64,000 nucleotides of DNA from Nocardia asteroides (GTDB taxonomy: Bacteria > Actinomycetota > Actinomycetes > Mycobacteriales > Mycobacteriaceae). Position 1 is the first letter of the stretch. Every line of letters starts with the position of its first letter. Shown one piece after another: positions 1 through 64,000 of this stretch. The DNA lies in contig CP082844.1 of the NCBI GenBank assembly GCA_019930625.1, forward strand, positions 4,898,001 through 4,962,000. Reading direction: 5' to 3'. The notes beneath the pieces were generated by a model that worked only from the letters and a program-made list of their open reading frames with translations, was not told where the DNA came from and searched no databases. A program made the translations under genes and the position numbers.

Positions 1-945
1 CGCTGCGCGCAGCTCGGCTTCGATGCCCGCGGCGACGGTGCGGGCGGCGTCCTCGGCGAACACCCCCGCACGCGGGACCGGTGCGTCGGCGCAGTCGCCG
101 AGGGCGAAGACGCCGGGGTACGGCGTTCGCAGTGTGCGCGGATCGACGGCGATCCAGCCGTCGGCCCCGCCCTCGGTCAACCCGGAGGCCTCGACGACCG
201 CGGGCACCCGGTGCTTCGGGATTCCGATGAACAGGTCGTAGGGAAGATCGCCGGTGCGGGTGACCGCCACGTGGCGGCTCGGATCGAGCGCGTGCACCAC
301 GCGCCCGGGTGAGTATTCGATTCCCCGGCGGGTCAGCGCTTCCACGATCGCGGCGGAGGTATCCGCGGACACCGGAATAGGGGAGTCCATCGGGGTCAGG
401 AAGTGGATGCCGGTGCGCTCACGGACGCCACGCCGGGTCAGCTGCTCGTGCAGGAGCATGCCGCCTTCGTAAGGCGCGGGCGGGCACTTGAAGGGGACGC
501 TCAGCACCGCGACGATCACGGCCCCGCCGTCGAAGTCGCCGAGGCGGTCGCGCAATCGCCGGGCGCCGTCCATCGAGTAGTACTCGTATCCGTCTTCGGC
601 GAAGCCCGGGGTCGCGCCCGGGTCGTAGTCGGCGCCGAGCGCGACGACGAGGATGTCCGGTTCGTACTCCGAGCGGTCGGTGCGGACGCGCCGGGCCCGT
701 GGGTCGATTTCGAGGACTTCCTCCTGCCGGAATTCGACGCGCGGATGGTCGAAGCGGGCGTAGGGCACGCGCACGGCCTCCGGCGGTACGTCTCGGAACA
801 GGATGTCCAGTTTGGCGAAGCCGAGGGTGAAGGAGTCGTTGCGGTCGATGATGACGATGCGGAGCTCGTCGGCCGGCGAGCCCGACAGACGGGTGGCCAG
901 CTCCAGTCCTCCGAACCCCGCACCGAGAATGAGTACGGTAGTCAT
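1..945 (-). CDS. FAD-dependent oxidoreductase, sulfide:quinone reductase-like (3' end outside window)
   Basis: The reading frame is open from the ATG at 945 to the window edge (315 codons), so the C-terminus is missing. Residues 8-13 (GAGFGG) form an N-terminal FAD-binding Rossmann fingerprint, and a later GDCAD motif, near residue 285, is the second FAD contact of this flavoprotein superfamily. Cys154 sits in the context FKCPPAPYE, which matches the redox-active cysteine region of sulfide:quinone reductases and related type II NADH dehydrogenase-like enzymes. The expected role is to oxidise a sulfide or NAD(P)H donor and pass electrons to quinone at the membrane. A GAGAAG ribosome site lies just upstream of the ATG. 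The substrate cannot be fixed without the C-terminal membrane-anchoring part, so sulfide specificity is inference. Confidence 0.8.
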   Translation of the reverse strand, partial: MTTVLILGAGFGGLELATRLSGSPADELRIVIIDRNDSFTLGFAKLDILFRDVPPEAVRVPYARFDHPRVEFRQEEVLEIDPRARRVRTDRSEYEPDILVVALGADYDPGATPGFAEDGYEYYSMDGARRLRDRLGDFDGGAVIVAVLSVPFKCPPAPYEGGMLLHEQLTRRGVRERTGIHFLTPMDSPIPVSADTSAAIVEALTRRGIEYSPGRVVHALDPSRHVAVTRTGDLPYDLFIGIPKHRVPAVVEASGLTEGGADGWIAVDPRTLRTPYPGVFALGDCADAPVPRAGVFAEDAARTVAAGIEAELRAA

Positions 946-1209
946 AGCCTGATTCTTCTCCCGGTCACGCCGCCGGTCGAGCGGCTCCCTACCGGGGGAG
1001 GAGGCCGGCCGGAGGCGCGAGCGCCTTTCCCGCGACGAACCGGCGGGCAGCTTTCCCGGTCGGAGCCCACACCGCCGTGGCCGGAGTGCCCTGCATTCGG
1101 TGACCTTCGGCCATCATCTCCGCCGCCGGATCGCGCGATGCTGAAAGCGAACCGAGTAGATCGCGCAGTGATGGCACCCGCCATCGACCACCCGTAATGA
1201 GCATGCCCC

Positions 1210-2577
1210 ATGACAGAACTACGGCCCCTCGATTCGGGCTTCATGGAACTAGAGGACGCCGACCGGCACATCAGTCTCGGAATCGGCGCGGTGGCGATCA
1301 TTTCCGGTGCTCCGCCGAGCCGGGAGGAGTTCACCGGCCTACTCGCCAGGGGGGTGGGGCAGAACGCGCGCCTGCGCCAGAAGGTGCGGCGGGCGCCACT
1401 CGACCTCGCCGCGCCGGTCTGGGAGGACGACCCGAATTTCGATCTCGCACACCATATCCGGTGGACCGCGTTGCCCACGCCGGGCGACGAGCCCGTGCTG
1501 TGCGAACTGGTGGCGGCGGAACTGGAGGAGCGGCTCGATCGCGACCACCCGCTGTGGCAGTGCGTTGTCGTCGAGCATCTCTCCGGTGACCGCTGGGCCC
1601 TGGTCGTCAAAGCGCATCACAGCCTGGTGGACGGAGTGTCCGGCATCTCGGTGTTCCGGAACCTCTGCGATGCGGTATCGGCGGAACCGCAGGACGCCGC
1701 GACCGAGCCGCGGGCTCGTACCGAGGTGCGGTGGCTGGACGTGGTTCGCGACGTGGCACGGCTGCCCGTCGTCGCGCCCCGGACTGTGCTCGGCATGGTG
1801 CGCGGTCTTGCTCCGCTCGCCTCCGCCGTCGTGTCACCGGCCGCCGGAGGCTCGCTCAACGGCCCCATCGGACGGCAGCGCCGGTACGTCGTGGCGCGCG
1901 CCGCCCTGTCGGATGTCCATCACATCGGTGACGCGTTCGGCGTCACCGTCAACGACGTCGTACTGGCCTCGGTCGCCGCCGCATACCGCGACCTGCTGAT
2001 CGGCCGGAACGAGCGACCCGCGCCGGACACACTGCGCATCCTCGTTCCGGTGTCGATGCGGTCCGAGAAGGCGAGACACGCGCTGGACAACCGGGTTTCG
2101 GCGATGCTGCCGTTGCTGCCGATCGATGTCGCCGACCCGGTCGAGCGGCTGGAGGCGCTTCGGGAGCGGATGGCCGAACACAAGGCGAGCGGCGAAGCAC
2201 GAGCGGAGAACTCGGTGCTGGAGCTGGCCGACCGGCTGCCGTTCGCGCCCATCGCGTGGAGCCTCCGTCTGCTGACGCGAGTTCCGCAGCGAACCGTGGG
2301 CGCGCTGGTGACGAACGTGCCCGGGCCGCGCGACCAGTTGACCGTGGGCGGGCGCGAGGTCGTGGAACTGCTGCCCGCCATACCGATCGCGATGCGTGTA
2401 CGTACCGCGATCGTGGTCCTGAGCTATGTGGGCCACCTGACCTTCGGCATTACCGGAGACTACGACACCGCACCCGATATCGCGGTGCTCGCCGAGGGTA
2501 TCGAGCGCGAGATCCGGCGGCTGCGTGAGCGCGCCGGGATTCGGCGGCTGCCGCGGCCGGAGGTGAGCGGACCGTGA
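1210..2577 (+). CDS. WS/DGAT family O-acyltransferase (wax ester / triacylglycerol synthase)
   Basis: The 455-residue protein has the usual length of the bacterial wax ester synthase/diacylglycerol acyltransferase family. The catalytic HHxxxDG motif is present as HHSLVDG at residues 136-142. The N-terminal [15 protein letters not shown] is the family's typical opening, and NVPGPRDQL near residue 375 is the conserved C-terminal block. Such enzymes transfer an acyl group from acyl-CoA to diacylglycerol or a fatty alcohol and make storage lipid at the membrane or lipid-body surface; actinomycetes usually carry many copies. The gene is divergent from the flavoprotein on the left, with about 260 bp between them. 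Acceptor specificity cannot be read from sequence. A role in capping the neighbouring NRPS product is conceivable, but nothing here supports it. Confidence 0.9.
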
Positions 2578-2695
2578 CAGGCACCCGGACGGCGGCGGGT
2601 CGCCGGCCCCACGGCTTCGGCCGCCGGAAGATGACGGATCGGGGACTTTTTGCCCTGTCCGACAGCGCGACCCGGTGGTGGTATGGGAGGCCGCG

Positions 2696-3220
2696 GTGAC
2701 GAGTGAAGACCGGAAAGCGAGGTCGTTGCCAGGTGGATTCGCGCGCAACGTGCCCCGGCACGAGATCATGATCGCGTCGAACGGTCGTATCGCCGACAGC
2801 GGCGTCACGAGCCGCGCGATGGTCGAGATCGACCGCGAGGAGGCGTTGCGGCTGCTGGCGAGTGTGGCCTACGGGCGCGTGGTGTTCACCCGCGACGCGC
2901 TGCCCGCGATCCGGCCGGTCAACCATTTCGTCGAGGACGGCGTGGTCGTCGTGCGTACGCGGGTCACGTCACGGCTCACGGACACGGTTCGTGCCGATCC
3001 CTGTGTCGTGGTGGCCTACGAGGCCGATGACATAGACCCGGTGACCCATGTCGGCTGGTCGGTTGTCGTGACCGGTCTCGCCCGTACGGTCACCGACCCG
3101 GAACGGGTCGTCCGCTACACCTCCCTGCTCCGGCCGTGGGCCGAGGGGGGCATGGATACGGTCGTCGCCATCGAACCAACGATAGTCACCGGCTTCCGGC
3201 TCGTCGAGGAACAGCGATAG
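2696..3220 (+). CDS. pyridoxamine 5'-phosphate oxidase-like (flavin split-barrel) protein
   Basis: This is a small protein of 174 residues. The segment from about residue 40 ([19 protein letters not shown]) followed by [19 protein letters not shown] is the signature of the actinobacterial PNPOx-like split-barrel family, which binds FMN or F420 and includes many redox enzymes of unknown substrate. The GTG at 2696 is preferred because GGGAGG lies five bases upstream; an earlier GTG (2675) and an internal ATG (2819) are alternatives. If 2819 were used, the protein would contain only the conserved barrel. It is read in the same direction as the acyltransferase, 118 bp downstream. Physiological substrate is unknown; true pyridoxamine phosphate oxidase activity is unlikely for this subgroup. 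Confidence 0.75.
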
Positions 3221-4508
3221 GTGTAGCGCGCGGCGACGGACGAGACTTTCGGGTACGGAAAGCGACTGGATTGTTCTCACATCACGGGGGCGAGGGATTG
3301 TCCCGGGCAGCACGCTGTCGCGTGCGAACCACCTCGCCGAATATGCCGAACCATCGTCCCGAGAATCAGCGCGTATATATCCGGTGGGACCGGTGCTCGG
3401 GCTCGGCGGACGGCCGAGTTCCGCTGCGGATTACCACACTCCGTGGTGGGCGGTGCGTACTCGGAACGCCGGTGGTGCAGTTCGTTCCCGCCGCGGCGCC
3501 GGTCTTCCGCATGCTGTCGTCGGACCGCTCGACGGGGCGGATTCGCGGTCTGACCGGGCCGATACCCACTCGCCTCCGGCGCCGACAGCCACTCGACGTC
3601 GTTTCGCCCATCGAACCGAGCTGATCCCTGGCGCGGGAATGCCGATGGCTCGGCGACATGGTTTCGGTAATTGATGCGATACCGTCTATTGCGCTGAAAG
3701 AAATCTCGTAATGAAGTGAAAAATGATTCCAGCCGGAATGGAGTGCAATAAGGAACATCTTTATGGATGTATGTATTGCGATATGATCGCTACGGGAAGG
3801 GTGAATAAAACTAAATTCTCAGCGATCTCTGGCAGTTATCCGCTTGGGCGCAGAAATGAATAGTTGCCCATATATTGCTGCGAGCAGTTGAAATGCACTT
3901 GTTTTCGCTGTGGCCGCACAAGGATGGGCGGTGGGTTCCGCTGTCCTTCTCTTCGGTGGCGATGACTGTCCCGACTTGATCGCGGTCCCCATCCGGCATG
4001 TACCATGCCCGATCGGGGGTGTTCATCATCGGATGCACCCCTCGTTATCAGGTGCTTCGCAGTTGATGCGTGCGCGTGGTGATCGCATCGCGGCGAGGCG
4101 TGCCGCGGCCACATCGCTCGAAACGAGATTGGAAACGCCCGGCTTCCGTGCGGAGTCGAGAGCTTTGATGCCACTAGACTGACCCGGACTGCTGTCAGAT
4201 AGCTTGTTCCGCCTGAGTGTCGATGCTTCACCCCAGATTCAAAAGTTCTGTTTTCAGATTCTGAACTACTGGAAATGCCGACAAACGGGAGGTGTGGAAG
4301 GCGCCGTTGATGTCACGCACGGATCCGATTCGGATACCTGGCGCTGACGGAACCAGCTACATGCGGTACCTGACCGGCGCGGCGAAGAGCAGGGGCAGCG
4401 CCGCCTCGGAGTAGACGAAGTGCATATAAAAGCCAGATTTCGGATGCGGTGGGCCGACGCCCTTCCGCCGTGCTGCGACGCGTCCGGGTATGAATGAGGG
4501 GTCATGCG
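3221..4508 (+). other. long intergenic region upstream of the NRPS
   Basis: No convincing gene was found in these 1.29 kb. Open frames here lack coding character and recognisable families. The stretch about 3660-3880 is markedly richer in A/T than its surroundings, and 4230-4275 contains two copies of CAGATTC plus GTTC/GAAC half sites. It probably holds the promoter and operator of the giant NRPS gene. Confidence 0.5.
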
Positions 4509-7500
4509 ATGAATCTGAAGTCAGACGGAACCGCCGACGGCGATCTGGGGCTGATTCCGCTCTCGAGTGCGCAGTACGGCATGTGGCTCGCGGACCACAT
4601 GCCCGGCGGACCGGCTGTCAACATCGCACAGTACGTCGAGATCGAGGGCCCGGTGGACCTCGACGTGTTCAACCGGGCCGTGAACGCCGCCGGGCACGAA
4701 ACCGAGTCCCTTCTCGTGCGCGTGGTCGAATCCGACGGCCGCCCATACCAGTACGTCGACCGCGGCATCATCCACGACGAGCCGCTGCTGGATTTCAGCG
4801 ATGCGGAGGATCCGGTCGCGGCGGCGATGGAATGGATGCGTCGCGACTACAACACCAAGGTGGTCGACCTCGGCCGCGACCGGCTCACCGCGACCAGGCT
4901 CATCCGGGTCGGCGAAAACCACTACTTCTGGTACGGCCGCGCACACCATCTGGTGATCGATGGGTACGGCGCCTTCAACATGCTGACCCGGATGGCCGAG
5001 CATTACAACGCCCTGCTGGAGGGCAGGCCGCCGACGCGACTGGACGCGGCCAGCCTGCGCGAGATCGTCGAAGCGGAGCAGGCCTATCGCGCCAGCAGGC
5101 GGTACGAGACGGACAAGGCCTACTGGCTGAACAAGGTTTCCGATCTTCCGACGCCGGTGAGCCTGTCCGGCCGCACTGCCCGGGCAGGCAAATTGGACCG
5201 CGTGGCCGGGCTGCAGCTGCCCGCGCTCCTGTCCGACCGGCTCGATCGCTTCGCCGCGGAGGTGAACGCGTCCGCCGCGCAGGTGGTGATCGCCGCGTTC
5301 GCCGCCTTCCTCGCCCGGATGACGGGCACCGACGACGTCGCTCTGTCGATGCCGGTGACGGCGCGAGTGACCAAGCGCCTGCGCAACGCCGCCGCGATGC
5401 TGGCGAACATGGTGCCGATTCGCTTCGCTGTGCGGCACTCGACCACCGTGGAGGAGCTGGTACGCGCCTCGGTGTCCGAGCTCGTCTCGGCGATGCGCCA
5501 CCAGCTGTACCGGTTCGAGGATCTGCGCCGCGACTCCGCCGCGCTCGACGCGTCGGCGAACTCCTTCGGACCGATCGTGAACATCCTGTTCTTCGACTCG
5601 GAGATCCGCCTCGGCTCGGCCGCGGGCCGTTACCGCGCGCTGACCTCCGGCGCGCTGGACGATCTGCAGTTGAACCTGTACCGCTCGGGGGCGGACGCGC
5701 CGCTGCTCATCGAGTTGCACGGTAACGCCAACCTCTACCGGCAGGGCGAACTCGAATCGCACGCGGATCGGTTCGTCGATTTCCTGCACCGGATGATGGA
5801 GTCGCCCCTGGACACCCGCATCGGCGACATCCAGCTCGTCGGGCCCGCCGAGGAACTGCGCATCGTGGAGGAGCTCGCGGGCCACGACGGCCGATCCCCC
5901 TCCGCGACACTGGTGGATCTGCTGGCCCGGCAGGCTGCGGCCACCCCGTCCGCGCCGGCCGTCACCTCGGACGACACCACCTTCACCTACCGCGAACTCG
6001 ACGAACGTTCCAACCGGTTCGCCCGCAGGCTCATCGCGCTCGGCGCGGGACCGGAATCACTGGTGGCCATCGCGATGCCACGCGACGCCGATCTGATCGT
6101 CGCCGCGCTCGGTGTGCTGAAATCGGGCGCCGGGTACCTTCCGCTGGACACCGCCCACCCGGCCGAGCGGCTGGAATACGTGCTTGGCGACGCGAACCCG
6201 ATCGCCGTGGTGACGAAGCCGGGCATGCGCGAGCAGGTGCCGGGTGATCCCGGCCGCGTCGTGCTGTTCGACGACGTTCTCGCCGCGGAGCAGGCCGCGG
6301 ACCCGATCACCGATGCCGAACGGACCGGGCCGCTGCGTCCCGACCACCTCGCCTACGTCATCTACACCTCCGGATCGACCGGCCGGCCCAAGGGCGTCAC
6401 GATCACCCACCGGGCCGTGTCCACCTACCTGGTGAACTCGTGCGCCGAGATCGGTATCCGGGCCGGCGACGTCTGGACGTTGTTCCATTCCTTCGCCTTC
6501 GACTACTCGGTGTGGGAGATCTTCGGCGCCCTGGTCACCGGAGGCCGGGTCGTCGTCGTGGACAGCCTCACCTCGCGCTCGCCCGATGACGTGGTGCGTC
6601 TCGCGGCGCGGGAGAAGGTCACGGTCTTCAGCCAGACGCCTTCGGCGTTCTACCAGTTCGCGGCCGCGCGTCAGCGGTACGCGCACGCCGGGGAGCCCGA
6701 AGGCGAGTTGTCGCTGCGGTTGGTCATCCTTTCGGGTGAAGCTCTCGATCCGGCCGCCCTGGCCGACTGGTACGAACACAATCCGAATCTGCCTGTGCTG
6801 GCCAATAGTTACGGGATCACCGAGACCACCGTCTTCGTCACCTACACCGGCCTCACCCCGGACATCGCCGTTCCGGGCGCACCGAGCACCGTGGGTCCGG
6901 CCCTGCCGGGCTTGCGCACGTATGTCCTCGACGAGCGGTTGCGTCCGTGCCCGCTCGGCGCCTGGGGCGAGATCTACGTAGCGGGCACGCAACTCGCGCG
7001 CGGCTATCTCGACCGACCGGCGCTGAGCGCGGGACGTTTCGTCGCGAATCCGTTCGGGCAGCCCGGCGAGCGCCTGTACCGGAGTGGCGATGTCGCGCGC
7101 TGGAATCACGAAGGCGAACTGGAATACCGCGGCCGTGCCGATCAGCAGGTGCAGTTGCGCGGATTCCGGATCGAGCTGGACGAGATCCGCAACGCCCTGC
7201 TCGGCCACAGCAGCGTCGCCGCGGCGGTCGTGGTCGTGCATCTGCCCGGCACGGAGGCGGCCCGGCTCGTCGGCTACGTCGTACCCGCCGTGGGCGCCGC
7301 CTGCGAGGCGGACGACCTGCGCACGCACGTCGGTGGGCTGCTGCCGGAATACATGGTGCCGTCGAGCATCGTCGTCATCGACGCGGTGCCGCTGACGGTG
7401 AACGGCAAGGTCGACTACCGGGCACTGCCCGAGCCGGTGTTCGATTCGGCCGCCGCGTACGTCGCGCCACGCACCGTCGTCGAGGAATCGATCGCGGACG

Positions 7501-7700
7501 TCTTCGCGGAGGTCCTCGGCACGGACCGGGTGGGCGTGCTGGACAGCTTCTTCGAACTCGGCGGCAACTCGATCACCGCGACCAGCGCGGCGGTGCGCAT
7601 CGCGGAAGTGACTCGTTGCGACGTGTCGGTCCGTGATCTGTTCGTCAAACAGACCGTCGCCGAACTCGCCGCTCATCTCGAGGACGCTCGCCGCTCCGCC
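4509..7700 (+). other. NRPS module 1: EntF-like C, A, T
   Basis: The C domain (about 4545-5830; HHLVIDG at 4944-4964) resembles the EntF condensation domain over its length, for instance in [21 protein letters not shown] and the RFEDLRRDS block. EntF-type C domains accept an aryl or acyl carrier donor. The A domain spans about 5905-7430 with YTSGSTG at 6363. The specificity residues read by eye (GrsA 235, 236, 239, 278, 299, 301, 322, 330, 331) are D Y W S I S S V F. The A domain belongs to the same branch as module 7, but its pocket is not one I can assign. The T domain has LGGNS with Ser codon 7569. Confidence 0.85.
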
Positions 7701-10700
7701 AGGCCCGTGCTGCGGGCGGCGGCCAGACCGGAGCCCATCCCGCTGGCACCCGCGCAGAATCGGATGTGGCTGGTCAACCAGACCGACCCGACGTCCGCGG
7801 CCTACAACATCCCGCTGATCGTGCAGCTGACCGGGCGGCTCAACGCCGCGGCGCTGCGTGCCGCGCTGACCGACGTGATCGACCGGCACGAATCGCTGCG
7901 CACCGTCTACCCCGCCGTCGACGGGGAAGGAACACAAGTCGTCCTGTCGGCCGACGAGGTCGTCGCCGGTCTCGACCTGACCCCGCAGCCGACCGATCCG
8001 GACGACATCGACCATCGGATTCGCGAGCTGGCATCGGTCGGGACGGATCTTCGCGAACGCGCGCCGATCCGGGTGGCGCTGCTCGCGACGGCCGACCGCA
8101 GGCGGCATGTCCTCGTCGTCGTCCTGCACCACATCTGCTGCGACGGCTCCTCCCTCCGGCCGCTCGCGGCCGACGTCGCCGTCGCCTACGAGGCACGGGC
8201 GGAGGGCAAGATCCCGGACTGGGAGCCTTTGATCGTCCAGTACGCCGACTACAGCATCTGGCATCGCAGCCTGCTCGGCGACCCGGACGATCCGGATTCT
8301 CGGTCCGCCCATCAATTGCGGTATTGGTCGCGGCAATTGGCGGGGATGCCGCCGGTGCTGGAACTGCCCGCGGACCGACCGCGTCCAGCCCGCCGATCCA
8401 TGCTCGGCGACGTCGCCGACACCGTGATCCCGGCCGAGACCTTCGCCGGGATCGAACGTCTGGCGCGCGCGGCCAACGTCACCACGTTCATGGTCGTCCA
8501 CGCCGCGCTGGCCGTGCTGCTGGCCCGGTTGTCGGGTTCGGCGGACATCACCATCGGCACGCCGGTCGCCGGACGCGGCGAACGCGCGCTCGAGCCACTC
8601 ATCGGCATGTTCGTCAACACCGTGCCGCTGCGCACCGAGGTGTCCTCCGAGGAGTCGTTCACCGAGTTCCTGGCCCGTGTCAAGGACATCGATGTCGATG
8701 CCTTCGCCAACAGCGACGTGCCCTACGAGCGCGTCGTGGACGAACTGCATCCGAAACGGTCCATGGCGTACGCGCCGCTGTGCCAGGTGTATCTCGCATT
8801 CGAGAACATGGACCGGGCGAGCTTGGAGTTGTCCGAGCTCACCGTCGAACTCCTGGATCCGGGGCCCGAACCGGCGAAGGTGGACATCATCGTCACCGTC
8901 GCCGAGAACACCGCAGCGGGTGGGGATGTCGCACTGCGGATCAACTACGCGACCGACCTGTTCGACCGGGAGACCGTCGACGAGCTCGCCGAGCGGCTGA
9001 ACCGGGTTCTCGACGCGTTCGTGTCGAATCCGCGGGCGCGGGTCGGTGACGTGGATCTGTTGTCCGGCGTCGAGCGACTGGGTTTGGTCCCGGCCTCCGG
9101 CGGTCGTGCCGAGACGCCCCGGGTTCTGGCCGACGTCCTGCTGGTCGGCGATCGCGGCACGCCCGCCGTGGTGTCGGGGGATCGGGTGCTCTCGTACGGG
9201 GAGTTGGACGAGTGGTCCAACCGCCTCGCGCGGGTGCTGATCGAATGGGGTGTGGGGCCGGGGGATCAGGTCGCACTGGCTATGGGGCGGTCGGTGGAGT
9301 TCGTCGTCGGTGTGTGGGCGGTGGCGCGGGCGGGCGCCGCGTTCGTGCCGATCGACCCGCGCTATCCCAGCGAGCGGGTCGCGCACATGGTCGCGGACGC
9401 GGAGGTGGAGGTCGCGCTCACGGTCGAGACTTCGTGCGCTCTGCTTCCCGGGCACGTGCGGCAGCTGGTGCTCGACCATCCGGGCACCGAAGCGTTCATC
9501 GCGGCACAGTCACCGGCCGCGGTGACCGACGCGGACCGCGTGCGCGCTTGCCGCGTGGCCGACGCGGCCTACGTGCTCTACACGTCGGGCTCCACCGGCA
9601 AGCCGAAGGGCGTGGCGGTCACCCACGAGGGCCTGGCGAATTTCGCGATCGAACAGCGCGAACGGTATCGCGTCGACCGCAGGTCACGGGTGCTGCAGGT
9701 GGCGGCCCCGGGTTTCGACGCGGTCATGCTGGAACTGCTGATGGCCCACGCGAACGGTGCGGTGCTGGTCGTGTCACCGCCGGAGGTGTTCGCCGGCGCG
9801 CAGCTGGCGGAGTTGATTCGCGCGCACGAGGTATCGCACGCGTTCGTGACCCCGAGCGTGCTGGCGACGATGTCGCCCGCCGGGCTCGATTCGCTGCAGG
9901 TGCTGGTGGCCGGCGGCGAAGCGGTGCCGGCCGAGACGGTCGCGGTGTGGGCGCCGGGACGGCGCCTGCACAACGGATACGGACCGACCGAGACCACGAT
10001 CATGGTCGCGATCAGCGATCCGCTGTGCGTCGGCGACCCGGTCACCATCGGCGGCCCGATCCGCGGCATCGACGCGGTGGTATTGGACGACCGGTTGCGG
10101 CCCGTCCCCGTCGGGGTGACCGGACAGCTGTACGTCTCAGGTGTGCAGCTCTCGCGCGGATACCTCAATCGGCCCGCGTCCACGGCCGCCACTTTCGTCG
10201 CCAACCCGTACGGCCCCGCGGGTACCCGGATGTACGGCACCGGTGACCTCGCGCGCTGGACCACCGAGCACACTTTGGAATATCTGGGGCGCACCGACTT
10301 CCAGGTCAAGATTCGTGGCCAGCGCATCGAGCTCGGCGAAATCGAAGCCGTTCTCGCCGGACACCAGGCGGTCGCGGCCGCGGTCGTGGTAGGCGTGCCC
10401 ACCGACGGCGGAACACGACTGGCGGCGTACGTGGTGCCCGCCGACGGCGCCGTCGATACCGCGGAGCTGACGAAGTACGCGGCCCAACGCCTGCCCTCGC
10501 ACATGGTGCCGGACACGACCATGGTGCTCGACACCCTCCCGCTGTCGTCGGTGGGCAAGGTCGACCGCGCCGCGCTGCCGGAACCCGAGTTCGCCCCCGC
10601 CGTGGAATTCGTCGCACCGCGCAACGCGACCGAGCAGATCGTCGCCGACATCTGCGCGGGCGTGCTGGGCATCGAACGCGTCGGCGTGCTGGACAGCTTC

Positions 10701-13700
10701 TTCGATCTCGGCGGCAACTCGCTGTCGGCCACCCGCGCGGCAGCGCAGCTCAGCGGCGCGTTCGGCGTCGAGGTTCCCTTGCGCGCGATCTTCGAGACCC
10801 CGACCATCGGCGCGCTGGCGGAGCGCCTGCGCAGCGCGGACGCGGCGACGCGGGAGCCCCTGGTACCGCAGGAGCGTCCGGACCGGATCCCGTTGTCACC
10901 CGCCCAGGCCCGCATGTGGTTCCTCAATCAATTCGACACGAGCTCGCCGGTGTACAACATCCCGCTGGTCGTGCGGATGTCGGGCGACCTCGACGTGGCG
11001 GCGATGCACGCGGCGATCGCGGATGTGCTCGAGCGGCACGAGGCGCTGCGGACCGTCTATCCGGACAGTGACAGCGGACCGCATCAGGTGATCGTCCCCG
11101 TCGAGGCGGCGCTGCCGCCGCTGGCACCGGTGACGGTCGCGGCAGGCGAGGTCGAGGCGCGCGTCGTCGCGGAGGTGACGGTGGGCTTCGACGTCACCAC
11201 CGAGGTTCCGTTCCGGGTGGCGCTGTTGCGCACCGCGCCCGACGAGCACTCCCTGGTGCTCGTCGTCCACCACATCAGCTTCGACGGGTCCTCGCTCGCG
11301 CCGCTGGCAGCGGACCTGATGACCGCGTACAAATCCCGTGTCCGGCGCCAGCCGCCGCAGTGGGCGCCGTTGCCCGTGCAGTACGCGGATTACGCGCTGT
11401 GGCAACGAAAACTGCTCGGCACGGAGGACGACCCGCACAGCCCGACCGTCGCCCAGACCCGATACTGGCTCGCGGCTCTCGCCGATCTGCCGGAAGTTCT
11501 CGACCTGCCCACCGACCGCGCGCGGCCTGCCAAGCAGTCCTTCCACGGTGGGACGGTCTCGGCGACGCTGCCCGCGGATCTCCACCGTGAGGTGGTCTCG
11601 CTGGCCCGCCGCCACGACGCGACGGTCTTCATGGTGATGCACGCGGCATACGCGGCGCTGCTGGCGCGGCTGTCCGGTACCGGGGACATCGCGGTGGGCA
11701 CACCGATCGCCGGTCGTGGCGAGCAGGGACTCGACGGCCTGGTCGGCATGTTCGTCAACACGCTGGTGTTGCGGACCTACATCGAGCCCGGCGCGTCCTT
11801 CGTCCGGATCCTGGATCAGGTCCGGGCCACCGACCTGGCCGCCTTCGAGAACGCCGACATCCCGTTCGAGCGTCTCGTCGAGGTGCTGAATCCGCCCCGC
11901 TCGACGGCGCACGCGCCGCTGACGCAGGTGGGTTTCTCGTTCCAGAACATCGAGATCCCCACGGTGGAATTCGAGGGCCTGACGGTGTCGGCCCAGATGG
12001 CCGACCCGAGCGTGGCGAAGTACGACCTGCACCTGAATCTGGTCGACGCCTTGGAACCGGTCGGCGAACCGGGCGACATGGCAGTGGAATTCGGTTACGC
12101 CACGGATCTGTTCGACGAGGCGACGGTCACCGCGATGTTCGAGCGCTACCTGCTGTTGCTGCGCGCGATCGTCCTCGATCCCACCTGCCCCATCGGCGAC
12201 ATCGATCTGCTGACCGCGCAGGAGTCGAGCCGGCTCCGGATGCGGTCGGCCGGGGTGGCGACACCGCTGCCCGCGGTGACGATCGCGGATCTGTTCGCCG
12301 CGCAAGTGGCGGCCACGCCGGAGCATACGGCGGTGCTCGACGACGTGAGCGGCGCCCGTCTCGATTACCGGGACTTCGGCGCGCGGGTGAATTCGCTGGC
12401 CCGCGCGCTGATCCGCCGCGGCGTCGGCCCGGGGACCGTCGTGGCGGTGGCGATGCGGCGCTCGGTCGATCTGCTGGCCACGCTGTACGCCGTTCATGCC
12501 GCGGGCGCGGCCTACCTGCCGCTGGATCCGGATCACCCGGTCGACCGCGTGCGCGCCGTCCTCTCCGCCGCACGTCCGGTTGCGGTCCTGACCCGGCCCG
12601 ACGACCAGGCGAGCTTGCCCGGTGACGTGCCGGTGTGGGCGCACGCGGAGCTCAAAGCCGAGCACGAGGACTCCTCCGCGGTGACCGACGCGGACCGGAC
12701 CCGGCCACTGCGCCCGGAGGATCTGGCCTATGTCATCTACACCTCCGGCTCGACGGGTGTGCCCAAGGGCGTGGCGGTCCCGCACGCCGCGGTGGTGAAC
12801 CAGCTGCGCTGGATGCACGATCACTACCGGCTCGACGGCGACGACGTCATGCTGTTGCGGACGCCGGTGACATTCGACCTGTCGGTCTGGGAGCTGTTCT
12901 CGGCGCCGACCTGTGGCGCGGCAGTGGTCGTCGCAGGCCCTGATGCCCACGGCGACCCGCGCGAGGTCGCTCGGCTGATGGCCGAACATCGGGTGACGAC
13001 GGTGGATTTCGTGCCGTCACTGCTGTCGGCGTTCCTCGAGGTCGCTACTTCGCGTCGGTTCCCGGCGCTGCGCCGTGTGCTGTGCATCGGCGAGGCGCTT
13101 CCGACCGAAACCGTTCGGCGTTTCCGGGATTTCAGCGATGCGCGAATCGACAACCTGTACGGCCCGACGGAGGCCGCGGTCAGTGTCACGGCCCATCGGA
13201 TCGACACTGTCGAGGGCGTGGCCGTGCCGATCGGCGTTCCGGAAGCGAACGTCACCGTTCATGTGCTGGACTCCCGGCTGCATCCCGTTCCGGTCGGCGT
13301 GACCGGTGAGTTGTACCTGGGCGGCGTACAGCTGGCTCGCGGATATCACGAACGACCCGGCCTGACCGCGGCGACGTTCGTCGCGGATCCCTTCGGCGCC
13401 GGGGGCGGGTCTCGGCTCTACTGCACCGGCGACCTCGTTCGCTGGGACGAAGCCGGCGAGCTGCGCTATGTCGGCCGCGCCGACACCCAGGTGAAAGTGC
13501 GCGGCCTGCGCATCGAGCTCGGCGACATCGAAGCCGCGCTGATCGCGCACGAGCAGGTGCACGCGGCCGTCGCGCAGGTATGCGCCGACGGGGGCGAGCA
13601 GCGGTTGGTCGCGTATGTCGTCGCGGACGCGACGCTCGACGTCAGGCAGGTGCGGAGCTTCCTGTCGGACCGGCTGCCCGCCTACATGGTGCCCTCGTCG

Positions 13701-16700
13701 GTGACCCGGATCGACTCCGTGCCGCTCAATGCGAACGGCAAGGTGGACTACCGGGCGTTGCCCGAGCCGGACCCGAGTGCCCAGGTGGCCGAGTTCCGTT
13801 CGCCGCAGGGCCTGGTCGAACAGGCGATCGCCACGGTCTTCGCCGAACTCTTCGACCGGCCCGAGATCGGCGCGGACGACAATTTCTTCGAGCTGGGCGG
13901 CAACTCCCTCGTCGCGACTCGCGCGCTGAGCCGCATCGGTGACGTCGTCGACGTGACGATCCCGGTCCGAGCGATCTTCGAGGCCCCGACCGTGGCCGGC
14001 TTGGCCGAGCGTGTCGCCCGGTTGCGCGCGGTTCCGAGCCTTCCCGCGCCCACCCGGGTCCCGCGGCCGGACCGGATCCCGCTGTCGCACGCGCAGACAC
14101 GGATGTGGTTCCTCAACCAGTTCGATCCCGCCGCACCCGGATATGTCGTGCCGCTGGCGATCCGGCTGGACGGCGCGCTCGATCCGGCCGCCTTGGCGGC
14201 CGCTGTCGGCGATGTCGTGGAGCGGCACGAGAGTTTGCGCACCATGTATCCGGCCGTCGACGGCACACCCACCCAGGTCGTGCTCGACACCGAGGACGTC
14301 TTGGCCACCTGCGATCTCACCCCGCAGGCGGTCGGCGAGCGGGAACTGCCGCACCGGCTGGCCGAATTCTGCGGTATCGGATTCGACGTGGCGAAGGCCG
14401 TGCCGCTGCGCGTCGCGCTGTACCAGTTGTCGGACGCGGCGTGGACGATCGCGCTGGCTGCCCACCACATCAGTTGCGACGGATTCTCGGTGGCTCCGCT
14501 CGCCGCCGACCTGGTGGTGGCGTATCGGGCCCGTTCGGGCGGTGCCGCACCGGCCTGGGCGCCGCTGCCGGTGCAATTCGCCGACTACGCCCTGTGGCAG
14601 CGCGCGGTGCTCGGTTCGGCGGATGACCCGGACTCCTATGTGGCCCGCGACATCGCCTACTGGCGACAGCAGCTCGCGGGGGTGCCGGATCTGCTGGAAT
14701 TGCCGACCGACCGGCCCAGGCCGCTCGAACAGTCCCAGCGCGGCGCGGTGCTGCACGTCGCCATCCCCGGCGAACTGCAGGGGCGGGTGGAGTCGCTGGC
14801 GCGGCGAGCCGGAGCCACCACGTTCATGGTGGTGCACACGGCGCTGGCGGTGCTGCTGTCCAGGCTCTCCGGCAGTGCCGATGTCACCGTCGGGGTGCCG
14901 CACGCGGGCCGTGGCGACCGGTCGCTGGACAACCTCGTCGGCATGTTCGTCAACACCTTGGTGATGCGCACCCGGATCACGCTCGATCAGACCTTCGCCG
15001 GTCTGCTGGAGGAGGTGCGGCGCACCGATATCGAGGCCTTCGACCATGCCACCGTGCCGTTCGAGCAACTGGTGGACGCGCTCAACCCGGTGCGATCCAC
15101 CGCCCACACACCGTTGTTCCAGGTGCTGCTGGCCTACCAGAACATGACTCGAGCTCGCGTCGAGCTTCCGGGGCTCACCGTGGAGAACGTGGACCCGGGC
15201 GACAGCGCGGCGATCTACGACCTGTTGCTCATGATGAGCGAAGGCCACGGCACGCACAACGAGCCGACCGGCATGACCCTGCGCCTGACCTACGCCACGG
15301 ACCTCTTCGACGAGGACACGGCACGGTGCTTCGCCGACCGATTCGTCCGTGTCCTCGACGCCGCGGCCCGCGACGCCGAGTGCACCGTCGGCGAGATCGA
15401 GCTTTTCGGCGCGGCGGAGCGGTCCGAGGTGCTGGAACGGTGGAACGACACCGGTGGCTCCGCAGCACCGGGCCGGACGCTCGTCGACATGTTCGACGAA
15501 CAGGTCGCGCGCACCCCGGACAGTACGGCGATCCGGCTCTCGGATGGCACCGCGTGGACTTACCGGGACTTCGACGCCCGTGTCAACCGCCTCGCCCGAT
15601 GGCTCATCGCGCGCGGCGCCGGGCCGGAAACGATTGTGGCGGTGGCCGTCCGTCGGTCGGCCGAACTCGTCACCGCTGTCTACGCGGTGGTCAAAGCGGG
15701 CGCCGCGTTCCTGCCGATCGACCCCGACCATCCGAGCGCGCGTATCGCGCACGTGCTGGACGCGGCCCGTCCGCTGGTGGTGCTCACGACCGCGGCCGAC
15801 AGCGCGGATCTGCCGAGCGGATTCGAGTGCGTGCCCCTCGACCGGCTGGACGTGACGAACCTGTCCGCGGCCAGGGTCACGGATGCCCAGCGGCGCATGC
15901 CGCTGCGGCCCAACCACCTCGCCTACGTCCTGTTCACCTCCGGGTCCACCGGCGTCCCCAAGGGGGTGGCCCTGACCCATGCCGCCACCGTGAGCCAGTT
16001 GGCGTGGGCGCAGCGGCAGTGGCCGCACGACACCTCCGACGCGGTGCTCCACAAGACGCCGATCACGTTCGACATCGCCGTGTGGGAGTTGTTCTGGCCG
16101 TTGCAGACCGGTGCGCATATCGTCGTCGCCGAACCGGACGGACATCGCGACCCCGCTTACCTGGCAGACGTCATCGCCCGGCGCCGGATCACCACCGTGC
16201 ACTTCGTCCCGTCGATGCTCGATGTCCTGCTCGAATCCGTGGGCGCGGCACGACTGCCTTCGATCCGGCGGGTCTTCGTCGCGGGTGAGGCGCTGGCGCA
16301 ACGCACCGTCGACGACGCGGCGCAGGTCTTCGCGGGAGCCGAGCTGGTGAACTGGTACGGGCCCGCGGAGGCGGAGGTGGTCACGTCTGCGCGGTGCGCA
16401 CCGCACGCGACGACCGCCACGACGGTGCCGATCGGAGCGCCCGCGGCAGGCATGAAGGTCTACGTGCTGGATTCGCGGCTGCGGCCGGTGCCGGTCGGGG
16501 TCGTCGGCGAACTGTACGTCTCCGGCATCCAATTGGCGCGCGGGTACCACGCGCGCGCCGACCTCACCTGCCGCGCCTTCGTCGCGAACCCGTTCGGTGT
16601 GGCGGGGGAGCGGCTGTATCGGACCGGTGACCTGGTCCGGTGGCGGAAGACGGGGGAGCTGGAGTACCTGGGCCGCAGCGACTTCCAGGTGAAGGTGCGC

Positions 16701-19700
16701 GGTCAGCGGGTGGAGCCCGGTGACATCGAAGCCGCGCTGCGTGCGGTGCCGCAGGTGGCGCGTGCGGTGGCCATCGTGACGACCGAGCGCATCGTCGGAT
16801 ACGTGACGCCGGTGCCGGGCGCGGTGCTCGACGGGCGCGCGATTCGCGAACAACTGACGCGCACCCTGCCCTCCTACCTGGTTCCGGACGGTGTGCAGGT
16901 GCTCGATGCGATGCCGCTCACCGCGAACGGCAAGCTCGACCGTTCGGCGCTGCCCCAACCGGTGTTCGACACCGGGGAAACCTTCGTATCGCCGCGCACC
17001 GAGGCCGAGGCCGTGCTGGCTCGCCTGGTCGCCGAACTCACCGGGGCCGACCGCGTGAGCGTGACGGCCAACGTCTTCGAAATCGGTGTGAACTCGCTGT
17101 CGGCTGCCCAGCTCGCGGCGCGTGCCCAGGCAGCCGTCGGTGTCGACGTCGGCATCAAGGACGTTTTCGACGCTCCGACGATCGCCGCACTCGCCCAACG
17201 TATTTCGACGCGCACCGGGTCCACCGTGGCGCCGCTGACGGCACGGCGACGCCACGGGGTCATCCCGTTGGCGGCGGCGCAACGGCGGATCTGGTTCCTC
17301 AACCAGATCGACACCGGCTCGGCGGCCTACAACATCTGCTTCGCGGCCCGCTTGACCGGCCCGCTGGACATCGATGCGCTGCGGGCCGCATTCCTCGACG
17401 TGGTGACCAGGCACGAGCCCTTGCGGACGGTGTTTCCGCTCATCGAGGGCGACCCCTGCCAGGTGGTGCGAGACGTCGCGTCCATCGCCGCCGATGTGAC
17501 GTTCGAACCGGAGCCGGTCTCCGGAGAGACGGAACTGGGCGACCGGATCCGGGATGCCGTGGAGGCGGGCTTCGACATCGCCGACGCGGTGCCCGTGCGG
17601 GCGCGGCTGTATCGCACCGCCTCCGAGGAGCACGTCCTGGTGGTGGTGGTCCATCACATCGCGGCCGACGGCGCATCGATGGCTCCGCTCGCCCGCGACG
17701 TATTCGCCGCGTACGGGGCGCGGGTGAGCGGCCATGCGCCGCAATGGCAGCCGTTGGAGATCCAGTACGCCGACTACGCGCTGTGGCAGCGGGAGATGCT
17801 CGGCTCCGAGGACGAACCGACATCGCTGATCGCGCGTCAGATCGAGTACTGGACCGACGCGCTCGACGGCGCTCCGGAGCTGCTGGCCCTGCCGACCGAC
17901 CGCCCGCGTCCCGCGACCGTTTCGATGGACGGCGGCAACATCCGGTTCGAGCTGCCCGCGCGGCTGCACGACGACATCGTGCGGCTGGCCCACCGCGAGG
18001 GCGTCACCATGTTCGTCGTCCTCCACGCGGCCTTGGCGATCCTGCTGGCGCGCACCGCGCACAGCGACGACATCTCGGTCGGCACCCCCGTCGCCGGTCG
18101 CGGCAGGCCGGAACTGGACGATCTGGTCGGCATGTTCGTCAACACGGTGGTGCTGCGGACGCGCATCGAGGACGACCGGTCGTTCCGGGAACTGCTGGCC
18201 CACGTGCGCGATGTCGACCTGGAAGCGCTCGCCCACGCCGATCTGCCCTACGAGCGGCTGGTCGAGGTCATCGGCCGTCCGCGTTCCACGGCGTACTCGC
18301 CGCTGTTCCAGGTGATGTTCGGGTTGCAGAACACCCGGGCTGCCCGGTTCGAGCTGCCCGGCATCGGTGTCGAAGTCCTCGATCCCGGTATCGCGCAGGC
18401 CAAGGCCGACCTCACCGTGCTGGTGACCGAACGCCGCGACGGCGACCAAGCCGCCGGGATCGACGGCGAGATCATCTATGCCACCGATCTCTTCGTCGAG
18501 TCGACAGCGCGTTCACTCGCCGAGAGGTTCGTCCGCGTGCTGGAAGCGGTCACCTGTGATCCGGCCCGTCCGATCGGCCGCATCGGCCTGTTGAGCGCCG
18601 CCGACACCGAACGATTGGTGCCCGCGCGGGGCGGCGAGGCCGCACGGCCTTGCTTGCTTCCGGATGTGCTGGACGCGGCCGTGGCCACCGACCCGGCGGC
18701 GGTGGCCCTGATCGGGGGCACCGGCACTCTCACCTACCGGGAGCTCGATCGCAGGGCCAACCAGCTCGCCCGCCGGCTGATCACACGAGGCGCGGGGCCG
18801 GGCGTGTTCATCGCGCTGGCCGTGCCACGGTCGGTCGACTATCACGTCGCCATGTGGGCCATCGCGAAGACCGGCGCCACATTCGTCCCGGTGGATCTGC
18901 GCTACCCGGTCGAGCGAATCGCGCACATGGTGCACGATTCCGGTGTCGAGATCGGGCTCACGCTCGCATCGGCACGCACGTCCCTGCCGGATGTCGTGCG
19001 CTGGCTGCTGCTCGACGATCCCCAAACGGCGGACGAGATCGCGGCACAGTCCGATCAGCCGGTGACGGATGCCGACCGCGGACGCGCACTGCGGCTCCAG
19101 GATGCCGCGTACCTGATCTACACGTCCGGGTCGACGGGCACCCCGAAGGGTGTCGTGGTCACCCATGCCGGGCTGGCGAGCTTCGCGGCCGAGCAGCGGG
19201 AACGCTACCGGGTCGACAGCACGTCCCGAGTGTTGCAAGTGGCGGCGCCCGCGTTCGACGCGGTGCTGCTCGAAGCGTTGATGGCACACGCGGCCGGTGC
19301 GTCGTTGGTCGTGTCACCGCCGGAGGTGTTCGGCGGACCCGATCTGGCGGAGCTGATCCGGACGCATCAGGTGTCGCATGCGTTCCTGACGCCGAGTGTG
19401 CTGGCGACCATGTCACCGGCCGGTCTGGAATCGCTGCGGATGCTCGCCGTAGGCGGTGAGATGGTGCCCGCGGAGTTGATCGCCACCTGGGCGCCCGGAC
19501 GGCGACTGCACAACATCTACGGCCCGACCGAGACGACGATCGTGATCACGATGAGCGACCCGGTGCGGCCGGGCGATCCGATCGCGATCGGCGGCCCGAT
19601 TCGTGGCGCGCAGGCGTTGGTGCTCGACGCGCGATTGCGTCCGGTGCCGGTGGGAGTGGCGGGGGAGCTGTACCTTTCGGGCGCACAACTGGCGCGCGGA

Positions 19701-22700
19701 TACCTCAACCGGCGCACGGCCACGGCCGGTGCGTTCGTCGCCGATCCGCACGGTGAGCCGGGTGCACGGATGTACCGCACCGGTGACATCGTCCGGTGGA
19801 CCGCGCAGCACACTCTGGAATACGTCGGCCGCAGCGATTTCCAGGTCAAGATTCGCGGTCAGCGCATCGAACTCGGTGAGATCGACGCCGCGCTGCTCAC
19901 CCACCCGCAGGTGGCGGCCGCGGTCACCGTGAGCCGCACCGGCCCCGGCGGGCAGCCGCTGCTCGCCGCGTACATCGTCACCGAGACCGGAACGATCGTG
20001 GATCCGGCCACCGTGCTCGACCACGTCGCGTCGGTACTGCCCGCGCACATGGTGCCGTCGGCGCTGACCGTGCTCGACCGCATGCCGATCACCTCGACCG
20101 GCAAGGTGGATCGCAAAGCGCTGCCGGAACCGGTCTTCCGAGCCGCCGGAGACGACGCGGTGGCGGCGTCGACCGATCTGGAGCGCACCATCGCGGTCGC
20201 CTTCGCCGACGTCCTCGGCATCGCGTCGGTCGGTGTCACCACGTCGTTCTTCGCTCTCGGCGGCGATTCCATTCTGTCCATCCAGTTGGCTTCCCGTTTG
20301 AAGTCGGCGGGCGTCATCGTGACGGCGCGCGACATCTTCGAGCACAAGACCGTCCGCGGCCTGGCTCGGGTCGCCGCGGCCGCCGAACGGGTCTCGCTCC
20401 CGGAGCTGCCGGGTGGCGGCGTGGGCGAGATCCCGTTCACGCCCGTCGTTTCCTGGTTCACCGAGCGCCTCGGCGCCGCCCCGCGGTTCGCGCAGTCGAT
20501 GCTGGTGCGCTTGCCGCGTGACGCGCGAGTCGGCGACGTGACCGCGACGGTGCGGGCCGTGCTCGAACAGCACGACATGCTGCGCGCGAGGCTGTGCGAC
20601 CAGCGGTTGGAGGTGCCACCGGCAAGCGCCGCCGACGCAGAAGGCTCGGTGCGCACTCACACCTTCGGCGCCGACCGGGTTCCGGGCAGCGAAGGTTTCA
20701 CCGCGGTGGCCGAAGCGGCGCTCGCCGAGGCCTCCGACCGCCTCGACCCGGCTGCGGGCCGGATGGTGCAGGTCGTGTGCCTGCTGCCCGAGCCGGGCGT
20801 CGACGCCGAAGCGCGCGCCCTCGTCGTCATCCATCACCTGGCGGTCGACGGTGTGTCGTGGCGGATCCTCATCCCGGACTTCGCGACCGCCTGGCAGCAG
20901 GTCACGCGAGGACGAGCGGTGGAGTTGCCCGCGCAGGGCACCTCCATGCGACGCTGGGCGCACGCGGTCGCCGACGCCGCCGCGGGCCGCGCCGAGGAAT
21001 TCGAGCTGTGGCACCGGATGGCCGCGGCCCCCGATCCGCTGCTGGGCAGTGCGGTGCTGGATCCCGCCCTCGACACGCACTCGACGGTCCGGCATCTGAC
21101 GGTGACCCTCCCGGTGGAGACCACCTCGGCCTTGCTGGACGCGGTCCCGAGGGCCGTGCACGGCAACGTCGACGACGCGTTGCTGGCCGGCCTGGCCGTG
21201 GCGACGACACGCTGGCGCCACCGGCGTGGAGTCGCGCACGCGGGCTTGAAAGTACTGCTGGAGGGCCATGGACGCGCCGAGCAGATCGCCGAGGGCGCGG
21301 ATGTCTCACGCACGGTGGGGTGGTTCACCAACACCTATCCGGTGGCGCTCGACCTGAGCGGGGTCGAAGCGCGGGATCCGCGTGCCGCGGTGAAATCCGT
21401 GAAAGATCAGCTGCGCCGCATTCCGGACAAGGGAATCGGCTACGGCCTGTTGCGCTACCTGCACACGGACACGTCCGCGCGGCTCGCGGCACTGCCGGAG
21501 CCGCAGATCGGTTTCAACAATCTCGGCCGGGTCGGCGTCGATCTCACGACGCTGTCGGATCTCGCGTGGATCCCGACCGACGAGACGTTCGACCGGCGGT
21601 CGGCGTTCGATCCGGACATGCCCGCGGCGGCGGCCGTCACGATCGATGTGAACATCGTGGACACCCCGGCCGGACCGCGTCTGACAGCACACGTCGGCTA
21701 CGCCTCCAGGCTGCTCGAACACGACGACGTAGCCGAACTCGTCGACGAATGGGTCGACGCGCTCACCGAGATCACCGCGGCGGCCCGTGCGGAGGAGGAT
21801 TGGGGCTTCTCCCCGGCCGACGTTCCGCTCGTCGAGGTCACCCAGACCGACCTGGACGCCTTCGCCGGCCGCTACGGATCCCTCGCCGATGTCTGGTCGT
21901 TGGCGCCGTTGCAAGCCGGGTTGCTGTTCCACGCCGAGCTCGCGGCGGGTGATCTCGACGTCTACACCGCGCAATCGACACTCACCCTCGCCGGCGTGAT
22001 CGATGAGCATCGGCTCGAGCGTGCCGCGGCCGCCCTGCTCGAGCGTCATCCCAACCTGCGAGCGGCCTTCGTCCGGACGGCGGACGGCATTCCGGCGCAG
22101 GTGATCCCAGCCGCTTCGGTCGGGCGCTGGCGGCGGGTCGACCTGCGGGACGGCACGACGACACCGGAGGAACTGATCGCGGCCGAGCGGGCGGTACCGT
22201 TCGATCCCGCCGATCCGCCGCTGCTGCGGTTCCTGCTCATCGCCGTGGCGCCGCAGGAGTTCCGCCTGGTGCTGACGGCCCACCACCTGCTGCTGGACGG
22301 CTGGTCGTTGCCGTTGCTGTGGCGCGAGCTGATCGGCCTGTACGCCGTGGGCGCGCGCGCGGAGCTGTTGCCCGCGGTGGCGTCCTACCGCGGCTACTTG
22401 GAATGGCTGGATCGGCGCGAACCGTCCGCCGGAATCCAAGTGTGGCGGGAGGTCTTGGGCGATTTCACCGAACCCACCGTGGTCGCCGACGCGCGGACGC
22501 ACACGACGGTCGGCATCCCGGTCGACTCGGCCGTCGTGCTCGATCGCGCAGTCACCGCCGAGCTGGTGGAGTACGCCCGCGCTCGAGCGGTGACCATGGC
22601 GACGATCGTGCAGTTCGCCTGGGGCGTGGTGCTGGGTAACCTGCTCGGCGTCGAGCGCGTGGTGTTCGGTGGCACGGTCTCGGGACGCCCCGCCGAACTG

Positions 22701-25700
22701 CCGGGCGTGGAGTCGATGATCGGCCTGTTCATCAACACGATTCCGGTCGCCGTGCACGTCCCGCGGGCATCAACCATCGAGGAGGCGCTGCAGCGGTTGC
22801 AGGCGGACAACACCCGTCTGCTCGATCACCACGACGTCGAGCTGTCCCGGATCCTGTCGGCCGTGGACGCTGCCCAGCTGTTCGACACGCTGGTCGTCTT
22901 CGAGTCCTACCCGGTCGACAGCAGCGGTCTGGGCGAGGCGGACATCGACGGCATGCGAGTGATCGCGGCGGACGGCAGCGACGCCGCGCACTACCCGATC
23001 ACCGTTCAGGCCCACCAGGACGACCGGTTGCACGTCAGGATCCGCTACCAGCAGGCCCGTGTCGACGACCGGACGGCCGCCGCTCTCGCCGCCCGTCTGG
23101 AAACGGTGCTGCGCGCCATCCCGGCCGAACCGCGGGCGCTGTTGGGCGCGGTCGACCTGTTGTCCGCGGCAGAGCGCCGCGCCCTGGTGCCTGCCACGGG
23201 CGGGCAGGCGCGGTCGGCCTGTGTGCTGGCGGAGTTGCTGGCCGCCGGTGCGGCGACGAATCCCGATGCGGCAGCGGTCGTCTCGTGTGCGCGGACGATG
23301 TCGTACGCCGAGCTGGACGCCTGGTCGAATCGCGTCGCCCGCGCGCTGATCGACTGGGGCGTCGGCCCCGGCGATCAGGTGGCGTTGGCGATGGCGCGGT
23401 CGGTGGAATTCGTGGTCGGCATCTGGGCCGTGGCCAAGACGGGCGCCGCGTTCCTGCCCGTCGATCCGCGGAATCCGGCCGACCGCGTGGGACACATGCT
23501 CGCCGATTCCCAGGTGCGGGTTGCGGTCACGGTCGCGGCGTCGCGGGAGCTGGTCCCGGATCCCGTCCGGCGGCTGGTGCTCGACGATCCGGCGACCCGC
23601 GAGGCGATCGCGGGCCGGTCGGCGGAGGCGGTGACGGACAGCGACCGGCTGCGGACGCCGGATGTTCGCGACGCGGCCTACGTCTTGTACACCTCGGGCT
23701 CGACCGGGACGCCGAAGGGAGTCGCGGTCACCCACGAGGGCCTGGCGAATTTCGCGGCCGTGCAACGTGTCCGATTCGGCGCGGACAGCCGCTCGCGCGT
23801 GCTGAACGCCTCCGCTCCCGGTTTCGACGTCGTGGTGCTCGAGATCCTGCTGGCCCACGCCAACGGCGCGGTACTGCTGGTGCCGCCACCGGATGTGTTC
23901 GGTGGTCCCGAGCTGGCGGAATTCATTCGGGCACAGCGGGTATCGCACTCGTTCATGACCCCGAGCGTGCTGGCGACGATGTCGCCGGAGGGGTTGGATT
24001 CGCTGCGGGTGCTGGTGGCCGGTGGCGAGGCGGTGACACCGGAGATCGTCACAGTGTGGTCGCCGGGCCGTCGACTGCTGAACGGGTACGGCCCGACCGA
24101 GACGACGATTCTGGCCGGAATCAGTGCTCCGCTGAATCCCGGTGAAACCGTCACGATCGGTGGGCCGATCAGTGGCGTCGAGGCCGTAGTGCTGGACGCG
24201 TGGTTGCGGCCGGTGCCGGTCGGGGTGGCCGGTGAGTTGTATCTGGCGGGCGTGCAACTGGCCCGCGGATACGTGAACCGGCCGGTGGCGACATCGGGCG
24301 CATTCGTCGCGAATCCGTTCGGTGCGGCGGGGTCGCGTATGTACCGCACCGGCGACTTGGCCCGCTGGACACCGGAACACACCTTGGAATACCTCGGTCG
24401 CAGCGACTTCCAAGTCAAGATCCGCGGTCAGCGCATCGAACTCGGGGAGATCGAAGCCGTCCTGGCCGGACAACCCGGTGTGGAACACGCCGTGGTCGTG
24501 CTGCGGAAGGATGAGCGCGGTATCGGCCGGCTCGTGGGCTACCTCGTCGGTTCCGAGGACTTGGATCCGGAGGAGATCAGGGCCGCCGCGCGGCTGCGGT
24601 TGCCCGCGCACATGGTGCCCGACGCGTGCGTGGTGCTCGCGGAGTTCCCGCTCACCAGGACCGGGAAGCTGGACCGCATGGCGCTTCCCGCGCCGGAATT
24701 CTCGGCGGCGCGAGCCTGGGTCGCCCCGCGCACGGAAACCGAACGGCAGGTGGCGGAAGTGTTCGGCAACGTGCTGGACATCGACCGCGTCGGTGCCACC
24801 GACAGTTTCTTCGACCTCGGCGGCAATTCGCTGTCGGCGACGCGCGTGACCGCCCAGTTGGGCACGGCGCTCGGAGTCGGCCTCGGCGTCCGTGACCTGT
24901 TCGAAGCGCCGACCGTCGCGCAGCTCGCCGCCCGTGTGGCCACCTCCGAGCGGACCGACCGGCTGCCGCTGGTACCGCGCACCCGTCCCACACTGGTTCC
25001 GCTGTCGCTGGCACAGCAGCGGATGTGGTTCCTCAATCAGCTCGACACCTCCGTCGGTGCCTACAACATCCCGCTGGTGATCCGGCTGAAGGGCGAACTG
25101 GACATCTGTGCGTTGCGGCGCGCGTGCGAGCTGGTCATCGAGCGGCACGAATCACTGCGGACCAAGTTCCCGACCACCGACGGAACGCCTCATCAGGTCA
25201 CCGTTCCCGCCGAGGCGGTCCCGGCGACGCTGACCGCGGTCACGGTCGAGGCGGAGCGGCTGATGGAGCGGGTGCTCGCCACGGTCTCGGCGAGCTTCGA
25301 CGTGACACAGGCGCCCCCGCTGCGCATGGAGTTGTTCCGGCTCGACGAGCACGAGCACGTGCTGGTCATCGCCGTGCACCACATCTGCGCCGACGGACAG
25401 TCCATGCTGCCGCTCGCGCGGGACGTGGCGGTGGCCTACCAGGCGAGCAAGCACGGGACGCCACCGTTGTGGCCCGCTCTCGCGGTGCAGTACGCGGACT
25501 ACACCCTGTGGCAACGGGACGTCCTCGGTGACGAGCGCGACCCCGGCTCGGTCATGGCACAGCAGTTGCGGTTCTGGAAGGACACGCTCTGCGGCCTGCC
25601 CGAGCTGCTCGAGTTGCCCACCGACCTGCCGCGGCCGCCGGTGGCGTCCATGCGCGGCCGAACGGTCGATTTCGAGATCTCCGCGTCGTTGCAGGAACGA

Positions 25701-28700
25701 ATCGGTGCGGTCGCGCGGGCGGCGAACGCGACGGTCTTCATGGTCATGCACGCCGCGCTGACCGCCCTGCTGTCGCGGCTGGCCGGTGTCACCGATATCG
25801 CGGTGGGCACGCCGGTGGCGGGCCGAGGGGAACGCGAACTCGACGATCTGATCGGCATGTTCGTCAACACGCTCGTCCTGCGGACGCAGGTGTCGCCGCG
25901 GGAGTCGTTCGCCGATCTGCTCGCCGCGACCCGCGAGACGGATCTGGCCGCGTTCGCGCATGCCGACGTGCCCTTCGAGCAAGTGGTGGAGGCGCTGAAT
26001 CCGCCGCGTTCCACCGCGCATCTGCCGCTGTATCAGGTGACGCTCGATGTCCAGAACCTGAGCAAGGCCGCCTTGGAGCTGCCCGGGCTCACCGTCGAGC
26101 CGGTCGAGAACGGTTTCGAACCGGCGCAGGCCGACTTGAACCTGAACCTGGTGGAGCAATCCGGTGACCAAGGGCATCCGGACGGCATCCGGGGACGGCT
26201 GACCTATGCCACCGATCTGTTCGTCGAGGCGACGATGACCCGGTTCGCGCAGGCCTACGTGCGGATCCTGGAAGAGGTGACCGCGAACCCGGCGGTCGCG
26301 GTCGGCGACATCGACCTCGTGGACCCGGCGCAGCGTCGCGAACTGCTCGACGCGGCCGGTGACGCCGGGGTCGCGGTGGCTGACACGACCCTCGCGGAGT
26401 TGTTCGCCGCCCAGGCCATGGCGCGGCCGGACGCAGTCGCGGTGACCGACGGTGCGTCACAGCTGACCTACGCCGAACTCGATCGGCGCGCCGCCGCGGT
26501 GGCGGCTCGGCTGGCCGAGCAGGGCGTGGGTCCGGAAACACTGGTGGCCGTGGCATTGCCGCGCACGGCCGACCTGGTAGTCGGCCTGCTCGGCGTCGTG
26601 CGCGCGGGGGCGGGATATCTGCCGCTGGACGTCGCGTATCCGCCGGAGCGACTGCGATTCATGCTCGACGACGCTCGCCCGGCCGCGGTGCTGACGTCGG
26701 CGGACCTGTCCGCGGCAGTGCCGGAATGCACCGCGCCGGTACTGCTGGTCGAGGATTGCCGGAGCGACAGCGCGGCCGTGCCGGCCGCGGTATCGGGTGT
26801 GCGGCCGGGCAACGTCGCCTACGTGATCTACACGTCGGGATCGACCGGCCGCCCGAAGGGTGTGACGGTCAGCCATCGGGAAGCGGTCACTTTGTTCGCC
26901 AACGCGGCCGAGCGGTTCGACGTGGGACCCGACGACGTGTGGACGATGTTCCATTCGTACGCATTCGATTTCGCGGTGTGGGAGATCTGGGGCGCGTTGC
27001 TGTCCGGCGGCAAGGTCGTCGTGGTCGACTACGACACGTCCCGGTCGCCGGAGGCGTTCGTGGACGTCGTCGCCCGGGAGCGCGTGACGGTGTTGAGCCA
27101 GACACCGTCGGCGTTCTACGGATTCGCCGAGGCGGAGCGCCGGTATCGCGAAGCCGGTTGTCCGGCAGGTGATCTCGCGCTGCGCTATGTCGTCTTCGGT
27201 GGCGAGGCGCTGGATGCGTCCCGGTTGGGCGACTGGTTCGCGGCGCATGCGCCGGGAACGCCGCGGCTGATCAACATGTACGGCATCACCGAGACGACCG
27301 TGCACGTGACGTTCTCCGAGGTCACCCACGCCGACTCGGCGGGGATCGGTTCGCCGCTTCCCGGGTTGCGGGTATACGTCCTCGACGACCGCCTGCGTCC
27401 GGCGCCGATCGGTGTGGCCGGGGAGATCTACGTCTCCGGTGGCCAGCTCGCGCGAGGTTATCTGGGCGCGCCCGCCCTGACGGCGGGACGATTCGTGGCC
27501 GACCCGTTCGATCCCGACGGCGCCCGGCTCTACCGATCCGGGGACGTGGGCCGGTGGCGGAATGCCGCCGGCGGGCTGGAGTTGGTGTACGCGGGCCGGG
27601 CCGACGCGCAGGTGCAGTTGCGCGGGTTCCGCATCGAGCTGGGCGAGGTGGAGTCGGCCCTGCTGAGGCATCCGCTCGTCACTCAGGCCGCTGTCACGGT
27701 GCACCGGCACGATCGCGGTGTGGATCAGCTGATCGGCTACGTCGTCGGCATCGACGGCGAGCGGATCGACCCGGCCGAGGTCCGCGAGACCGCAGCGGAG
27801 GTGCTGACCGGTTACATGGTGCCCGCGGCGATCATGGTGCTGCCCGCACTGCCGCTCACGGTCAACGGAAAGCTCGACCGGAAAGCACTGCCCGCTCCCG
27901 CGTTCGAGGAGTCGACGGAGACGTTCGTCGCGCCGCGGACCCACACCGAGAAGGTGATCAGCGAGGTCTACGCGCTGGTCCTGGGCGTCGGGCGGGTCGG
28001 TGTTTCGGACGGGTTCTTCGATCTCGGCGGCAACTCGCTACTGGCGACGATGGTGGTCACCGAGTTGCGCACGCGCGGTGTGACGATCCAGTTGCCGTGG
28101 ATTTTCGACGACGCGACGCCGAAAGCCCTGGCGGCCAGGGCCGACGGCGCGGCAGGAGCCTCTGGGCTGCAAGTGTTGCTGCCGCTGCGTGCGCACGGCG
28201 CGAAGCCGGCGATCTTCGCGGTGCACCCTGCGGGCGGGCTGGCGTGGTTCTACGGCGGAGTGGTCGAACATCTGCACAGGGACCGGCCGTTGTACGGTTT
28301 GCAGGATCCCCATGTCGTAGCGGGCGAACCGGGTGCGCATTCCGTCGATGAACTCGCCGAACGCTATGTGGCCGAGATTCGCCGAGTGCAGCCGAGCGGA
28401 CCGTATCACTTGCTCGGATGGTCGTTGGGCGGTGCGATCGCGCACGCCGTGGCGGTCCGGCTCCAGCGAGCGGGACAGCGCGTCGGCATGCTGGCCATGA
28501 TGGACAGTGCTGTCGGCGACTCGGAGGCGCTGGCCGCGTCGATGAGCACCACCGCGGACCAGCCCGCGCCGGGTGAGCTGATGGCCGATCTGCTCGGTGG
28601 CTGGCGAGAGCTGTTCGATCTCGGCGCCGAGGTGACAGCGGACACCCACGAGCGGGCATGGGCGGTGATCCGCGATCAGGTGACCGCCAGCGGAATGTTC

Positions 28701-28979
28701 ACCGCCGAACAGGTCGACCGGGTGATGGAGAGTTTCCAGACCGCGGCCGGCATCGCCCAGGAGTACCGACCGGAGGTTTTCGACGGCGACCTGGTCTTCT
28801 TCACCGCGGGCAAGGACCGCGCGGACCACGACGCCGTCGTGCGGACGTGGCGGCCCTTCATCACCGGTGACCTGCACAACACGGTCGTCGACGCACGTCA
28901 TCTCGAATTGACTCACCCGCACGCCCTGGCTGTCATCGGCCCGATCCTCGAACGGTTCTCGAACGCCGATTCGGCCTGA
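4509..28979 (+). CDS. giant seven-module non-ribosomal peptide synthetase with terminal thioesterase
   Basis: This single gene encodes about 8156 residues. The ATG at 4509 is chosen because GAGGGG lies seven bases upstream; an ATG at 4494 is the alternative. Domain order is C-A-T | C-A-T | C-A-T | C-A-T | C-A-T-E | C-A-T | C-A-T-TE. All seven C domains carry HHxxxDG (first His near residues 146, 1207, 2254, 3319, 4382, 5925, 6957), the E domain carries HHLAVDG (5442), each A domain has the [YF]TSGSTG core and a C-terminal GK[VL]D lysine, and carrier serines are near 1021, 2071, 3133, 4196, 5254, 6774 and 7843. The thioesterase has GWSLGG with Ser7972. Because the protein begins with an EntF-like C domain and lacks a loading module, the first amino acid should be capped by an acyl or aryl group delivered in trans. 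The terminal TE should release a linear or cyclic heptapeptide. No MbtH homologue, transporter or tailoring enzyme is adjacent. The product is unknown. Confidence 0.97.
7730..10840 (+). other. NRPS module 2: C, A, T
   Basis: The C domain looks LCL-type with HHICCDG at 8127-8147. The A domain core YTSGSTG starts at 9579. The specificity residues read D A L F V G G I M, a hydrophobic pocket suggesting an aliphatic or other non-polar residue; this is inference. The carrier motif LGGNS has its Ser codon at 10719. The A domain is a close paralogue of those in modules 5 and 6. Confidence 0.85.
10870..14020 (+). other. NRPS module 3: C, A, T
   Basis: The C domain is LCL-like (HHISFDG at 11268-11288). 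The A domain core YTSGSTG starts at 12738; specificity residues read D L W D L I L V S. The scaffold ([19 protein letters not shown]) is the one common in serine-activating A domains, but His278 and the rest of the serine pocket are replaced, so the substrate is open. The T domain LGGNS has its Ser codon at 13905. Confidence 0.8.
14060..17210 (+). other. NRPS module 4: C, A, T with atypical carrier motif
   Basis: The C domain carries HHISCDG at 14463-14483. The A domain has FTSGSTG (15933) instead of YTSGSTG, and the usual NxYGPTE block reads NWYGPAE. Specificity residues read D I W H F A W V V, which resembles no code I can name with confidence. The T domain motif is IGVNS rather than LGGNS: the glycine two residues before the phosphopantetheine serine (codon 17094) is a valine. 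The serine itself remains. Confidence 0.8.
17250..21800 (+). other. NRPS module 5: C, A, T, E (D-residue)
   Basis: The C domain carries HHIAADG at 17652. The A domain core begins at 19119; specificity residues read D A L F A G I I V, again a hydrophobic pocket. The T domain has LGGDS (Ser codon 20268), the variant that usually precedes epimerisation domains. The E domain (about 20430-21770) has HHLAVDG at 20832, [14 protein letters not shown] and IGFNNLGR, so it looks intact. The residue at position 5 should be delivered in D form. Confidence 0.9.
21830..24950 (+). other. NRPS module 6: DCL-type C, A, T
   Basis: The C domain opens with [14 protein letters not shown] and has HHLLLDGWS at 22281, features of C domains that accept a D-configured upstream residue, in agreement with the E domain before it. 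The A domain core starts at 23688; specificity residues read D V L F V G G I L, close to module 2. The T domain LGGNS has its Ser codon at 24828. Confidence 0.88.
24980..28979 (+). other. NRPS module 7: C, A (threonine-like), T, TE
   Basis: The C domain carries HHICADG at 25377. The A domain core starts at 26829; specificity residues read D F W S V G M V H, which differs from the well-known threonine code (DFWNVGMVHK) only at position 278, so threonine is the best guess. The T domain LGGNS has its Ser codon at 28035. The type I thioesterase (about 28190-28970) has GWSLGG with Ser codon 28422 and a C-terminal [10 protein letters not shown] histidine. No further condensation or reductase domain follows. 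Confidence 0.88.
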
Positions 28980-29018
28980 GCCTGCGCCGCCGCCCCGAAC
29001 GCGGTCGGCTCGATAGCG

Positions 29019-29057
29019 GCGGAAACCGCGGCCGGTGATACCGGCCGCGGTTTCCGC
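29019..29057. terminator. 18-bp perfect inverted repeat between NRPS and fadE5
   Basis: The two arms (29019-29036 and 29040-29057) are perfectly complementary over 18 bp around a GAT loop. It lies between the convergent 3' ends of the NRPS and fadE5, so it can act as a bidirectional terminator. There is no T-run, as is usual in these genomes. Confidence 0.75.
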
Positions 29058-29103
29058 GGTGACCGCCAGGGGAGAGCCCGTCGGTCGTGGGATCCGGGCC
29101 GGC

Positions 29104-30939
29104 TCAGAACGCGGCTTCGTCGAGTTCCATGACGCTGATGTCCACGTCGGAGATGACCGACCAATCCGCACTGAGGTGCGGGAGGACGTTCTTGGCGAAG
29201 AACGACGCGACGGCGATCTTGCCCTGGTAGAAGGCGCGGTCCTGGTCGCCGGGGTCGGCATCGAGTGCGGCCGAGGCGATTTCGGCGGCGACGATGAGTC
29301 GCCAGGCGACGAGGAGGTCTCCGACGGCGAGCAGGAACCGGACGGAGTTCAGTCCGATCTTGTACAACTCGGTGGGCTGTTCCTGCGCGGCGAGCAGGTG
29401 CTGGGTGAATCGGCCCGCCATGTCCTGCACGTCTTCGAGCGCGGTGGCGAGCAGGACCTTCTCGACCTTGAGCCTGCCGTTGCCGGTGGTGGAGTGCGCC
29501 GTGTCCCGGATCTTGCCCGCGAGATGGGCCAGCGCGACGCCGCGGTCACGGGCGATCTTGCGGAAGAAGAAGTCCTGCGCTTGGATGGCGGTGGTGCCCT
29601 CGTAGAGCGAGTCGATCTTCGCGTCGCGGATGTACTGCTCGATCGGGTAGTCCTGCAGGAAGCCGGAGCCGCCCAGGGTTTGCAGCGACTCGGTCAGGTA
29701 CTGGTAGGCGCGCTCGGAGCCGACACCCTTGACGATCGGCAGCAGCAGATCGTTGACCCGAGCGGCCAATTCGGCGTCCGCTCCCGAGATGTGCTGAGCG
29801 ACAACATCGTTCTGATGGCCTGCGGTGTAGAGGTAGATCGCGCGAAGCCCTTCGGCGTACGCCTTCTGCATCATCAGCGACCGCCGCACATCGGCGTGCC
29901 GGGTGATGGGGACCTTCGGCGCGGCCTTGTCCGCCATCTGGGTCAGATCACTGCCCTGCACGCGGGCCTTGGCGTATTCGAGGGCATTGAGATAGCCGGT
30001 GGACAAGGTCGCGATGGCCTTGGTGCCCACCATCATCCGCGCTTCCTCGATGACCTCGAACATTTGCGCGATGCCGTCGTGCACCTCGCCGACCAGCCAG
30101 CCCTTGGCGGGGATGCCGTGGCCGCCGAAGGTGACCTCGCAGGTGGCGGAGGCTTTGAGGCCCATCTTGTGCTCGACGTTGGTGACGAACACGCCGTTGC
30201 GCTCGCCCAGCTCACCGGTCTCGGGGTCGAAGTGGAACTTCGGCACGAAGAACAGCGACAGGCCCTTGGTGCCCGGTCCGGCGCCCTCGGGGCGGGCCAG
30301 TACCAGGTGCATGATGTTGGGGAACAGATCGTCGGAGTCGGCGGAGGTGATGAACCGCTTGACGCCCTCGATGTGCCAGGTGCCGTCTTCCTGCTCGAGC
30401 GCCTTGGTGCGGCCCGCTCCGACGTCGGAGCCTGCGTCGGGCTCGGTCAGCACCATGGTGGCGCCCCAGCCCTGGTCGGCGGCGATCTGCGCCCACTTCT
30501 TCTGCTCGTCGGTGCCGATGCCGTGGATGATATGGGCCATCGACGGACCGGTCAGGTACAGGTAGGCCGCGGGCTGGGCGCCGAGGACGAATTCGCTGAT
30601 CGCCCAGCTGACCATCGAGGGCGCGGGTACACCGCCGATCGCCTCGGCCTTGCCGACGCGCCACCAGTCGGCGTCGTACCACGCCCGCACCGAGTTCTTG
30701 AACGATTCCGGCAGGCTGACCGAGTGGGTGGCGGGATCGAACACCGGTGGATTGCGATCGGTGTCGGCATACGGCTCGGCCACCGGTCCTTCGGCCAGGC
30801 GCGCGGCCTCCGCCAGCATCGACCGCACGGTGTCGCCGTCCAGGTCACCGAACGCTCCGGTGCGCAGGACGTCGTCCAGTCCGTACACCTCGAACAGGTT
30901 GAACTCGAGGTCACGCACGTTGCTCTTGTAATGGCTCAC
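29104..30939 (-). CDS. fadE5: acyl-CoA dehydrogenase, FadE5-like
   Basis: The protein is 611 residues, the length I recall for mycobacterial FadE5, and opens with (M)[17 protein letters not shown], the characteristic FadE5 N-terminus. [10 protein letters not shown] is the flavin/substrate-side acyl-CoA dehydrogenase motif and [10 protein letters not shown] carries the catalytic-base region; a C-terminal extension beyond the usual 380-residue fold is typical of this large subfamily. It should catalyse FAD-dependent alpha,beta-dehydrogenation of acyl-CoA in beta-oxidation. The GTG at 30939 is preferred, with GAAAGG nine bases upstream; longer starts to 31032 lack support. The gene is read in the same direction as the tandem-TetR gene upstream, and two 17-bp direct repeats lie in the gap between them, so it is a likely target of that regulator. 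Confidence 0.93.
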
Positions 30940-31055
30940 GGGCCAGGGCCTTTCGACAAAACGGCCGGTGTACCGGCAAGGGATCAGGCGGGCGCACGGA
31001 TGGGTGATCGCCCCCGGCACACTGTGCGGCACCGAACATGCGAAAGCAATCCGAT

Positions 31056-31147
31056 GTTAATGACTACTAAGTAAATGATTGAATGACCGCTGCATAAAAT
31101 CCGCTGATAGCGCGCAATTGGCATGGTTAAGTTAATGACCAATAAGT
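31056..31147. promoter_or_regulatory. two 17-bp direct repeats upstream of fadE5 (candidate operator)
   Basis: The sequence GTTAATGACYAMTAAGT occurs at 31056-31072 and again at 31131-31147, with 15 of 17 positions identical and a 75-bp offset. Both lie in the AT-rich gap between the tandem-TetR gene and fadE5. Two copies would suit a regulator with two DNA-binding domains. Confidence 0.5.
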
Positions 31148-31155
31148 GGCACAAA

Positions 31156-32385
31156 TCACTGTGCGGGAATTCGCCCATGGATTCCGGCCGTTTCGATCCG
31201 CTCTCCGATCGTCACGAGAACGTCGACGAGATCGCCGCGCCTGCGGAAGCGTGGGTTGCGTACCGCATCGATGACCACGGTGGTGACGGCACGGCTGAGC
31301 ACCCGCGCCGCCGGAGCGGGCAAGTCCGGCCGCACGGCTTGCAGCATGCGGGCCCACTGGGCGATGCCGTCCAAGCGCACCCTCCGATAGCGCTGCACCG
31401 CGTCACCCGGCAGATGCCGGGTCTCGCTGACGGTGATGGCCAGCAGATCGGGCTCGTCGACGCCCAGTTGCGCGAAGCTGCGCAGGAGTGAGCGCATTGT
31501 CTCCTCGGCGCCGCGGCCCTCGGCGATCGCCCGGGCGAGCAGCAGCCGAAGCCACTCGTCCTGCCGTCGGACGATCTGGTCCAGCAGCTCGGCCTTGCTC
31601 GAGAAGTGGTGGTACAAGGCAGGACCCGTGACGCCGACGGCCGCGCCGATGTCTTCGATGCCTACGGCGGCATAGCCGCGGGTGCTGAATAGTCGCGCCG
31701 CTTCGGCGAGCATCCGCTCCGACCGCAGTGCTCGGTCGAGCGCGATGTTGCCGGTCTCCGTGCGCGGCTGCCGGTTCGGCGCATGGCCCGCCGGATGCTC
31801 GGGCAGCTCGGTGGCGATCACCGCCGCGACGGCGGCGTCGAGCACCTGCGCGGCGGCCGGAGCGGGCAACTCGGCGCGGTGGTAGGAGGGGCTGACCGCG
31901 ATCGACAGCACGCACCAGCTGAGTAGTTCGACGTCGGCGGTGCTCAGTTCCGGCCTGCGCAGGCGAATCGTGCGTCGCAGGTACCGGGTGATGCGCGAAG
32001 CCCGGACCAGCACGGCGGTTTTGTCGGCGGGGGTCAGGTTGCGGAACTCCAGTTGCCACAGCCTCGGCAAGCCGCGCAGTTCGAGCGCCACCCGCACCAG
32101 CGCCGCCAGGACCGCGTCGCCGGAATCGTCGGCGCGGTACGCGGCGTCCACCCGGTACAGGGTGTCGTCGAGGCCCACCAGCAGGCACTGTCCCAAGAGC
32201 TGTTGTTTGTTGCGGAAGTGCCGGTACAACGCCGTCGCGGAGATGTCGACCGCCGCCGCGATGTCGGCCATCGTCGTGCCGTAATAACCGCCGTGCGTGA
32301 ACGCGTCGGCCGCGGCATCCAGGATCATCTGGCGCCGATGCGGCGGTCTCCGCCGTGGCTGTCTGCTGTCGGCCTGTGTGCGCAT
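31156..32385 (-). CDS. tandem TetR-family transcriptional regulator (Mce3R-like)
   Basis: The 409-residue protein contains two complete TetR DNA-binding domains. The first is near residues 15-65 (RQMILDAAADAFTHGGYYGTTMADIAAAV followed by ALYRHFRNKQQLL, quoted in part). The second is near 215-265 ([15 protein letters not shown], then ALYHHFSSKAELL). Each is followed by its own ligand-domain helices. Length and duplicated architecture match mycobacterial Mce3R, a repressor of lipid-import and redox genes; orthology is inference. It precedes fadE5 in the same orientation and is divergent from the MarR gene. The ATG at 32385 is the first start available, without a strong ribosome site. Confidence 0.88.
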   Translation of the reverse strand: MRTQADSRQPRRRPPHRRQMILDAAADAFTHGGYYGTTMADIAAAVDISATALYRHFRNKQQLLGQCLLVGLDDTLYRVDAAYRADDSGDAVLAALVRVALELRGLPRLWQLEFRNLTPADKTAVLVRASRITRYLRRTIRLRRPELSTADVELLSWCVLSIAVSPSYHRAELPAPAAAQVLDAAVAAVIATELPEHPAGHAPNRQPRTETGNIALDRALRSERMLAEAARLFSTRGYAAVGIEDIGAAVGVTGPALYHHFSSKAELLDQIVRRQDEWLRLLLARAIAEGRGAEETMRSLLRSFAQLGVDEPDLLAITVSETRHLPGDAVQRYRRVRLDGIAQWARMLQAVRPDLPAPAARVLSRAVTTVVIDAVRNPRFRRRGDLVDVLVTIGERIETAGIHGRIPAQ

Positions 32386-32458
32386 CGCGGTCAGTGTGGC
32401 GCATCGGAGTGTCTGTGGCGGCGTGGGGGACGGGTCGGTGTGGGAACCCTCGCCTGTG

Positions 32459-32472
32459 TGACGATTTCGTCA
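32459..32472. promoter_or_regulatory. 14-bp palindrome between tandem TetR and MarR genes
   Basis: TGACGATTTCGTCA has perfect 6-bp arms around TT. It sits in the 178-bp divergent gap, about 90 bp upstream of the MarR start, in a position suitable for an operator of either regulator. Confidence 0.4.
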
Positions 32473-32563
32473 TAAGCGACGTTCCGAAGCTACTGTCGAG
32501 TAGGCTTCCCGAGCCATCACCGACCGGGATCGTCGTCGATCAGATAAGCAGAGGGAGCCGCCC

Positions 32564-33010
32564 GTGAGCGCTGACACCGCGGACGCCGCAGCGCTGTCGT
32601 CCATGGCTGCCCGGCTGCGCATCGCGTCCACCGTGATTCTGCGGCGCGCGCGAAGGGATCCCGATGAACGGCGGCTGTCCGCGACGCAGTGGGCGGTGCT
32701 GGGGCGCCTGCACCGGTACGGCGCCCTGGCCGCGGTGGACCTGGCACGACTGGAGATGCTGCGACCGCAGACCATGCGCAACGTGGTCGACGGTCTGCGC
32801 GATCAGGGCCTGATCGTCGGTGTGCGCGATCCGAACGACGGGCGCCGGGTGAATCTGACCCTCACCGACGAAGGCCGCGCCTGGGTGTGCGGACATCAGG
32901 CGTCGGCGAACGACGTTCTGGCGCAGGTCTTGTCCGAGAGCTTGCCCTCCGGCGAGCTGCACAAGGTCGGCGAGGCACTGGAACTGCTCGAACGCATCGC
33001 CTACGGGTGA
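32564..33010 (+). CDS. MarR-family transcriptional regulator
   Basis: The 148-residue protein has the MarR winged-helix arrangement: LSATQWAVLGRLHRYG, a recognition helix region LEMLRPQTMRNVVDGLRDQGLI and the beta-wing VRDPNDGRRVNLTLTDEGRAW with the conserved DxR. Members usually bind short palindromes as dimers and respond to small phenolic or oxidant ligands. The GTG start at 32564 follows GAGGGAG. It precedes gnd by 151 bp and is divergent from the tandem TetR gene; the palindrome at 32459 may be its autoregulatory site. Its target and ligand are unknown. Confidence 0.9.
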   Translation: MSADTADAAALSSMAARLRIASTVILRRARRDPDERRLSATQWAVLGRLHRYGALAAVDLARLEMLRPQTMRNVVDGLRDQGLIVGVRDPNDGRRVNLTLTDEGRAWVCGHQASANDVLAQVLSESLPSGELHKVGEALELLERIAYG

Positions 33011-33161
33011 GCGCGGCGGACCGGATGCGGCTCGCGATGCCTTCCGTGCCCGCGCGGGCGGGGTAGGTAAGGTCTGAAGCGTCGTGGAACGGACTCCACG
33101 ATGCAGCCGCCGAACAGCTTCGCGCGGACGCGCCGCCCTGTCGAACGAAGAGAGTTGATCG

Positions 33162-34607
33162 ATGCCGACCTCTACAGCGCGTGCACAGATCGGGGTCACC
33201 GGTCTGGCGGTCATGGGTAGCAACATCGCACGGAACTTCGCCAGGAACGGCTATACCGTTGCGCTGCACAACCGCACCGTCGCCAAGACCGACGCACTGC
33301 TCGAGGCCCACGGTGACGACGGCGACTTCGTGCGCACCGAGACGGTCGAGGAGTTCGTCGCCGCGCTGGAGAAGCCACGCCGGGTGCTGATCATGGTCAA
33401 GGCCGGCGCCGCGACCGACGCGGTCATCGAGGAACTGGCGGCCGCGATGGAACCGGGCGACATCATCATCGACGGTGGAAACGCCCTCTACACCGATACC
33501 ATTCGGCGAGAAGCGGCGATGCGCGAGCGCGGGCTGAACTTCGTCGGCGCCGGCATCTCCGGTGGCGAGGAGGGTGCGCTCAACGGCCCCGCGATCATGC
33601 CGGGCGGCCCGAAGGAGTCCTACGACTCGCTCGGTCCCCTGCTGGAATCCATCGCGGCGAAGGTCGACGGAACGCCGTGCTGCACCCATATCGGTCCCGA
33701 CGGCTCCGGGCACTTCGTCAAGATGGTGCACAACGGCATCGAGTACGCCGACATGCAGTTGATCGGCGAGGCCTACCACTTGTTCCGCGACGCGCTGGGC
33801 TTCGACGCCAAACAGATCGCCGATGTGTTCACCCAGTGGAACTCCGGCGATCTGGAGAGCTACCTCGTCGAGATCACGGCCGAAGTCCTCGAGCAGGTGG
33901 ACGCGAAGACGGGCAAACCGCTGGTGGACGTGATCGTCGACGCGGCGGAGCAGAAGGGCACCGGGCGCTGGACGGTGAAGTCCGCGCTCGACCTCGGCGT
34001 GCCGGTGACCGGAATCGCCGAAGCGGTGTTCGCGCGAGCGCTCTCCGGTTCCCGCGACCAGCGCAAGGCCGCCAAGGGGCTCGCTTCGGGCCGGTTGGCC
34101 GAGAAGCCCACCGACGTAGAGCAGTTCACCGAGGACATCCGGCAAGCGCTCTACGCCTCGAAGGTGGTCGCTTACGCGCAGGGTTTCGACCAGATCGCCG
34201 CGGGCAGCGTCGAATACGACTGGAATCTGCGCCCCGGCGACCTCGCGACGATCTGGCGCGGCGGCTGCATCATCCGCGCCCGCTTCTTGAACCGGATCAA
34301 GGACGCCTACGACGAGAATCCGGCACTGCCGAGCTTGATCCTCGCGCCGTACTTCCGGGAAGCGATCGAGACCGCCACCGACAGCTGGCGCCGTGTCGTG
34401 GCCACCGCGACCCTGCTCGGAATCCCGGTACCGGCGTTCGCGTCGTCCCTGTCCTACTACGACGCCCTGCGCGCCGAGCGCCTCCCGGCCGCGCTCACCC
34501 AGGCGCAGCGTGATTACTTCGGCGCCCACACCTATGAACGCGTCGACGCCGAAGGCAAGTACCACACGCTGTGGAGCGGCGATCGCGGCGAGGTTCGCGC
34601 CGACTGA
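33162..34607 (+). CDS. gnd: 6-phosphogluconate dehydrogenase, decarboxylating (long form)
   Basis: The 481-residue protein matches the long dimeric form of 6-phosphogluconate dehydrogenase. The N-terminal GLAVMGSNIARN is the dinucleotide-binding loop, GAGISGGEEGAL is the family substrate signature, and KMVHNGIEYADMQLIGEAY carries the catalytic lysine region. The C-terminal helical domain is complete through the SYYDALRAERLPAALTQAQRDYFGAHTYER block. It oxidises and decarboxylates 6-phosphogluconate to ribulose 5-phosphate with NADP+ in the cytosolic pentose phosphate pathway. The ATG at 33162 follows AAGAGAG. Its last 113 bp overlap, on the opposite strand, the annotated 3' end of the ctpJ frame, and a strong hairpin follows the stop. 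Confidence 0.96.
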   Translation: MPTSTARAQIGVTGLAVMGSNIARNFARNGYTVALHNRTVAKTDALLEAHGDDGDFVRTETVEEFVAALEKPRRVLIMVKAGAATDAVIEELAAAMEPGDIIIDGGNALYTDTIRREAAMRERGLNFVGAGISGGEEGALNGPAIMPGGPKESYDSLGPLLESIAAKVDGTPCCTHIGPDGSGHFVKMVHNGIEYADMQLIGEAYHLFRDALGFDAKQIADVFTQWNSGDLESYLVEITAEVLEQVDAKTGKPLVDVIVDAAEQKGTGRWTVKSALDLGVPVTGIAEAVFARALSGSRDQRKAAKGLASGRLAEKPTDVEQFTEDIRQALYASKVVAYAQGFDQIAAGSVEYDWNLRPGDLATIWRGGCIIRARFLNRIKDAYDENPALPSLILAPYFREAIETATDSWRRVVATATLLGIPVPAFASSLSYYDALRAERLPAALTQAQRDYFGAHTYERVDAEGKYHTLWSGDRGEVRAD

Positions 34608-36654
34608 TTGCCGGTCCGGTCACAGTGTCGCAGTGCGGGCGAGCCCGCACTGCGACATCGGCGCATACTCCGTGGCCGCGGACCGTGTCAGCTACGGGGG
34701 TACCGGCGGCGCGTTCCCATGCCGCCCGGCGGAGCAGGCGCAGCCCGTTGAGCCCGACGATGACGGTGGATCCCTCGTGTCCGGCGACGCCGAGCGGAAG
34801 GGGCAGGGTGCCGGCGAGGTCCCAGACGACCAGCACGCCGATGAACGTGGCGGCGATGGTCAAGTTCGCGATCACCACGCGCCGCGCCTGCCGGGACAAC
34901 GCGATCACCGCCGGGATCGTGGTCAGATCGTCGCGCACGACCACGGCGTCCGCGGTCTGCATCGCCAGGTCGGACCCGGCCCCGCCCATCGCGATGCCGA
35001 CCTCGGCCGCGGCGAGGGCCGGGGCGTCGTTGATGCCGTCACCGACCACGGTCACTTTCCGCCCGTCGGCCTGCAGTTCCCGCACCGCGGTCACCTTGTC
35101 GTCGGGCAGTAGCCCGGCCCGCACGTCGGTGATGCCGGCCGTGGCGGCGAGCCGGTCGGCCGTGGCGCGGTTGTCGCCGGTCAGCAGCACCGGCGCCGTG
35201 CCGATCGAGGTGGTGGTAGCGCGGACGGCCGCCACCGCTTCCGGCCGCAGCTGGTCGGTGAGGGCGAGTACACCGATCGGCTGGTGCTCGCAGGTCACGA
35301 CGACAGCGGTGTAGCCGTTCGCCTGCACGGTGTCGACGATGGTTCGCGCGATGCCGTCCGATGCCGGTCCTGCCGTGGCGGGGGAGCCGGCGCCGATGCG
35401 GCGGTCACCGACGAGCGCGGTCACGCCGCGACCGGGATATGCGGTGAACTCGGTGACGTCGGGCAGTTCCAGATCCCGGACGCGGGCCGCGCGCACGATC
35501 GCCGCGGCCAGCGGATGCTCGCTCGAACGCTCGGCCGCGGCCGCGAGCCGCAGCAACTCGCTCTCGTCGAATCGTTCGTCCACGCGGTGGATCTCGGCGA
35601 GTACCGGGGTGCCGCGGGTCAGGGTTCCGGTCTTGTCGAAGGCGACGTGCGTCGTGGCGCCGAGCTTCTCCATGACCACCGCGGACTTGACCAGGACGCC
35701 GTGGCGGCCCGCGTTGGCGATGGCCGCCAGCAGCGGCGGCATGGTGGCCAGCACCACCGCGCAGGGGGAGGCGACGATCATGAACGTCATCGCTCGCGAC
35801 AGCGCCCGCTGCAGCGTTTCTCCGAGCAGCAGGGGAATCGCGAACACCGCGAGGGTGACCACGACCATGCCGATCGAGTACCGCTGTTCCACCTTCTCGA
35901 TGAAAAGCTGTGTGCGCGCCTTGGTTCGGGCGGCTTGCTCGACGAGGGCGGCGATCCGGGCGACCACGGAGTCCTGCGCCCGGCGATCGACGCGGATACG
36001 CAGCGCGCCGGTGCCGTTGAGAGTGCCCGCGAACACTTCGTCGCCCGCGGTCTTGTCGACCGGCAGCGGCTCACCGGTGATGGTGGCCTGATCGACCTCG
36101 CTGCCGCCGGAGACCACCGTCGCGTCCGCGGCGATCCGCTCACCGGGGCGCACCACGACGACATCCCCGACTTCGAGTTCGGCGGCGTTCACCGTCTCCT
36201 CGTCACCATCGCGGGTGACCCGGGTCGCGGTGTCCGGCGTGAGGTCGAGCAGTCCGCGCACCGAGTCCTCGGTCCTGGCGGTGGCCAGCGCTTCCAGTGC
36301 GCCGGAAGTCGCGAAGATGACGATCAGCAACGCGCCGTCGGTGATCTGGCCGATCGCCGCGGCGCCGATCGCCGCGGCGACCATGAGCAGGTCGACATCG
36401 AGCGTCTTGTCCCGCAGTGCCTGCAATCCCGCCCAGGCCGGTTCCCATCCGCCCGCGGCGTAACAAGCCAGGTACAGACCCCACCACACCCATTGCGGGC
36501 CATCGGTCAGCTGCACCGCCAGGCCGGCCAGGAACAGCAGCGCGGCCACCGCGGCCCAACGGACCTCCGGCAAGGCGAACAGCCGGGTCCGGCGCGCGGG
36601 CGCGGGAGCGGATGCCGGAGTCGGACGGGTCGGCGCGAGAGTCGGCGCGGCCAC
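34495..36654 (-). CDS. ctpJ: P1B-4-type metal-exporting ATPase (CtpJ-like)
   Basis: The protein is about 719 residues if it starts at the GTG at 36654, which has GGAGG six bases upstream; a TTG at 36672 is the longest alternative. It has the ATPase core: TGEPLPV (actuator), DKTGT with Asp340, and GDGINDAPAL. The sixth membrane segment carries SPC rather than CPC, and the last carries HEGST; together these define the P1B-4 class that exports Co, Ni, Fe or Zn. No N-terminal metal-binding CxxC domain is present. The divergent NmtR-type sensor gives the same pairing as ctpJ/nmtR in Mycobacterium tuberculosis, so nickel/cobalt efflux is likely. The conserved fold ends near GLRLLRRAAW (about 34715). 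The last 70 or so codons are arginine-rich, cover the gnd terminator and run into gnd antisense, so the true C-terminus is unusual. Confidence 0.92.
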   Translation of the reverse strand: MAAPTLAPTRPTPASAPAPARRTRLFALPEVRWAAVAALLFLAGLAVQLTDGPQWVWWGLYLACYAAGGWEPAWAGLQALRDKTLDVDLLMVAAAIGAAAIGQITDGALLIVIFATSGALEALATARTEDSVRGLLDLTPDTATRVTRDGDEETVNAAELEVGDVVVVRPGERIAADATVVSGGSEVDQATITGEPLPVDKTAGDEVFAGTLNGTGALRIRVDRRAQDSVVARIAALVEQAARTKARTQLFIEKVEQRYSIGMVVVTLAVFAIPLLLGETLQRALSRAMTFMIVASPCAVVLATMPPLLAAIANAGRHGVLVKSAVVMEKLGATTHVAFDKTGTLTRGTPVLAEIHRVDERFDESELLRLAAAAERSSEHPLAAAIVRAARVRDLELPDVTEFTAYPGRGVTALVGDRRIGAGSPATAGPASDGIARTIVDTVQANGYTAVVVTCEHQPIGVLALTDQLRPEAVAAVRATTTSIGTAPVLLTGDNRATADRLAATAGITDVRAGLLPDDKVTAVRELQADGRKVTVVGDGINDAPALAAAEVGIAMGGAGSDLAMQTADAVVVRDDLTTIPAVIALSRQARRVVIANLTIAATFIGVLVVWDLAGTLPLPLGVAGHEGSTVIVGLNGLRLLRRAAWERAAGTPVADTVRGHGVCADVAVRARPHCDTVTGPAISRREPRRDRRSTACGTCLRRRRVHRCGRRSNHAAPG
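34626..34657. terminator. hairpin terminator after gnd
   Basis: Perfect 15-bp arms at 34626-34640 and 34643-34657 flank the two bases GA. The hairpin is 19 bp after the gnd stop codon. It also lies within the C-terminal extension of the ctpJ reading frame on the other strand. Confidence 0.75.
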
Positions 36655-36705
36655 AGGGCACCTCCAAGACAACGACGAACAGACCGCCCGACCATATCAG
36701 AAAAC

Positions 36706-36721
36706 ATGAACACGTCTTCAT
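36706..36721. promoter_or_regulatory. ArsR/SmtB-type inverted repeat (candidate NmtR operator)
   Basis: ATGAACACGTCTTCAT is an imperfect palindrome with ATGAA/TTCAT ends, the form used by SmtB/ArsR-family metal sensors. It lies between the divergent ctpJ and nmtR starts. Confidence 0.6.
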
Positions 36722-36747
36722 TTGTTCCTAGAGTATGCTGGTCAGCT

Positions 36748-37110
36748 ATGGGACACGGCGTCGAAGGCAGGGACCGGCCTGTCGCGCGCCTGGACCCGGA
36801 ATCGGCCGCGCATGTGGCGACCACGCTGCAAGCGCTCGCCACCCCGAGCCGGTTGATGATCCTCACCGAGCTGCGCCAAGGGCCCGTGTCGGTGAGTGCG
36901 CTGGCCGACGCCATCGGCATGGAGCAGTCCGCCGTGTCACACCAGCTTCGGCTTCTGCGCAACCTGGGTCTGGTCACGGGAACGCGCACCGGCCGCAGCA
37001 TCGTCTACAGCCTCTATGACAATCACGTCGCCCAACTGCTGGACGAGGCGATCTATCACAGCGAACATCTGCGCCTCGGGTTGTCCGACCGCCCCGAGGC
37101 CGTGGGCTGA
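36748..37110 (+). CDS. nmtR: nickel/cobalt-responsive ArsR-family repressor NmtR
   Basis: The 120-residue protein has the same length as Mycobacterium tuberculosis NmtR and closely matches the sequence I recall for it. It contains the winged-helix core LATPSRLMILTELRQGPVSV and MEQSAVSHQLRLLRNLGLV. The metal ligands known for NmtR are all in place: the N-terminal Gly2-His3, Asp91, His93, His104 and His107. It should repress ctpJ and itself by binding the palindrome at 36706, and release DNA on Ni(II) or Co(II) binding. It starts at the ATG at 36748, close behind a TATGCT box; the ribosome site is weak. It is divergent from ctpJ. Confidence 0.94.
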   Translation: MGHGVEGRDRPVARLDPESAAHVATTLQALATPSRLMILTELRQGPVSVSALADAIGMEQSAVSHQLRLLRNLGLVTGTRTGRSIVYSLYDNHVAQLLDEAIYHSEHLRLGLSDRPEAVG

Positions 37111-37147
37111 CCGACGTGGTGGCCGGGCGACTATCGCGCCGTGGATT

Positions 37148-37630
37148 TCACAATTTGTAGCCGATCCGGCGCAGTAGCTGCTTGCGGGCCGCCTGGTCGT
37201 CGGTGCTTTCCACGCCGAGCGGCGCGGAACCGTCGACGACTCCGAGGATTCCTCGCCCCAGCTCGGACTCGGCGATGAGGACTTCCACGGGATTGGCCGT
37301 GGCACAGAAGATCCCGCACACTTCCGGGACCTGCTTCACGGCATTGAGCACATTGACCGGGTAGCCCTCGCGGAGGAAGACGATGAACGAGTGTCCCGCC
37401 GCGATCGCCGCCGCGTTCTTCGTGGCGAGCTCGACCAGCGAATCGTCGTTGCCGGAGTGACGGATCAGGCGTGGTCCGGAAGCCTCGCAGAACGCCAGCC
37501 CGAACCGCAGGTGAGGTCCGACCCCCACGAGGGTTTCGTGCAGGTCCTCCACGGTTTTGATGAAGTGGGACTGTCCGATGATGACGTTGAGATCATCCGG
37601 TTTGTCGATGCGCACGGCTGTCAACTCCAC
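37148..37630 (-). CDS. adenosine-specific kinase family protein
   Basis: The 160-residue protein belongs to the conserved adenosine-specific kinase family, recognised from IGQSHFIKTVEDLHETLV, FGLAFCEASGPRLIRHSGND, HSFIVFLREGYPVNVLNAVK and FCATANPVEVLIAE. The family is found in archaea and bacteria and has been described as binding or phosphorylating adenosine; the physiological role in actinomycetes is not settled. It starts at the GTG at 37630 with AGGA eight bases upstream. It converges with nmtR (37 bp between stops). A perfect palindrome with a TATATAT box lies just upstream, so expression may be controlled. Confidence 0.85.
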   Translation of the reverse strand: MELTAVRIDKPDDLNVIIGQSHFIKTVEDLHETLVGVGPHLRFGLAFCEASGPRLIRHSGNDDSLVELATKNAAAIAAGHSFIVFLREGYPVNVLNAVKQVPEVCGIFCATANPVEVLIAESELGRGILGVVDGSAPLGVESTDDQAARKQLLRRIGYKL

Positions 37631-37684
37631 GGCGACATCCTGCGCCCTTCCGGCGAAGATTCATAGCATTTCGACATATATATT

Positions 37685-37699
37685 GTTCGCGTCGCGAAC
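37685..37699. promoter_or_regulatory. 15-bp perfect palindrome upstream of the adenosine-specific kinase gene
   Basis: GTTCGCG-T-CGCGAAC has perfect 7-bp arms. On the minus strand it precedes a TATATAT stretch (about 37676-37682) that could be the -10 element for the gene starting at 37630, so an operator role is plausible. Confidence 0.45.
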
Positions 37700-37753
37700 G
37701 CCTCGGTCCCGACGAGTTGCCGGGGTGGGGGCCGGTCTCGCTGGATGCCGGAT

Positions 37754-38512
37754 TCAGCAGTCGGCGGCGCGGGAGGGCAAGTCCACGGCCAGCGCGGTGG
37801 CGTTGTCTTTCCCTCCGGCCAGAACGGCGGCGTCCACCAGGGTGTTCGCGATGGCGTGCGCCGTGTCGCCTTCCGCCAGTATCGCCTTGATCGTGGCGAT
37901 GCTCAGTGGCTTGTGCACTCCGTCGGTGCTCAGCAGCAGCCTGCCCGTGCTCGACCCGGTCGCGGCGTAGCCGATTTCGTCCGGACGCGCGGTGCGGGCG
38001 GAGGTGGTGACGAGATGGCCCATGCGTGGCGTAGGAACGCGTCCGCGAGCTCGGCACATCTCGGCGACGGTGTGATCGGTGGTGATCTGGTGCAGTACCC
38101 GGCCGTTCCACCGGTAAGCGCGACAGTCACCCACCCAAGCCACCTCACAGGGCCCATCGGGCCGACCGGCGGCGGGCAGCACTGCGACGACGAGCACGCT
38201 GTCGGCCGACGGCTCCGGGACCTCGCGCAGCAGTTCCCGCTGGGCCGCGATGATGCCCGCCCGCGCCCCCTCGCGTGCACCGAACCGCGCCGCCGCCGCG
38301 GCGACCGTGCGGGCCGCCCGGGCAGCCAGCAGATGGTCCCCGACGCCGTCGGCGACGACGAACGCGGTCGCCCCGGTCGTGGCGTTGGTTTCGGTCCCTA
38401 CCGCGTCGGCGTTGATCGACCGCGACGCGCGCCGGCTCGCCGAGGCGCCCATGGCGCCGAGCAGCCACGAGGTCTTGATCCGCGGCATGCTCGCGGTGGT
38501 GCCGGTTCGCAT
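37754..38512 (-). CDS. PP2C-family Ser/Thr protein phosphatase
   Basis: The 252-residue protein keeps the metal-binding acidic residues of PP2C phosphatases: SINADAVG, VVADGVGDH, AWVGDCRAYRW, LSTDGVHKPL and GGKDNATALAV. It is a single catalytic domain with no membrane segment, so it is likely a soluble Mn/Mg-dependent phosphatase acting on phospho-Ser/Thr proteins. The ATG at 38512 is preferred because GAGGAG lies eight bases upstream. A longer start at 38578 overlaps the stop codon of a small upstream frame (ATGA) and would add 22 residues. No kinase partner is adjacent. Confidence 0.85.
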   Translation of the reverse strand: MRTGTTASMPRIKTSWLLGAMGASASRRASRSINADAVGTETNATTGATAFVVADGVGDHLLAARAARTVAAAAARFGAREGARAGIIAAQRELLREVPEPSADSVLVVAVLPAAGRPDGPCEVAWVGDCRAYRWNGRVLHQITTDHTVAEMCRARGRVPTPRMGHLVTTSARTARPDEIGYAATGSSTGRLLLSTDGVHKPLSIATIKAILAEGDTAHAIANTLVDAAVLAGGKDNATALAVDLPSRAADC

Positions 38513-38574
38513 TTGCTGGTCTCCTCGGGTTGGGCTGCGGGTGCTGCCGACCAGCACACTCCAAGGAGACCGCT

Positions 38575-38868
38575 TCATTCTTTGGGCGCGGCCAAATTTT
38601 GCCGTGTGAACGCTGAGAAAAAGCTCTCGATCGCGTTACGGAGGATCCCGGTCCACGAAGTCACCCTGTTCGCCGCCCGGAACGAATCCTCGACCGAGTC
38701 CGGGAAGCCGAGCGATGATCGATCACTCCTGTACCTTTGCAGCGCTGTACTGACGTCTTCGGAAGTCACTGAGGCTTCCATGGATTGGGGCGGAACTGTG
38801 AGCTTCATGGCCGATCTATCGCTGACGCGGCCGCGTTGATCAATGGTTGCTGTTGCACAGTGTGCCAC
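38575..38868 (-). CDS. small hypothetical protein upstream of the PP2C gene
   Basis: This frame would encode up to 97 residues; an internal ATG would give 77. I recognise no family. The middle part (MEASVTSEDVSTALQRYR and later ESFFSAFTRQNL) is mildly amphipathic. Its stop overlaps the longer possible start of the phosphatase gene by ATGA, a coupling arrangement. Base composition is lower in G/C than neighbours. It may be spurious. Confidence 0.3.
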   Translation of the reverse strand: MAHCATATIDQRGRVSDRSAMKLTVPPQSMEASVTSEDVSTALQRYRSDRSSLGFPDSVEDSFRAANRVTSWTGILRNAIESFFSAFTRQNLAAPKE

Positions 38869-39103
38869 CCCAACCGGCGTCTCGATGATCGTGGTGGGGT
38901 AGCGAAAGGGGATGGGAATTGTACGACTCGCGGGCGTGCACTGTAGAGGTCATCGAATCCCACGACTGATTCATCGTGAGGCCGCGGCATCGGTCGACGA
39001 TGTCTGACCGAATTCCGCTCACCTCCCTCTGGTCGACCCTGATCAAAGCCACACGCCGATAACGTCACAAGGCGCAATCGTCCGCATCAACAGCGAGCTG
39101 GGG

Positions 39104-39523
39104 GTGCATAATTCGATCTCTGGATTCAAGCGAGCCGCTGAGCTCCGCCTCATAACGGCCTCAGACGAACTCGTGGCAACAGTTGGCATCAAGGCCATCA
39201 AGCTTGCCCGCAAAGAGGGTGCTCCTGTGGTCGACGTCAGTCATGTAAACAAGGCGTACGCTGCGGTAAACGGACCCGGCTGGGACGGGGTGTGGCTCGC
39301 ATTCTTTGGCGTATTCGCCGGGTTGGCTGGCAACTTTGTGATCACAGCCCTGACCTCGAATCCGGACCGTCATACGTTTTGGTGGGCACTGACCGCGGTC
39401 TCCTTGGTGCTAGCAGGTTTCACATTTGCGGGGTGGGGTGGTCGCTCGGAAACGCGCCGTAAGCCTATAGACGCAGCGTCCGCAGGTCGGCGGATGAGGC
39501 CGCAAGCTTGCGCACCCAGATGA
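39104..39523 (+). CDS. small membrane protein with a histone-fold-like N-terminal segment
   Basis: The predicted 139-residue protein starts at the GTG at 39104. Residues about 6-56 resemble an archaeal-type histone fold: a short helix, a strand with ITASDE, a long helix ending AIKLARKEG, a strand APVVDV, and a last helix SHVNKAYAAV. The match to archaeal HMf around AIKLAR and the strand-helix that follows is good by eye. Two membrane segments follow at about 62-84 and 92-111. The basic tail after residue 113 overlaps a rearranged pseudogene on the other strand and may not be original. The assignment is by pattern only; the protein could equally be an unrelated membrane protein. Low G/C content and the decayed surroundings suggest transfer. 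Confidence 0.5.
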   Translation: MHNSISGFKRAAELRLITASDELVATVGIKAIKLARKEGAPVVDVSHVNKAYAAVNGPGWDGVWLAFFGVFAGLAGNFVITALTSNPDRHTFWWALTAVSLVLAGFTFAGWGGRSETRRKPIDAASAGRRMRPQACAPR

Positions 39524-40296
39524 TGGCGGCCATGTGCCAGCCCCGCAGGGAGGCGGTCAGCATCTGTTCAGCGGAGGCCAGGTCGAGGTCTTCGGTGTCG
39601 ATCACCGCGCGGATCTGCGCCGCACGGGTGCTGTCCGAACGCGCGTCCCAGCGACGACGTTCGTTTTCGTAGATGTCGATGACGCCTTCGATAACCCGGT
39701 CGATGTAGGCGTTGACCAGAGTGTCAGCGCACGGGAAGGATCGGCTACCAGGGCGAGGTTGCGGGCACGCTGGGCATCGCGGAAGGTTTGCCGGAAGCCA
39801 GCCAGCCCGGTTGCGGGATCGCCGATCGCGATGCGAATCCCCGGCCGCCGGTGCAGATCTCGTTCGAGCCGCCCGGTGTCGAGCGAAGGCTTGCCGCTGG
39901 AGATATCCAGGCCCAGCAATTCTGTTCATCGATCACCACCGTCAACGGTTCCTTCCCGGTCGCGGTCGTGAGCATCGCCGCCTGCACTCCCGAGTCGCTC
40001 TGGCCAGCTTGCTCATCGATCACCTACCCGACACCGAAGCCTGGGGGCATCGAGTACTGGGCGACCTCATGCGCGACGATACGACGACCGCACGCCTTCG
40101 CGAAACGGTGCAAACCTATCTGGACGTCCGCGGCAGTCTCACCGACGCCGCCGCGCGCATGCACGTCCACAAGAACACCGTCCACTACCGGATACGCAGG
40201 GCCGAGGAAGTGCTCGGCCGCCCTTTGACGGTCAACCGGCTCGAAACCGAAGTCGCGCTGATGATCTCCGAGCAGCTCGGTCTCGATCAGCGGTGA
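39465..40296. pseudogene. scrambled remnant of a PucR/CdaR-family regulator
   Basis: Three pieces of one regulator are present in wrong order and orientation. The C-terminal PucR helix-turn-helix is on the plus strand at about 39985-40296 (LTDAAARMHVHKNTVHYRIRR). The GGDEF-like middle domain is on the minus strand at about 40010-39730 (GIRIAIGDPATGLAGFRQTF) and has a frameshift near 39915. The part that should precede it, LVNAYIDRVIEGVIDIYENE through LRGWHMAAIIWV, is also on the minus strand but at 39720-39468, that is, after the GGDEF piece. The N-terminal region is absent. No arrangement gives a full protein, so this is a rearranged pseudogene. Confidence 0.75.
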
Positions 40297-40489
40297 TCAC
40301 CCCGACTCCGGCAACGCGGACCGCGCTCCTCCAGTGCCTCCTGCTGGTAACTGCGTCGAGGTGGTGCTGTGGCTCGACGGCGAAGCGCGACAGAACTCGC
40401 GCGGCCGACCGCTTCGAGCACACAAGTCGCCCTTCCCGGGTGCTCCCACGCTCGCAGCGATCGGCCTGGCGCAGTTGTTCGGCCGAGAG

Positions 40490-41242
40490 TCATGCCAGCC
40501 GGTAGAGGGCGGGTTGTGCGGAGATGTCGTTGGCGGCGAAGTTGGCCAGGACGAACCGCCGGAACGAGGGCCGGAAGATCATCTTCGGCGCCACGTCGCG
40601 CAGGCGGTCCCACCGGCAGTGGTTGATGATGCCGTAGTCGCGCGATTCCCCGGGGAGCGGCTGCATGACCCGGGAGTTGTCCAGCCCGGTGTTGACCGCC
40701 CACCATCCCGCCGTGTATTCCCACACCGGGACGAGTTCCTTTTCCTCCTGCCCGTAGAAGAAGTTGAACAGGAACACCCCTTGCCGCGTGGCGTCGACAT
40801 CGCCCATATTGCGCGGGTTGGCGGCAGCAAGTTCGAAGGTACGCCGGGCCCCGGCCACGACGAGCTGTGTGAGTCGACGGTAGTGGGCGTGGGTCCGCAG
40901 TGTGTCGATCATTGCGGGGCTAGTGACCTCGACGAGAATCACCACGTCGTAGCGGGCCGGTCGCAGCCGATCCGCGGCGACCGCGCGGCGCAGCAAGCGG
41001 TGATTCTCGCCGAAGACCAGGTGGGCGAATCCTCGGAACACGGTGGCGCGCACGACCTCCGGGAGCCGCTCGAGCTCCGCGGTGACCGTTTTGGCCTCGC
41101 GGATCAGGCGAGCCTTGGCTCGGCTGCCGGGCAGGAACATCGGCCGGCGGTCGACCTCGGCTGCGAGCAGGAGATATCCGGTGCCGCTCGGTGCGACCAG
41201 TGCGGCCTGACTCGGGTTGAGGTGTTCGTTCACGATGCGCAT
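40490..41242 (-). CDS. conserved hypothetical protein, divergent from a TetR repressor
   Basis: The 250-residue protein has no family I can name. It has the look of a real, conserved protein: a middle block AANPRNMGDVDATRQGVFLFNFFYG, then WEYTAGWWAVNTGLDNS, GIINHCRWDRL and a C-terminal SFRRFVLANFAANDISAQPALYRLA. There is no signal peptide or membrane segment, so it is probably cytosolic. It is transcribed divergently from the TetR gene at 41371, and one of two near-identical palindromes lies 29 bp before its ATG, so it is very likely repressed by that regulator. The ligand of the repressor may be this protein's substrate. Confidence 0.75.
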   Translation of the reverse strand: MRIVNEHLNPSQAALVAPSGTGYLLLAAEVDRRPMFLPGSRAKARLIREAKTVTAELERLPEVVRATVFRGFAHLVFGENHRLLRRAVAADRLRPARYDVVILVEVTSPAMIDTLRTHAHYRRLTQLVVAGARRTFELAAANPRNMGDVDATRQGVFLFNFFYGQEEKELVPVWEYTAGWWAVNTGLDNSRVMQPLPGESRDYGIINHCRWDRLRDVAPKMIFRPSFRRFVLANFAANDISAQPALYRLA

Positions 41243-41270
41243 GTTCGCACTCCATTCTCGCCTTTTCTGT

Positions 41271-41296
41271 CAACACTCGTTTGCCAACGAGCGTTG
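41271..41296. promoter_or_regulatory. 26-bp imperfect palindrome, operator copy 1
   Basis: It begins CAACACTCGTTTG and ends CAACGAGCGTTG; it agrees with the second copy at most positions. It lies immediately upstream of the 40490-41242 gene. An overlapping 20-bp palindrome TTGCCAACGAGCGTTGGCAA occupies 41281-41300. Confidence 0.7.
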
Positions 41297-41328
41297 GCAA
41301 CCATCATGGACCCATGACTCCGGGAAGT

Positions 41329-41354
41329 CAACAACCGTTTGCAAACGGTTGTTG
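41329..41354. promoter_or_regulatory. 26-bp perfect palindrome, operator copy 2
   Basis: The arms CAACAACCGTTT and AAACGGTTGTTG are perfectly complementary around GC. The site ends 16 bp before the TetR ATG, so it probably mediates autorepression. Its centre is 58 bp from that of copy 1. Confidence 0.75.
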
Positions 41355-41370
41355 GTATACACTGCGGGAC

Positions 41371-41922
41371 ATGAGAAGGTCGTCGGCGCAGACCAAGGCC
41401 GTGATATTGGAGGCCGCCCGGGAGCGGTTCGCCGCCGATGGGTACGACCGCACGACGATCCGCGCGATCGCCGGTGATGCCGGCATCGATCCGTCCATGG
41501 TCATGCGCTACTACGGCAGCAAACAGCAATTGTTCGCCAATGCAGTGGATCTGGACCTGGAACTGCCCGACCTGACAGTCCTGCCGTCCGACCAAGTGGG
41601 CCAGGCCCTGGCCGCCCATATCGCCGATCGGTGGGAGGGCGACGAGGTGCTGCGGATCCTGCTGCGGACCGCGGTCACCGATACCGACAGCGCCGAGCGG
41701 ATGCGCGGTATCTTCGCCGCTCAACTGGTCCCGATGATCGCCGAGCTCACCGGCGATCCCGCCGGGGCTCCGGCCCGGGCCGGGCTCGCGGCCTCCCAGG
41801 CACTCGGCTTGGCGCTGTGCCGGTATGTGCTGCTCATTCCGCCGGTGGTCGACCTCTCCCGCGAAGCCATCATCGAATGGCTCGGCCCCACACTGCAGCG
41901 CTACCTGGTCGGTACGCAATAA
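41371..41922 (+). CDS. TetR-family transcriptional repressor
   Basis: The 183-residue protein starts at the ATG at 41371. Its N-terminus is a standard TetR helix-turn-helix: AVILEAARERFAADGYDRTTIRAIAGDAGIDPSMVMRYYGSKQQLF (quoted here only in outline, residues 9-54). The C-terminal half (IADRWEGDEVLRILLRTAVTD and onwards) resembles the actinobacterial TetR group whose members have a C-terminal all-helical ligand pocket. It is divergent from the unknown gene at 40490, and the two matching palindromes in between are probable operators, one per promoter. The inducer is unknown. Confidence 0.92.
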   Translation: MRRSSAQTKAVILEAARERFAADGYDRTTIRAIAGDAGIDPSMVMRYYGSKQQLFANAVDLDLELPDLTVLPSDQVGQALAAHIADRWEGDEVLRILLRTAVTDTDSAERMRGIFAAQLVPMIAELTGDPAGAPARAGLAASQALGLALCRYVLLIPPVVDLSREAIIEWLGPTLQRYLVGTQ

Positions 41923-41926
41923 TTCT

Positions 41927-42267
41927 GCGCTGTCGGGTATTTCGTGCAGACCAGCGGTATCGGCCACGGCCGGTACGGTGTAACCGGCTCCGAGAGGGAC
42001 CACCACACGCCGGCCCAGCCACCGCCCATCGACCTCGACGCCCAGCCCGGTGACGACACCGGCCACCTCTTGCCCCAGCGTCATCGGCACCCGCGGCGGC
42101 GGAACCGGAGCCGGGCGTCTCCGGCGGGAGCACCGAATCGATCCGGTGCGCCCCCCGGCCACGTGCAGCTCGACCGGTATCTGCCATGCACCCAGCACCG
42201 GGTCGGGTACCGACGCGCACACCAGCCGTTCCGGCGCACCGAACTCGTACTGCCGTATCGCGTACAC
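41927..42267 (-). pseudogene. N-terminal remnant of a quinone-oxidoreductase-type dehydrogenase (MDR family)
   Basis: The first part, from a GTG at 42267, reads VYAIRQYEFGAPERLVCASVPDP and then IPVELHVAG, the usual opening of a zinc-less MDR quinone oxidoreductase. The frame shifts to HRIDSVLP and shifts again to PMTLGQEVAGVVTGLGVEVDGRWLGRRVV. The sequence stops after about 120 residues where the TetR gene ends, so the nucleotide-binding and catalytic remainder is missing. It lies directly downstream of the flavin monooxygenase gene and may once have been in its operon. Confidence 0.75.
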
Positions 42268-42299
42268 CTCGACTCTCCGAGTTCGAGGTGGCCAGGTTC

Positions 42300-43445
42300 T
42301 CAGCGGCGGTCGAGTCCGGACAGGCGCCACGCCAACCGGTTCCGCACGGGCGCGGCCTTACCTGCCAGCGCCATAGCGGTATTGCGCATCGGTCGCACCC
42401 GCGCGGAGGCGGTGGCCAGGTCGGTGAGCCGGCTCGCTGTGGATACCACGGTTGCGGCGGTGCGGCGCCGAGCGGCGGCGTATTCATCGAGCAGGCTTTC
42501 CGGTTCACCGGTCAGGACCCGGGACAGCGTCGTCGCGGCCGTGACGGCGTCCTCGATACCGAGGTTCATTCCCTGGCCGCCTGCCGGTGAGTGCACGTGC
42601 CCGGCATCGCCGGCGAGCAGGACCCGGCCGTGGCGGAAGGTGTCGGCGATCCGGTGGTGGACGCGGAAACGTGACCCCCACACCACTTCTTCGACCACGA
42701 CCGGGTGGGCCTGCGGGCCGCGTTCATCGAGCAATCCCTGCACGAACGCGATATCCGGGTCCTGCGGTGCCTCGTCCACGGTCGCCACGATCCGAAATCT
42801 GTCGTCGGGCAGCGGCGCGACCACTACCAGCCCGGCCGGTGAGAAGAACAGGATGACCTCGTCGGTGGGTACTCCGCCGCTGAGGCGGACGTCGGCGAGG
42901 GTGAACGATTCGGCGTAGGTGCCGCCGGTGAATCCGATTCCCGACCGTTCCCGCGCCAGGCTGTGCATGCCGTCCGCCGCCAGCAGGTAGCGCGCATGAA
43001 GCGGCCCGCCTTCCGAAAGGGTCGCGGTGACCGAATCCGGTTCCTGCGTTATCCCGGTGACCGTGGCCGGGCGGGTGACCTTCCCGCCCAGTGCGGTGAG
43101 CCGATCCAGCAGGAATTTCTCGGTGTCGGCCTGGGAGATCATCAGCGTGTACGGGTAGGCGGTGGGAAGCTCGTTGAACGGAATCGCCATCAGCAGGCGA
43201 TCCCGGTCGCGGATCGTGAAGGTCGGGGTGTGCACGCCGCGCTCCACCAGGGCCGGGACCACGCCGTAGGGCTCCAGTATTTCCAGGGTGTGCGGGTGTA
43301 CCACGGCCGCGCGGGAGGTGTTGGCGCCCTCGGCCTGCCGGTCGACGATCACAACGTCGTGTCCCCGTTGTTCCAGTACAACCGCCGCGGTCAGGCCGAC
43401 CGGGCCCGCTCCGACGATCAGCACTTCCGCTATCGGATTGTTCAT
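42300..43445 (-). CDS. FAD-dependent aromatic-type monooxygenase
   Basis: The 381-residue protein has GAGPVGL at residues 12-18 for ADP binding, the DG region of class A flavoprotein hydroxylases (LLAADGMHSLARE), and GDAGHVHSPAGGQGMNLGIEDA for the ribityl and pyrophosphate of FAD. It belongs to the PHBH-fold group that hydroxylates phenols or polyketide aromatics with NAD(P)H and oxygen. The C-terminal thioredoxin-like domain found in longer members is absent. It starts at the ATG at 43445 and lies downstream of an exported alpha/beta hydrolase on the same strand, followed by an oxidoreductase remnant. The substrate is unknown; resistance to an aromatic antibiotic or aromatic catabolism are both possible. 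Confidence 0.9.
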   Translation of the reverse strand: MNNPIAEVLIVGAGPVGLTAAVVLEQRGHDVVIVDRQAEGANTSRAAVVHPHTLEILEPYGVVPALVERGVHTPTFTIRDRDRLLMAIPFNELPTAYPYTLMISQADTEKFLLDRLTALGGKVTRPATVTGITQEPDSVTATLSEGGPLHARYLLAADGMHSLARERSGIGFTGGTYAESFTLADVRLSGGVPTDEVILFFSPAGLVVVAPLPDDRFRIVATVDEAPQDPDIAFVQGLLDERGPQAHPVVVEEVVWGSRFRVHHRIADTFRHGRVLLAGDAGHVHSPAGGQGMNLGIEDAVTAATTLSRVLTGEPESLLDEYAAARRRTAATVVSTASRLTDLATASARVRPMRNTAMALAGKAAPVRNRLAWRLSGLDRR

Positions 43446-43526
43446 GACGGCTCCTCGAGTTCAACACTTTTCGGGATCGGAGAAAGGGGGGCGAATTCAC
43501 GGTTGTCGATAGATGACCGAGAAGTC

Positions 43527-44465
43527 TCAGCGGAGGAATCCGGTGATCAGCGGGTTGGTTTGCGCGGGGCAATCCTCATGGACGGTGTGCCCGCAATTCG
43601 GGAGGACGGTGGCCGCCGCATCCGGGATGCGCGCTGCCAGGCGGCCCGCCTGGGATGCGGGCAGCCAGCTGTCAGCGCCGCCCCACAGCACGAGCGTGGG
43701 TGCGGCGACCCGGGCGAGCCCGGCGTCGGTGAGCCGGAAGTCCATGTTGCGCCACAACGACAGGAAACCCGCGCGATTGGCCGGCCGGGAGAACGGTGCG
43801 TAGAGCTCGTCGATCACCTCTTCGGTGACCAGATGCTTGTTGTGGAAGGTGCCGCGGATATTGTCGGCATAGAAGGACCGGGTGGTGAGGTCGGTCGCGA
43901 GCTCGCCTACTACAGGGGTGGTGAACAGCGGTGTGACCGGGGCCTTTTCGGCGTCCAGACCGGGCGAGTCGAGCAGGACGAGGCGTTCGACGCGGTCGGA
44001 GTGCTGCTCGGCGAAGTACAGGCTCCAGGCACCACCCCACGAATGACCGACGAGCGCCGTCCGGTGCAGGCCCACGGCATCGAGGAAGGTCGCCAGCGCC
44101 TGCGACATCGCCGGCAGATCGTAGGCGAAGTCGCCGCGGTGCAGTTCGGTGAATCCCTGGCTGGGCAGGTCGACGGCATAGACGGTGTGTTCGGCGGCCA
44201 GTGCCGGGATCACGTCTCGCCAGGAGTACCCCCACAGCCCACCACCCGCGACGAGCACGACGGGCGATCCGGTCCCGGTCCGGGTGTAGTGGAAACGAGC
44301 GAGCTCGGTGTCGACATACCGTGACTCCACCCGCGAAAGGTACTGCGACTGATGGCCCAGGGTCGGCGGCTGCGCGCGCGCGACGGGAACGACGAAGGCG
44401 GCAAGTGCGCCGACCAGCACGGCGGCGATCGCGGCAAGCCGGGTGAACACCGGTTTCGATGTCAT
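43527..44465 (-). CDS. exported alpha/beta hydrolase
   Basis: The 312-residue protein begins with a signal peptide (TRLAAIAAVLVGALAAFVV, likely cleaved after ARA near residue 31). The nucleophile elbow is GHSWGG with Ser142, the acidic residue lies in WGGADSWLP and the catalytic His in NCGHTVHED. The fold is the haloperoxidase/epoxide-hydrolase-like branch of alpha/beta hydrolases; the substrate is not predictable. It is 81 bp upstream of the monooxygenase gene on the same strand, so co-transcription is likely. The ATG at 44465 fits a short leader. Confidence 0.87.
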   Translation of the reverse strand: MTSKPVFTRLAAIAAVLVGALAAFVVPVARAQPPTLGHQSQYLSRVESRYVDTELARFHYTRTGTGSPVVLVAGGGLWGYSWRDVIPALAAEHTVYAVDLPSQGFTELHRGDFAYDLPAMSQALATFLDAVGLHRTALVGHSWGGAWSLYFAEQHSDRVERLVLLDSPGLDAEKAPVTPLFTTPVVGELATDLTTRSFYADNIRGTFHNKHLVTEEVIDELYAPFSRPANRAGFLSLWRNMDFRLTDAGLARVAAPTLVLWGGADSWLPASQAGRLAARIPDAAATVLPNCGHTVHEDCPAQTNPLITGFLR

Positions 44466-44573
44466 GACACAACTTTCTGATCAGAGGAACCCTGTGCCTC
44501 TTGGACGAACGACCGTCGCCCCGCGTGACGGCCCGTGTCGCAGGTCACATCCCCGCCAGATAGTTTCGGTGGA

Positions 44574-45070
44574 TCACGGCTCCGTGCCCGGTTCCGGCCC
44601 GGGGAGTAGAGCCGCGGCGGCGGCCCATGCTCGGGCGAGCCCGAACTCGGCCACGCCGCGGATCAGATCTCGGAAGGTCTCCTCCGTGGCGCCGTCCGCC
44701 CGCGCCAGCTCCGCGTGCAGATGCAGAGATGCTCCCCGGGTCTGGTAGAAGATATCCACGACCAGGCAGGCGAGTGCCCGCTCCCGGACACTGAGATACG
44801 GGCGGGCTCAGCGCTGGGCGAACTGGTCCTCGGTGAACGCCGCCAGTCCCGGGTCCACGTCCTGCATACCGCGCACCGCGCGGGCGAGTGCGCCGCTGGG
44901 CGGTACCGGCGCGACCGGGCCGGTGTCCTGCGCGGCGGGTAGGCCGAGCTCGGCCAGGCGCTGGAAGGCGGAGACCAGGACGGGGTAGCCCACATAAGGG
45001 GGCCAGGTGACGGTAGAGCTCCCTGATGGCCTCGGGCTCGACCCGTCGGCCGTGGTGTCTACGGTGGGGA
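44574..45070 (-). pseudogene. carboxymuconolactone decarboxylase-family pseudogene (two CMD domains)
   Basis: Read on the minus strand, the remnant begins at about 45070 with EAIRELYRHLAP, the end of a first CMD domain. An extra base near 44995 shifts the frame before YVGYPVLVSAFQRLAELG. A second CMD domain follows (GLAAFTEDQFAQR, then ARPYLSVRERALACLVVDIFYQ, LHLHAELARADGATEETFRDLIRGVAEF). An in-frame TGA at 44808-44810 stands where CMD proteins usually have a tryptophan before ARP. With the 5' end gone, a frameshift and a stop, it cannot make a full protein. Confidence 0.75.
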
Positions 45071-45197
45071 CAGATCGGTCGCTGACCGCGTCGCGACGTG
45101 TTCGGTCCGATCCACCACCCGCCGTTGCCTGGTCGGCGGCGGTTGCGGCGGTTACGGGAGTCCGGCTCGATCGTCGTCGAAAGTCGAGGCGCGCTGC

Positions 45198-45782
45198 GTG
45201 CGCGGCGAGGCTTGGAAGAAGGACTCGAGGTGGAACTCGCTGACGGCAGGACATCCACCACCGGATCAACCGCCGCCGAAGAACGGGCACGGCCTGCTCG
45301 ATGTCGAGGGAGATCCCGAGCCGGCGTGGTTCACTCGATGGACGCCGACGCGGCTGTGTGCGGACTGGATGTTGCTGCCACCGTCGGCCGCGGTCGAGGT
45401 CAACCGCGCATACGACCGCGTCTACCCGGGTGCACTCGAGGAGGCGACAGGACTAGCAGGAGAAGTGCTGTTCGACGAGCAGGGGTGGGCTCGCGCGATG
45501 ATCGGTGACCCTGCTCCTCCGGTGAGGGATCCAACTGGGCGGGTACTGATGCCCGGGATCGCGTCGGTGCCACCGCCGGGCTGGCGCTCTGCCTACCCGC
45601 AACAGGCTCTTCCGCGCCGCGGATCGTGGTTCGCGCGGCTGCGGCGGCGGTTGCGCGGTGCCATCACGCCCGCCGCGGCCGACATGATCACAGCTGGCCC
45701 TGTTCCATTGGACCGCGATCTCATTCCGACGCGTGAAACCGGACATGCTGCTGGTCAAGGGCATGAGCGTGAGAGGGAGTAG
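45198..45782 (+). CDS. hypothetical protein, start uncertain
   Basis: This frame of up to 194 residues has some coding character (PAWFTRWTPTRLCADWMLLP, NRAYDRVYPGALEEATGLAGEV, DEQGWARAMIGDP) but no family I recognise. The first 40 or so residues overlap the CMD pseudogene on the other strand and are probably not translated. The C-terminal part is basic, with a run of arginines (RLRRRLRG). It may itself be a remnant. Confidence 0.4.
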   Translation: MRGEAWKKDSRWNSLTAGHPPPDQPPPKNGHGLLDVEGDPEPAWFTRWTPTRLCADWMLLPPSAAVEVNRAYDRVYPGALEEATGLAGEVLFDEQGWARAMIGDPAPPVRDPTGRVLMPGIASVPPPGWRSAYPQQALPRRGSWFARLRRRLRGAITPAAADMITAGPVPLDRDLIPTRETGHAAGQGHERERE

Positions 45783-46085
45783 TTCAGCACAGTTGGGGTC
45801 GCTGTTGCCTGCGCGCGTGGCAACTCTCGCGCGCGTTGCGCGGCCGGCCAAGCAGGAGCAGCAGCTGACGAAGCTGCATGCCTGGCCGCTCGACCAGAAC
45901 CCCGTGCCGGACCCGAAATTGTCGGTGGCGCTGAGTGTCGCCGACAGTGCGCATCTGCCGCCCGAACTCGCCTGTGTGTCCTGCCCCGCACAGCCTTCGA
46001 AGCGATGGCCGAGGCGATTTAGCGTTATGGCCCCGGTGCGCGCTGGTCGGACTGATTCGTGTTCGGGTCGGGTAGGAAGGGCGTT
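45783..46085 (+). other. intergenic region before the methyltransferase-HIT gene
   Basis: No supported gene was found. AGGAAGG at the right end is the ribosome site of the next gene; a promoter is presumably here. Confidence 0.4.
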
Positions 46086-47390
46086 ATGGTCTCGGCATTC
46101 GATCGGCACTTGGACGCATTCCGCGGTTATCAGGCCACGCCGTGGGGTCGGCTGCGCTACGAGCAGGTCGCAGCCAACCTTGGCCGCCACCTGCCGGACC
46201 GGCCATCGCTGGCGGTGCTCGACGTGGGCGGCGGGAATGGCTTGGATGCGGTGCGCTTGGCCGCTCTGGGACACCGCGTGACTATCGTCGACATGTCGCG
46301 GGCCTCGCTCGATGAGGCCATGGCGCTGGCCGCGGCGCACGGTTGCGCGGATTCGATCGAGACCCGATGCGCAGACATCGCGGATCTGACCGCTGTGGCG
46401 GTGTGCGATTCGTACGACGTGGTCATGGCCCACAATGTGCTGCAATACGCGCCGCGCCGAGCCGAAGCGCTCGAGTCGATGGTGTCGGTGCTGCGGCCGG
46501 GCGGACTGCTGTCGGTGCTCGTGCCCAACCCCGCCAGCGACCCGTTGACCGCGGCTGTGCGGCGCGGGGAGCTGGATGAGGCGGTGCGGCTGCTGGACGC
46601 TGCGACCCGGACGTCGGTCACCTACGACACCGAGATCGACGCCGTCACCGCGACCGAGTTGGCTGCCGAGTTGGTCGCCGCGGGTCTGGGTCGACCGGTC
46701 CGTTACGGGGTGCGCGCGGTGTGCGATCTGATCAGTGACGACGACGCCAAACACGATCCGCAGTTCTTCGCCGAGCTGTTGCGGCTGGAGAATCTGCTCG
46801 CCGACCGGCACCCCTATGTCGAAACGGCCCGCTTCGCCCATCTGATCGCGGCGAAACCCGAAGCGACACTACCGGACAGTGTGGCTGACCTCGAGGCGCG
46901 CCGTGTGCCGATGGATCTGGCCGGCTACGAACGGCGGGTGCGGGCCGAGCAGTGTTTCGTGTGCGCCTTCCTGGCCGGCGAGCCCGGCTACGAGCACCAC
47001 ACGGTCTTCGACGACGGCGAGCATGTCGCGTTCCTGAACCGGTATCCCACGTTGCCCGCCTATGTGCTGGTGGTGCCGCGCCGCCACGTCGAAGACGTGG
47101 TGGGCGATCTCACCACCGAGCAGTACCTGCGGCTGCAATCGGTGGTGCACCGGATCGCCCGCGCCGTCGCCGCGGTGACGAATCCGGAGCGTACCTACGT
47201 GATGTCGCTGGGCGCGAAACTCGGCAACGCGCATGTTCACTGGCACATCGCCCCGCTGCCGCCCGGCGTGCCCTACGCCTGCCAGCAGCTCTACGCGGTC
47301 GACGCATCCAACGGCATCCTCGACTACAACGACACCGAGATGACGCAGTTCGCGACGCGGATCCGTGCAGCACTGGCCGACGACTCATGA
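46086..47390 (+). CDS. fusion of SAM-dependent methyltransferase and HIT-domain hydrolase
   Basis: The 434-residue protein starts at the ATG at 46086, preceded by AGGAAGG. Residues about 1-250 form a class I SAM methyltransferase with motif I VLDVGGGNGLDA near residues 43-54, VTIVDMS and VMAHNVLQYA, resembling the SmtA/CmoM group. After a linker, residues about 280-400 form a HIT domain: a CFVC pair, AFLNRYPTLPAYVLVVPRRHVEDV, and the histidine triad HVHWH at 383-387. HIT enzymes hydrolyse nucleoside phosphoramidates, dinucleotides or similar alpha-phosphates. Both active sites look intact. I do not know a characterised protein with this fusion; the two activities may act on one nucleotide-like substrate. 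Confidence 0.88.
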   Translation: MVSAFDRHLDAFRGYQATPWGRLRYEQVAANLGRHLPDRPSLAVLDVGGGNGLDAVRLAALGHRVTIVDMSRASLDEAMALAAAHGCADSIETRCADIADLTAVAVCDSYDVVMAHNVLQYAPRRAEALESMVSVLRPGGLLSVLVPNPASDPLTAAVRRGELDEAVRLLDAATRTSVTYDTEIDAVTATELAAELVAAGLGRPVRYGVRAVCDLISDDDAKHDPQFFAELLRLENLLADRHPYVETARFAHLIAAKPEATLPDSVADLEARRVPMDLAGYERRVRAEQCFVCAFLAGEPGYEHHTVFDDGEHVAFLNRYPTLPAYVLVVPRRHVEDVVGDLTTEQYLRLQSVVHRIARAVAAVTNPERTYVMSLGAKLGNAHVHWHIAPLPPGVPYACQQLYAVDASNGILDYNDTEMTQFATRIRAALADDS

Positions 47391-47776
47391 CTGCGATCCG
47401 CTCGGCTCGGGACGGCTCGGGCTGGACTCGGCGCACACGCACAATCGGCGCGGCGATCAGCTGATCGCAGAGTTTCGCCAGCCGTGGGTAGCGGTCGATG
47501 AGCGTATGCCTTTGCGGCTGACCACCAACCTGCACCCCGCTGACCGAGGTGACTATGCCACCGAACAGTCTGTCCGCTCAATGCTCGCTCGGCTCGCCGC
47601 GACATTGGCCGATATGACCTCTGTCCGCGAAAGAAAGCTCTGCACAACGATTCCCACGGATAAGCGGCGTGCGGCCGGTAGTATCCACAGGGGCGTGCAT
47701 GCCCGGCAAAGGGATGATGTGGGCCGCAGGCCCGATACCACGCAGTCGCCCGCACTACTCGGCAAAGGTGTCCATC
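47391..47776 (+). other. intergenic region with a 16-bp palindrome
   Basis: No supported gene was found. GCGATCAGCTGATCGC at 47453-47468 is a perfect palindrome 60 bp after the methyltransferase-HIT stop and could be a weak terminator or operator. Confidence 0.4.
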
Positions 47777-48129
47777 ATGGGTCTTCTAGCCAGCAACTCC
47801 GACCGAGAGAAGATCGTCACCGAGCTGCCCGAACAGCTCCACGAACAGCTGAAGGCCAGAGCAGGCCAGTTCGGCCTCGAGGTCCAGACCGCCGTGGAAC
47901 AAGCCATCGCCGGATGGCGCGAGCTGGAATCAATACCCGCCACCATTGACACGGCGGGGGCCGAGTCGTTCGCGACCTTCCTCCCAATCGGACAGAGGCG
48001 GAATTCCGGAGTATCGCCCAACAGCGCCGCGTGCCGCTGGTTCAGGGGGTCGCCCAGGCAGTCCACATGTGGCTGGAGGCCAACCGCCCAGCGGAACTAC
48101 CCAGGCGAGACTCGATCATCTTCGGCTGA
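47777..48129 (+). pseudogene. frameshifted small helical protein, possibly partition- or antitoxin-like
   Basis: From an ATG at 47777 the frame reads MGLLASNSDREKIVTELPEQLHEQLKAR, GLEVQTAVEQAIAGW and ends near TFLPIG. The sequence continues in another frame as EFRSIAQQRRVPLVQGVAQAVHMWLEANRP to a TGA at 48127. The two halves resemble each other in pattern (helix, RV/GLEVQ, QA helix, W). The style (TELPEQLHEQLKARA) is that of small DNA-binding proteins beside plasmid partition genes, but that is inference. One missing or extra base near 47990 breaks it. Confidence 0.55.
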
Positions 48130-48164
48130 GCCGACCAGAACATTCAGTAGTTCTGGTTCAGCCG
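48123..48164. terminator. interrupted hairpin after the frameshifted gene
   Basis: CGGCTGA (48123-48129) pairs with TCAGCCG (48158-48164) and, inside it, CCAGAAC (48135-48141) pairs with GTTCTGG (48150-48156). It starts at the stop codon of the upstream remnant. Confidence 0.55.
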
Positions 48165-48267
48165 AGTGTGGCATACATGCGATCACCGCGGCGGCGCTGG
48201 GCTCGTTTACGACCGCCGATATCCGCAGCCACAATTGCAGAGGTTAGCGCAATGGATAGGTGGAAGA

Positions 48268-49125
48268 ATGAACCGACTTAAAAAGCTGGCAGCGGCGCTC
48301 TGTGTGGCTCCTATGGTGATTCTGGCGCTATCTGGCCCGTCAGCGCAGGCCGATAACTCTTGGGCTACCGGCCATTTAGTGGGGGCGGCTGGTAAATGCA
48401 TGGCCGTGAGTGGGGGCGGCTCAGCAGATCGTACGCCGATCGTGTTGGCGGACTGTACCGGCGCAGTGAACCAGCAATGGGTGGTTCAGCCTGACGGCTC
48501 CCTGACCGCTCTTGGCAAATGTCTCGGCCTTGTCGGCACCGGAACCGGGAGTGGAACACTGACCCATCTGTATACTTGCAACGCAACAAAAAGACAGCAG
48601 TGGAGGTCGGACGGATCGAGGCTGCGTAACGTGCATACGGGTAAATGCCTGGATATCGTGGACGGCTCCACCGATAGCGGTGCCCGGCTTCAGATCTGGG
48701 AATGTCACGAGGGGGCGAACCAGAAGTGGAGCCTCCCTAGGACCGGCCCTGTCGTCGGGCCTGGCGGCAAGTGCATGGACGTTTACGGGGGCTCAGATGC
48801 CGCGGGCACATCGATTGTGTTGTGGCCCTGCCTTGGGGGAGCGAACCAGAGGTGGACCGTTAACGCAGACGGCACGCTGCAAATCCTCGGAAAATGCCTT
48901 GACGTAGACGGTGGCGCCACGAAGAACGGCACGCGAGTGCAGTTGTGGCCCTGCAATGGAGCCGAAGCGCAGCGGTGGGAAAAGGGCGGAACACCAACGC
49001 GTTCTACGCTCCGTAACCCTCAGTCGGGTCGATGCCTGGACGCCGAGGATGTTTCCGATGGCACCCAGCTGCGGATTTGGAACTGCCACGGGCAGCCGTG
49101 GCGACTTCCGGCCCACATCAAGTAG
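48268..49125 (+). CDS. secreted ricin B-type lectin (two beta-trefoil domains)
   Basis: The 285-residue protein has a Sec signal peptide (KKLAAALCVAPMVILALSG, cleavage probably after AQA near residue 29). The mature part is two ricin-B beta-trefoil domains: repeated GKCMAV/GKCLGL/GKCLDI/GKCMDV/GKCLDV/GRCLDA blocks, each followed by QxW-type ends (QQW, QQW, QKW, QRW, QRW). Each trefoil should bind galactose-type or other glycans outside the cell. No enzymatic domain is attached. The ATG at 48268 is chosen because the signal peptide begins there. It is followed within 130 bp by a second exported protein, and base composition is lower in G/C than the core genes, so transfer is likely. Confidence 0.92.
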   Translation: MNRLKKLAAALCVAPMVILALSGPSAQADNSWATGHLVGAAGKCMAVSGGGSADRTPIVLADCTGAVNQQWVVQPDGSLTALGKCLGLVGTGTGSGTLTHLYTCNATKRQQWRSDGSRLRNVHTGKCLDIVDGSTDSGARLQIWECHEGANQKWSLPRTGPVVGPGGKCMDVYGGSDAAGTSIVLWPCLGGANQRWTVNADGTLQILGKCLDVDGGATKNGTRVQLWPCNGAEAQRWEKGGTPTRSTLRNPQSGRCLDAEDVSDGTQLRIWNCHGQPWRLPAHIK

Positions 49126-49253
49126 AACAACTCTACCGAAGACCAAAAGCACAGACCTACCCGACCGACTGTATCCATTGTTACGGCGAGACTTTCCAGC
49201 ACGGCTATAGACGGTCTGGGAACGCGATACCAGACATGGAGAGGATGGAGAAG

Positions 49254-49904
49254 ATGAAAACCTGCCCGGCGACGGTACCGCGGCGCGTTGGGCGAGCGGC
49301 CCTGATCTCGATCATGACCCTCGGAATTTTTTCGATAATGACGCCGACAGCCTCTGCCAACGAGATCATCGAGATTGGCGTCTCGGATCCGTCCGGTTGG
49401 GAACTATTGACGGAATGCGAGAGCCATGGCATGAACTGTACATTTACCGTCCAAGGGACAAGTGACGTGCTCGAGACGCCGAGAGTGCCATTCAAGCAGG
49501 TGGGTTCCTCGGCAAAAAATTGCAGCTCGGCCAGCCTGGTGCAGACCGTCGCATGGAGTGATGAGACGAGAGCTGCGTACACCTTCGGCGTGAACGTCGG
49601 CCCGAATGTGGCGAATATTGCCTTCGGAGCATCATCCGAGACCGCACACACCGAAGGCGGAAGCACTCAGGTGACGGTGGACCAGGGGACCATTGCTTTC
49701 GTCGAACGCGCGCAAATCATGAAGATCTATTATGGTTACCTTGAGACTCCATATATGCAAACTTACCCCGACGGGCCTCCTGATCAGAAGTATCGGATCT
49801 ACACTGGTATCTTCAAAGCTGTCCCGGATGGAACAGACGGTAAGCATTCAACTATTCAAACAACGACTCGCAGTCTGAGTGATGAAGAAAAGTCGACCTG
49901 TTAG
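49254..49904 (+). CDS. secreted beta-rich protein of unknown family
   Basis: The 216-residue protein has an N-terminal signal (RVGRAALISIMTLGIFSIM, cleavage likely after ASA near residue 36). The mature part alternates polar and hydrophobic residues as in extended beta-strands (LVQTVAWSDETRAAYTFGVNV, then VANIAFGASSE and STQVTVDQGTIAFVE) and has three to five cysteines. Such strand patterns occur in aerolysin-like pore formers and in other secreted actinobacterial proteins; I cannot assign a family. The ATG at 49254 is preferred, with GAGAGG nine bases upstream; ATGs at 49236 and 49245 are possible. It directly follows the ricin lectin gene and may be its partner. Confidence 0.75.
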   Translation: MKTCPATVPRRVGRAALISIMTLGIFSIMTPTASANEIIEIGVSDPSGWELLTECESHGMNCTFTVQGTSDVLETPRVPFKQVGSSAKNCSSASLVQTVAWSDETRAAYTFGVNVGPNVANIAFGASSETAHTEGGSTQVTVDQGTIAFVERAQIMKIYYGYLETPYMQTYPDGPPDQKYRIYTGIFKAVPDGTDGKHSTIQTTTRSLSDEEKSTC

Positions 49905-49977
49905 CCCAACCAGTGACTCAAGGATTTTACCTGGGAGGGTCTGCGGCCGAAGGTGTGTGGATGCCGAGACCTGGTCA

Positions 49978-50110
49978 GGTCAAGCTGGAAACGGATGAGC
50001 GATTGTCCGACCGCATCGCGGTCGGGCTGTCGACGTGGACGTTTCCGCCGGAGTTGGTGGATCGTGTGGTGGCCGATTTCACCCGCCGACCAGGCAGTGC
50101 CGCCGACGAG
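49978..50110 (+). mobile_element. IS4-family transposase N-terminal remnant
   Basis: The frame here reads ERLSDRIAVGLSTWTFPPELVDRVVADF, which is the conserved N-terminal segment of actinobacterial IS4 transposases. The sequence degenerates after about 35 residues and no catalytic domain follows, so only a fragment remains. Confidence 0.6.
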
Positions 50111-50321
50111 CCGTCCACGAGCCCTCTGGGCCAACGTCCTCAATTGCCGCGAGGCGCGGTTACCGAACGCCAACAGTTGTCGTCGTTCGTAACGACGCCG
50201 TGTGCCGACTCACGGCGGTCGTCGAGATTCACGGACCACTGATGTTAGGCGACAAACAGTGGCACACCCTCGGCTTAGCAGCGAATGTGTCCACGGCCAA
50301 CTCGTACCCAAGTTCGGGATC

Positions 50322-51015
50322 CAACCGGCAGCATCGATCGGGTTGTGCACGACGGTGTTGCGAGAATCAGCGAACAGGCCACGAAAACGTGGAAGGCTCT
50401 GGGCGACCCGGATTTTCAGGCCAAGATGGCGAGGGTGCTCGACCTCTACGACCATCCGCCCGCCGACGGCCGCGTGGTCTGCGTGGACGAGTTCGGGCCG
50501 CTGAACCTGCAGCCCCGCCCCGGCCGCGGCTGGTTCACCGCCCGACGGCCACGCCGGTTGCGCGCGACCTACCGGCGCACCCAGGGCGTCCGGCACATGT
50601 CCGGTGCGTTGCGTTCAGGCCAGTTGTACTACCGGATCCCGGACCGGAAACGGTGGACGGAGTTCCTGGCGTTCCTGAAATCGCTGCGAGCGCGCTGGCC
50701 GGGCCGGAAACTGTCTCTGATCTGGGACAACTACTCGGTCCACAAACGCGCTGAGGTCAAGGCGTGGTGCACGGCGAACGCGGTCGAGCTGGTGTTCCTG
50801 CCTACCTACTCCTCGTGGCTGAACCGTATCGAGTGCGAGTTCGCCGCGCTGCGGTACTTCGCGCTGTGAACGGCACCGACCACCGCAGCCACGGCGAACA
50901 AGACGAGGCGATCAGCACCTACATCCGCTGGCGCAACCAGCACGCCCGACCCGTCCGCGACTTCGCCGTCGGATCCAAGATCCGGCACCCGGATTACCTA
51001 CCGAACGTTGCCTGA
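50322..51015 (+). pseudogene. IS630-family transposase, frameshifted and 5'-truncated
   Basis: The C-terminal DDE endonuclease is clear: VVCVDEFGPLNLQPRPG carries the first Asp, LSLIWDNYSVHK the second, and YSSWLNRIECEF the Glu. WKALGDPDFQAKM before it is the usual linker of the family. The N-terminal helix-turn-helix half is not recognisable. After FAALRYFAL a TGA stops the frame, but the expected tail (NGTDHRSHGEQDEAISTYIRWRN) continues in another frame to 51015. It is therefore a dead insertion element. No clear terminal inverted repeats were found. Confidence 0.85.
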
Positions 51016-51016
51016 C

Positions 51017-51500
51017 ACAGCACTAGGTTCGAGTGGTGCCAGAAATACCGGGGTGGTGAGATCCACCAACTCTACGGTGCTGTCCTGCGCTCGTCGCCGC
51101 ACCTCCTCGATGGTCCACTCATTCGGAAGCGTGCCCTTGTCCACCACCTGATTCTTGCCGAAGCGACGCCATTCTCCTCGTCCGGGTCGACGAACCGACC
51201 CTTGATGAACGCCTCGCCTCCAGTACAGAGGGGCCGGTGCTGCTGACCCTCGAGCCACCTGTCCAGCGCACCGCACCGGACACCCCGAGTCAGGTCGGTA
51301 GTTTCTGATCGCGGGAGAGAAGCCTGTTGGAGGCGGGGCCGAGGCTGGGCACGCTCGGCCGCTGTGAACTGGACTGCCGCTGATCAAGCCTTGTTAAGCA
51401 TGGTGTGGCCAGAGATCAGTCATAGCTGGCGATGAGGTGGTTGATCTCTACGGCAACCCAGCAACCCCTCCGTGTCGCATCCGCACATCGGCTCCTTGAA
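51017..51500. other. degenerate region between IS630 remnant and otsA fragment
   Basis: No intact gene was found. On the minus strand about 51170-51030 reads VVDKGTLPNEWTIEEVRRRAQDSTVELVDL, which looks like a piece of a former gene, but I cannot name it. The stretch is probably insertion debris. Confidence 0.4.
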
Positions 51501-51508
51501 AGCGATGT

Positions 51509-52513
51509 TTGAGCGCATATCGCCTGCGCATCGGACTGTTCCACCACACTCCGTTCCCACCGCCGGAGGTGTTCGCTGCCCTGCCCGCCGCAGACGAAAT
51601 CCTCTGCTCGCTCGCGAAGTTGGATTGGGCTGGTTTTCACACCGATGCCTTCGCCGACAACTTTCGACAAACTCTGGTCGGCCAGCCCGCACTGCCAGCC
51701 TTGGGTGTGCATCCGCTGGGTATCGACCGTCCAGCCATCGAAGCACTCGCCCGCAGCCGCGCCTCGCGCATACGACCGAGCCGACACGCATTGGTGCTCT
51801 CTGTCGAACGTCTCGACTACACTAAAGCCCCTGTACACAAAGTCGACGCCATAGCGGCGTTGCTCGACCACCGCCCGGACCTGCACGGCCGACTGGTGTT
51901 CCGGCTCGTCTGCCCACCACCGGAACCAGGCATTTCCGCATACGACACCACTCGCCGCACTCTCGAGCGACGCACCACCGAGATCAACGACGCCTGGCGT
52001 GTCGGCAGTTGGCAACCAATCGACTATATCCCGCATAATCTGCCGCTCCCGGAGGTGATCGACCACTACCTGGCCGCGGACGTGTTCTGGGTAACGTCCC
52101 TGCAGGACGGCATGAACCTGACTGCGAAGGAATTCATCGCCGCCCAGTCGGCGGTGACCGGACCCGGCTTCCGCCCCGGGGTGCTGGTGCTGTCCCGCTA
52201 CGCCGGTGCCGCAACCGAACTCGGCGACGCCGCCCTACTCACCGACCCGAATTCCCCCGAGGACCTCACCACCACGCTGGCCCGCGCCCTGTCCCTCGAC
52301 CGCACCGAGCGCCGCACTCGCGCGAAACGTCTGTCCCGCCTCTTGGGCCACGACCGGCCCATCGACTGGGCAACCCGCATCATCGGCGCCATCCGCGCCC
52401 ACACACCCGGCCCGGCCGCAGTGCCGATCACCTGTGGCGCAAGTCAGCGCCATGAGCCGCACCTACTGCCACGACCGAGTGGCCGACCTGGAACCACGGT
52501 TGGCACTGGATGA
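51509..52513 (+). pseudogene. otsA: trehalose-6-phosphate synthase fragment lacking the N-terminal third
   Basis: The frame opens abruptly at RLRIGLFHHTPFPPPEVF and continues through the GT20 fold: VERLDYTKA (the Arg and Lys that bind donor phosphate), YIPHNLPLPEVIDHY, and VTSLQDGMNLTAKEF (the donor-binding acidic loop). Compared with OtsA of usual length, about 140 N-terminal residues with the glucose-6-phosphate-binding loop are missing. The glycine normally following the Lys of RLDYTKG is Ala. Without the N-terminus it should be inactive. It begins close to IS debris, which may have removed the 5' part. An intact otsA is expected elsewhere. Confidence 0.8.
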
Positions 52514-52881
52514 CTACGTAGCGCTGCTTATGGAGAACCGGCTGACCGTCGTTGACACCGCTGACCTGTCCGACCGGATGAGCGAACGTGTTCCAGAGCC
52601 AGTCGCTGGCCGCTGTCATGCGGATCCGGTAGCCGCGGCAGCGGCGATTGGGACACGACTACATGTGTGCATCACCCCAGTTACTGGGCCGGGGGCACTA
52701 CATGCGGTGCCGAAATAGTCGGTAGGCCAACATATTTCGTCCGACTTTGCCGATCTCGATCGAGATATTCGGATATTATCCCCGCATGCTGCCCGGCCTA
52801 CCCCGGGCCGACTCGAAGCGGCGGTGCGGCTGAGCCCGGCGCCGGCTACCTTCGACTGGCAGTTCAGGAAGGAGAATCTGC
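52514..52881. other. intergenic region upstream of the SDR gene
   Basis: No supported gene was found; a short frame starting near 52452 (MSRTYCHDRVADLEP and onwards) is unassigned. The right part is AT-richer and holds the palindrome at 52753 and a TATTAT box near 52774 that may serve the SDR gene. Confidence 0.4.
52753..52766. promoter_or_regulatory. 14-bp palindrome upstream of the SDR gene
   Basis: ATCTCGATCGAGAT is a perfect palindrome immediately before a TATTAT element, 116 bp upstream of the SDR ATG. It is a candidate operator; the regulator is not apparent. Confidence 0.4.
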
Positions 52882-53670
52882 ATGGATCTCGAATTGACCG
52901 GCAAGACAGCAGTTGTCACCGGAGCCAGCCGCGGTATCGGATTGGCCATAGCCGAGGCATTGACTGCCGAAGGCGTGCGGGTCGTCGGTGGCGCCCGCAC
53001 CATCACACCTGAACTGGAGAAGGTAAGTATCGCTGCGGTGTCAGCTGATCTGAGCACTGCGGAGGGAGCGACGCGGCTGATCGACGGTGCACTCGCCGAG
53101 CTCGGCGGTATCGACATCCTGGTCAACAACGTGGGCGCGGGTGATGCGGATCTGCTGGGACTGGGCGGCTTTCTCGATGTCACCGACGATCAGTGGCGAA
53201 ATCTATTCGACCTCAATCTGTTCAGCGCCGTATGGGCCACGCGGGCAGCACTGCCTAGCCTACTGCAACGGCGTGGATCGATCGTGAACATATCCTCGAT
53301 TTTCGCCCAAACCCCTACCCCCGGCCCAATCGGCTACAGCGAGGCCAAGGCCGCGCTGACTGCCCTCAGTAAACGACTCAGCGACGAGTTCGGCCCGCAC
53401 GGGGTGCGCGTCAACACCGTATCGCCTGGTGTGGTGGGTAGTCCGCTGTGGCGCGGTCCGGAAAGTTTCGGAACAAACGTCGCTGCGGCACAGGGTATTT
53501 CTCATGCCGAACTACTGGAGAACCTCGGTGATATTTTCAATATCGCCTCCGGCCGGATCTCCGAGCCGGAAGAGGTCGCGGCACTGATCGCCTTCCTCGT
53601 TTCCGATAAGTCTGCCAATATCGTGGGGGCGGACTTCGTCATCGACGGCGGCACCATCAAGACTGTCTGA
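52882..53670 (+). CDS. short-chain dehydrogenase/reductase
   Basis: The 262-residue protein is a classical SDR. TGASRGIG at residues 13-20 binds the nucleotide, NNVGAG follows at 82-87, the catalytic Ser is in NISS (138-139), and Tyr152 and Lys156 form YSEAK. The C-terminal block SANIVGADFVIDGGT is typical of SDRs that act on beta-oxo or sugar-like substrates. The start at 52882 is fixed by AGGAAGGAG upstream. It stands alone on its strand, so its pathway is unknown. Confidence 0.92.
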   Translation: MDLELTGKTAVVTGASRGIGLAIAEALTAEGVRVVGGARTITPELEKVSIAAVSADLSTAEGATRLIDGALAELGGIDILVNNVGAGDADLLGLGGFLDVTDDQWRNLFDLNLFSAVWATRAALPSLLQRRGSIVNISSIFAQTPTPGPIGYSEAKAALTALSKRLSDEFGPHGVRVNTVSPGVVGSPLWRGPESFGTNVAAAQGISHAELLENLGDIFNIASGRISEPEEVAALIAFLVSDKSANIVGADFVIDGGTIKTV

Positions 53671-54139
53671 CACCCGCACGAGCCGACCGAGGCCGGTGCA
53701 GCGGCGTCTCTGCTATATGCGCGTGCCCGGTTGCGGGACCAACCGCTCGGCGCCATCCCAGGGCCATGCGGCCTTGTCGCTACGGATGAGGGTAGTGCGG
53801 TAGCCGTGCTGACCGGCTCGATCTGGCAGATTTGTCGGTGTCCGGCGGAGCGTTGATACACCACGTCATTCGCGGTGGTCCGCGGTGTGTTCTTTTCGGT
53901 GTCGCGGCCGCCGCTGGTGTGTCAGTGTCGGGTGACGCGGGATCCGTTGAGGGAGTTCGTCTTCGGAGAGTCAGCACGGAGCGTGAGTCGGCGGTTGCCG
54001 AGATGGTTGATACCACAGCTGTGGACCCGGTGATTCCGGCATTTCTCCCCGAGCACGCCTAGCCGCTCGATATGCTGGACCTGCACTCGGTCGTGTCAGG
54101 ACGAGTTCGCTTCTCGGCTGTAATGTCAAGAGAGAAAGA
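53671..54139. other. intergenic region between SDR and EF-hand genes
   Basis: No convincing gene was found. A short plus-strand frame at 53832-54062 has no recognisable content. Confidence 0.4.
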
Positions 54140-54712
54140 GTGTTCAGGAACATGATCTCTGATTTTCTCGACCGCAAACTCAGCAAGCGCTTCCATGCCT
54201 ACGACGTGAATGGGGACGGTGTTATCGAGCGCGGCGACTTCGCGCTCGCGGTGGAACGTATGGGACAGGCCTTCGGACGGGAACCCGATGACCCCGAGAT
54301 GCAGCGGGTCGCGGAGTTGAATTTCGCTGTGTGGGATCGACTGGTCGCTCATTGCGACGCGAACAGCGACGGGAAGGTAAGCGAAGAAGAGTTCAAAGAA
54401 GCATCTCTGTCAGGTTCGTTGGAGACGGTCGACTCGTTCGAAGAAGACTACCTTCCCCTGATCAACGCGGCTCTGGACATCGCGGACGCCGATCGTGACG
54501 GAAAGCTGACCGCGACCGAGTTCACTCTGTGGGCCGGTTCACTGCTGAACCATTCGCAGCCCGAGATCGATGAAATTCTCCGTCATTTCGATCGCGACGA
54601 CGACGGACTGATCTCACGAGAGGTCGTCCTCGCCTCGATCCGCGAATACTTCTTCAACGACTCGCCGGACTCGGCGGGAAGCTGGGTGGTCGATCCGTCT
54701 CCCGGCCAATAA
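54140..54712 (+). CDS. four-EF-hand calcium-binding protein (calerythrin-like)
   Basis: The protein is 190 residues, or 186 if the ATG at 54152 is used. Four EF-hand loops are visible: DVNGDGVIERGDF, DANSDGKVSEEEF, DADRDGKLTATEF and DRDDDGLISREVV. All four have acidic residues at the first loop positions and glycine at position six; the fourth lacks the final bidentate glutamate and may bind weakly. There is no signal or membrane segment, so it is cytosolic and resembles the actinomycete calerythrin/CabB group of calcium buffers or sensors. It converges with the PKS gene across a strong hairpin. Confidence 0.9.
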   Translation: MFRNMISDFLDRKLSKRFHAYDVNGDGVIERGDFALAVERMGQAFGREPDDPEMQRVAELNFAVWDRLVAHCDANSDGKVSEEEFKEASLSGSLETVDSFEEDYLPLINAALDIADADRDGKLTATEFTLWAGSLLNHSQPEIDEILRHFDRDDDGLISREVVLASIREYFFNDSPDSAGSWVVDPSPGQ

Positions 54713-54760
54713 TCCCGAGGATTCGGGGGAATTCGTTTCCGCCGTTGGGCGGCCTTTTCA

Positions 54761-54796
54761 TCCCTGCGCTCCCGGCGGCCTCCGGGAGCGCAGGGA
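54761..54796. terminator. bidirectional hairpin terminator between EF-hand and PKS genes
   Basis: Perfect 15-bp arms at 54761-54775 and 54782-54796 enclose a 6-base loop. It lies between convergent genes, 49 bp after the EF-hand stop and about 100 bp after the PKS stop. Confidence 0.8.
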
Positions 54797-54896
54797 TGAT
54801 TCTGTATACTCGAAATCTCACTCGCATTGCTCTGGCGCATACCTCATTCCGCGAAAAGTTTCCGAATACAGCTATCGCTGTCACCGTGGCTGTGTG

Positions 54897-57800
54897 TTAT
54901 CGGTCTGCAGGCGCTTCCAGCACGGCATCGGCGTTGGCGTGGGGAACTTCCATCGTTTGAGAGGCCGGTGGGGTGGTAGTTCTGCTCCGCAGAAGTTCTC
55001 TGCCCAGTTGGTGTGCCAGAGCGGCGGAGTTCGGATGGTCGAACAACGCATCGGTTCCCATGTGTAGGCCGGTGATTCGGTTGAGGCGGTTACGGAGTTC
55101 CACAGTGGTGAGCGAGTCGAAGCCGAGGTCTTGGAACTTTTCGTCGGGAGCGACCGTGTGGCCGACGGGGTATCCCAGCACATCGGCTGCCTGAGTGAGA
55201 ACCAATTCCAGCACGAGACGGTGTTGTTCCGCCGCGCCGGCTCCTGCCAACCGCCGCGCCCAGGATGATGGCCTGTCGTGGTGTGCTCGCAAGCCGACAG
55301 GGAGGCCACGGCGCGGAACGAGGTCGCGCAGCAGCAGTGGTTGCTCGCGATGGGATGAGCGCAAAACGGCCAGATTCCACCGCATCGCGGCTGTCATCGC
55401 TCGTGCGCTGCCTCTGGCCGCATCGAACAGCGTCAAGCCTTCGGTGACCGACAGCGCCACCACTCCGCCACGGATGAGACGTTGCTGCCTGATGTGGTCC
55501 ACCCCCCTACTGATTCGTGAAGGCGGTGCCCACAGGCCCCAGGCCACCGAGCAGGCGGGGAGACCTTCTGCGCGCCGGTGGTAAGCCATGGCGTCGAGGA
55601 AAGTGTTGGCGGCGGCGTAGTTTGCTTGGCCCGCGTTGCCGAACAGGCCCGCGCCGGACGAGAACATGATGAATTCCGCGAGGTCCAGGTCGCGGGTGAG
55701 CTCGTGCAGGTGGATGGCGGCATCGAGCTTCGGCCGCAGTACCCGCTCCAATTTATCGGTGTCGAGCGATTCGAGTGTCCCGTCGTCCACGGTGCCCGCC
55801 GCGTGCACGACAGAACCCAGTGAGGGTATCGACGCCAGTAGTGCGGCGACTTCTTCTCGATCCGAGACATCGCAGGGAACGATGCGGATTTCGGCGCCGA
55901 CCGCGGCCAGTTCGGTGGCGAGATCAGGTGCGGTTTCGGTCGTCGTTCCGCTCCGGCCGGCCAGTACCAGTCGGCGCATTCCGTGTGCGGTCGCGAGGTG
56001 TCGGGCGAGGATAGTTCCGAGTGTGCCGGTGCCTCCGGTGATGAGCACGGTTCTCTCGGGATTCGGCTCGACCGGGACGGTCAGTACTACCTTGCCGGTG
56101 TGCCGGGCATGGCTGACGAATCGCAGTGCCTCACCTGCCTGCCGGATGTCCCAGGCGTGAATCGGCAGCGGTCGGATGGCTCCGTTCTCGATCAGAACGA
56201 CGAGCTCGGCGAACTTTTCCTCGAGGCGAGCTGGTCCCAGGTCTCCTAGGTCGAAGGGTTGGTAGCTCACTCCGGGATGTTCGGCGGTGACCGTTCGAGG
56301 CTCACGGACGTCGGTCTTGCCCATCTCGATGAAGCGCCCGCCCTGGCGGAGCAGACGCAACGAGGCGTCTGTGAATTCCCGAGACAGGGCATTGAGCACT
56401 ACGTCGACTCCACCCCCAGCGGTGGTGCGGTGGAAGTGTTCTTCGAACTCGAGCGTGCGCGAAGAGGCGATGTGCCGGTCGTCGATGCCCTGCTCGTACA
56501 GGGCTTCCCATTTGCCGGGGCTGGCCGTGGCATACGCCTCTGCCCCGATGTGCCGGGCCAGTTGCAGGGCGGCCATGCCCACCCCACCGGCGGCGGAATG
56601 GATGAGGACCGATTCCCCGCGCGTCAGGCCCGCCAGGTCCAGCAAGGCGTAGTGGGCCGTCAGGAAGGCGATAGGGAACCCGGCTGCCTGGGCGAATGAC
56701 CAGCCGGCGGGGATCCGGACCAGGGCCCGGTGGTCGGCATCGACCGATGACGCGAAGCCCCCTGAGACCACGCCCATCACTCGATCGCCCTGGACGAATC
56801 CGGTGACCCCGGTACCCACCTCTGTCACCACCCCGGCTACCTCGCGCCCCATCGTGGCCTCGCCCGGGTAGATGTCCAAGGCGATCATCACATCGCGAAA
56901 GTTGACACCTGCCGCTCGCACCGAGATCCGGACCTGGCCCGCTCGAAGCGGACCGTGCGACCGTGATTCGAGGGTCCATCGGTCGAGATCGCCCGGCTCC
57001 GTGGGAGCGAGACGCCACGGTGAGCCGTCGGCGGGCCGCCGGAGCTCGTCGGTCGCGGTGTCCGCACGTGCCAACCGAGGCACGTAGAGTGTGTTCGCCC
57101 GGAAAGCCGACTGCGGCTGTCCGGACGCGCGAGCCGCGGCCAGCGCTTGGGGTAGGTCGGCGCCCTTCTCCACGTCGAGCAGCAGGATCCGCTCGGGGTT
57201 CTCGGTCTGCGCGACCCGGACCAGTCCCCAGATAGGTGCACAGGCAAGGTTTTCCACGCGATCTCCTGAGATGGCGGACACTGCCTCTCGGGTCACTACG
57301 ACAAGTCGAGTTCCGGCGAAACGATCGTCTGCGAGCCAGGCCTGGAGCAGGTGCAGAATCTGGGCGCTCATGACGTGTGTTCGCCGGATCAGCGTGCTGT
57401 CCTCTTCCACACCGACGTACGGAACCAACACGACATCCGGTACGGGTGTCCCCCCGGCCACCGAGAGGACGAACGCTGACCAGTCGGGCGCCGCCACGAC
57501 CGAGTGTCCGTTCGCTTCGAGCGCCGCGGCCATAGGGAGTCGGTCGGGACCCAGTACGGCGTAGGCACAGTCATCGGACCACGCCCATGCGTCCGGCTCG
57601 GGGGCGCGGACCCAGTCGAGCCGGAACAGGGCTTCGGCGGCGGATTGCTTGCCCTCTCCGGCCGGCATCGCCGGCCGCAGAACGAGCGAGGCGACCTCGA
57701 TGACCGGACTGCCGGCCTCGTCTGTCACGGTGAGGGACAGCTCGATCGAGTCCTTGGTGTCGGTCCTCCCTGGCCGGAGCCTGGCCCGCAGCACGGAAGC

Positions 57801-60800
57801 ACCGGGTGCGTACCGATCGACGCCGCTCCACGAGAAGGGCAGCCACAGTTCGGCCGGTCCGTCGGCGAATCGTGCCACTGCGAACCGAGTCGCGTGCAGC
57901 ACTGTGTCGAGTAGTGCGGGATGTACGCCGAACCCGCTCGGGGGGAGCTCCTCCGGGAGTCTCGCCTCCACATACACGTCCGTTTCCAGCTGCCAGGCGG
58001 AGCGTAGGCCACGGAACGCCGGCCCGTAGTCCATCTCACGTTCGGCCAGTTGCCGATAGAGATCGTCGAGTGGGATCGGCACGGCATTCGGTGGGGGCCA
58101 CGGGGCGTCCCCAGCCCGCGACCACGCCGACGACTCGGATGGTAGCCCGGTGGCGGGGGCTACGGTACCGGTCGCGTGTCGTGTCCATGAACCGGGCTCG
58201 GCGACATCGGGATCGGCTTCGGGCCGAGCGTAGATGGTCAGCTGCCGGTCCCCGTTCTCGCCTGGCGGACCGACCTCGACTTGGAGCAGCACCTCGCATT
58301 CGTCGGGCACCGGCAGCGGAGCGTGCAGGATCAGCTCGTCCAGGCGATTACAGCCGAGTCGTTCGCCGGCGTGTGATGCCAGCTCGAGCAGTGCCGTGCC
58401 GGGGAACACCGCAGTGCCTCCGATGGCGTGTTCGGAAAGCCATGGGTCGGTCCTGGGTGTCAGTCGGCCGCTGTAGACGTGCCCGCCCGAACCGGCGAGT
58501 TCGACCGGAGCCGTCAACCACGGGTGGTCGGCGACAGCGGGGGTGACGGGGACGGCTCGGCGTCCGACCACCGCTCTCTCGGGCCAGTACCGATGACGCT
58601 GGAAGGCGTACGTGGGTAGGTCCACCTGCCGTGGCCGTAGCGCGGCGAAGAGGGTGTCCCAGTGCAGCGTCACACCGTGGATGTGTGCCCTGGCCAGTGC
58701 GGTCGTCATGGCCGAGGCCTCGGGCCTGCGGCGGCTCAGGACCGGGCCGAACGACTGTGCCTCGGGCAGGCAATCGCGGACCAGAGCGGTCAGCACGCCA
58801 TCGGGGCCGACTTCCAGGTATCCGGTCACACCGTCGGCGTTCATCCGGCGCAGCCCATCGTGGAAGCGCACTGTCTCCCGGACGTGCCGAACCCAGTATG
58901 CCGGGGAACACGCTTGTTCCGCTGTGAGCGGAGCGCCGGTGACATTCGAGATGAGCGGGATACGGGGCGGGGCATAGGAGAGTTTCTCGGCCACCTGCCG
59001 AAATCGCTCGAGCATGCCGCCCATCCGCGGAGAGTGAAAGGCGTGGCCGACTCGCAGCCGCTGCGTCCGACGGCCCGATGCCTCCCAGTACGCGGACTGA
59101 TCGGCGATTGCCTCCTCATCCCCGGACAGAACCACAGCCCGTGGACCGTTCACCGCGGCGATCGCCAACTCGTGCTCGTGACCGGCCAGTGCCTCGGCGG
59201 CTTCTTGCTCGCTCGCCGCCACCGCCAGCATCGCGCCGCCCGCGGGCAACTCCTGCATCAGCCGGCCTCGTGCCGCGACCAGCGCGCAGGTGTCCGCCAG
59301 CGAGAGCACGCCCGCGATATGCGCCGCGGCGAGCTCTCCGACAGAGTGGCCGAACAGCACGTCCGGCCGTAAGCCCGCCACCTCGAGGAGACGGAAGAGC
59401 GCGAGCTCGCAAGCCAGCAGCGCTGGTTGGGTGAAGTCGGTTCGGGCGAGCAGCGCGGCATCCGGTGACCCCTCGTCGGCGAAGACGACCTCCAACAACG
59501 GCCGGTCCAGCAATGGGTCCAGATGCGCGCAAACGGCGTCGAGGGCCTCGGCGAAAATCGCAGAGCGGTCGTACAGTTCCCGGCCCATGCCCGCGCGTTG
59601 AGCGCCTTGACCGGTGAACAAAAACGCGATCTTGGGGTCGGGCACGGCGGTGCCGAGGATCACTCCGGGCGTCTCGCGATCCTCGGCGATCGCCTGCATG
59701 CCCTCGAGGTAGCCGTCCCGGTCGGCGGCGAGCACCACGGCGCGGTGCGGGAACGCCGTGCGGGTGGTGGCCAACGTGTAGGCCACGTCCACCACCGACA
59801 GATCCGGGCGAGAGCGCAGGTGGCCGACGAGCCGATCCGCTTGGGCGCGCCGCGCGAGCGCACCCCGACCGGACACCACCCAGGGCACGGTCCCGGGCTC
59901 GGGTGCCGCGACCGGATGCGAGCCGGTGTCACCGACGGGCTCGCGAGCTTCCTCGAGGATTACGTGCGCATTGGTGCCGCTGATCCCGAACGAGGACACC
60001 CCGGCGCGGCGTGGCCCTTCGAGTTCCGGCCACGGCCGTGTCTCGGTCAACAGTGACAGCCCGCCCGCCGACCACTCCAGCGGCGCCGGTCGGTCGACGT
60101 GCAGCGTCCTGGGCAGCACTCCATGGCGCATGGCCTGTACGGTCTTGATGATTCCGGCGATTCCGGCGGCAGCCACCGTGTGGGTCAGATTCGATTTCAC
60201 CGATCCGAGCCACAGCGGCCGTTCGGGGGTGCGGTCGCGGCCGTAGACCGCCATGAGTGCCTGTGCCTCGATCGGATCGCCCAGCTTCGTTCCGGTGCCA
60301 TGGGCCTCGACCATGTCGATGTCGTGCGGTGTCAGGGCGGCGTTGGCCAGCGCCTGGCGGATGACGCGGCGCTGAGCCGGTCCGTGCGGGGCGGTCAACC
60401 CGTTGCTCCTGCCGTCCTGATTGACCGCCGTCCCGCGGACGACGGCGAGTACCCGATGGCCGCGTCTGCGGGCGTCGGTCAGCCGCTCGACCAGCAGCAT
60501 CGCCACCCCTTCGCCCCAGACGGTCCCGTCGGCGCCCGCGGCGAACGCTTTGCATCGCGCGTCCGGCGCCAGGGCGCGTTGCCGGCTGAACTGTACGAAG
60601 GGTTGCGGAGTGCACAGGACCGTCACGCCTCCCGCGATGGCCAGCGAGCACTCGCCCGCCCGCAGTGCCTGACCGGCCAGGTGCAACGCGACCAAGGACG
60701 ACGAGCACGCGGTGTCCACCGTCAGAGCCGGGCCTTCGAAACCGAAGGTGTAGGCCACACGCCCGGAGGCGACCGCGAACGAGTCGGAGGCACCCACGAA

Positions 60801-61595
60801 TCGCCCGGCCGTGTCCGACTGCTGTGTCATCGAGTCGTATCCGAAGGTACTCATCCCGAGGTATACGCCCGTCGGGGTAGCGCGCAGGGTGGTCGGGTCG
60901 ATGCGAGCGTGTTCGAGCACCTCCCACGCGGCTTCCAGTACGAGACGCTGCTGTGGGTCCATCGCTACCGCCTCGCGGGGAGAGATACCGAAGAACGCCG
61001 CGTCGAACATGTCGGCATCGGCTAGGAAGCCGCCGTGCCGCACGTAGCAGGTGCCCGCGCGGTCCGGGTCCGGGTCGAACAGGTTGTTCAGGTCCCAGCC
61101 CCGATTCGTCGGGAAGGGGGACACGGCCGAACGTTCCTCGGTGACCAGGCGCCAGAGGTCGTCGGGGGATGCCACGGCACCGGGCAGCCGACAGCTCATA
61201 CCGACGATCGCCAGCGGCTCATCGGTGGCGGCGGGTGTGGCGTGGAGCGTGGCCTCGGTGATTCCGGATGCCGCCGCGTCCGAGGCCGTCAGTACGGACC
61301 GCAGATGCTCGGCCAGCGCTCGTGGCGTCGGATACTCGAAGACGGCGTTCGCCTCTATGGGAACGTCGAGCGCCTCGGCCAGGAGGTTGGCCAGCCGCAC
61401 GCCGGGCAGCGATCCCAGGCCGGAGTCCCAGAATGCTCTGTCGACCGGGATGGCGGCACGCTTGTTCCCGATCGCTCGGGCGGCCGCGTCGCGGATCAGC
61501 TCGATGAGCCGCCGTTCGCCGTCGACGGAGCCGGATTCGAAGTCGTTGAGATACAGACGATCTGAGGGCACGAGCGGCTCGTCGCTACGGTTCAA
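54897..61595 (-). CDS. fully reducing type I polyketide synthase, ACP-KS-AT-DH-ER-KR-ACP
   Basis: The 2232-residue protein starts at a TTG (61595) with AAGGGAG six bases upstream. An N-terminal ACP-like domain (about 30-102) has GLGSL with Ser62, lacking the usual Asp before Ser. KS (about 126-550) has DTACSSS with Cys297, EAHGTGT and KSNLTHT, where KSN[IL]GHT is usual. AT (about 660-955) has GHSVGE with Ser751 and HAFHS, the malonyl-CoA type. DH has His1056 in HAIGGTAVFP. ER (about 1535-1840) has GGVGMAALQLA. KR (about 1848-2030) has GGTGTLG and NYAAANT. The C-terminal ACP has GFDSL with Ser2161. All domains for complete reduction are present and there is no thioesterase, so an iteratively built saturated chain is likely. 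It is divergent from the acyl-activating and LuxC-like genes, which probably release it. Confidence 0.95.
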   Translation of the reverse strand: MNRSDEPLVPSDRLYLNDFESGSVDGERRLIELIRDAAARAIGNKRAAIPVDRAFWDSGLGSLPGVRLANLLAEALDVPIEANAVFEYPTPRALAEHLRSVLTASDAAASGITEATLHATPAATDEPLAIVGMSCRLPGAVASPDDLWRLVTEERSAVSPFPTNRGWDLNNLFDPDPDRAGTCYVRHGGFLADADMFDAAFFGISPREAVAMDPQQRLVLEAAWEVLEHARIDPTTLRATPTGVYLGMSTFGYDSMTQQSDTAGRFVGASDSFAVASGRVAYTFGFEGPALTVDTACSSSLVALHLAGQALRAGECSLAIAGGVTVLCTPQPFVQFSRQRALAPDARCKAFAAGADGTVWGEGVAMLLVERLTDARRRGHRVLAVVRGTAVNQDGRSNGLTAPHGPAQRRVIRQALANAALTPHDIDMVEAHGTGTKLGDPIEAQALMAVYGRDRTPERPLWLGSVKSNLTHTVAAAGIAGIIKTVQAMRHGVLPRTLHVDRPAPLEWSAGGLSLLTETRPWPELEGPRRAGVSSFGISGTNAHVILEEAREPVGDTGSHPVAAPEPGTVPWVVSGRGALARRAQADRLVGHLRSRPDLSVVDVAYTLATTRTAFPHRAVVLAADRDGYLEGMQAIAEDRETPGVILGTAVPDPKIAFLFTGQGAQRAGMGRELYDRSAIFAEALDAVCAHLDPLLDRPLLEVVFADEGSPDAALLARTDFTQPALLACELALFRLLEVAGLRPDVLFGHSVGELAAAHIAGVLSLADTCALVAARGRLMQELPAGGAMLAVAASEQEAAEALAGHEHELAIAAVNGPRAVVLSGDEEAIADQSAYWEASGRRTQRLRVGHAFHSPRMGGMLERFRQVAEKLSYAPPRIPLISNVTGAPLTAEQACSPAYWVRHVRETVRFHDGLRRMNADGVTGYLEVGPDGVLTALVRDCLPEAQSFGPVLSRRRPEASAMTTALARAHIHGVTLHWDTLFAALRPRQVDLPTYAFQRHRYWPERAVVGRRAVPVTPAVADHPWLTAPVELAGSGGHVYSGRLTPRTDPWLSEHAIGGTAVFPGTALLELASHAGERLGCNRLDELILHAPLPVPDECEVLLQVEVGPPGENGDRQLTIYARPEADPDVAEPGSWTRHATGTVAPATGLPSESSAWSRAGDAPWPPPNAVPIPLDDLYRQLAEREMDYGPAFRGLRSAWQLETDVYVEARLPEELPPSGFGVHPALLDTVLHATRFAVARFADGPAELWLPFSWSGVDRYAPGASVLRARLRPGRTDTKDSIELSLTVTDEAGSPVIEVASLVLRPAMPAGEGKQSAAEALFRLDWVRAPEPDAWAWSDDCAYAVLGPDRLPMAAALEANGHSVVAAPDWSAFVLSVAGGTPVPDVVLVPYVGVEEDSTLIRRTHVMSAQILHLLQAWLADDRFAGTRLVVVTREAVSAISGDRVENLACAPIWGLVRVAQTENPERILLLDVEKGADLPQALAAARASGQPQSAFRANTLYVPRLARADTATDELRRPADGSPWRLAPTEPGDLDRWTLESRSHGPLRAGQVRISVRAAGVNFRDVMIALDIYPGEATMGREVAGVVTEVGTGVTGFVQGDRVMGVVSGGFASSVDADHRALVRIPAGWSFAQAAGFPIAFLTAHYALLDLAGLTRGESVLIHSAAGGVGMAALQLARHIGAEAYATASPGKWEALYEQGIDDRHIASSRTLEFEEHFHRTTAGGGVDVVLNALSREFTDASLRLLRQGGRFIEMGKTDVREPRTVTAEHPGVSYQPFDLGDLGPARLEEKFAELVVLIENGAIRPLPIHAWDIRQAGEALRFVSHARHTGKVVLTVPVEPNPERTVLITGGTGTLGTILARHLATAHGMRRLVLAGRSGTTTETAPDLATELAAVGAEIRIVPCDVSDREEVAALLASIPSLGSVVHAAGTVDDGTLESLDTDKLERVLRPKLDAAIHLHELTRDLDLAEFIMFSSGAGLFGNAGQANYAAANTFLDAMAYHRRAEGLPACSVAWGLWAPPSRISRGVDHIRQQRLIRGGVVALSVTEGLTLFDAARGSARAMTAAMRWNLAVLRSSHREQPLLLRDLVPRRGLPVGLRAHHDRPSSWARRLAGAGAAEQHRLVLELVLTQAADVLGYPVGHTVAPDEKFQDLGFDSLTTVELRNRLNRITGLHMGTDALFDHPNSAALAHQLGRELLRSRTTTPPASQTMEVPHANADAVLEAPADR

Positions 61596-61762
61596 CGCGC
61601 ACTCCCTTGGTGGGCCGGTACATCACCGATCTGTTACAGCGTTCGCTGACAAAGACTCTCGAATCACGCGATCGGGCCCTCGGACCCGCATCGCCATAGA
61701 AGAATGACTGATATCGTATCGCGTTGCCGAGTCGAATACCGTTGGTATCGAGAGGGTTTCAT
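61596..61762. promoter_or_regulatory. divergent promoter region of the PKS and acyl-reduction genes
   Basis: This 167-bp gap lies between the divergent PKS and EhpF/LuxE-like starts and must contain both promoters. GAGAGGG at about 61750 is the ribosome site of the rightward gene. No clear operator palindrome was seen. Confidence 0.5.
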
Positions 61763-62860
61763 ATGCCAAGTTTTCCGGAACCGGTGCTGGAAACGCCCAT
61801 CGGAGAGACGCCCGACACCGCCGAGTTCTTGGCCGCCGCCATGCGCTGGCACTTCGGGCCGGAGACCGGCTCGACCTTCTGGCTTCAGCGCGCCGCGACC
61901 CTCGGCTTCGACCCGGTGCGCGATGTGCGGTCCCTCACCGATCTTCGACTCTTTCCCAATGTCGTCGACGAACTGCGCACGGTGCCGGTGGAGCATCTGA
62001 TCCCACGTGGATACGGCGGAGGCGTCTCGGTCTTCGGTGTCTACGAGAGCGGGGGCACCACGGGCAGCCCCAAACGCCTGCCCTTCCTCGCCGACTGGAT
62101 GGACCGCGTCATCACCTGGGCGATGCGGGACATGGACGCACGAGACCACCCGCGTAACGTCAACTGGCTGACACTGGTTCCGAGCGGGCCGCAACTGTTC
62201 GGCGACTGGACTGCGGAACTGGTCCGCCGCCGGGGCGGGGTCCGTTTCTGCATCAACATGGATCCTCGTTGGGTGAAGAGGACGATCGGCGCAGGCGAGA
62301 CCGATATCGCGGATCGGTACGTCGATCATCTGATCGCTCAGAGTGCGCACATCCTGCGCAGTCAGCAGGTCGGGGTACTGGTATCCACGCCTCCCCTGCT
62401 GGAGCGCCTGTGCCGCGACGAGGAACTGGTCGATCTGATCAACGCCAAGGTGCGGCTGATCGTCTGGGGCGGAGCGCGAATGGATCCGGACACCCGCCGG
62501 GTACTGCGCACCGACGTGTTCCCCGGCGTGGAACTGTACGGCTACTACGGCAACGTCACTATGCTCGGCACCACGATCGAACGCCCCGGTTCCGATGACG
62601 CGCGGTGTATATTCGACACCTTCTCGCCGCACATCGTGCTCTCGGTCGTCGATACCACTACCGGAGAGCCTGTCGCCTACGGCGAGCACGGCCAAGTGAT
62701 CGTGAACCATATCAGCCGGGCCATGTTGCTGCCCAACAACTCAGAGCGCGATCTGGCCATCCGGATCGAGCCGCCGGTTGGACAACTCGGTGACTCCGTT
62801 GCCGACATCACCTCGATGACCTCCTTCGCCGGGGAAACGGTCATCGAGGGAGTGTATTGA
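61763..62860 (+). CDS. EhpF/LuxE-like acyl-activating (adenylating) enzyme
   Basis: The 365-residue protein belongs to the short ANL-like group that includes LuxE acyl-protein synthetases and EhpF of griseoluteic acid biosynthesis. ESGGTTGSPKR is the phosphate-binding loop equivalent to the A3 motif of adenylating enzymes; LYGYYGNVTMLG aligns with the A5 region, and HGQVIVNHISR lies near the hinge. It is shorter than full adenylate-forming enzymes. It should activate a carboxylate with ATP. The ATG at 61763 is chosen for GAGAGGG; an earlier TTG at 61724 is less likely. Its stop overlaps the next start (TGATG), so it is coupled to the LuxC-like gene, as in EhpF/EhpG and LuxE/LuxC pairs. Confidence 0.85.
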   Translation: MPSFPEPVLETPIGETPDTAEFLAAAMRWHFGPETGSTFWLQRAATLGFDPVRDVRSLTDLRLFPNVVDELRTVPVEHLIPRGYGGGVSVFGVYESGGTTGSPKRLPFLADWMDRVITWAMRDMDARDHPRNVNWLTLVPSGPQLFGDWTAELVRRRGGVRFCINMDPRWVKRTIGAGETDIADRYVDHLIAQSAHILRSQQVGVLVSTPPLLERLCRDEELVDLINAKVRLIVWGGARMDPDTRRVLRTDVFPGVELYGYYGNVTMLGTTIERPGSDDARCIFDTFSPHIVLSVVDTTTGEPVAYGEHGQVIVNHISRAMLLPNNSERDLAIRIEPPVGQLGDSVADITSMTSFAGETVIEGVY

Positions 62861-64000
62861 TGGCCGCCCCGGCGCAACTCGACGTGCTCGGTCCACGGGG
62901 TGCATTCCGCGCCCTCACCCGCCATACGCTCGAAGACGTGACCGGCACACCGGCGGCGGAGCTGAGCCTGGCTCCGCCGGTGTTCGTGAGTCGCGCTCTC
63001 ACCGCCCTACGCCGAGCGCCCACCCCGCCGCGGCGCGAGCGAATGGCCGCGCTGGCCCGCGCGGGTCACCTGTTCGCGGAGGCCTCTCTGGGCGGATTGT
63101 CACCTGAGGATTACCAGTACCTGGTCTGCAGGGTCAGTGGAGTACCCGCCGCGGTGGTGCGACGCGCGACGCGGTGGATCGAGAGCTGCGCCGTGGGAGC
63201 GGACCGTGCCGCGGCGGATGCGTGTCCCCGCGCGGCGGCGGGAGAGGATTCCGCCATCCGTTCCGGCTCGGAGCCGGAAACCCGGCACATCAGGTGGGCC
63301 CGGCGCGGCGATGTCCTGGCGGTCGGTGCGGCAGGCAATCACCCTGCGGTGCAATCGCAGTGGCTGGATGCGCTGGCACTCGGTTATCGGGTCGCCGTGC
63401 GGCCCTCGTGGCACGAGCCGTTCACCCCGCACCGGCTGGTTGCCGCGTTGCGGGCGGCCGGGTTCGGCGCCGACCAGGTGATGCTGCTGCCGACCGACCA
63501 GGAGGGCGTCGATGCCCTGATCGGCGGCGCGGACCTGGCCGTGGTGTACGGCCGTGACATGGCCGGTCGGTACGCGGCGGACCGTACGGTGGCCACGCAC
63601 GCGGCCGGAAGGTCGAAGATCCTGCTCACCGGTGAGGACTGGCGCGACCATCTGGACATGGTGGCGTACTCCGTAAGTCATGACGGGGGCACCGCGTGCG
63701 TGAACGCGACGGCGGTCTTCGTCGAGGGTGATCCCGCGCCCTTCGCCGAAGCCCTCGCCACGCGGCTGGCGGAGCTGCCGAGTTCGCCGCCGGAGGACGA
63801 TCGGGCCGTGCTGCCCGTACGCCGGCTCGAGGAGGCGCGGGTGATCGAGAAATACCTGCTGCGCCATGCGCAGAGTGTCCGGACATGGCTCGGCGATGAC
63901 GGGATCGTGGATCCGTTGGGCGACGGCAGCGCTGTGCTGCGCCCGGCGGTGTTCCAGCTGGACCGGGCCGACGCCCCCCGGGCCAACCTGGAGCTGCCCT
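62860..64000 (+). CDS. LuxC-like acyl reductase (3' end outside window)
   Basis: The frame is open from the ATG at 62860, which overlaps the upstream stop by one base, to the window end (380 codons). It matches the acyl-CoA/acyl-enzyme reductase family LuxC: VLAVGAAGNHPAVQSQWLDALALGYRVAVRP is the nucleotide-binding part, and GGTACVNATAV carries the nucleophile Cys280, close to the position of the LuxC active cysteine. Such enzymes accept an acyl group on the cysteine and reduce it with NADPH to an aldehyde. Together with the upstream activating enzyme it should form a carboxylate-to-aldehyde system, probably for the product of the divergent PKS. The C-terminus is not seen. Confidence 0.87.
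   Translation, partial: MAAPAQLDVLGPRGAFRALTRHTLEDVTGTPAAELSLAPPVFVSRALTALRRAPTPPRRERMAALARAGHLFAEASLGGLSPEDYQYLVCRVSGVPAAVVRRATRWIESCAVGADRAAADACPRAAAGEDSAIRSGSEPETRHIRWARRGDVLAVGAAGNHPAVQSQWLDALALGYRVAVRPSWHEPFTPHRLVAALRAAGFGADQVMLLPTDQEGVDALIGGADLAVVYGRDMAGRYAADRTVATHAAGRSKILLTGEDWRDHLDMVAYSVSHDGGTACVNATAVFVEGDPAPFAEALATRLAELPSSPPEDDRAVLPVRRLEEARVIEKYLLRHAQSVRTWLGDDGIVDPLGDGSAVLRPAVFQLDRADAPRANLELP

What the first reader, a model, noticed from the sequence alone, without database searches (positions are those of the whole stretch)
4509..28979. Orphan single-gene heptamodular NRPS with an EntF-like starter C domain
One gene of about 8156 codons holds seven complete modules, one epimerisation domain and a thioesterase, yet there is no MbtH, transporter, regulator or tailoring gene beside it. 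The N-terminal EntF-like C domain means the chain is capped by an acyl or aryl unit supplied in trans. The predicted skeleton is acyl/aryl-X1-X2-X3-X4-D-X5-X6-Thr(?), with X2, X5 and X6 hydrophobic. I know of no described product with this plan.
Basis: partly seen in the sequence, partly recalled or inferred. Interest (0 to 1): 0.75.

Follow-up and report, generated by a model that had tools for sequence, protein, structure and literature searches.

The report
Nocardia seven-module lipopeptide synthetase
One giant gene probably builds a fatty-acid-capped seven-residue peptide; relatives of it occur in many Nocardia species, and it is a good candidate for making peptidolipin, a compound described in the 1960s for which I found no published gene.

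Summary
In detail: one unbroken frame (4494-28979, 8161 aa) with a starter C domain, seven A and seven carrier domains, one E domain (module 5) and a thioesterase. It is no one-off: relatives (starter C domain at least 59% identical) occur in 63 of 150 Nocardia genomes, 55 of 67 copies in frames of 8100-8300 codons. An FkbM-family methyltransferase is found in 49 of 64 synthetase-bearing genomes and 0 of 86 others, in 34 of them directly behind the synthetase; our genome lacks it. The starter domain scores higher against acyl-loading (RzmA, CDA) than against EntF domains, and its chain-length gate residue is Ala. Codes read Thr-type / Val-type / small / atypical / D-aliphatic / Val-type / Thr. 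Best product match: peptidolipin NA and its Val6 analogue, made by N. arthritidis, which carries the gene (about 90% in the starter domain) and shows no other complete seven-module starter-C line in its draft genome. Misfits: no E domain for the recalled D-Ala3, and no canonical Pro code in module 4.

The parts
4494..28979 (+). heptamodular NRPS gene, 8161 aa (start 4494 or 4509)
   Evidence: 55 relatives of similar frame length in the genus
4554..5855 (+). starter condensation domain Cs, [11 protein letters not shown]; Ala at the RzmA R148 chain-length gate
   Evidence: PF00668 183 bits; best solved relatives RzmA-Cs and CDA-C1; gate rule from PMC7804268 section 7
5904..7418 (+). A1 (approximate bounds), code DYWSISSVFK, Thr subtype
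   Evidence: nearest non-orthologous A domains carry Thr codes
7737..9077 (+). C2, LCL type
9120..10568 (+). A2 (approximate), code DALFVGGIMK, Val-type
10884..12236 (+). C3, LCL type
12279..13754 (+). A3 (approximate), code DLWDLILVSK, related to Ser domains, small pocket proposed
14073..15428 (+). C4, LCL type (no E before it)
15474..16943 (+). A4 (approximate), code DIWHFAWVVK, related to Ser domains, atypical pocket; Pro proposed
17256..18617 (+). C5, LCL type
18660..20117 (+). A5 (approximate), code DALFAGIIVK, branched aliphatic
20433..21782 (+). epimerisation domain of module 5 ([10 protein letters not shown])
21888..23189 (+). C6, DCL type, accepts the D-residue
23229..24677 (+). A6 (approximate), code DVLFVGGILK, Val/Ala-type proposed
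24996..26348 (+). C7, LCL type
26370..27884 (+). A7 (approximate), code DFWSVGMVHK = Thr
28212..28925 (+). type I thioesterase (PF00975), GWSLG; proposed lactonisation and release

Best explanation
A single-polypeptide lipoheptapeptide synthetase of the genus Nocardia, most likely the peptidolipin synthetase. Proposed steps: the starter C domain takes a long 3-hydroxyacyl group (probably as acyl-CoA, since no acyl ligase gene was seen beside it) and N-acylates Thr1 (inferred). Modules 2-7 add Val2, Ala3, Pro4, Ile5 (turned to the D form by the E domain and passed to a DCL-type C6; domain types shown, chemistry inferred), Val6 or Ala6 and Thr7. The TE releases the chain as a lactone onto the fatty-acid 3-hydroxyl (inferred from the TE and the known product). 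Of the 64 Nocardia genomes that have the synthetase, 49 also have an FkbM-type methyltransferase, usually directly behind it, that would O-methylate the peptide; this genome has lost it, so its product should be the unmethylated form.
For: Starter C: PDB ranking and gate residue; GYGAF kept in 13 of 13 orthologs compared. Codes nearly invariant in 17 full-length orthologs: 13, G017, 3 (A2 identical in 17 of 17; A3, A4 and A7 in 16 of 17 each). A7 is listed among Thr-activating codes, with modified Thr (PMC12283262 passage). A1's nearest non-orthologous A domains have Thr codes, and the GPL synthetase Thr code reads DYWSVGMVHK. A2 and A6 are of one subtype, fitting Val2 and Val6/Ala6. The only E is in module 5, fitting D-alloIle5. 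N. arthritidis IFM 10035T makes peptidolipin NA and the Val6 analogue (PMC11364655 section 9); the record N. arthritidis NBRC 100137 carries the gene (L100). Among 51 NRPS A domains read there, the 8181-aa frame is the only one with starter C, seven A domains, terminal Thr code and TE. Mass check: Thr2-Val-Ala2-Pro-Ile + 3-OH-C20 lactone = 963.662, the 963.66 given for peptidolipin NA; Val6 + C27 = 1089.803, the 1089.80 given in the text for peptidolipin B.
Against: The recalled structure has D-Ala3, but module 3 has no E domain and C4 sits with LCL domains, not DCL. A4 is not a canonical Pro code: 59 of 71 surveyed Pro domains have Val236 and Gln239, A4 has Ile236 and Trp239, its nearest non-orthologous relatives are Ser domains, and against 18 reference codes, partly recalled, it ties between Ser, Pro, Leu and Ala at 3 of 8. 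A3 does not resemble the Ala codes of GPL synthetase. A6 ties between Val, Ala and Gly. The Ala gate is not special: another starter-C NRPS of this genome also reads GYGA. Residue order and D/L assignment of peptidolipin are recalled; only composition was cross-checked by mass. NBRC 100137 = IFM 10035 is recalled. N. arthritidis is a draft; several NRPS pieces end at contig ends, and A domains were found by a motif that misses some. The 79 kept loci (260 matching stretches, best 80 kept) name no N. asteroides or N. mangyaensis record; peptidolipins are reported from both, but 'N. asteroides' ATCC 9969 may be another species, and the N. mangyaensis spectrum (502.74, 2+) does not fit 963.66.
Confidence: 0.55

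Rival explanations
1. A conserved Nocardia acyl-heptapeptide synthetase whose product is not peptidolipin but an undescribed lipopeptide, e.g. acyl-Thr*-Val-(Ala/Gly/Ser)-(Ala/Gly)-D-Ile/Leu-Val-Thr, linear or lactone.
For: A3 and A4 are nearest to Ser-type domains, with changed, less polar pockets, pointing to Ala or Gly; no E in module 3; codes differ from canonical Pro and from GPL Ala.
Against: Would leave peptidolipin without a synthetase in the N. arthritidis sequence examined, while matching it in length, cap, Thr7, Thr-type residue 1, D-aliphatic residue 5 and paired Val-type residues 2 and 6.
Confidence: 0.38
2. Aryl-capped (DHB- or salicyl-) siderophore-like peptide, as the first reader's EntF comparison allows.
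For: Starter C domains of aryl type (ObiF1, EntF; loading recalled) are also relatives, 199 and 170 bits, ObiF1 only 9-15 bits below the acyl starters.
Against: Acyl starters score higher (208-214 bits) and the gate residue is Ala. In the neighbouring frames scanned, the only AMP-ligase match outside NRPSs is weak and about 33 kb away (61724-62860), and no isochorismate-type family was hit. As I read the codes, none of the seven is an Orn/Lys type.
Confidence: 0.04
3. The 8161-aa NRPS and the 3039-aa trimodular NRPS upstream form one deca-modular pathway.
For: They are neighbours in G000, G059, G125 and N. arthritidis G017.
Against: Each ends in its own TE and ours begins with a starter C; a close trimodular homologue (about 83%) was seen beside the gene in only 2 of the 12 other contexts (12 kb upstream, 18 kb downstream looked at), G085 showing a 46% relative.
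Confidence: 0.03

Closest known systems
Peptidolipin NA / L-Val6-peptidolipin NA (Nocardia cyclic lipoheptapeptides)
   Same: Nocardia; N. arthritidis makes it and carries the gene; seven residues; long-chain 3-hydroxyacyl cap; Thr7; hydrophobic 2, 5, 6 with D at 5; Val/Ala alternative at 6 (residue order recalled)
   Different: Recalled D-Ala3 has no E domain in module 3; Pro4 would need a non-canonical code; no gene assigned in the 5 of 17 papers I opened
Humimycin A/B synthetases (Rhodococcus; e.g. iupU, NRPS-5 architecture)
   Same: starter C and acyl-heptapeptide plan (PMC5550956 passages, PMC12024397 Table 1)
   Different: Product plan Tyr-Ser-D-Tyr-Phe-D-Thr-Val-Val, two D residues; cluster carries MbtH, amidohydrolase and N-acyltransferase; product known from synthesis of the prediction
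Rhizomide/holrhizin starter C domains (RzmA, HolA)
   Same: RzmA-Cs is the best solved relative of our starter C; same GYG-A/R gate motif; acyl-CoA used directly (PMC7804268, passages and section 7)
   Different: Different bacteria and peptide; acyl length C2/C8 there
Glycopeptidolipid synthetases Mps1/Mps2 (Mycolicibacterium peregrinum; naming and product recalled)
   Same: Mycobacteriales starter-C lipopeptide synthetase; Thr code DYWSVGMVHK close to A1/A7
   Different: Four modules with three E domains, Ala codes unlike A3/A4
Nocardia GCF 6 (large NRPS of 7-13 modules, PMC7413640 section 8)
   Same: large conserved Nocardia NRPS
   Different: GCF 6 always has nitropropane dioxygenase, metallopeptidase, esterase, epimerase and enoyl-CoA dehydratase neighbours; none of these was hit in the frames scanned on either side within about 10 kb

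Membership tests
Lipopeptide NRPS with starter C domain | N-terminal C domain that groups with starter C domains, before the first A | tested here: met
   tree of 65 C/E domains; PDB ranking
Lipopeptide NRPS with starter C domain | small residue at the acyl-length gate for C8 or longer | tested here: met
   Ala aligned to RzmA R148; rule in PMC7804268 section 7
Lipopeptide NRPS with starter C domain | acyl group is actually transferred | not testable with these tools
   needs enzyme assay
Peptidolipin synthetase | seven modules plus terminal TE | tested here: met
Peptidolipin synthetase | Thr at position 7 | tested here: met
   DFWSVGMVHK, listed among Thr codes
Peptidolipin synthetase | Thr at position 1 | tested here: inconclusive
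   Thr-subtype domain with altered pocket DYWSISSVFK
Peptidolipin synthetase | Val2 and Val6/Ala6, aliphatic residue 5 | tested here: inconclusive
   of 8 variable positions, A2 shares 4 with Val; A6 3 with each of Val, Ala and Gly; A5 4 with Leu, 3 with Ile (reference codes partly recalled)
Peptidolipin synthetase | D residue at position 5 | tested here: met
   E domain in module 5 followed by DCL C6
Peptidolipin synthetase | D residue (recalled D-Ala) at position 3 through an E domain | tested here: not met
   no E in module 3; C4 groups with LCL
Peptidolipin synthetase | Pro-specific A4 | tested here: inconclusive
   non-canonical code; among 51 codes read in N. arthritidis the only DVQ-type code sits in a bimodular NRPS
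Peptidolipin synthetase | present in a proven producer | tested here: met
   L100, N. arthritidis NBRC 100137; producer IFM 10035T; strain equivalence recalled
Humimycin synthetase | two D residues (3 and 5) and MbtH in the cluster | tested here: not met
   one E only; the two MbtH genes are over 2 Mb away
EntF-type aryl-loading synthetase | starter C closest to EntF; Ser module | tested here: not met
   EntF ranks below RzmA, CDA and ObiF1; no Ser code in module 1

The most novel reading that the evidence does not exclude
This is the peptidolipin synthetase, and it makes its D-Ala3 without an epimerisation domain (A3 loading D-Ala directly, then an LCL-type C4 accepting it) and its Pro4 with a Ser-related A domain of new code DIWHFAWVVK. 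Most Nocardia species that carry it make O-methylated peptidolipins with an overlapping FkbM methyltransferase that has been lost more than once, as differently placed remnants suggest.
Probability: 0.33. Interest if true: 0.68.

Novelty: new member of a known kind. Interest (0 to 1): 0.5.

Why it matters
If right, it gives a gene to a lipopeptide family isolated in the 1960s; none is assigned in the 5 of 17 held papers that I opened (the rest seen as listings). It predicts peptidolipin-type molecules in 63 of 150 Nocardia species genomes. It offers two testable departures from textbook rules (a new Pro code, D-Ala without E) and a natural series of losses of a partner methyltransferase, some with remnants in place.

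Tried and rejected
Peptidolipin was put aside at first because A4 gave no Pro code, then revived by the producer strain. Rejected: GCF 6 of PMC7413640 (neighbours differ); a joint pathway with the trimodular NRPS; an aryl cap. My first neighbour scan reported the FkbM gene in 6 of 13 contexts because its filters dropped two (G125, G142); one search shows 8 of 13, and the genus count does not depend on those filters. The automatic codes were wrong at positions 299/301; only aligned codes (and later) are used. Code look-ups in papers gave one useful paper. In the protein search none of the 120 listed proteins is longer than 7994 aa, so it showed no full-length relatives. No MIBiG, antiSMASH or NRPSpredictor run was possible. 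The counts come from rows that I copied by hand; I dropped the rows under 59% (synthetase) and, for the methyltransferase, rows under 60% and partial matches (G002, G052, G017 and second pieces in G010 and G023), all of which lie in synthetase-bearing genomes. PF23024 (FAAL-type) gave 3 matches in the genome, one below cut-off, none near this gene.
Full report
What is there. The window lies at G000:C1:4898001-4962000 of a 7.4 Mb genome whose nearest relatives are Nocardia. Frame 4494-28979 (+) has 8161 codons and no internal stop. It holds a starter C domain, six further C domains, seven A domains, seven carrier domains, one E domain in module 5 and a thioesterase. In a tree of 65 C/E domains from this genome, three orthologs and one set of mycobacterial GPL synthetases, C1 falls with starter domains, C6 with DCL domains, and C2, C3, C4, C5 and C7 with LCL domains.

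It is a genus-wide family. A search with the starter C domain against 150 Nocardia genomes finds 67 copies at 59% identity or more in 63 genomes, plus one fragment in a 64th. Of the 67, 55 have open frames of 8100-8300 codons, 11 have shorter frames (10 of them in multi-contig assemblies, one, G130, in a single contig) and one has 8672. In the named collection 57 of the 79 kept loci are Nocardia at 61% or more; the next best is 43%. Whole-protein identity to 11 of the 12 fetched orthologs runs from 90% to 64% over nearly full length; for G034 the best single alignment is 59% over part of the protein. Four genomes have two copies.

The peptide looks conserved. Reading ten-residue pocket codes by alignment gives A1 DYWSISSVFK, A2 DALFVGGIMK, A3 DLWDLILVSK, A4 DIWHFAWVVK, A5 DALFAGIIVK, A6 DVLFVGGILK, A7 DFWSVGMVHK. 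Over 17 full-length orthologs A2 is identical in all, and A3, A4 and A7 in 16 each. The method was checked on the M. peregrinum GPL synthetase, where it returns the expected Phe and Thr codes (the GPL residue order and canonical codes are recalled). A7 is listed among Thr codes (PMC12283262, passages). A1's nearest relatives outside the family are Thr domains; A4's are Ser domains; A3's are DLWH/DVWD types and Ser domains; A2, A5 and A6 are one subtype. Against 18 reference codes, partly recalled, A3 is nearest to Ser (4 of 8), A4 ties at 3 of 8 between Ser, Pro, Leu and Ala, and A6 ties at 3 of 8 between Val, Ala and Gly.

The cap. Against solved structures the starter domain scores RzmA-Cs 209-214 bits, CDA 208, ObiF1 199, EntF 170, VibH 97, TycC 65. 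PMC7804268 (section 7 read, other passages) shows that RzmA R148 and its equivalents gate acyl length: Arg C2, Met C6, Ala C8 in HolA. Our residue there is Ala, and the motif GYGAF is kept in 13 of 13 orthologs; another starter-C NRPS of this genome reads GYGA too. So an acyl chain, supplied in trans, is the better reading, by a small margin over ObiF1. That paper shows such domains can take acyl-CoA directly, which would explain why no acyl ligase was seen beside the gene.

A lost partner. In many relatives an FkbM-family methyltransferase (TIGR01444) follows at once. Counting nearly full-length matches at 60% identity or more, it occurs in 49 of 64 synthetase-bearing genomes and in none of the 86 others (50 copies; two of the 50, in G024 and G054, have a stop inside). 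34 of the 50 copies lie on the same strand and contig 24.3-29.5 kb after the starter C match, i.e. behind the synthetase. Of the other 16, 14 are on other contigs, in some cases although the synthetase frame is whole (for example G016, G024, G028), so the gene may have moved there; G023's is 32 kb away and G130's second copy lies elsewhere. At the synthetase stop, 9 of 13 sequences read ATGCTGA, so that the methyltransferase start overlaps the stop (5 of these 9 have the gene intact, 4 do not); G057 and G034 read ATGA, G085 has a short gap, and our genome has none of these. In the 13 contexts 8 have the intact gene. Our genome has neither gene nor remnant there; its best match elsewhere is 36%. 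N. arthritidis keeps residues 3-52, G115 residues 2-33, G122 residues 229-260, G121 perhaps 2-15, and G052 and G002 C-terminal parts. Losses at different ends suggest separate deletions. The other neighbours of our copy (trimodular NRPS, WS/DGAT, PNPOx) were seen only in close relatives.

What it makes. Peptidolipin NA, as I recall it, is 3-hydroxyeicosanoyl-Thr-Val-D-Ala-Pro-D-alloIle-Ala-Thr lactone, with Val at 6 in the analogue. That composition agrees with the masses in PMC10920908 (963.66 and, in its text, 1089.80). N. arthritidis IFM 10035T makes both forms (PMC11364655, section 9 read), and the N. arthritidis NBRC 100137 record carries this gene (L100). I read 51 A domains from that genome's NRPS loci (all 69 condensation matches above cut-off were covered; three weaker matches were not fetched; the motif used misses some A domains). 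Only the 8181-aa frame has a starter C, seven A domains, a terminal Thr code and a TE. The other starter-C frames are a 4444-aa frame (first code DIENIGGITK), a 4549-aa and a 2432-aa frame (first code Ser), a contig-cut 7617-aa frame (DVWDFILVSK) and a contig-cut 2785-aa frame (Ser). The only DVQ-type (Pro-like) code is in the 2432-aa, two-module frame. This supports our gene as the peptidolipin synthetase by elimination, within a draft assembly.

What does not fit. No E domain or DCL partner accounts for D-Ala3; A4 is not a canonical Pro code; A3 is unlike GPL Ala codes. Either A3 takes D-Ala directly and A4 is a new Pro type, or the product is a related, undescribed heptapeptide. I put 0.55 on peptidolipin.

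Compared with what is known. It should work like a surfactin- or rhizomide-type lipopeptide synthetase and is a new member of that kind. The heptapeptide-with-starter-C plan is already described for humimycin synthetases (PMC5550956, PMC12024397; passages read). Seventeen held papers name peptidolipin with Nocardia, and six of those also hold 'gene cluster' and 'NRPS'. I opened 5 of the 17 in passages or a section (PMC11364655, PMC10920908, PMC7460354, PMC10059750, PMC9230156); none of what I saw assigns a gene to it, and the other 12 were seen only as listings. The two 2012 and 2016 original papers that I tried by id are not held.

Noticed in passing
G000:C1 about 2760000-2805000 (outside the window; L182-L184): A single 14,723-codon NRPS frame with a starter C, many Ser/Thr-type A domains and two E domains, no TE motif seen at its end.
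   Followed up: partly
L021 8700-17819 (genome 4888700-4897819, just upstream of the window): Trimodular NRPS starting with an A domain and ending in a TE (codes DFICLGVIFK, DVWDFILVSK, DFWNIGMVHK), neighbour of our gene in close relatives only.
   Followed up: partly
window about 17076 (T4): Carrier domain 4 reads G-V/I/L-N/D-S instead of GGxS at the phosphopantetheine site in 12 of 12 orthologs where the motif was found, of 13 looked at.
   Followed up: no
G130:C1:6774816 and 5692665: Single-contig genome in which the synthetase frame is interrupted (2331 codons open around the starter domain) and two FkbM copies exist.
   Followed up: no
several other Nocardia genomes: FkbM-like stretches at 30-36% identity inside large frames, most of 9,400-11,100 codons and some of 2,400-7,000, i.e. 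methyltransferase-like domains embedded in giant proteins.
   Followed up: no
window 54897-63999 and L022 1-14431: Separate reducing type I PKS (KS-AT-DH-ER-KR-ACP) with AMP-binding-like and aldehyde-dehydrogenase-like frames, then aldo/keto reductase, P450, thioester-reductase-like gene and two ABC transporter genes.
   Followed up: no
window about 47000-53700: Region of weaker codon bias with a ricin-type lectin frame, a DDE transposase piece and a partial GT20 frame, looks like a mobile insertion.
   Followed up: no
G144:C1:3443596 (9037 aa): A different starter-C NRPS with six A domains and four E domains; its starter domain is 52% identical to ours.
   Followed up: partly
PMC10920908 Table 4: The spectrum assigned to peptidolipin NA and B (502.74, 2+) does not match either mass, so production by N. 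mangyaensis rests on a weak match.
   Followed up: partly
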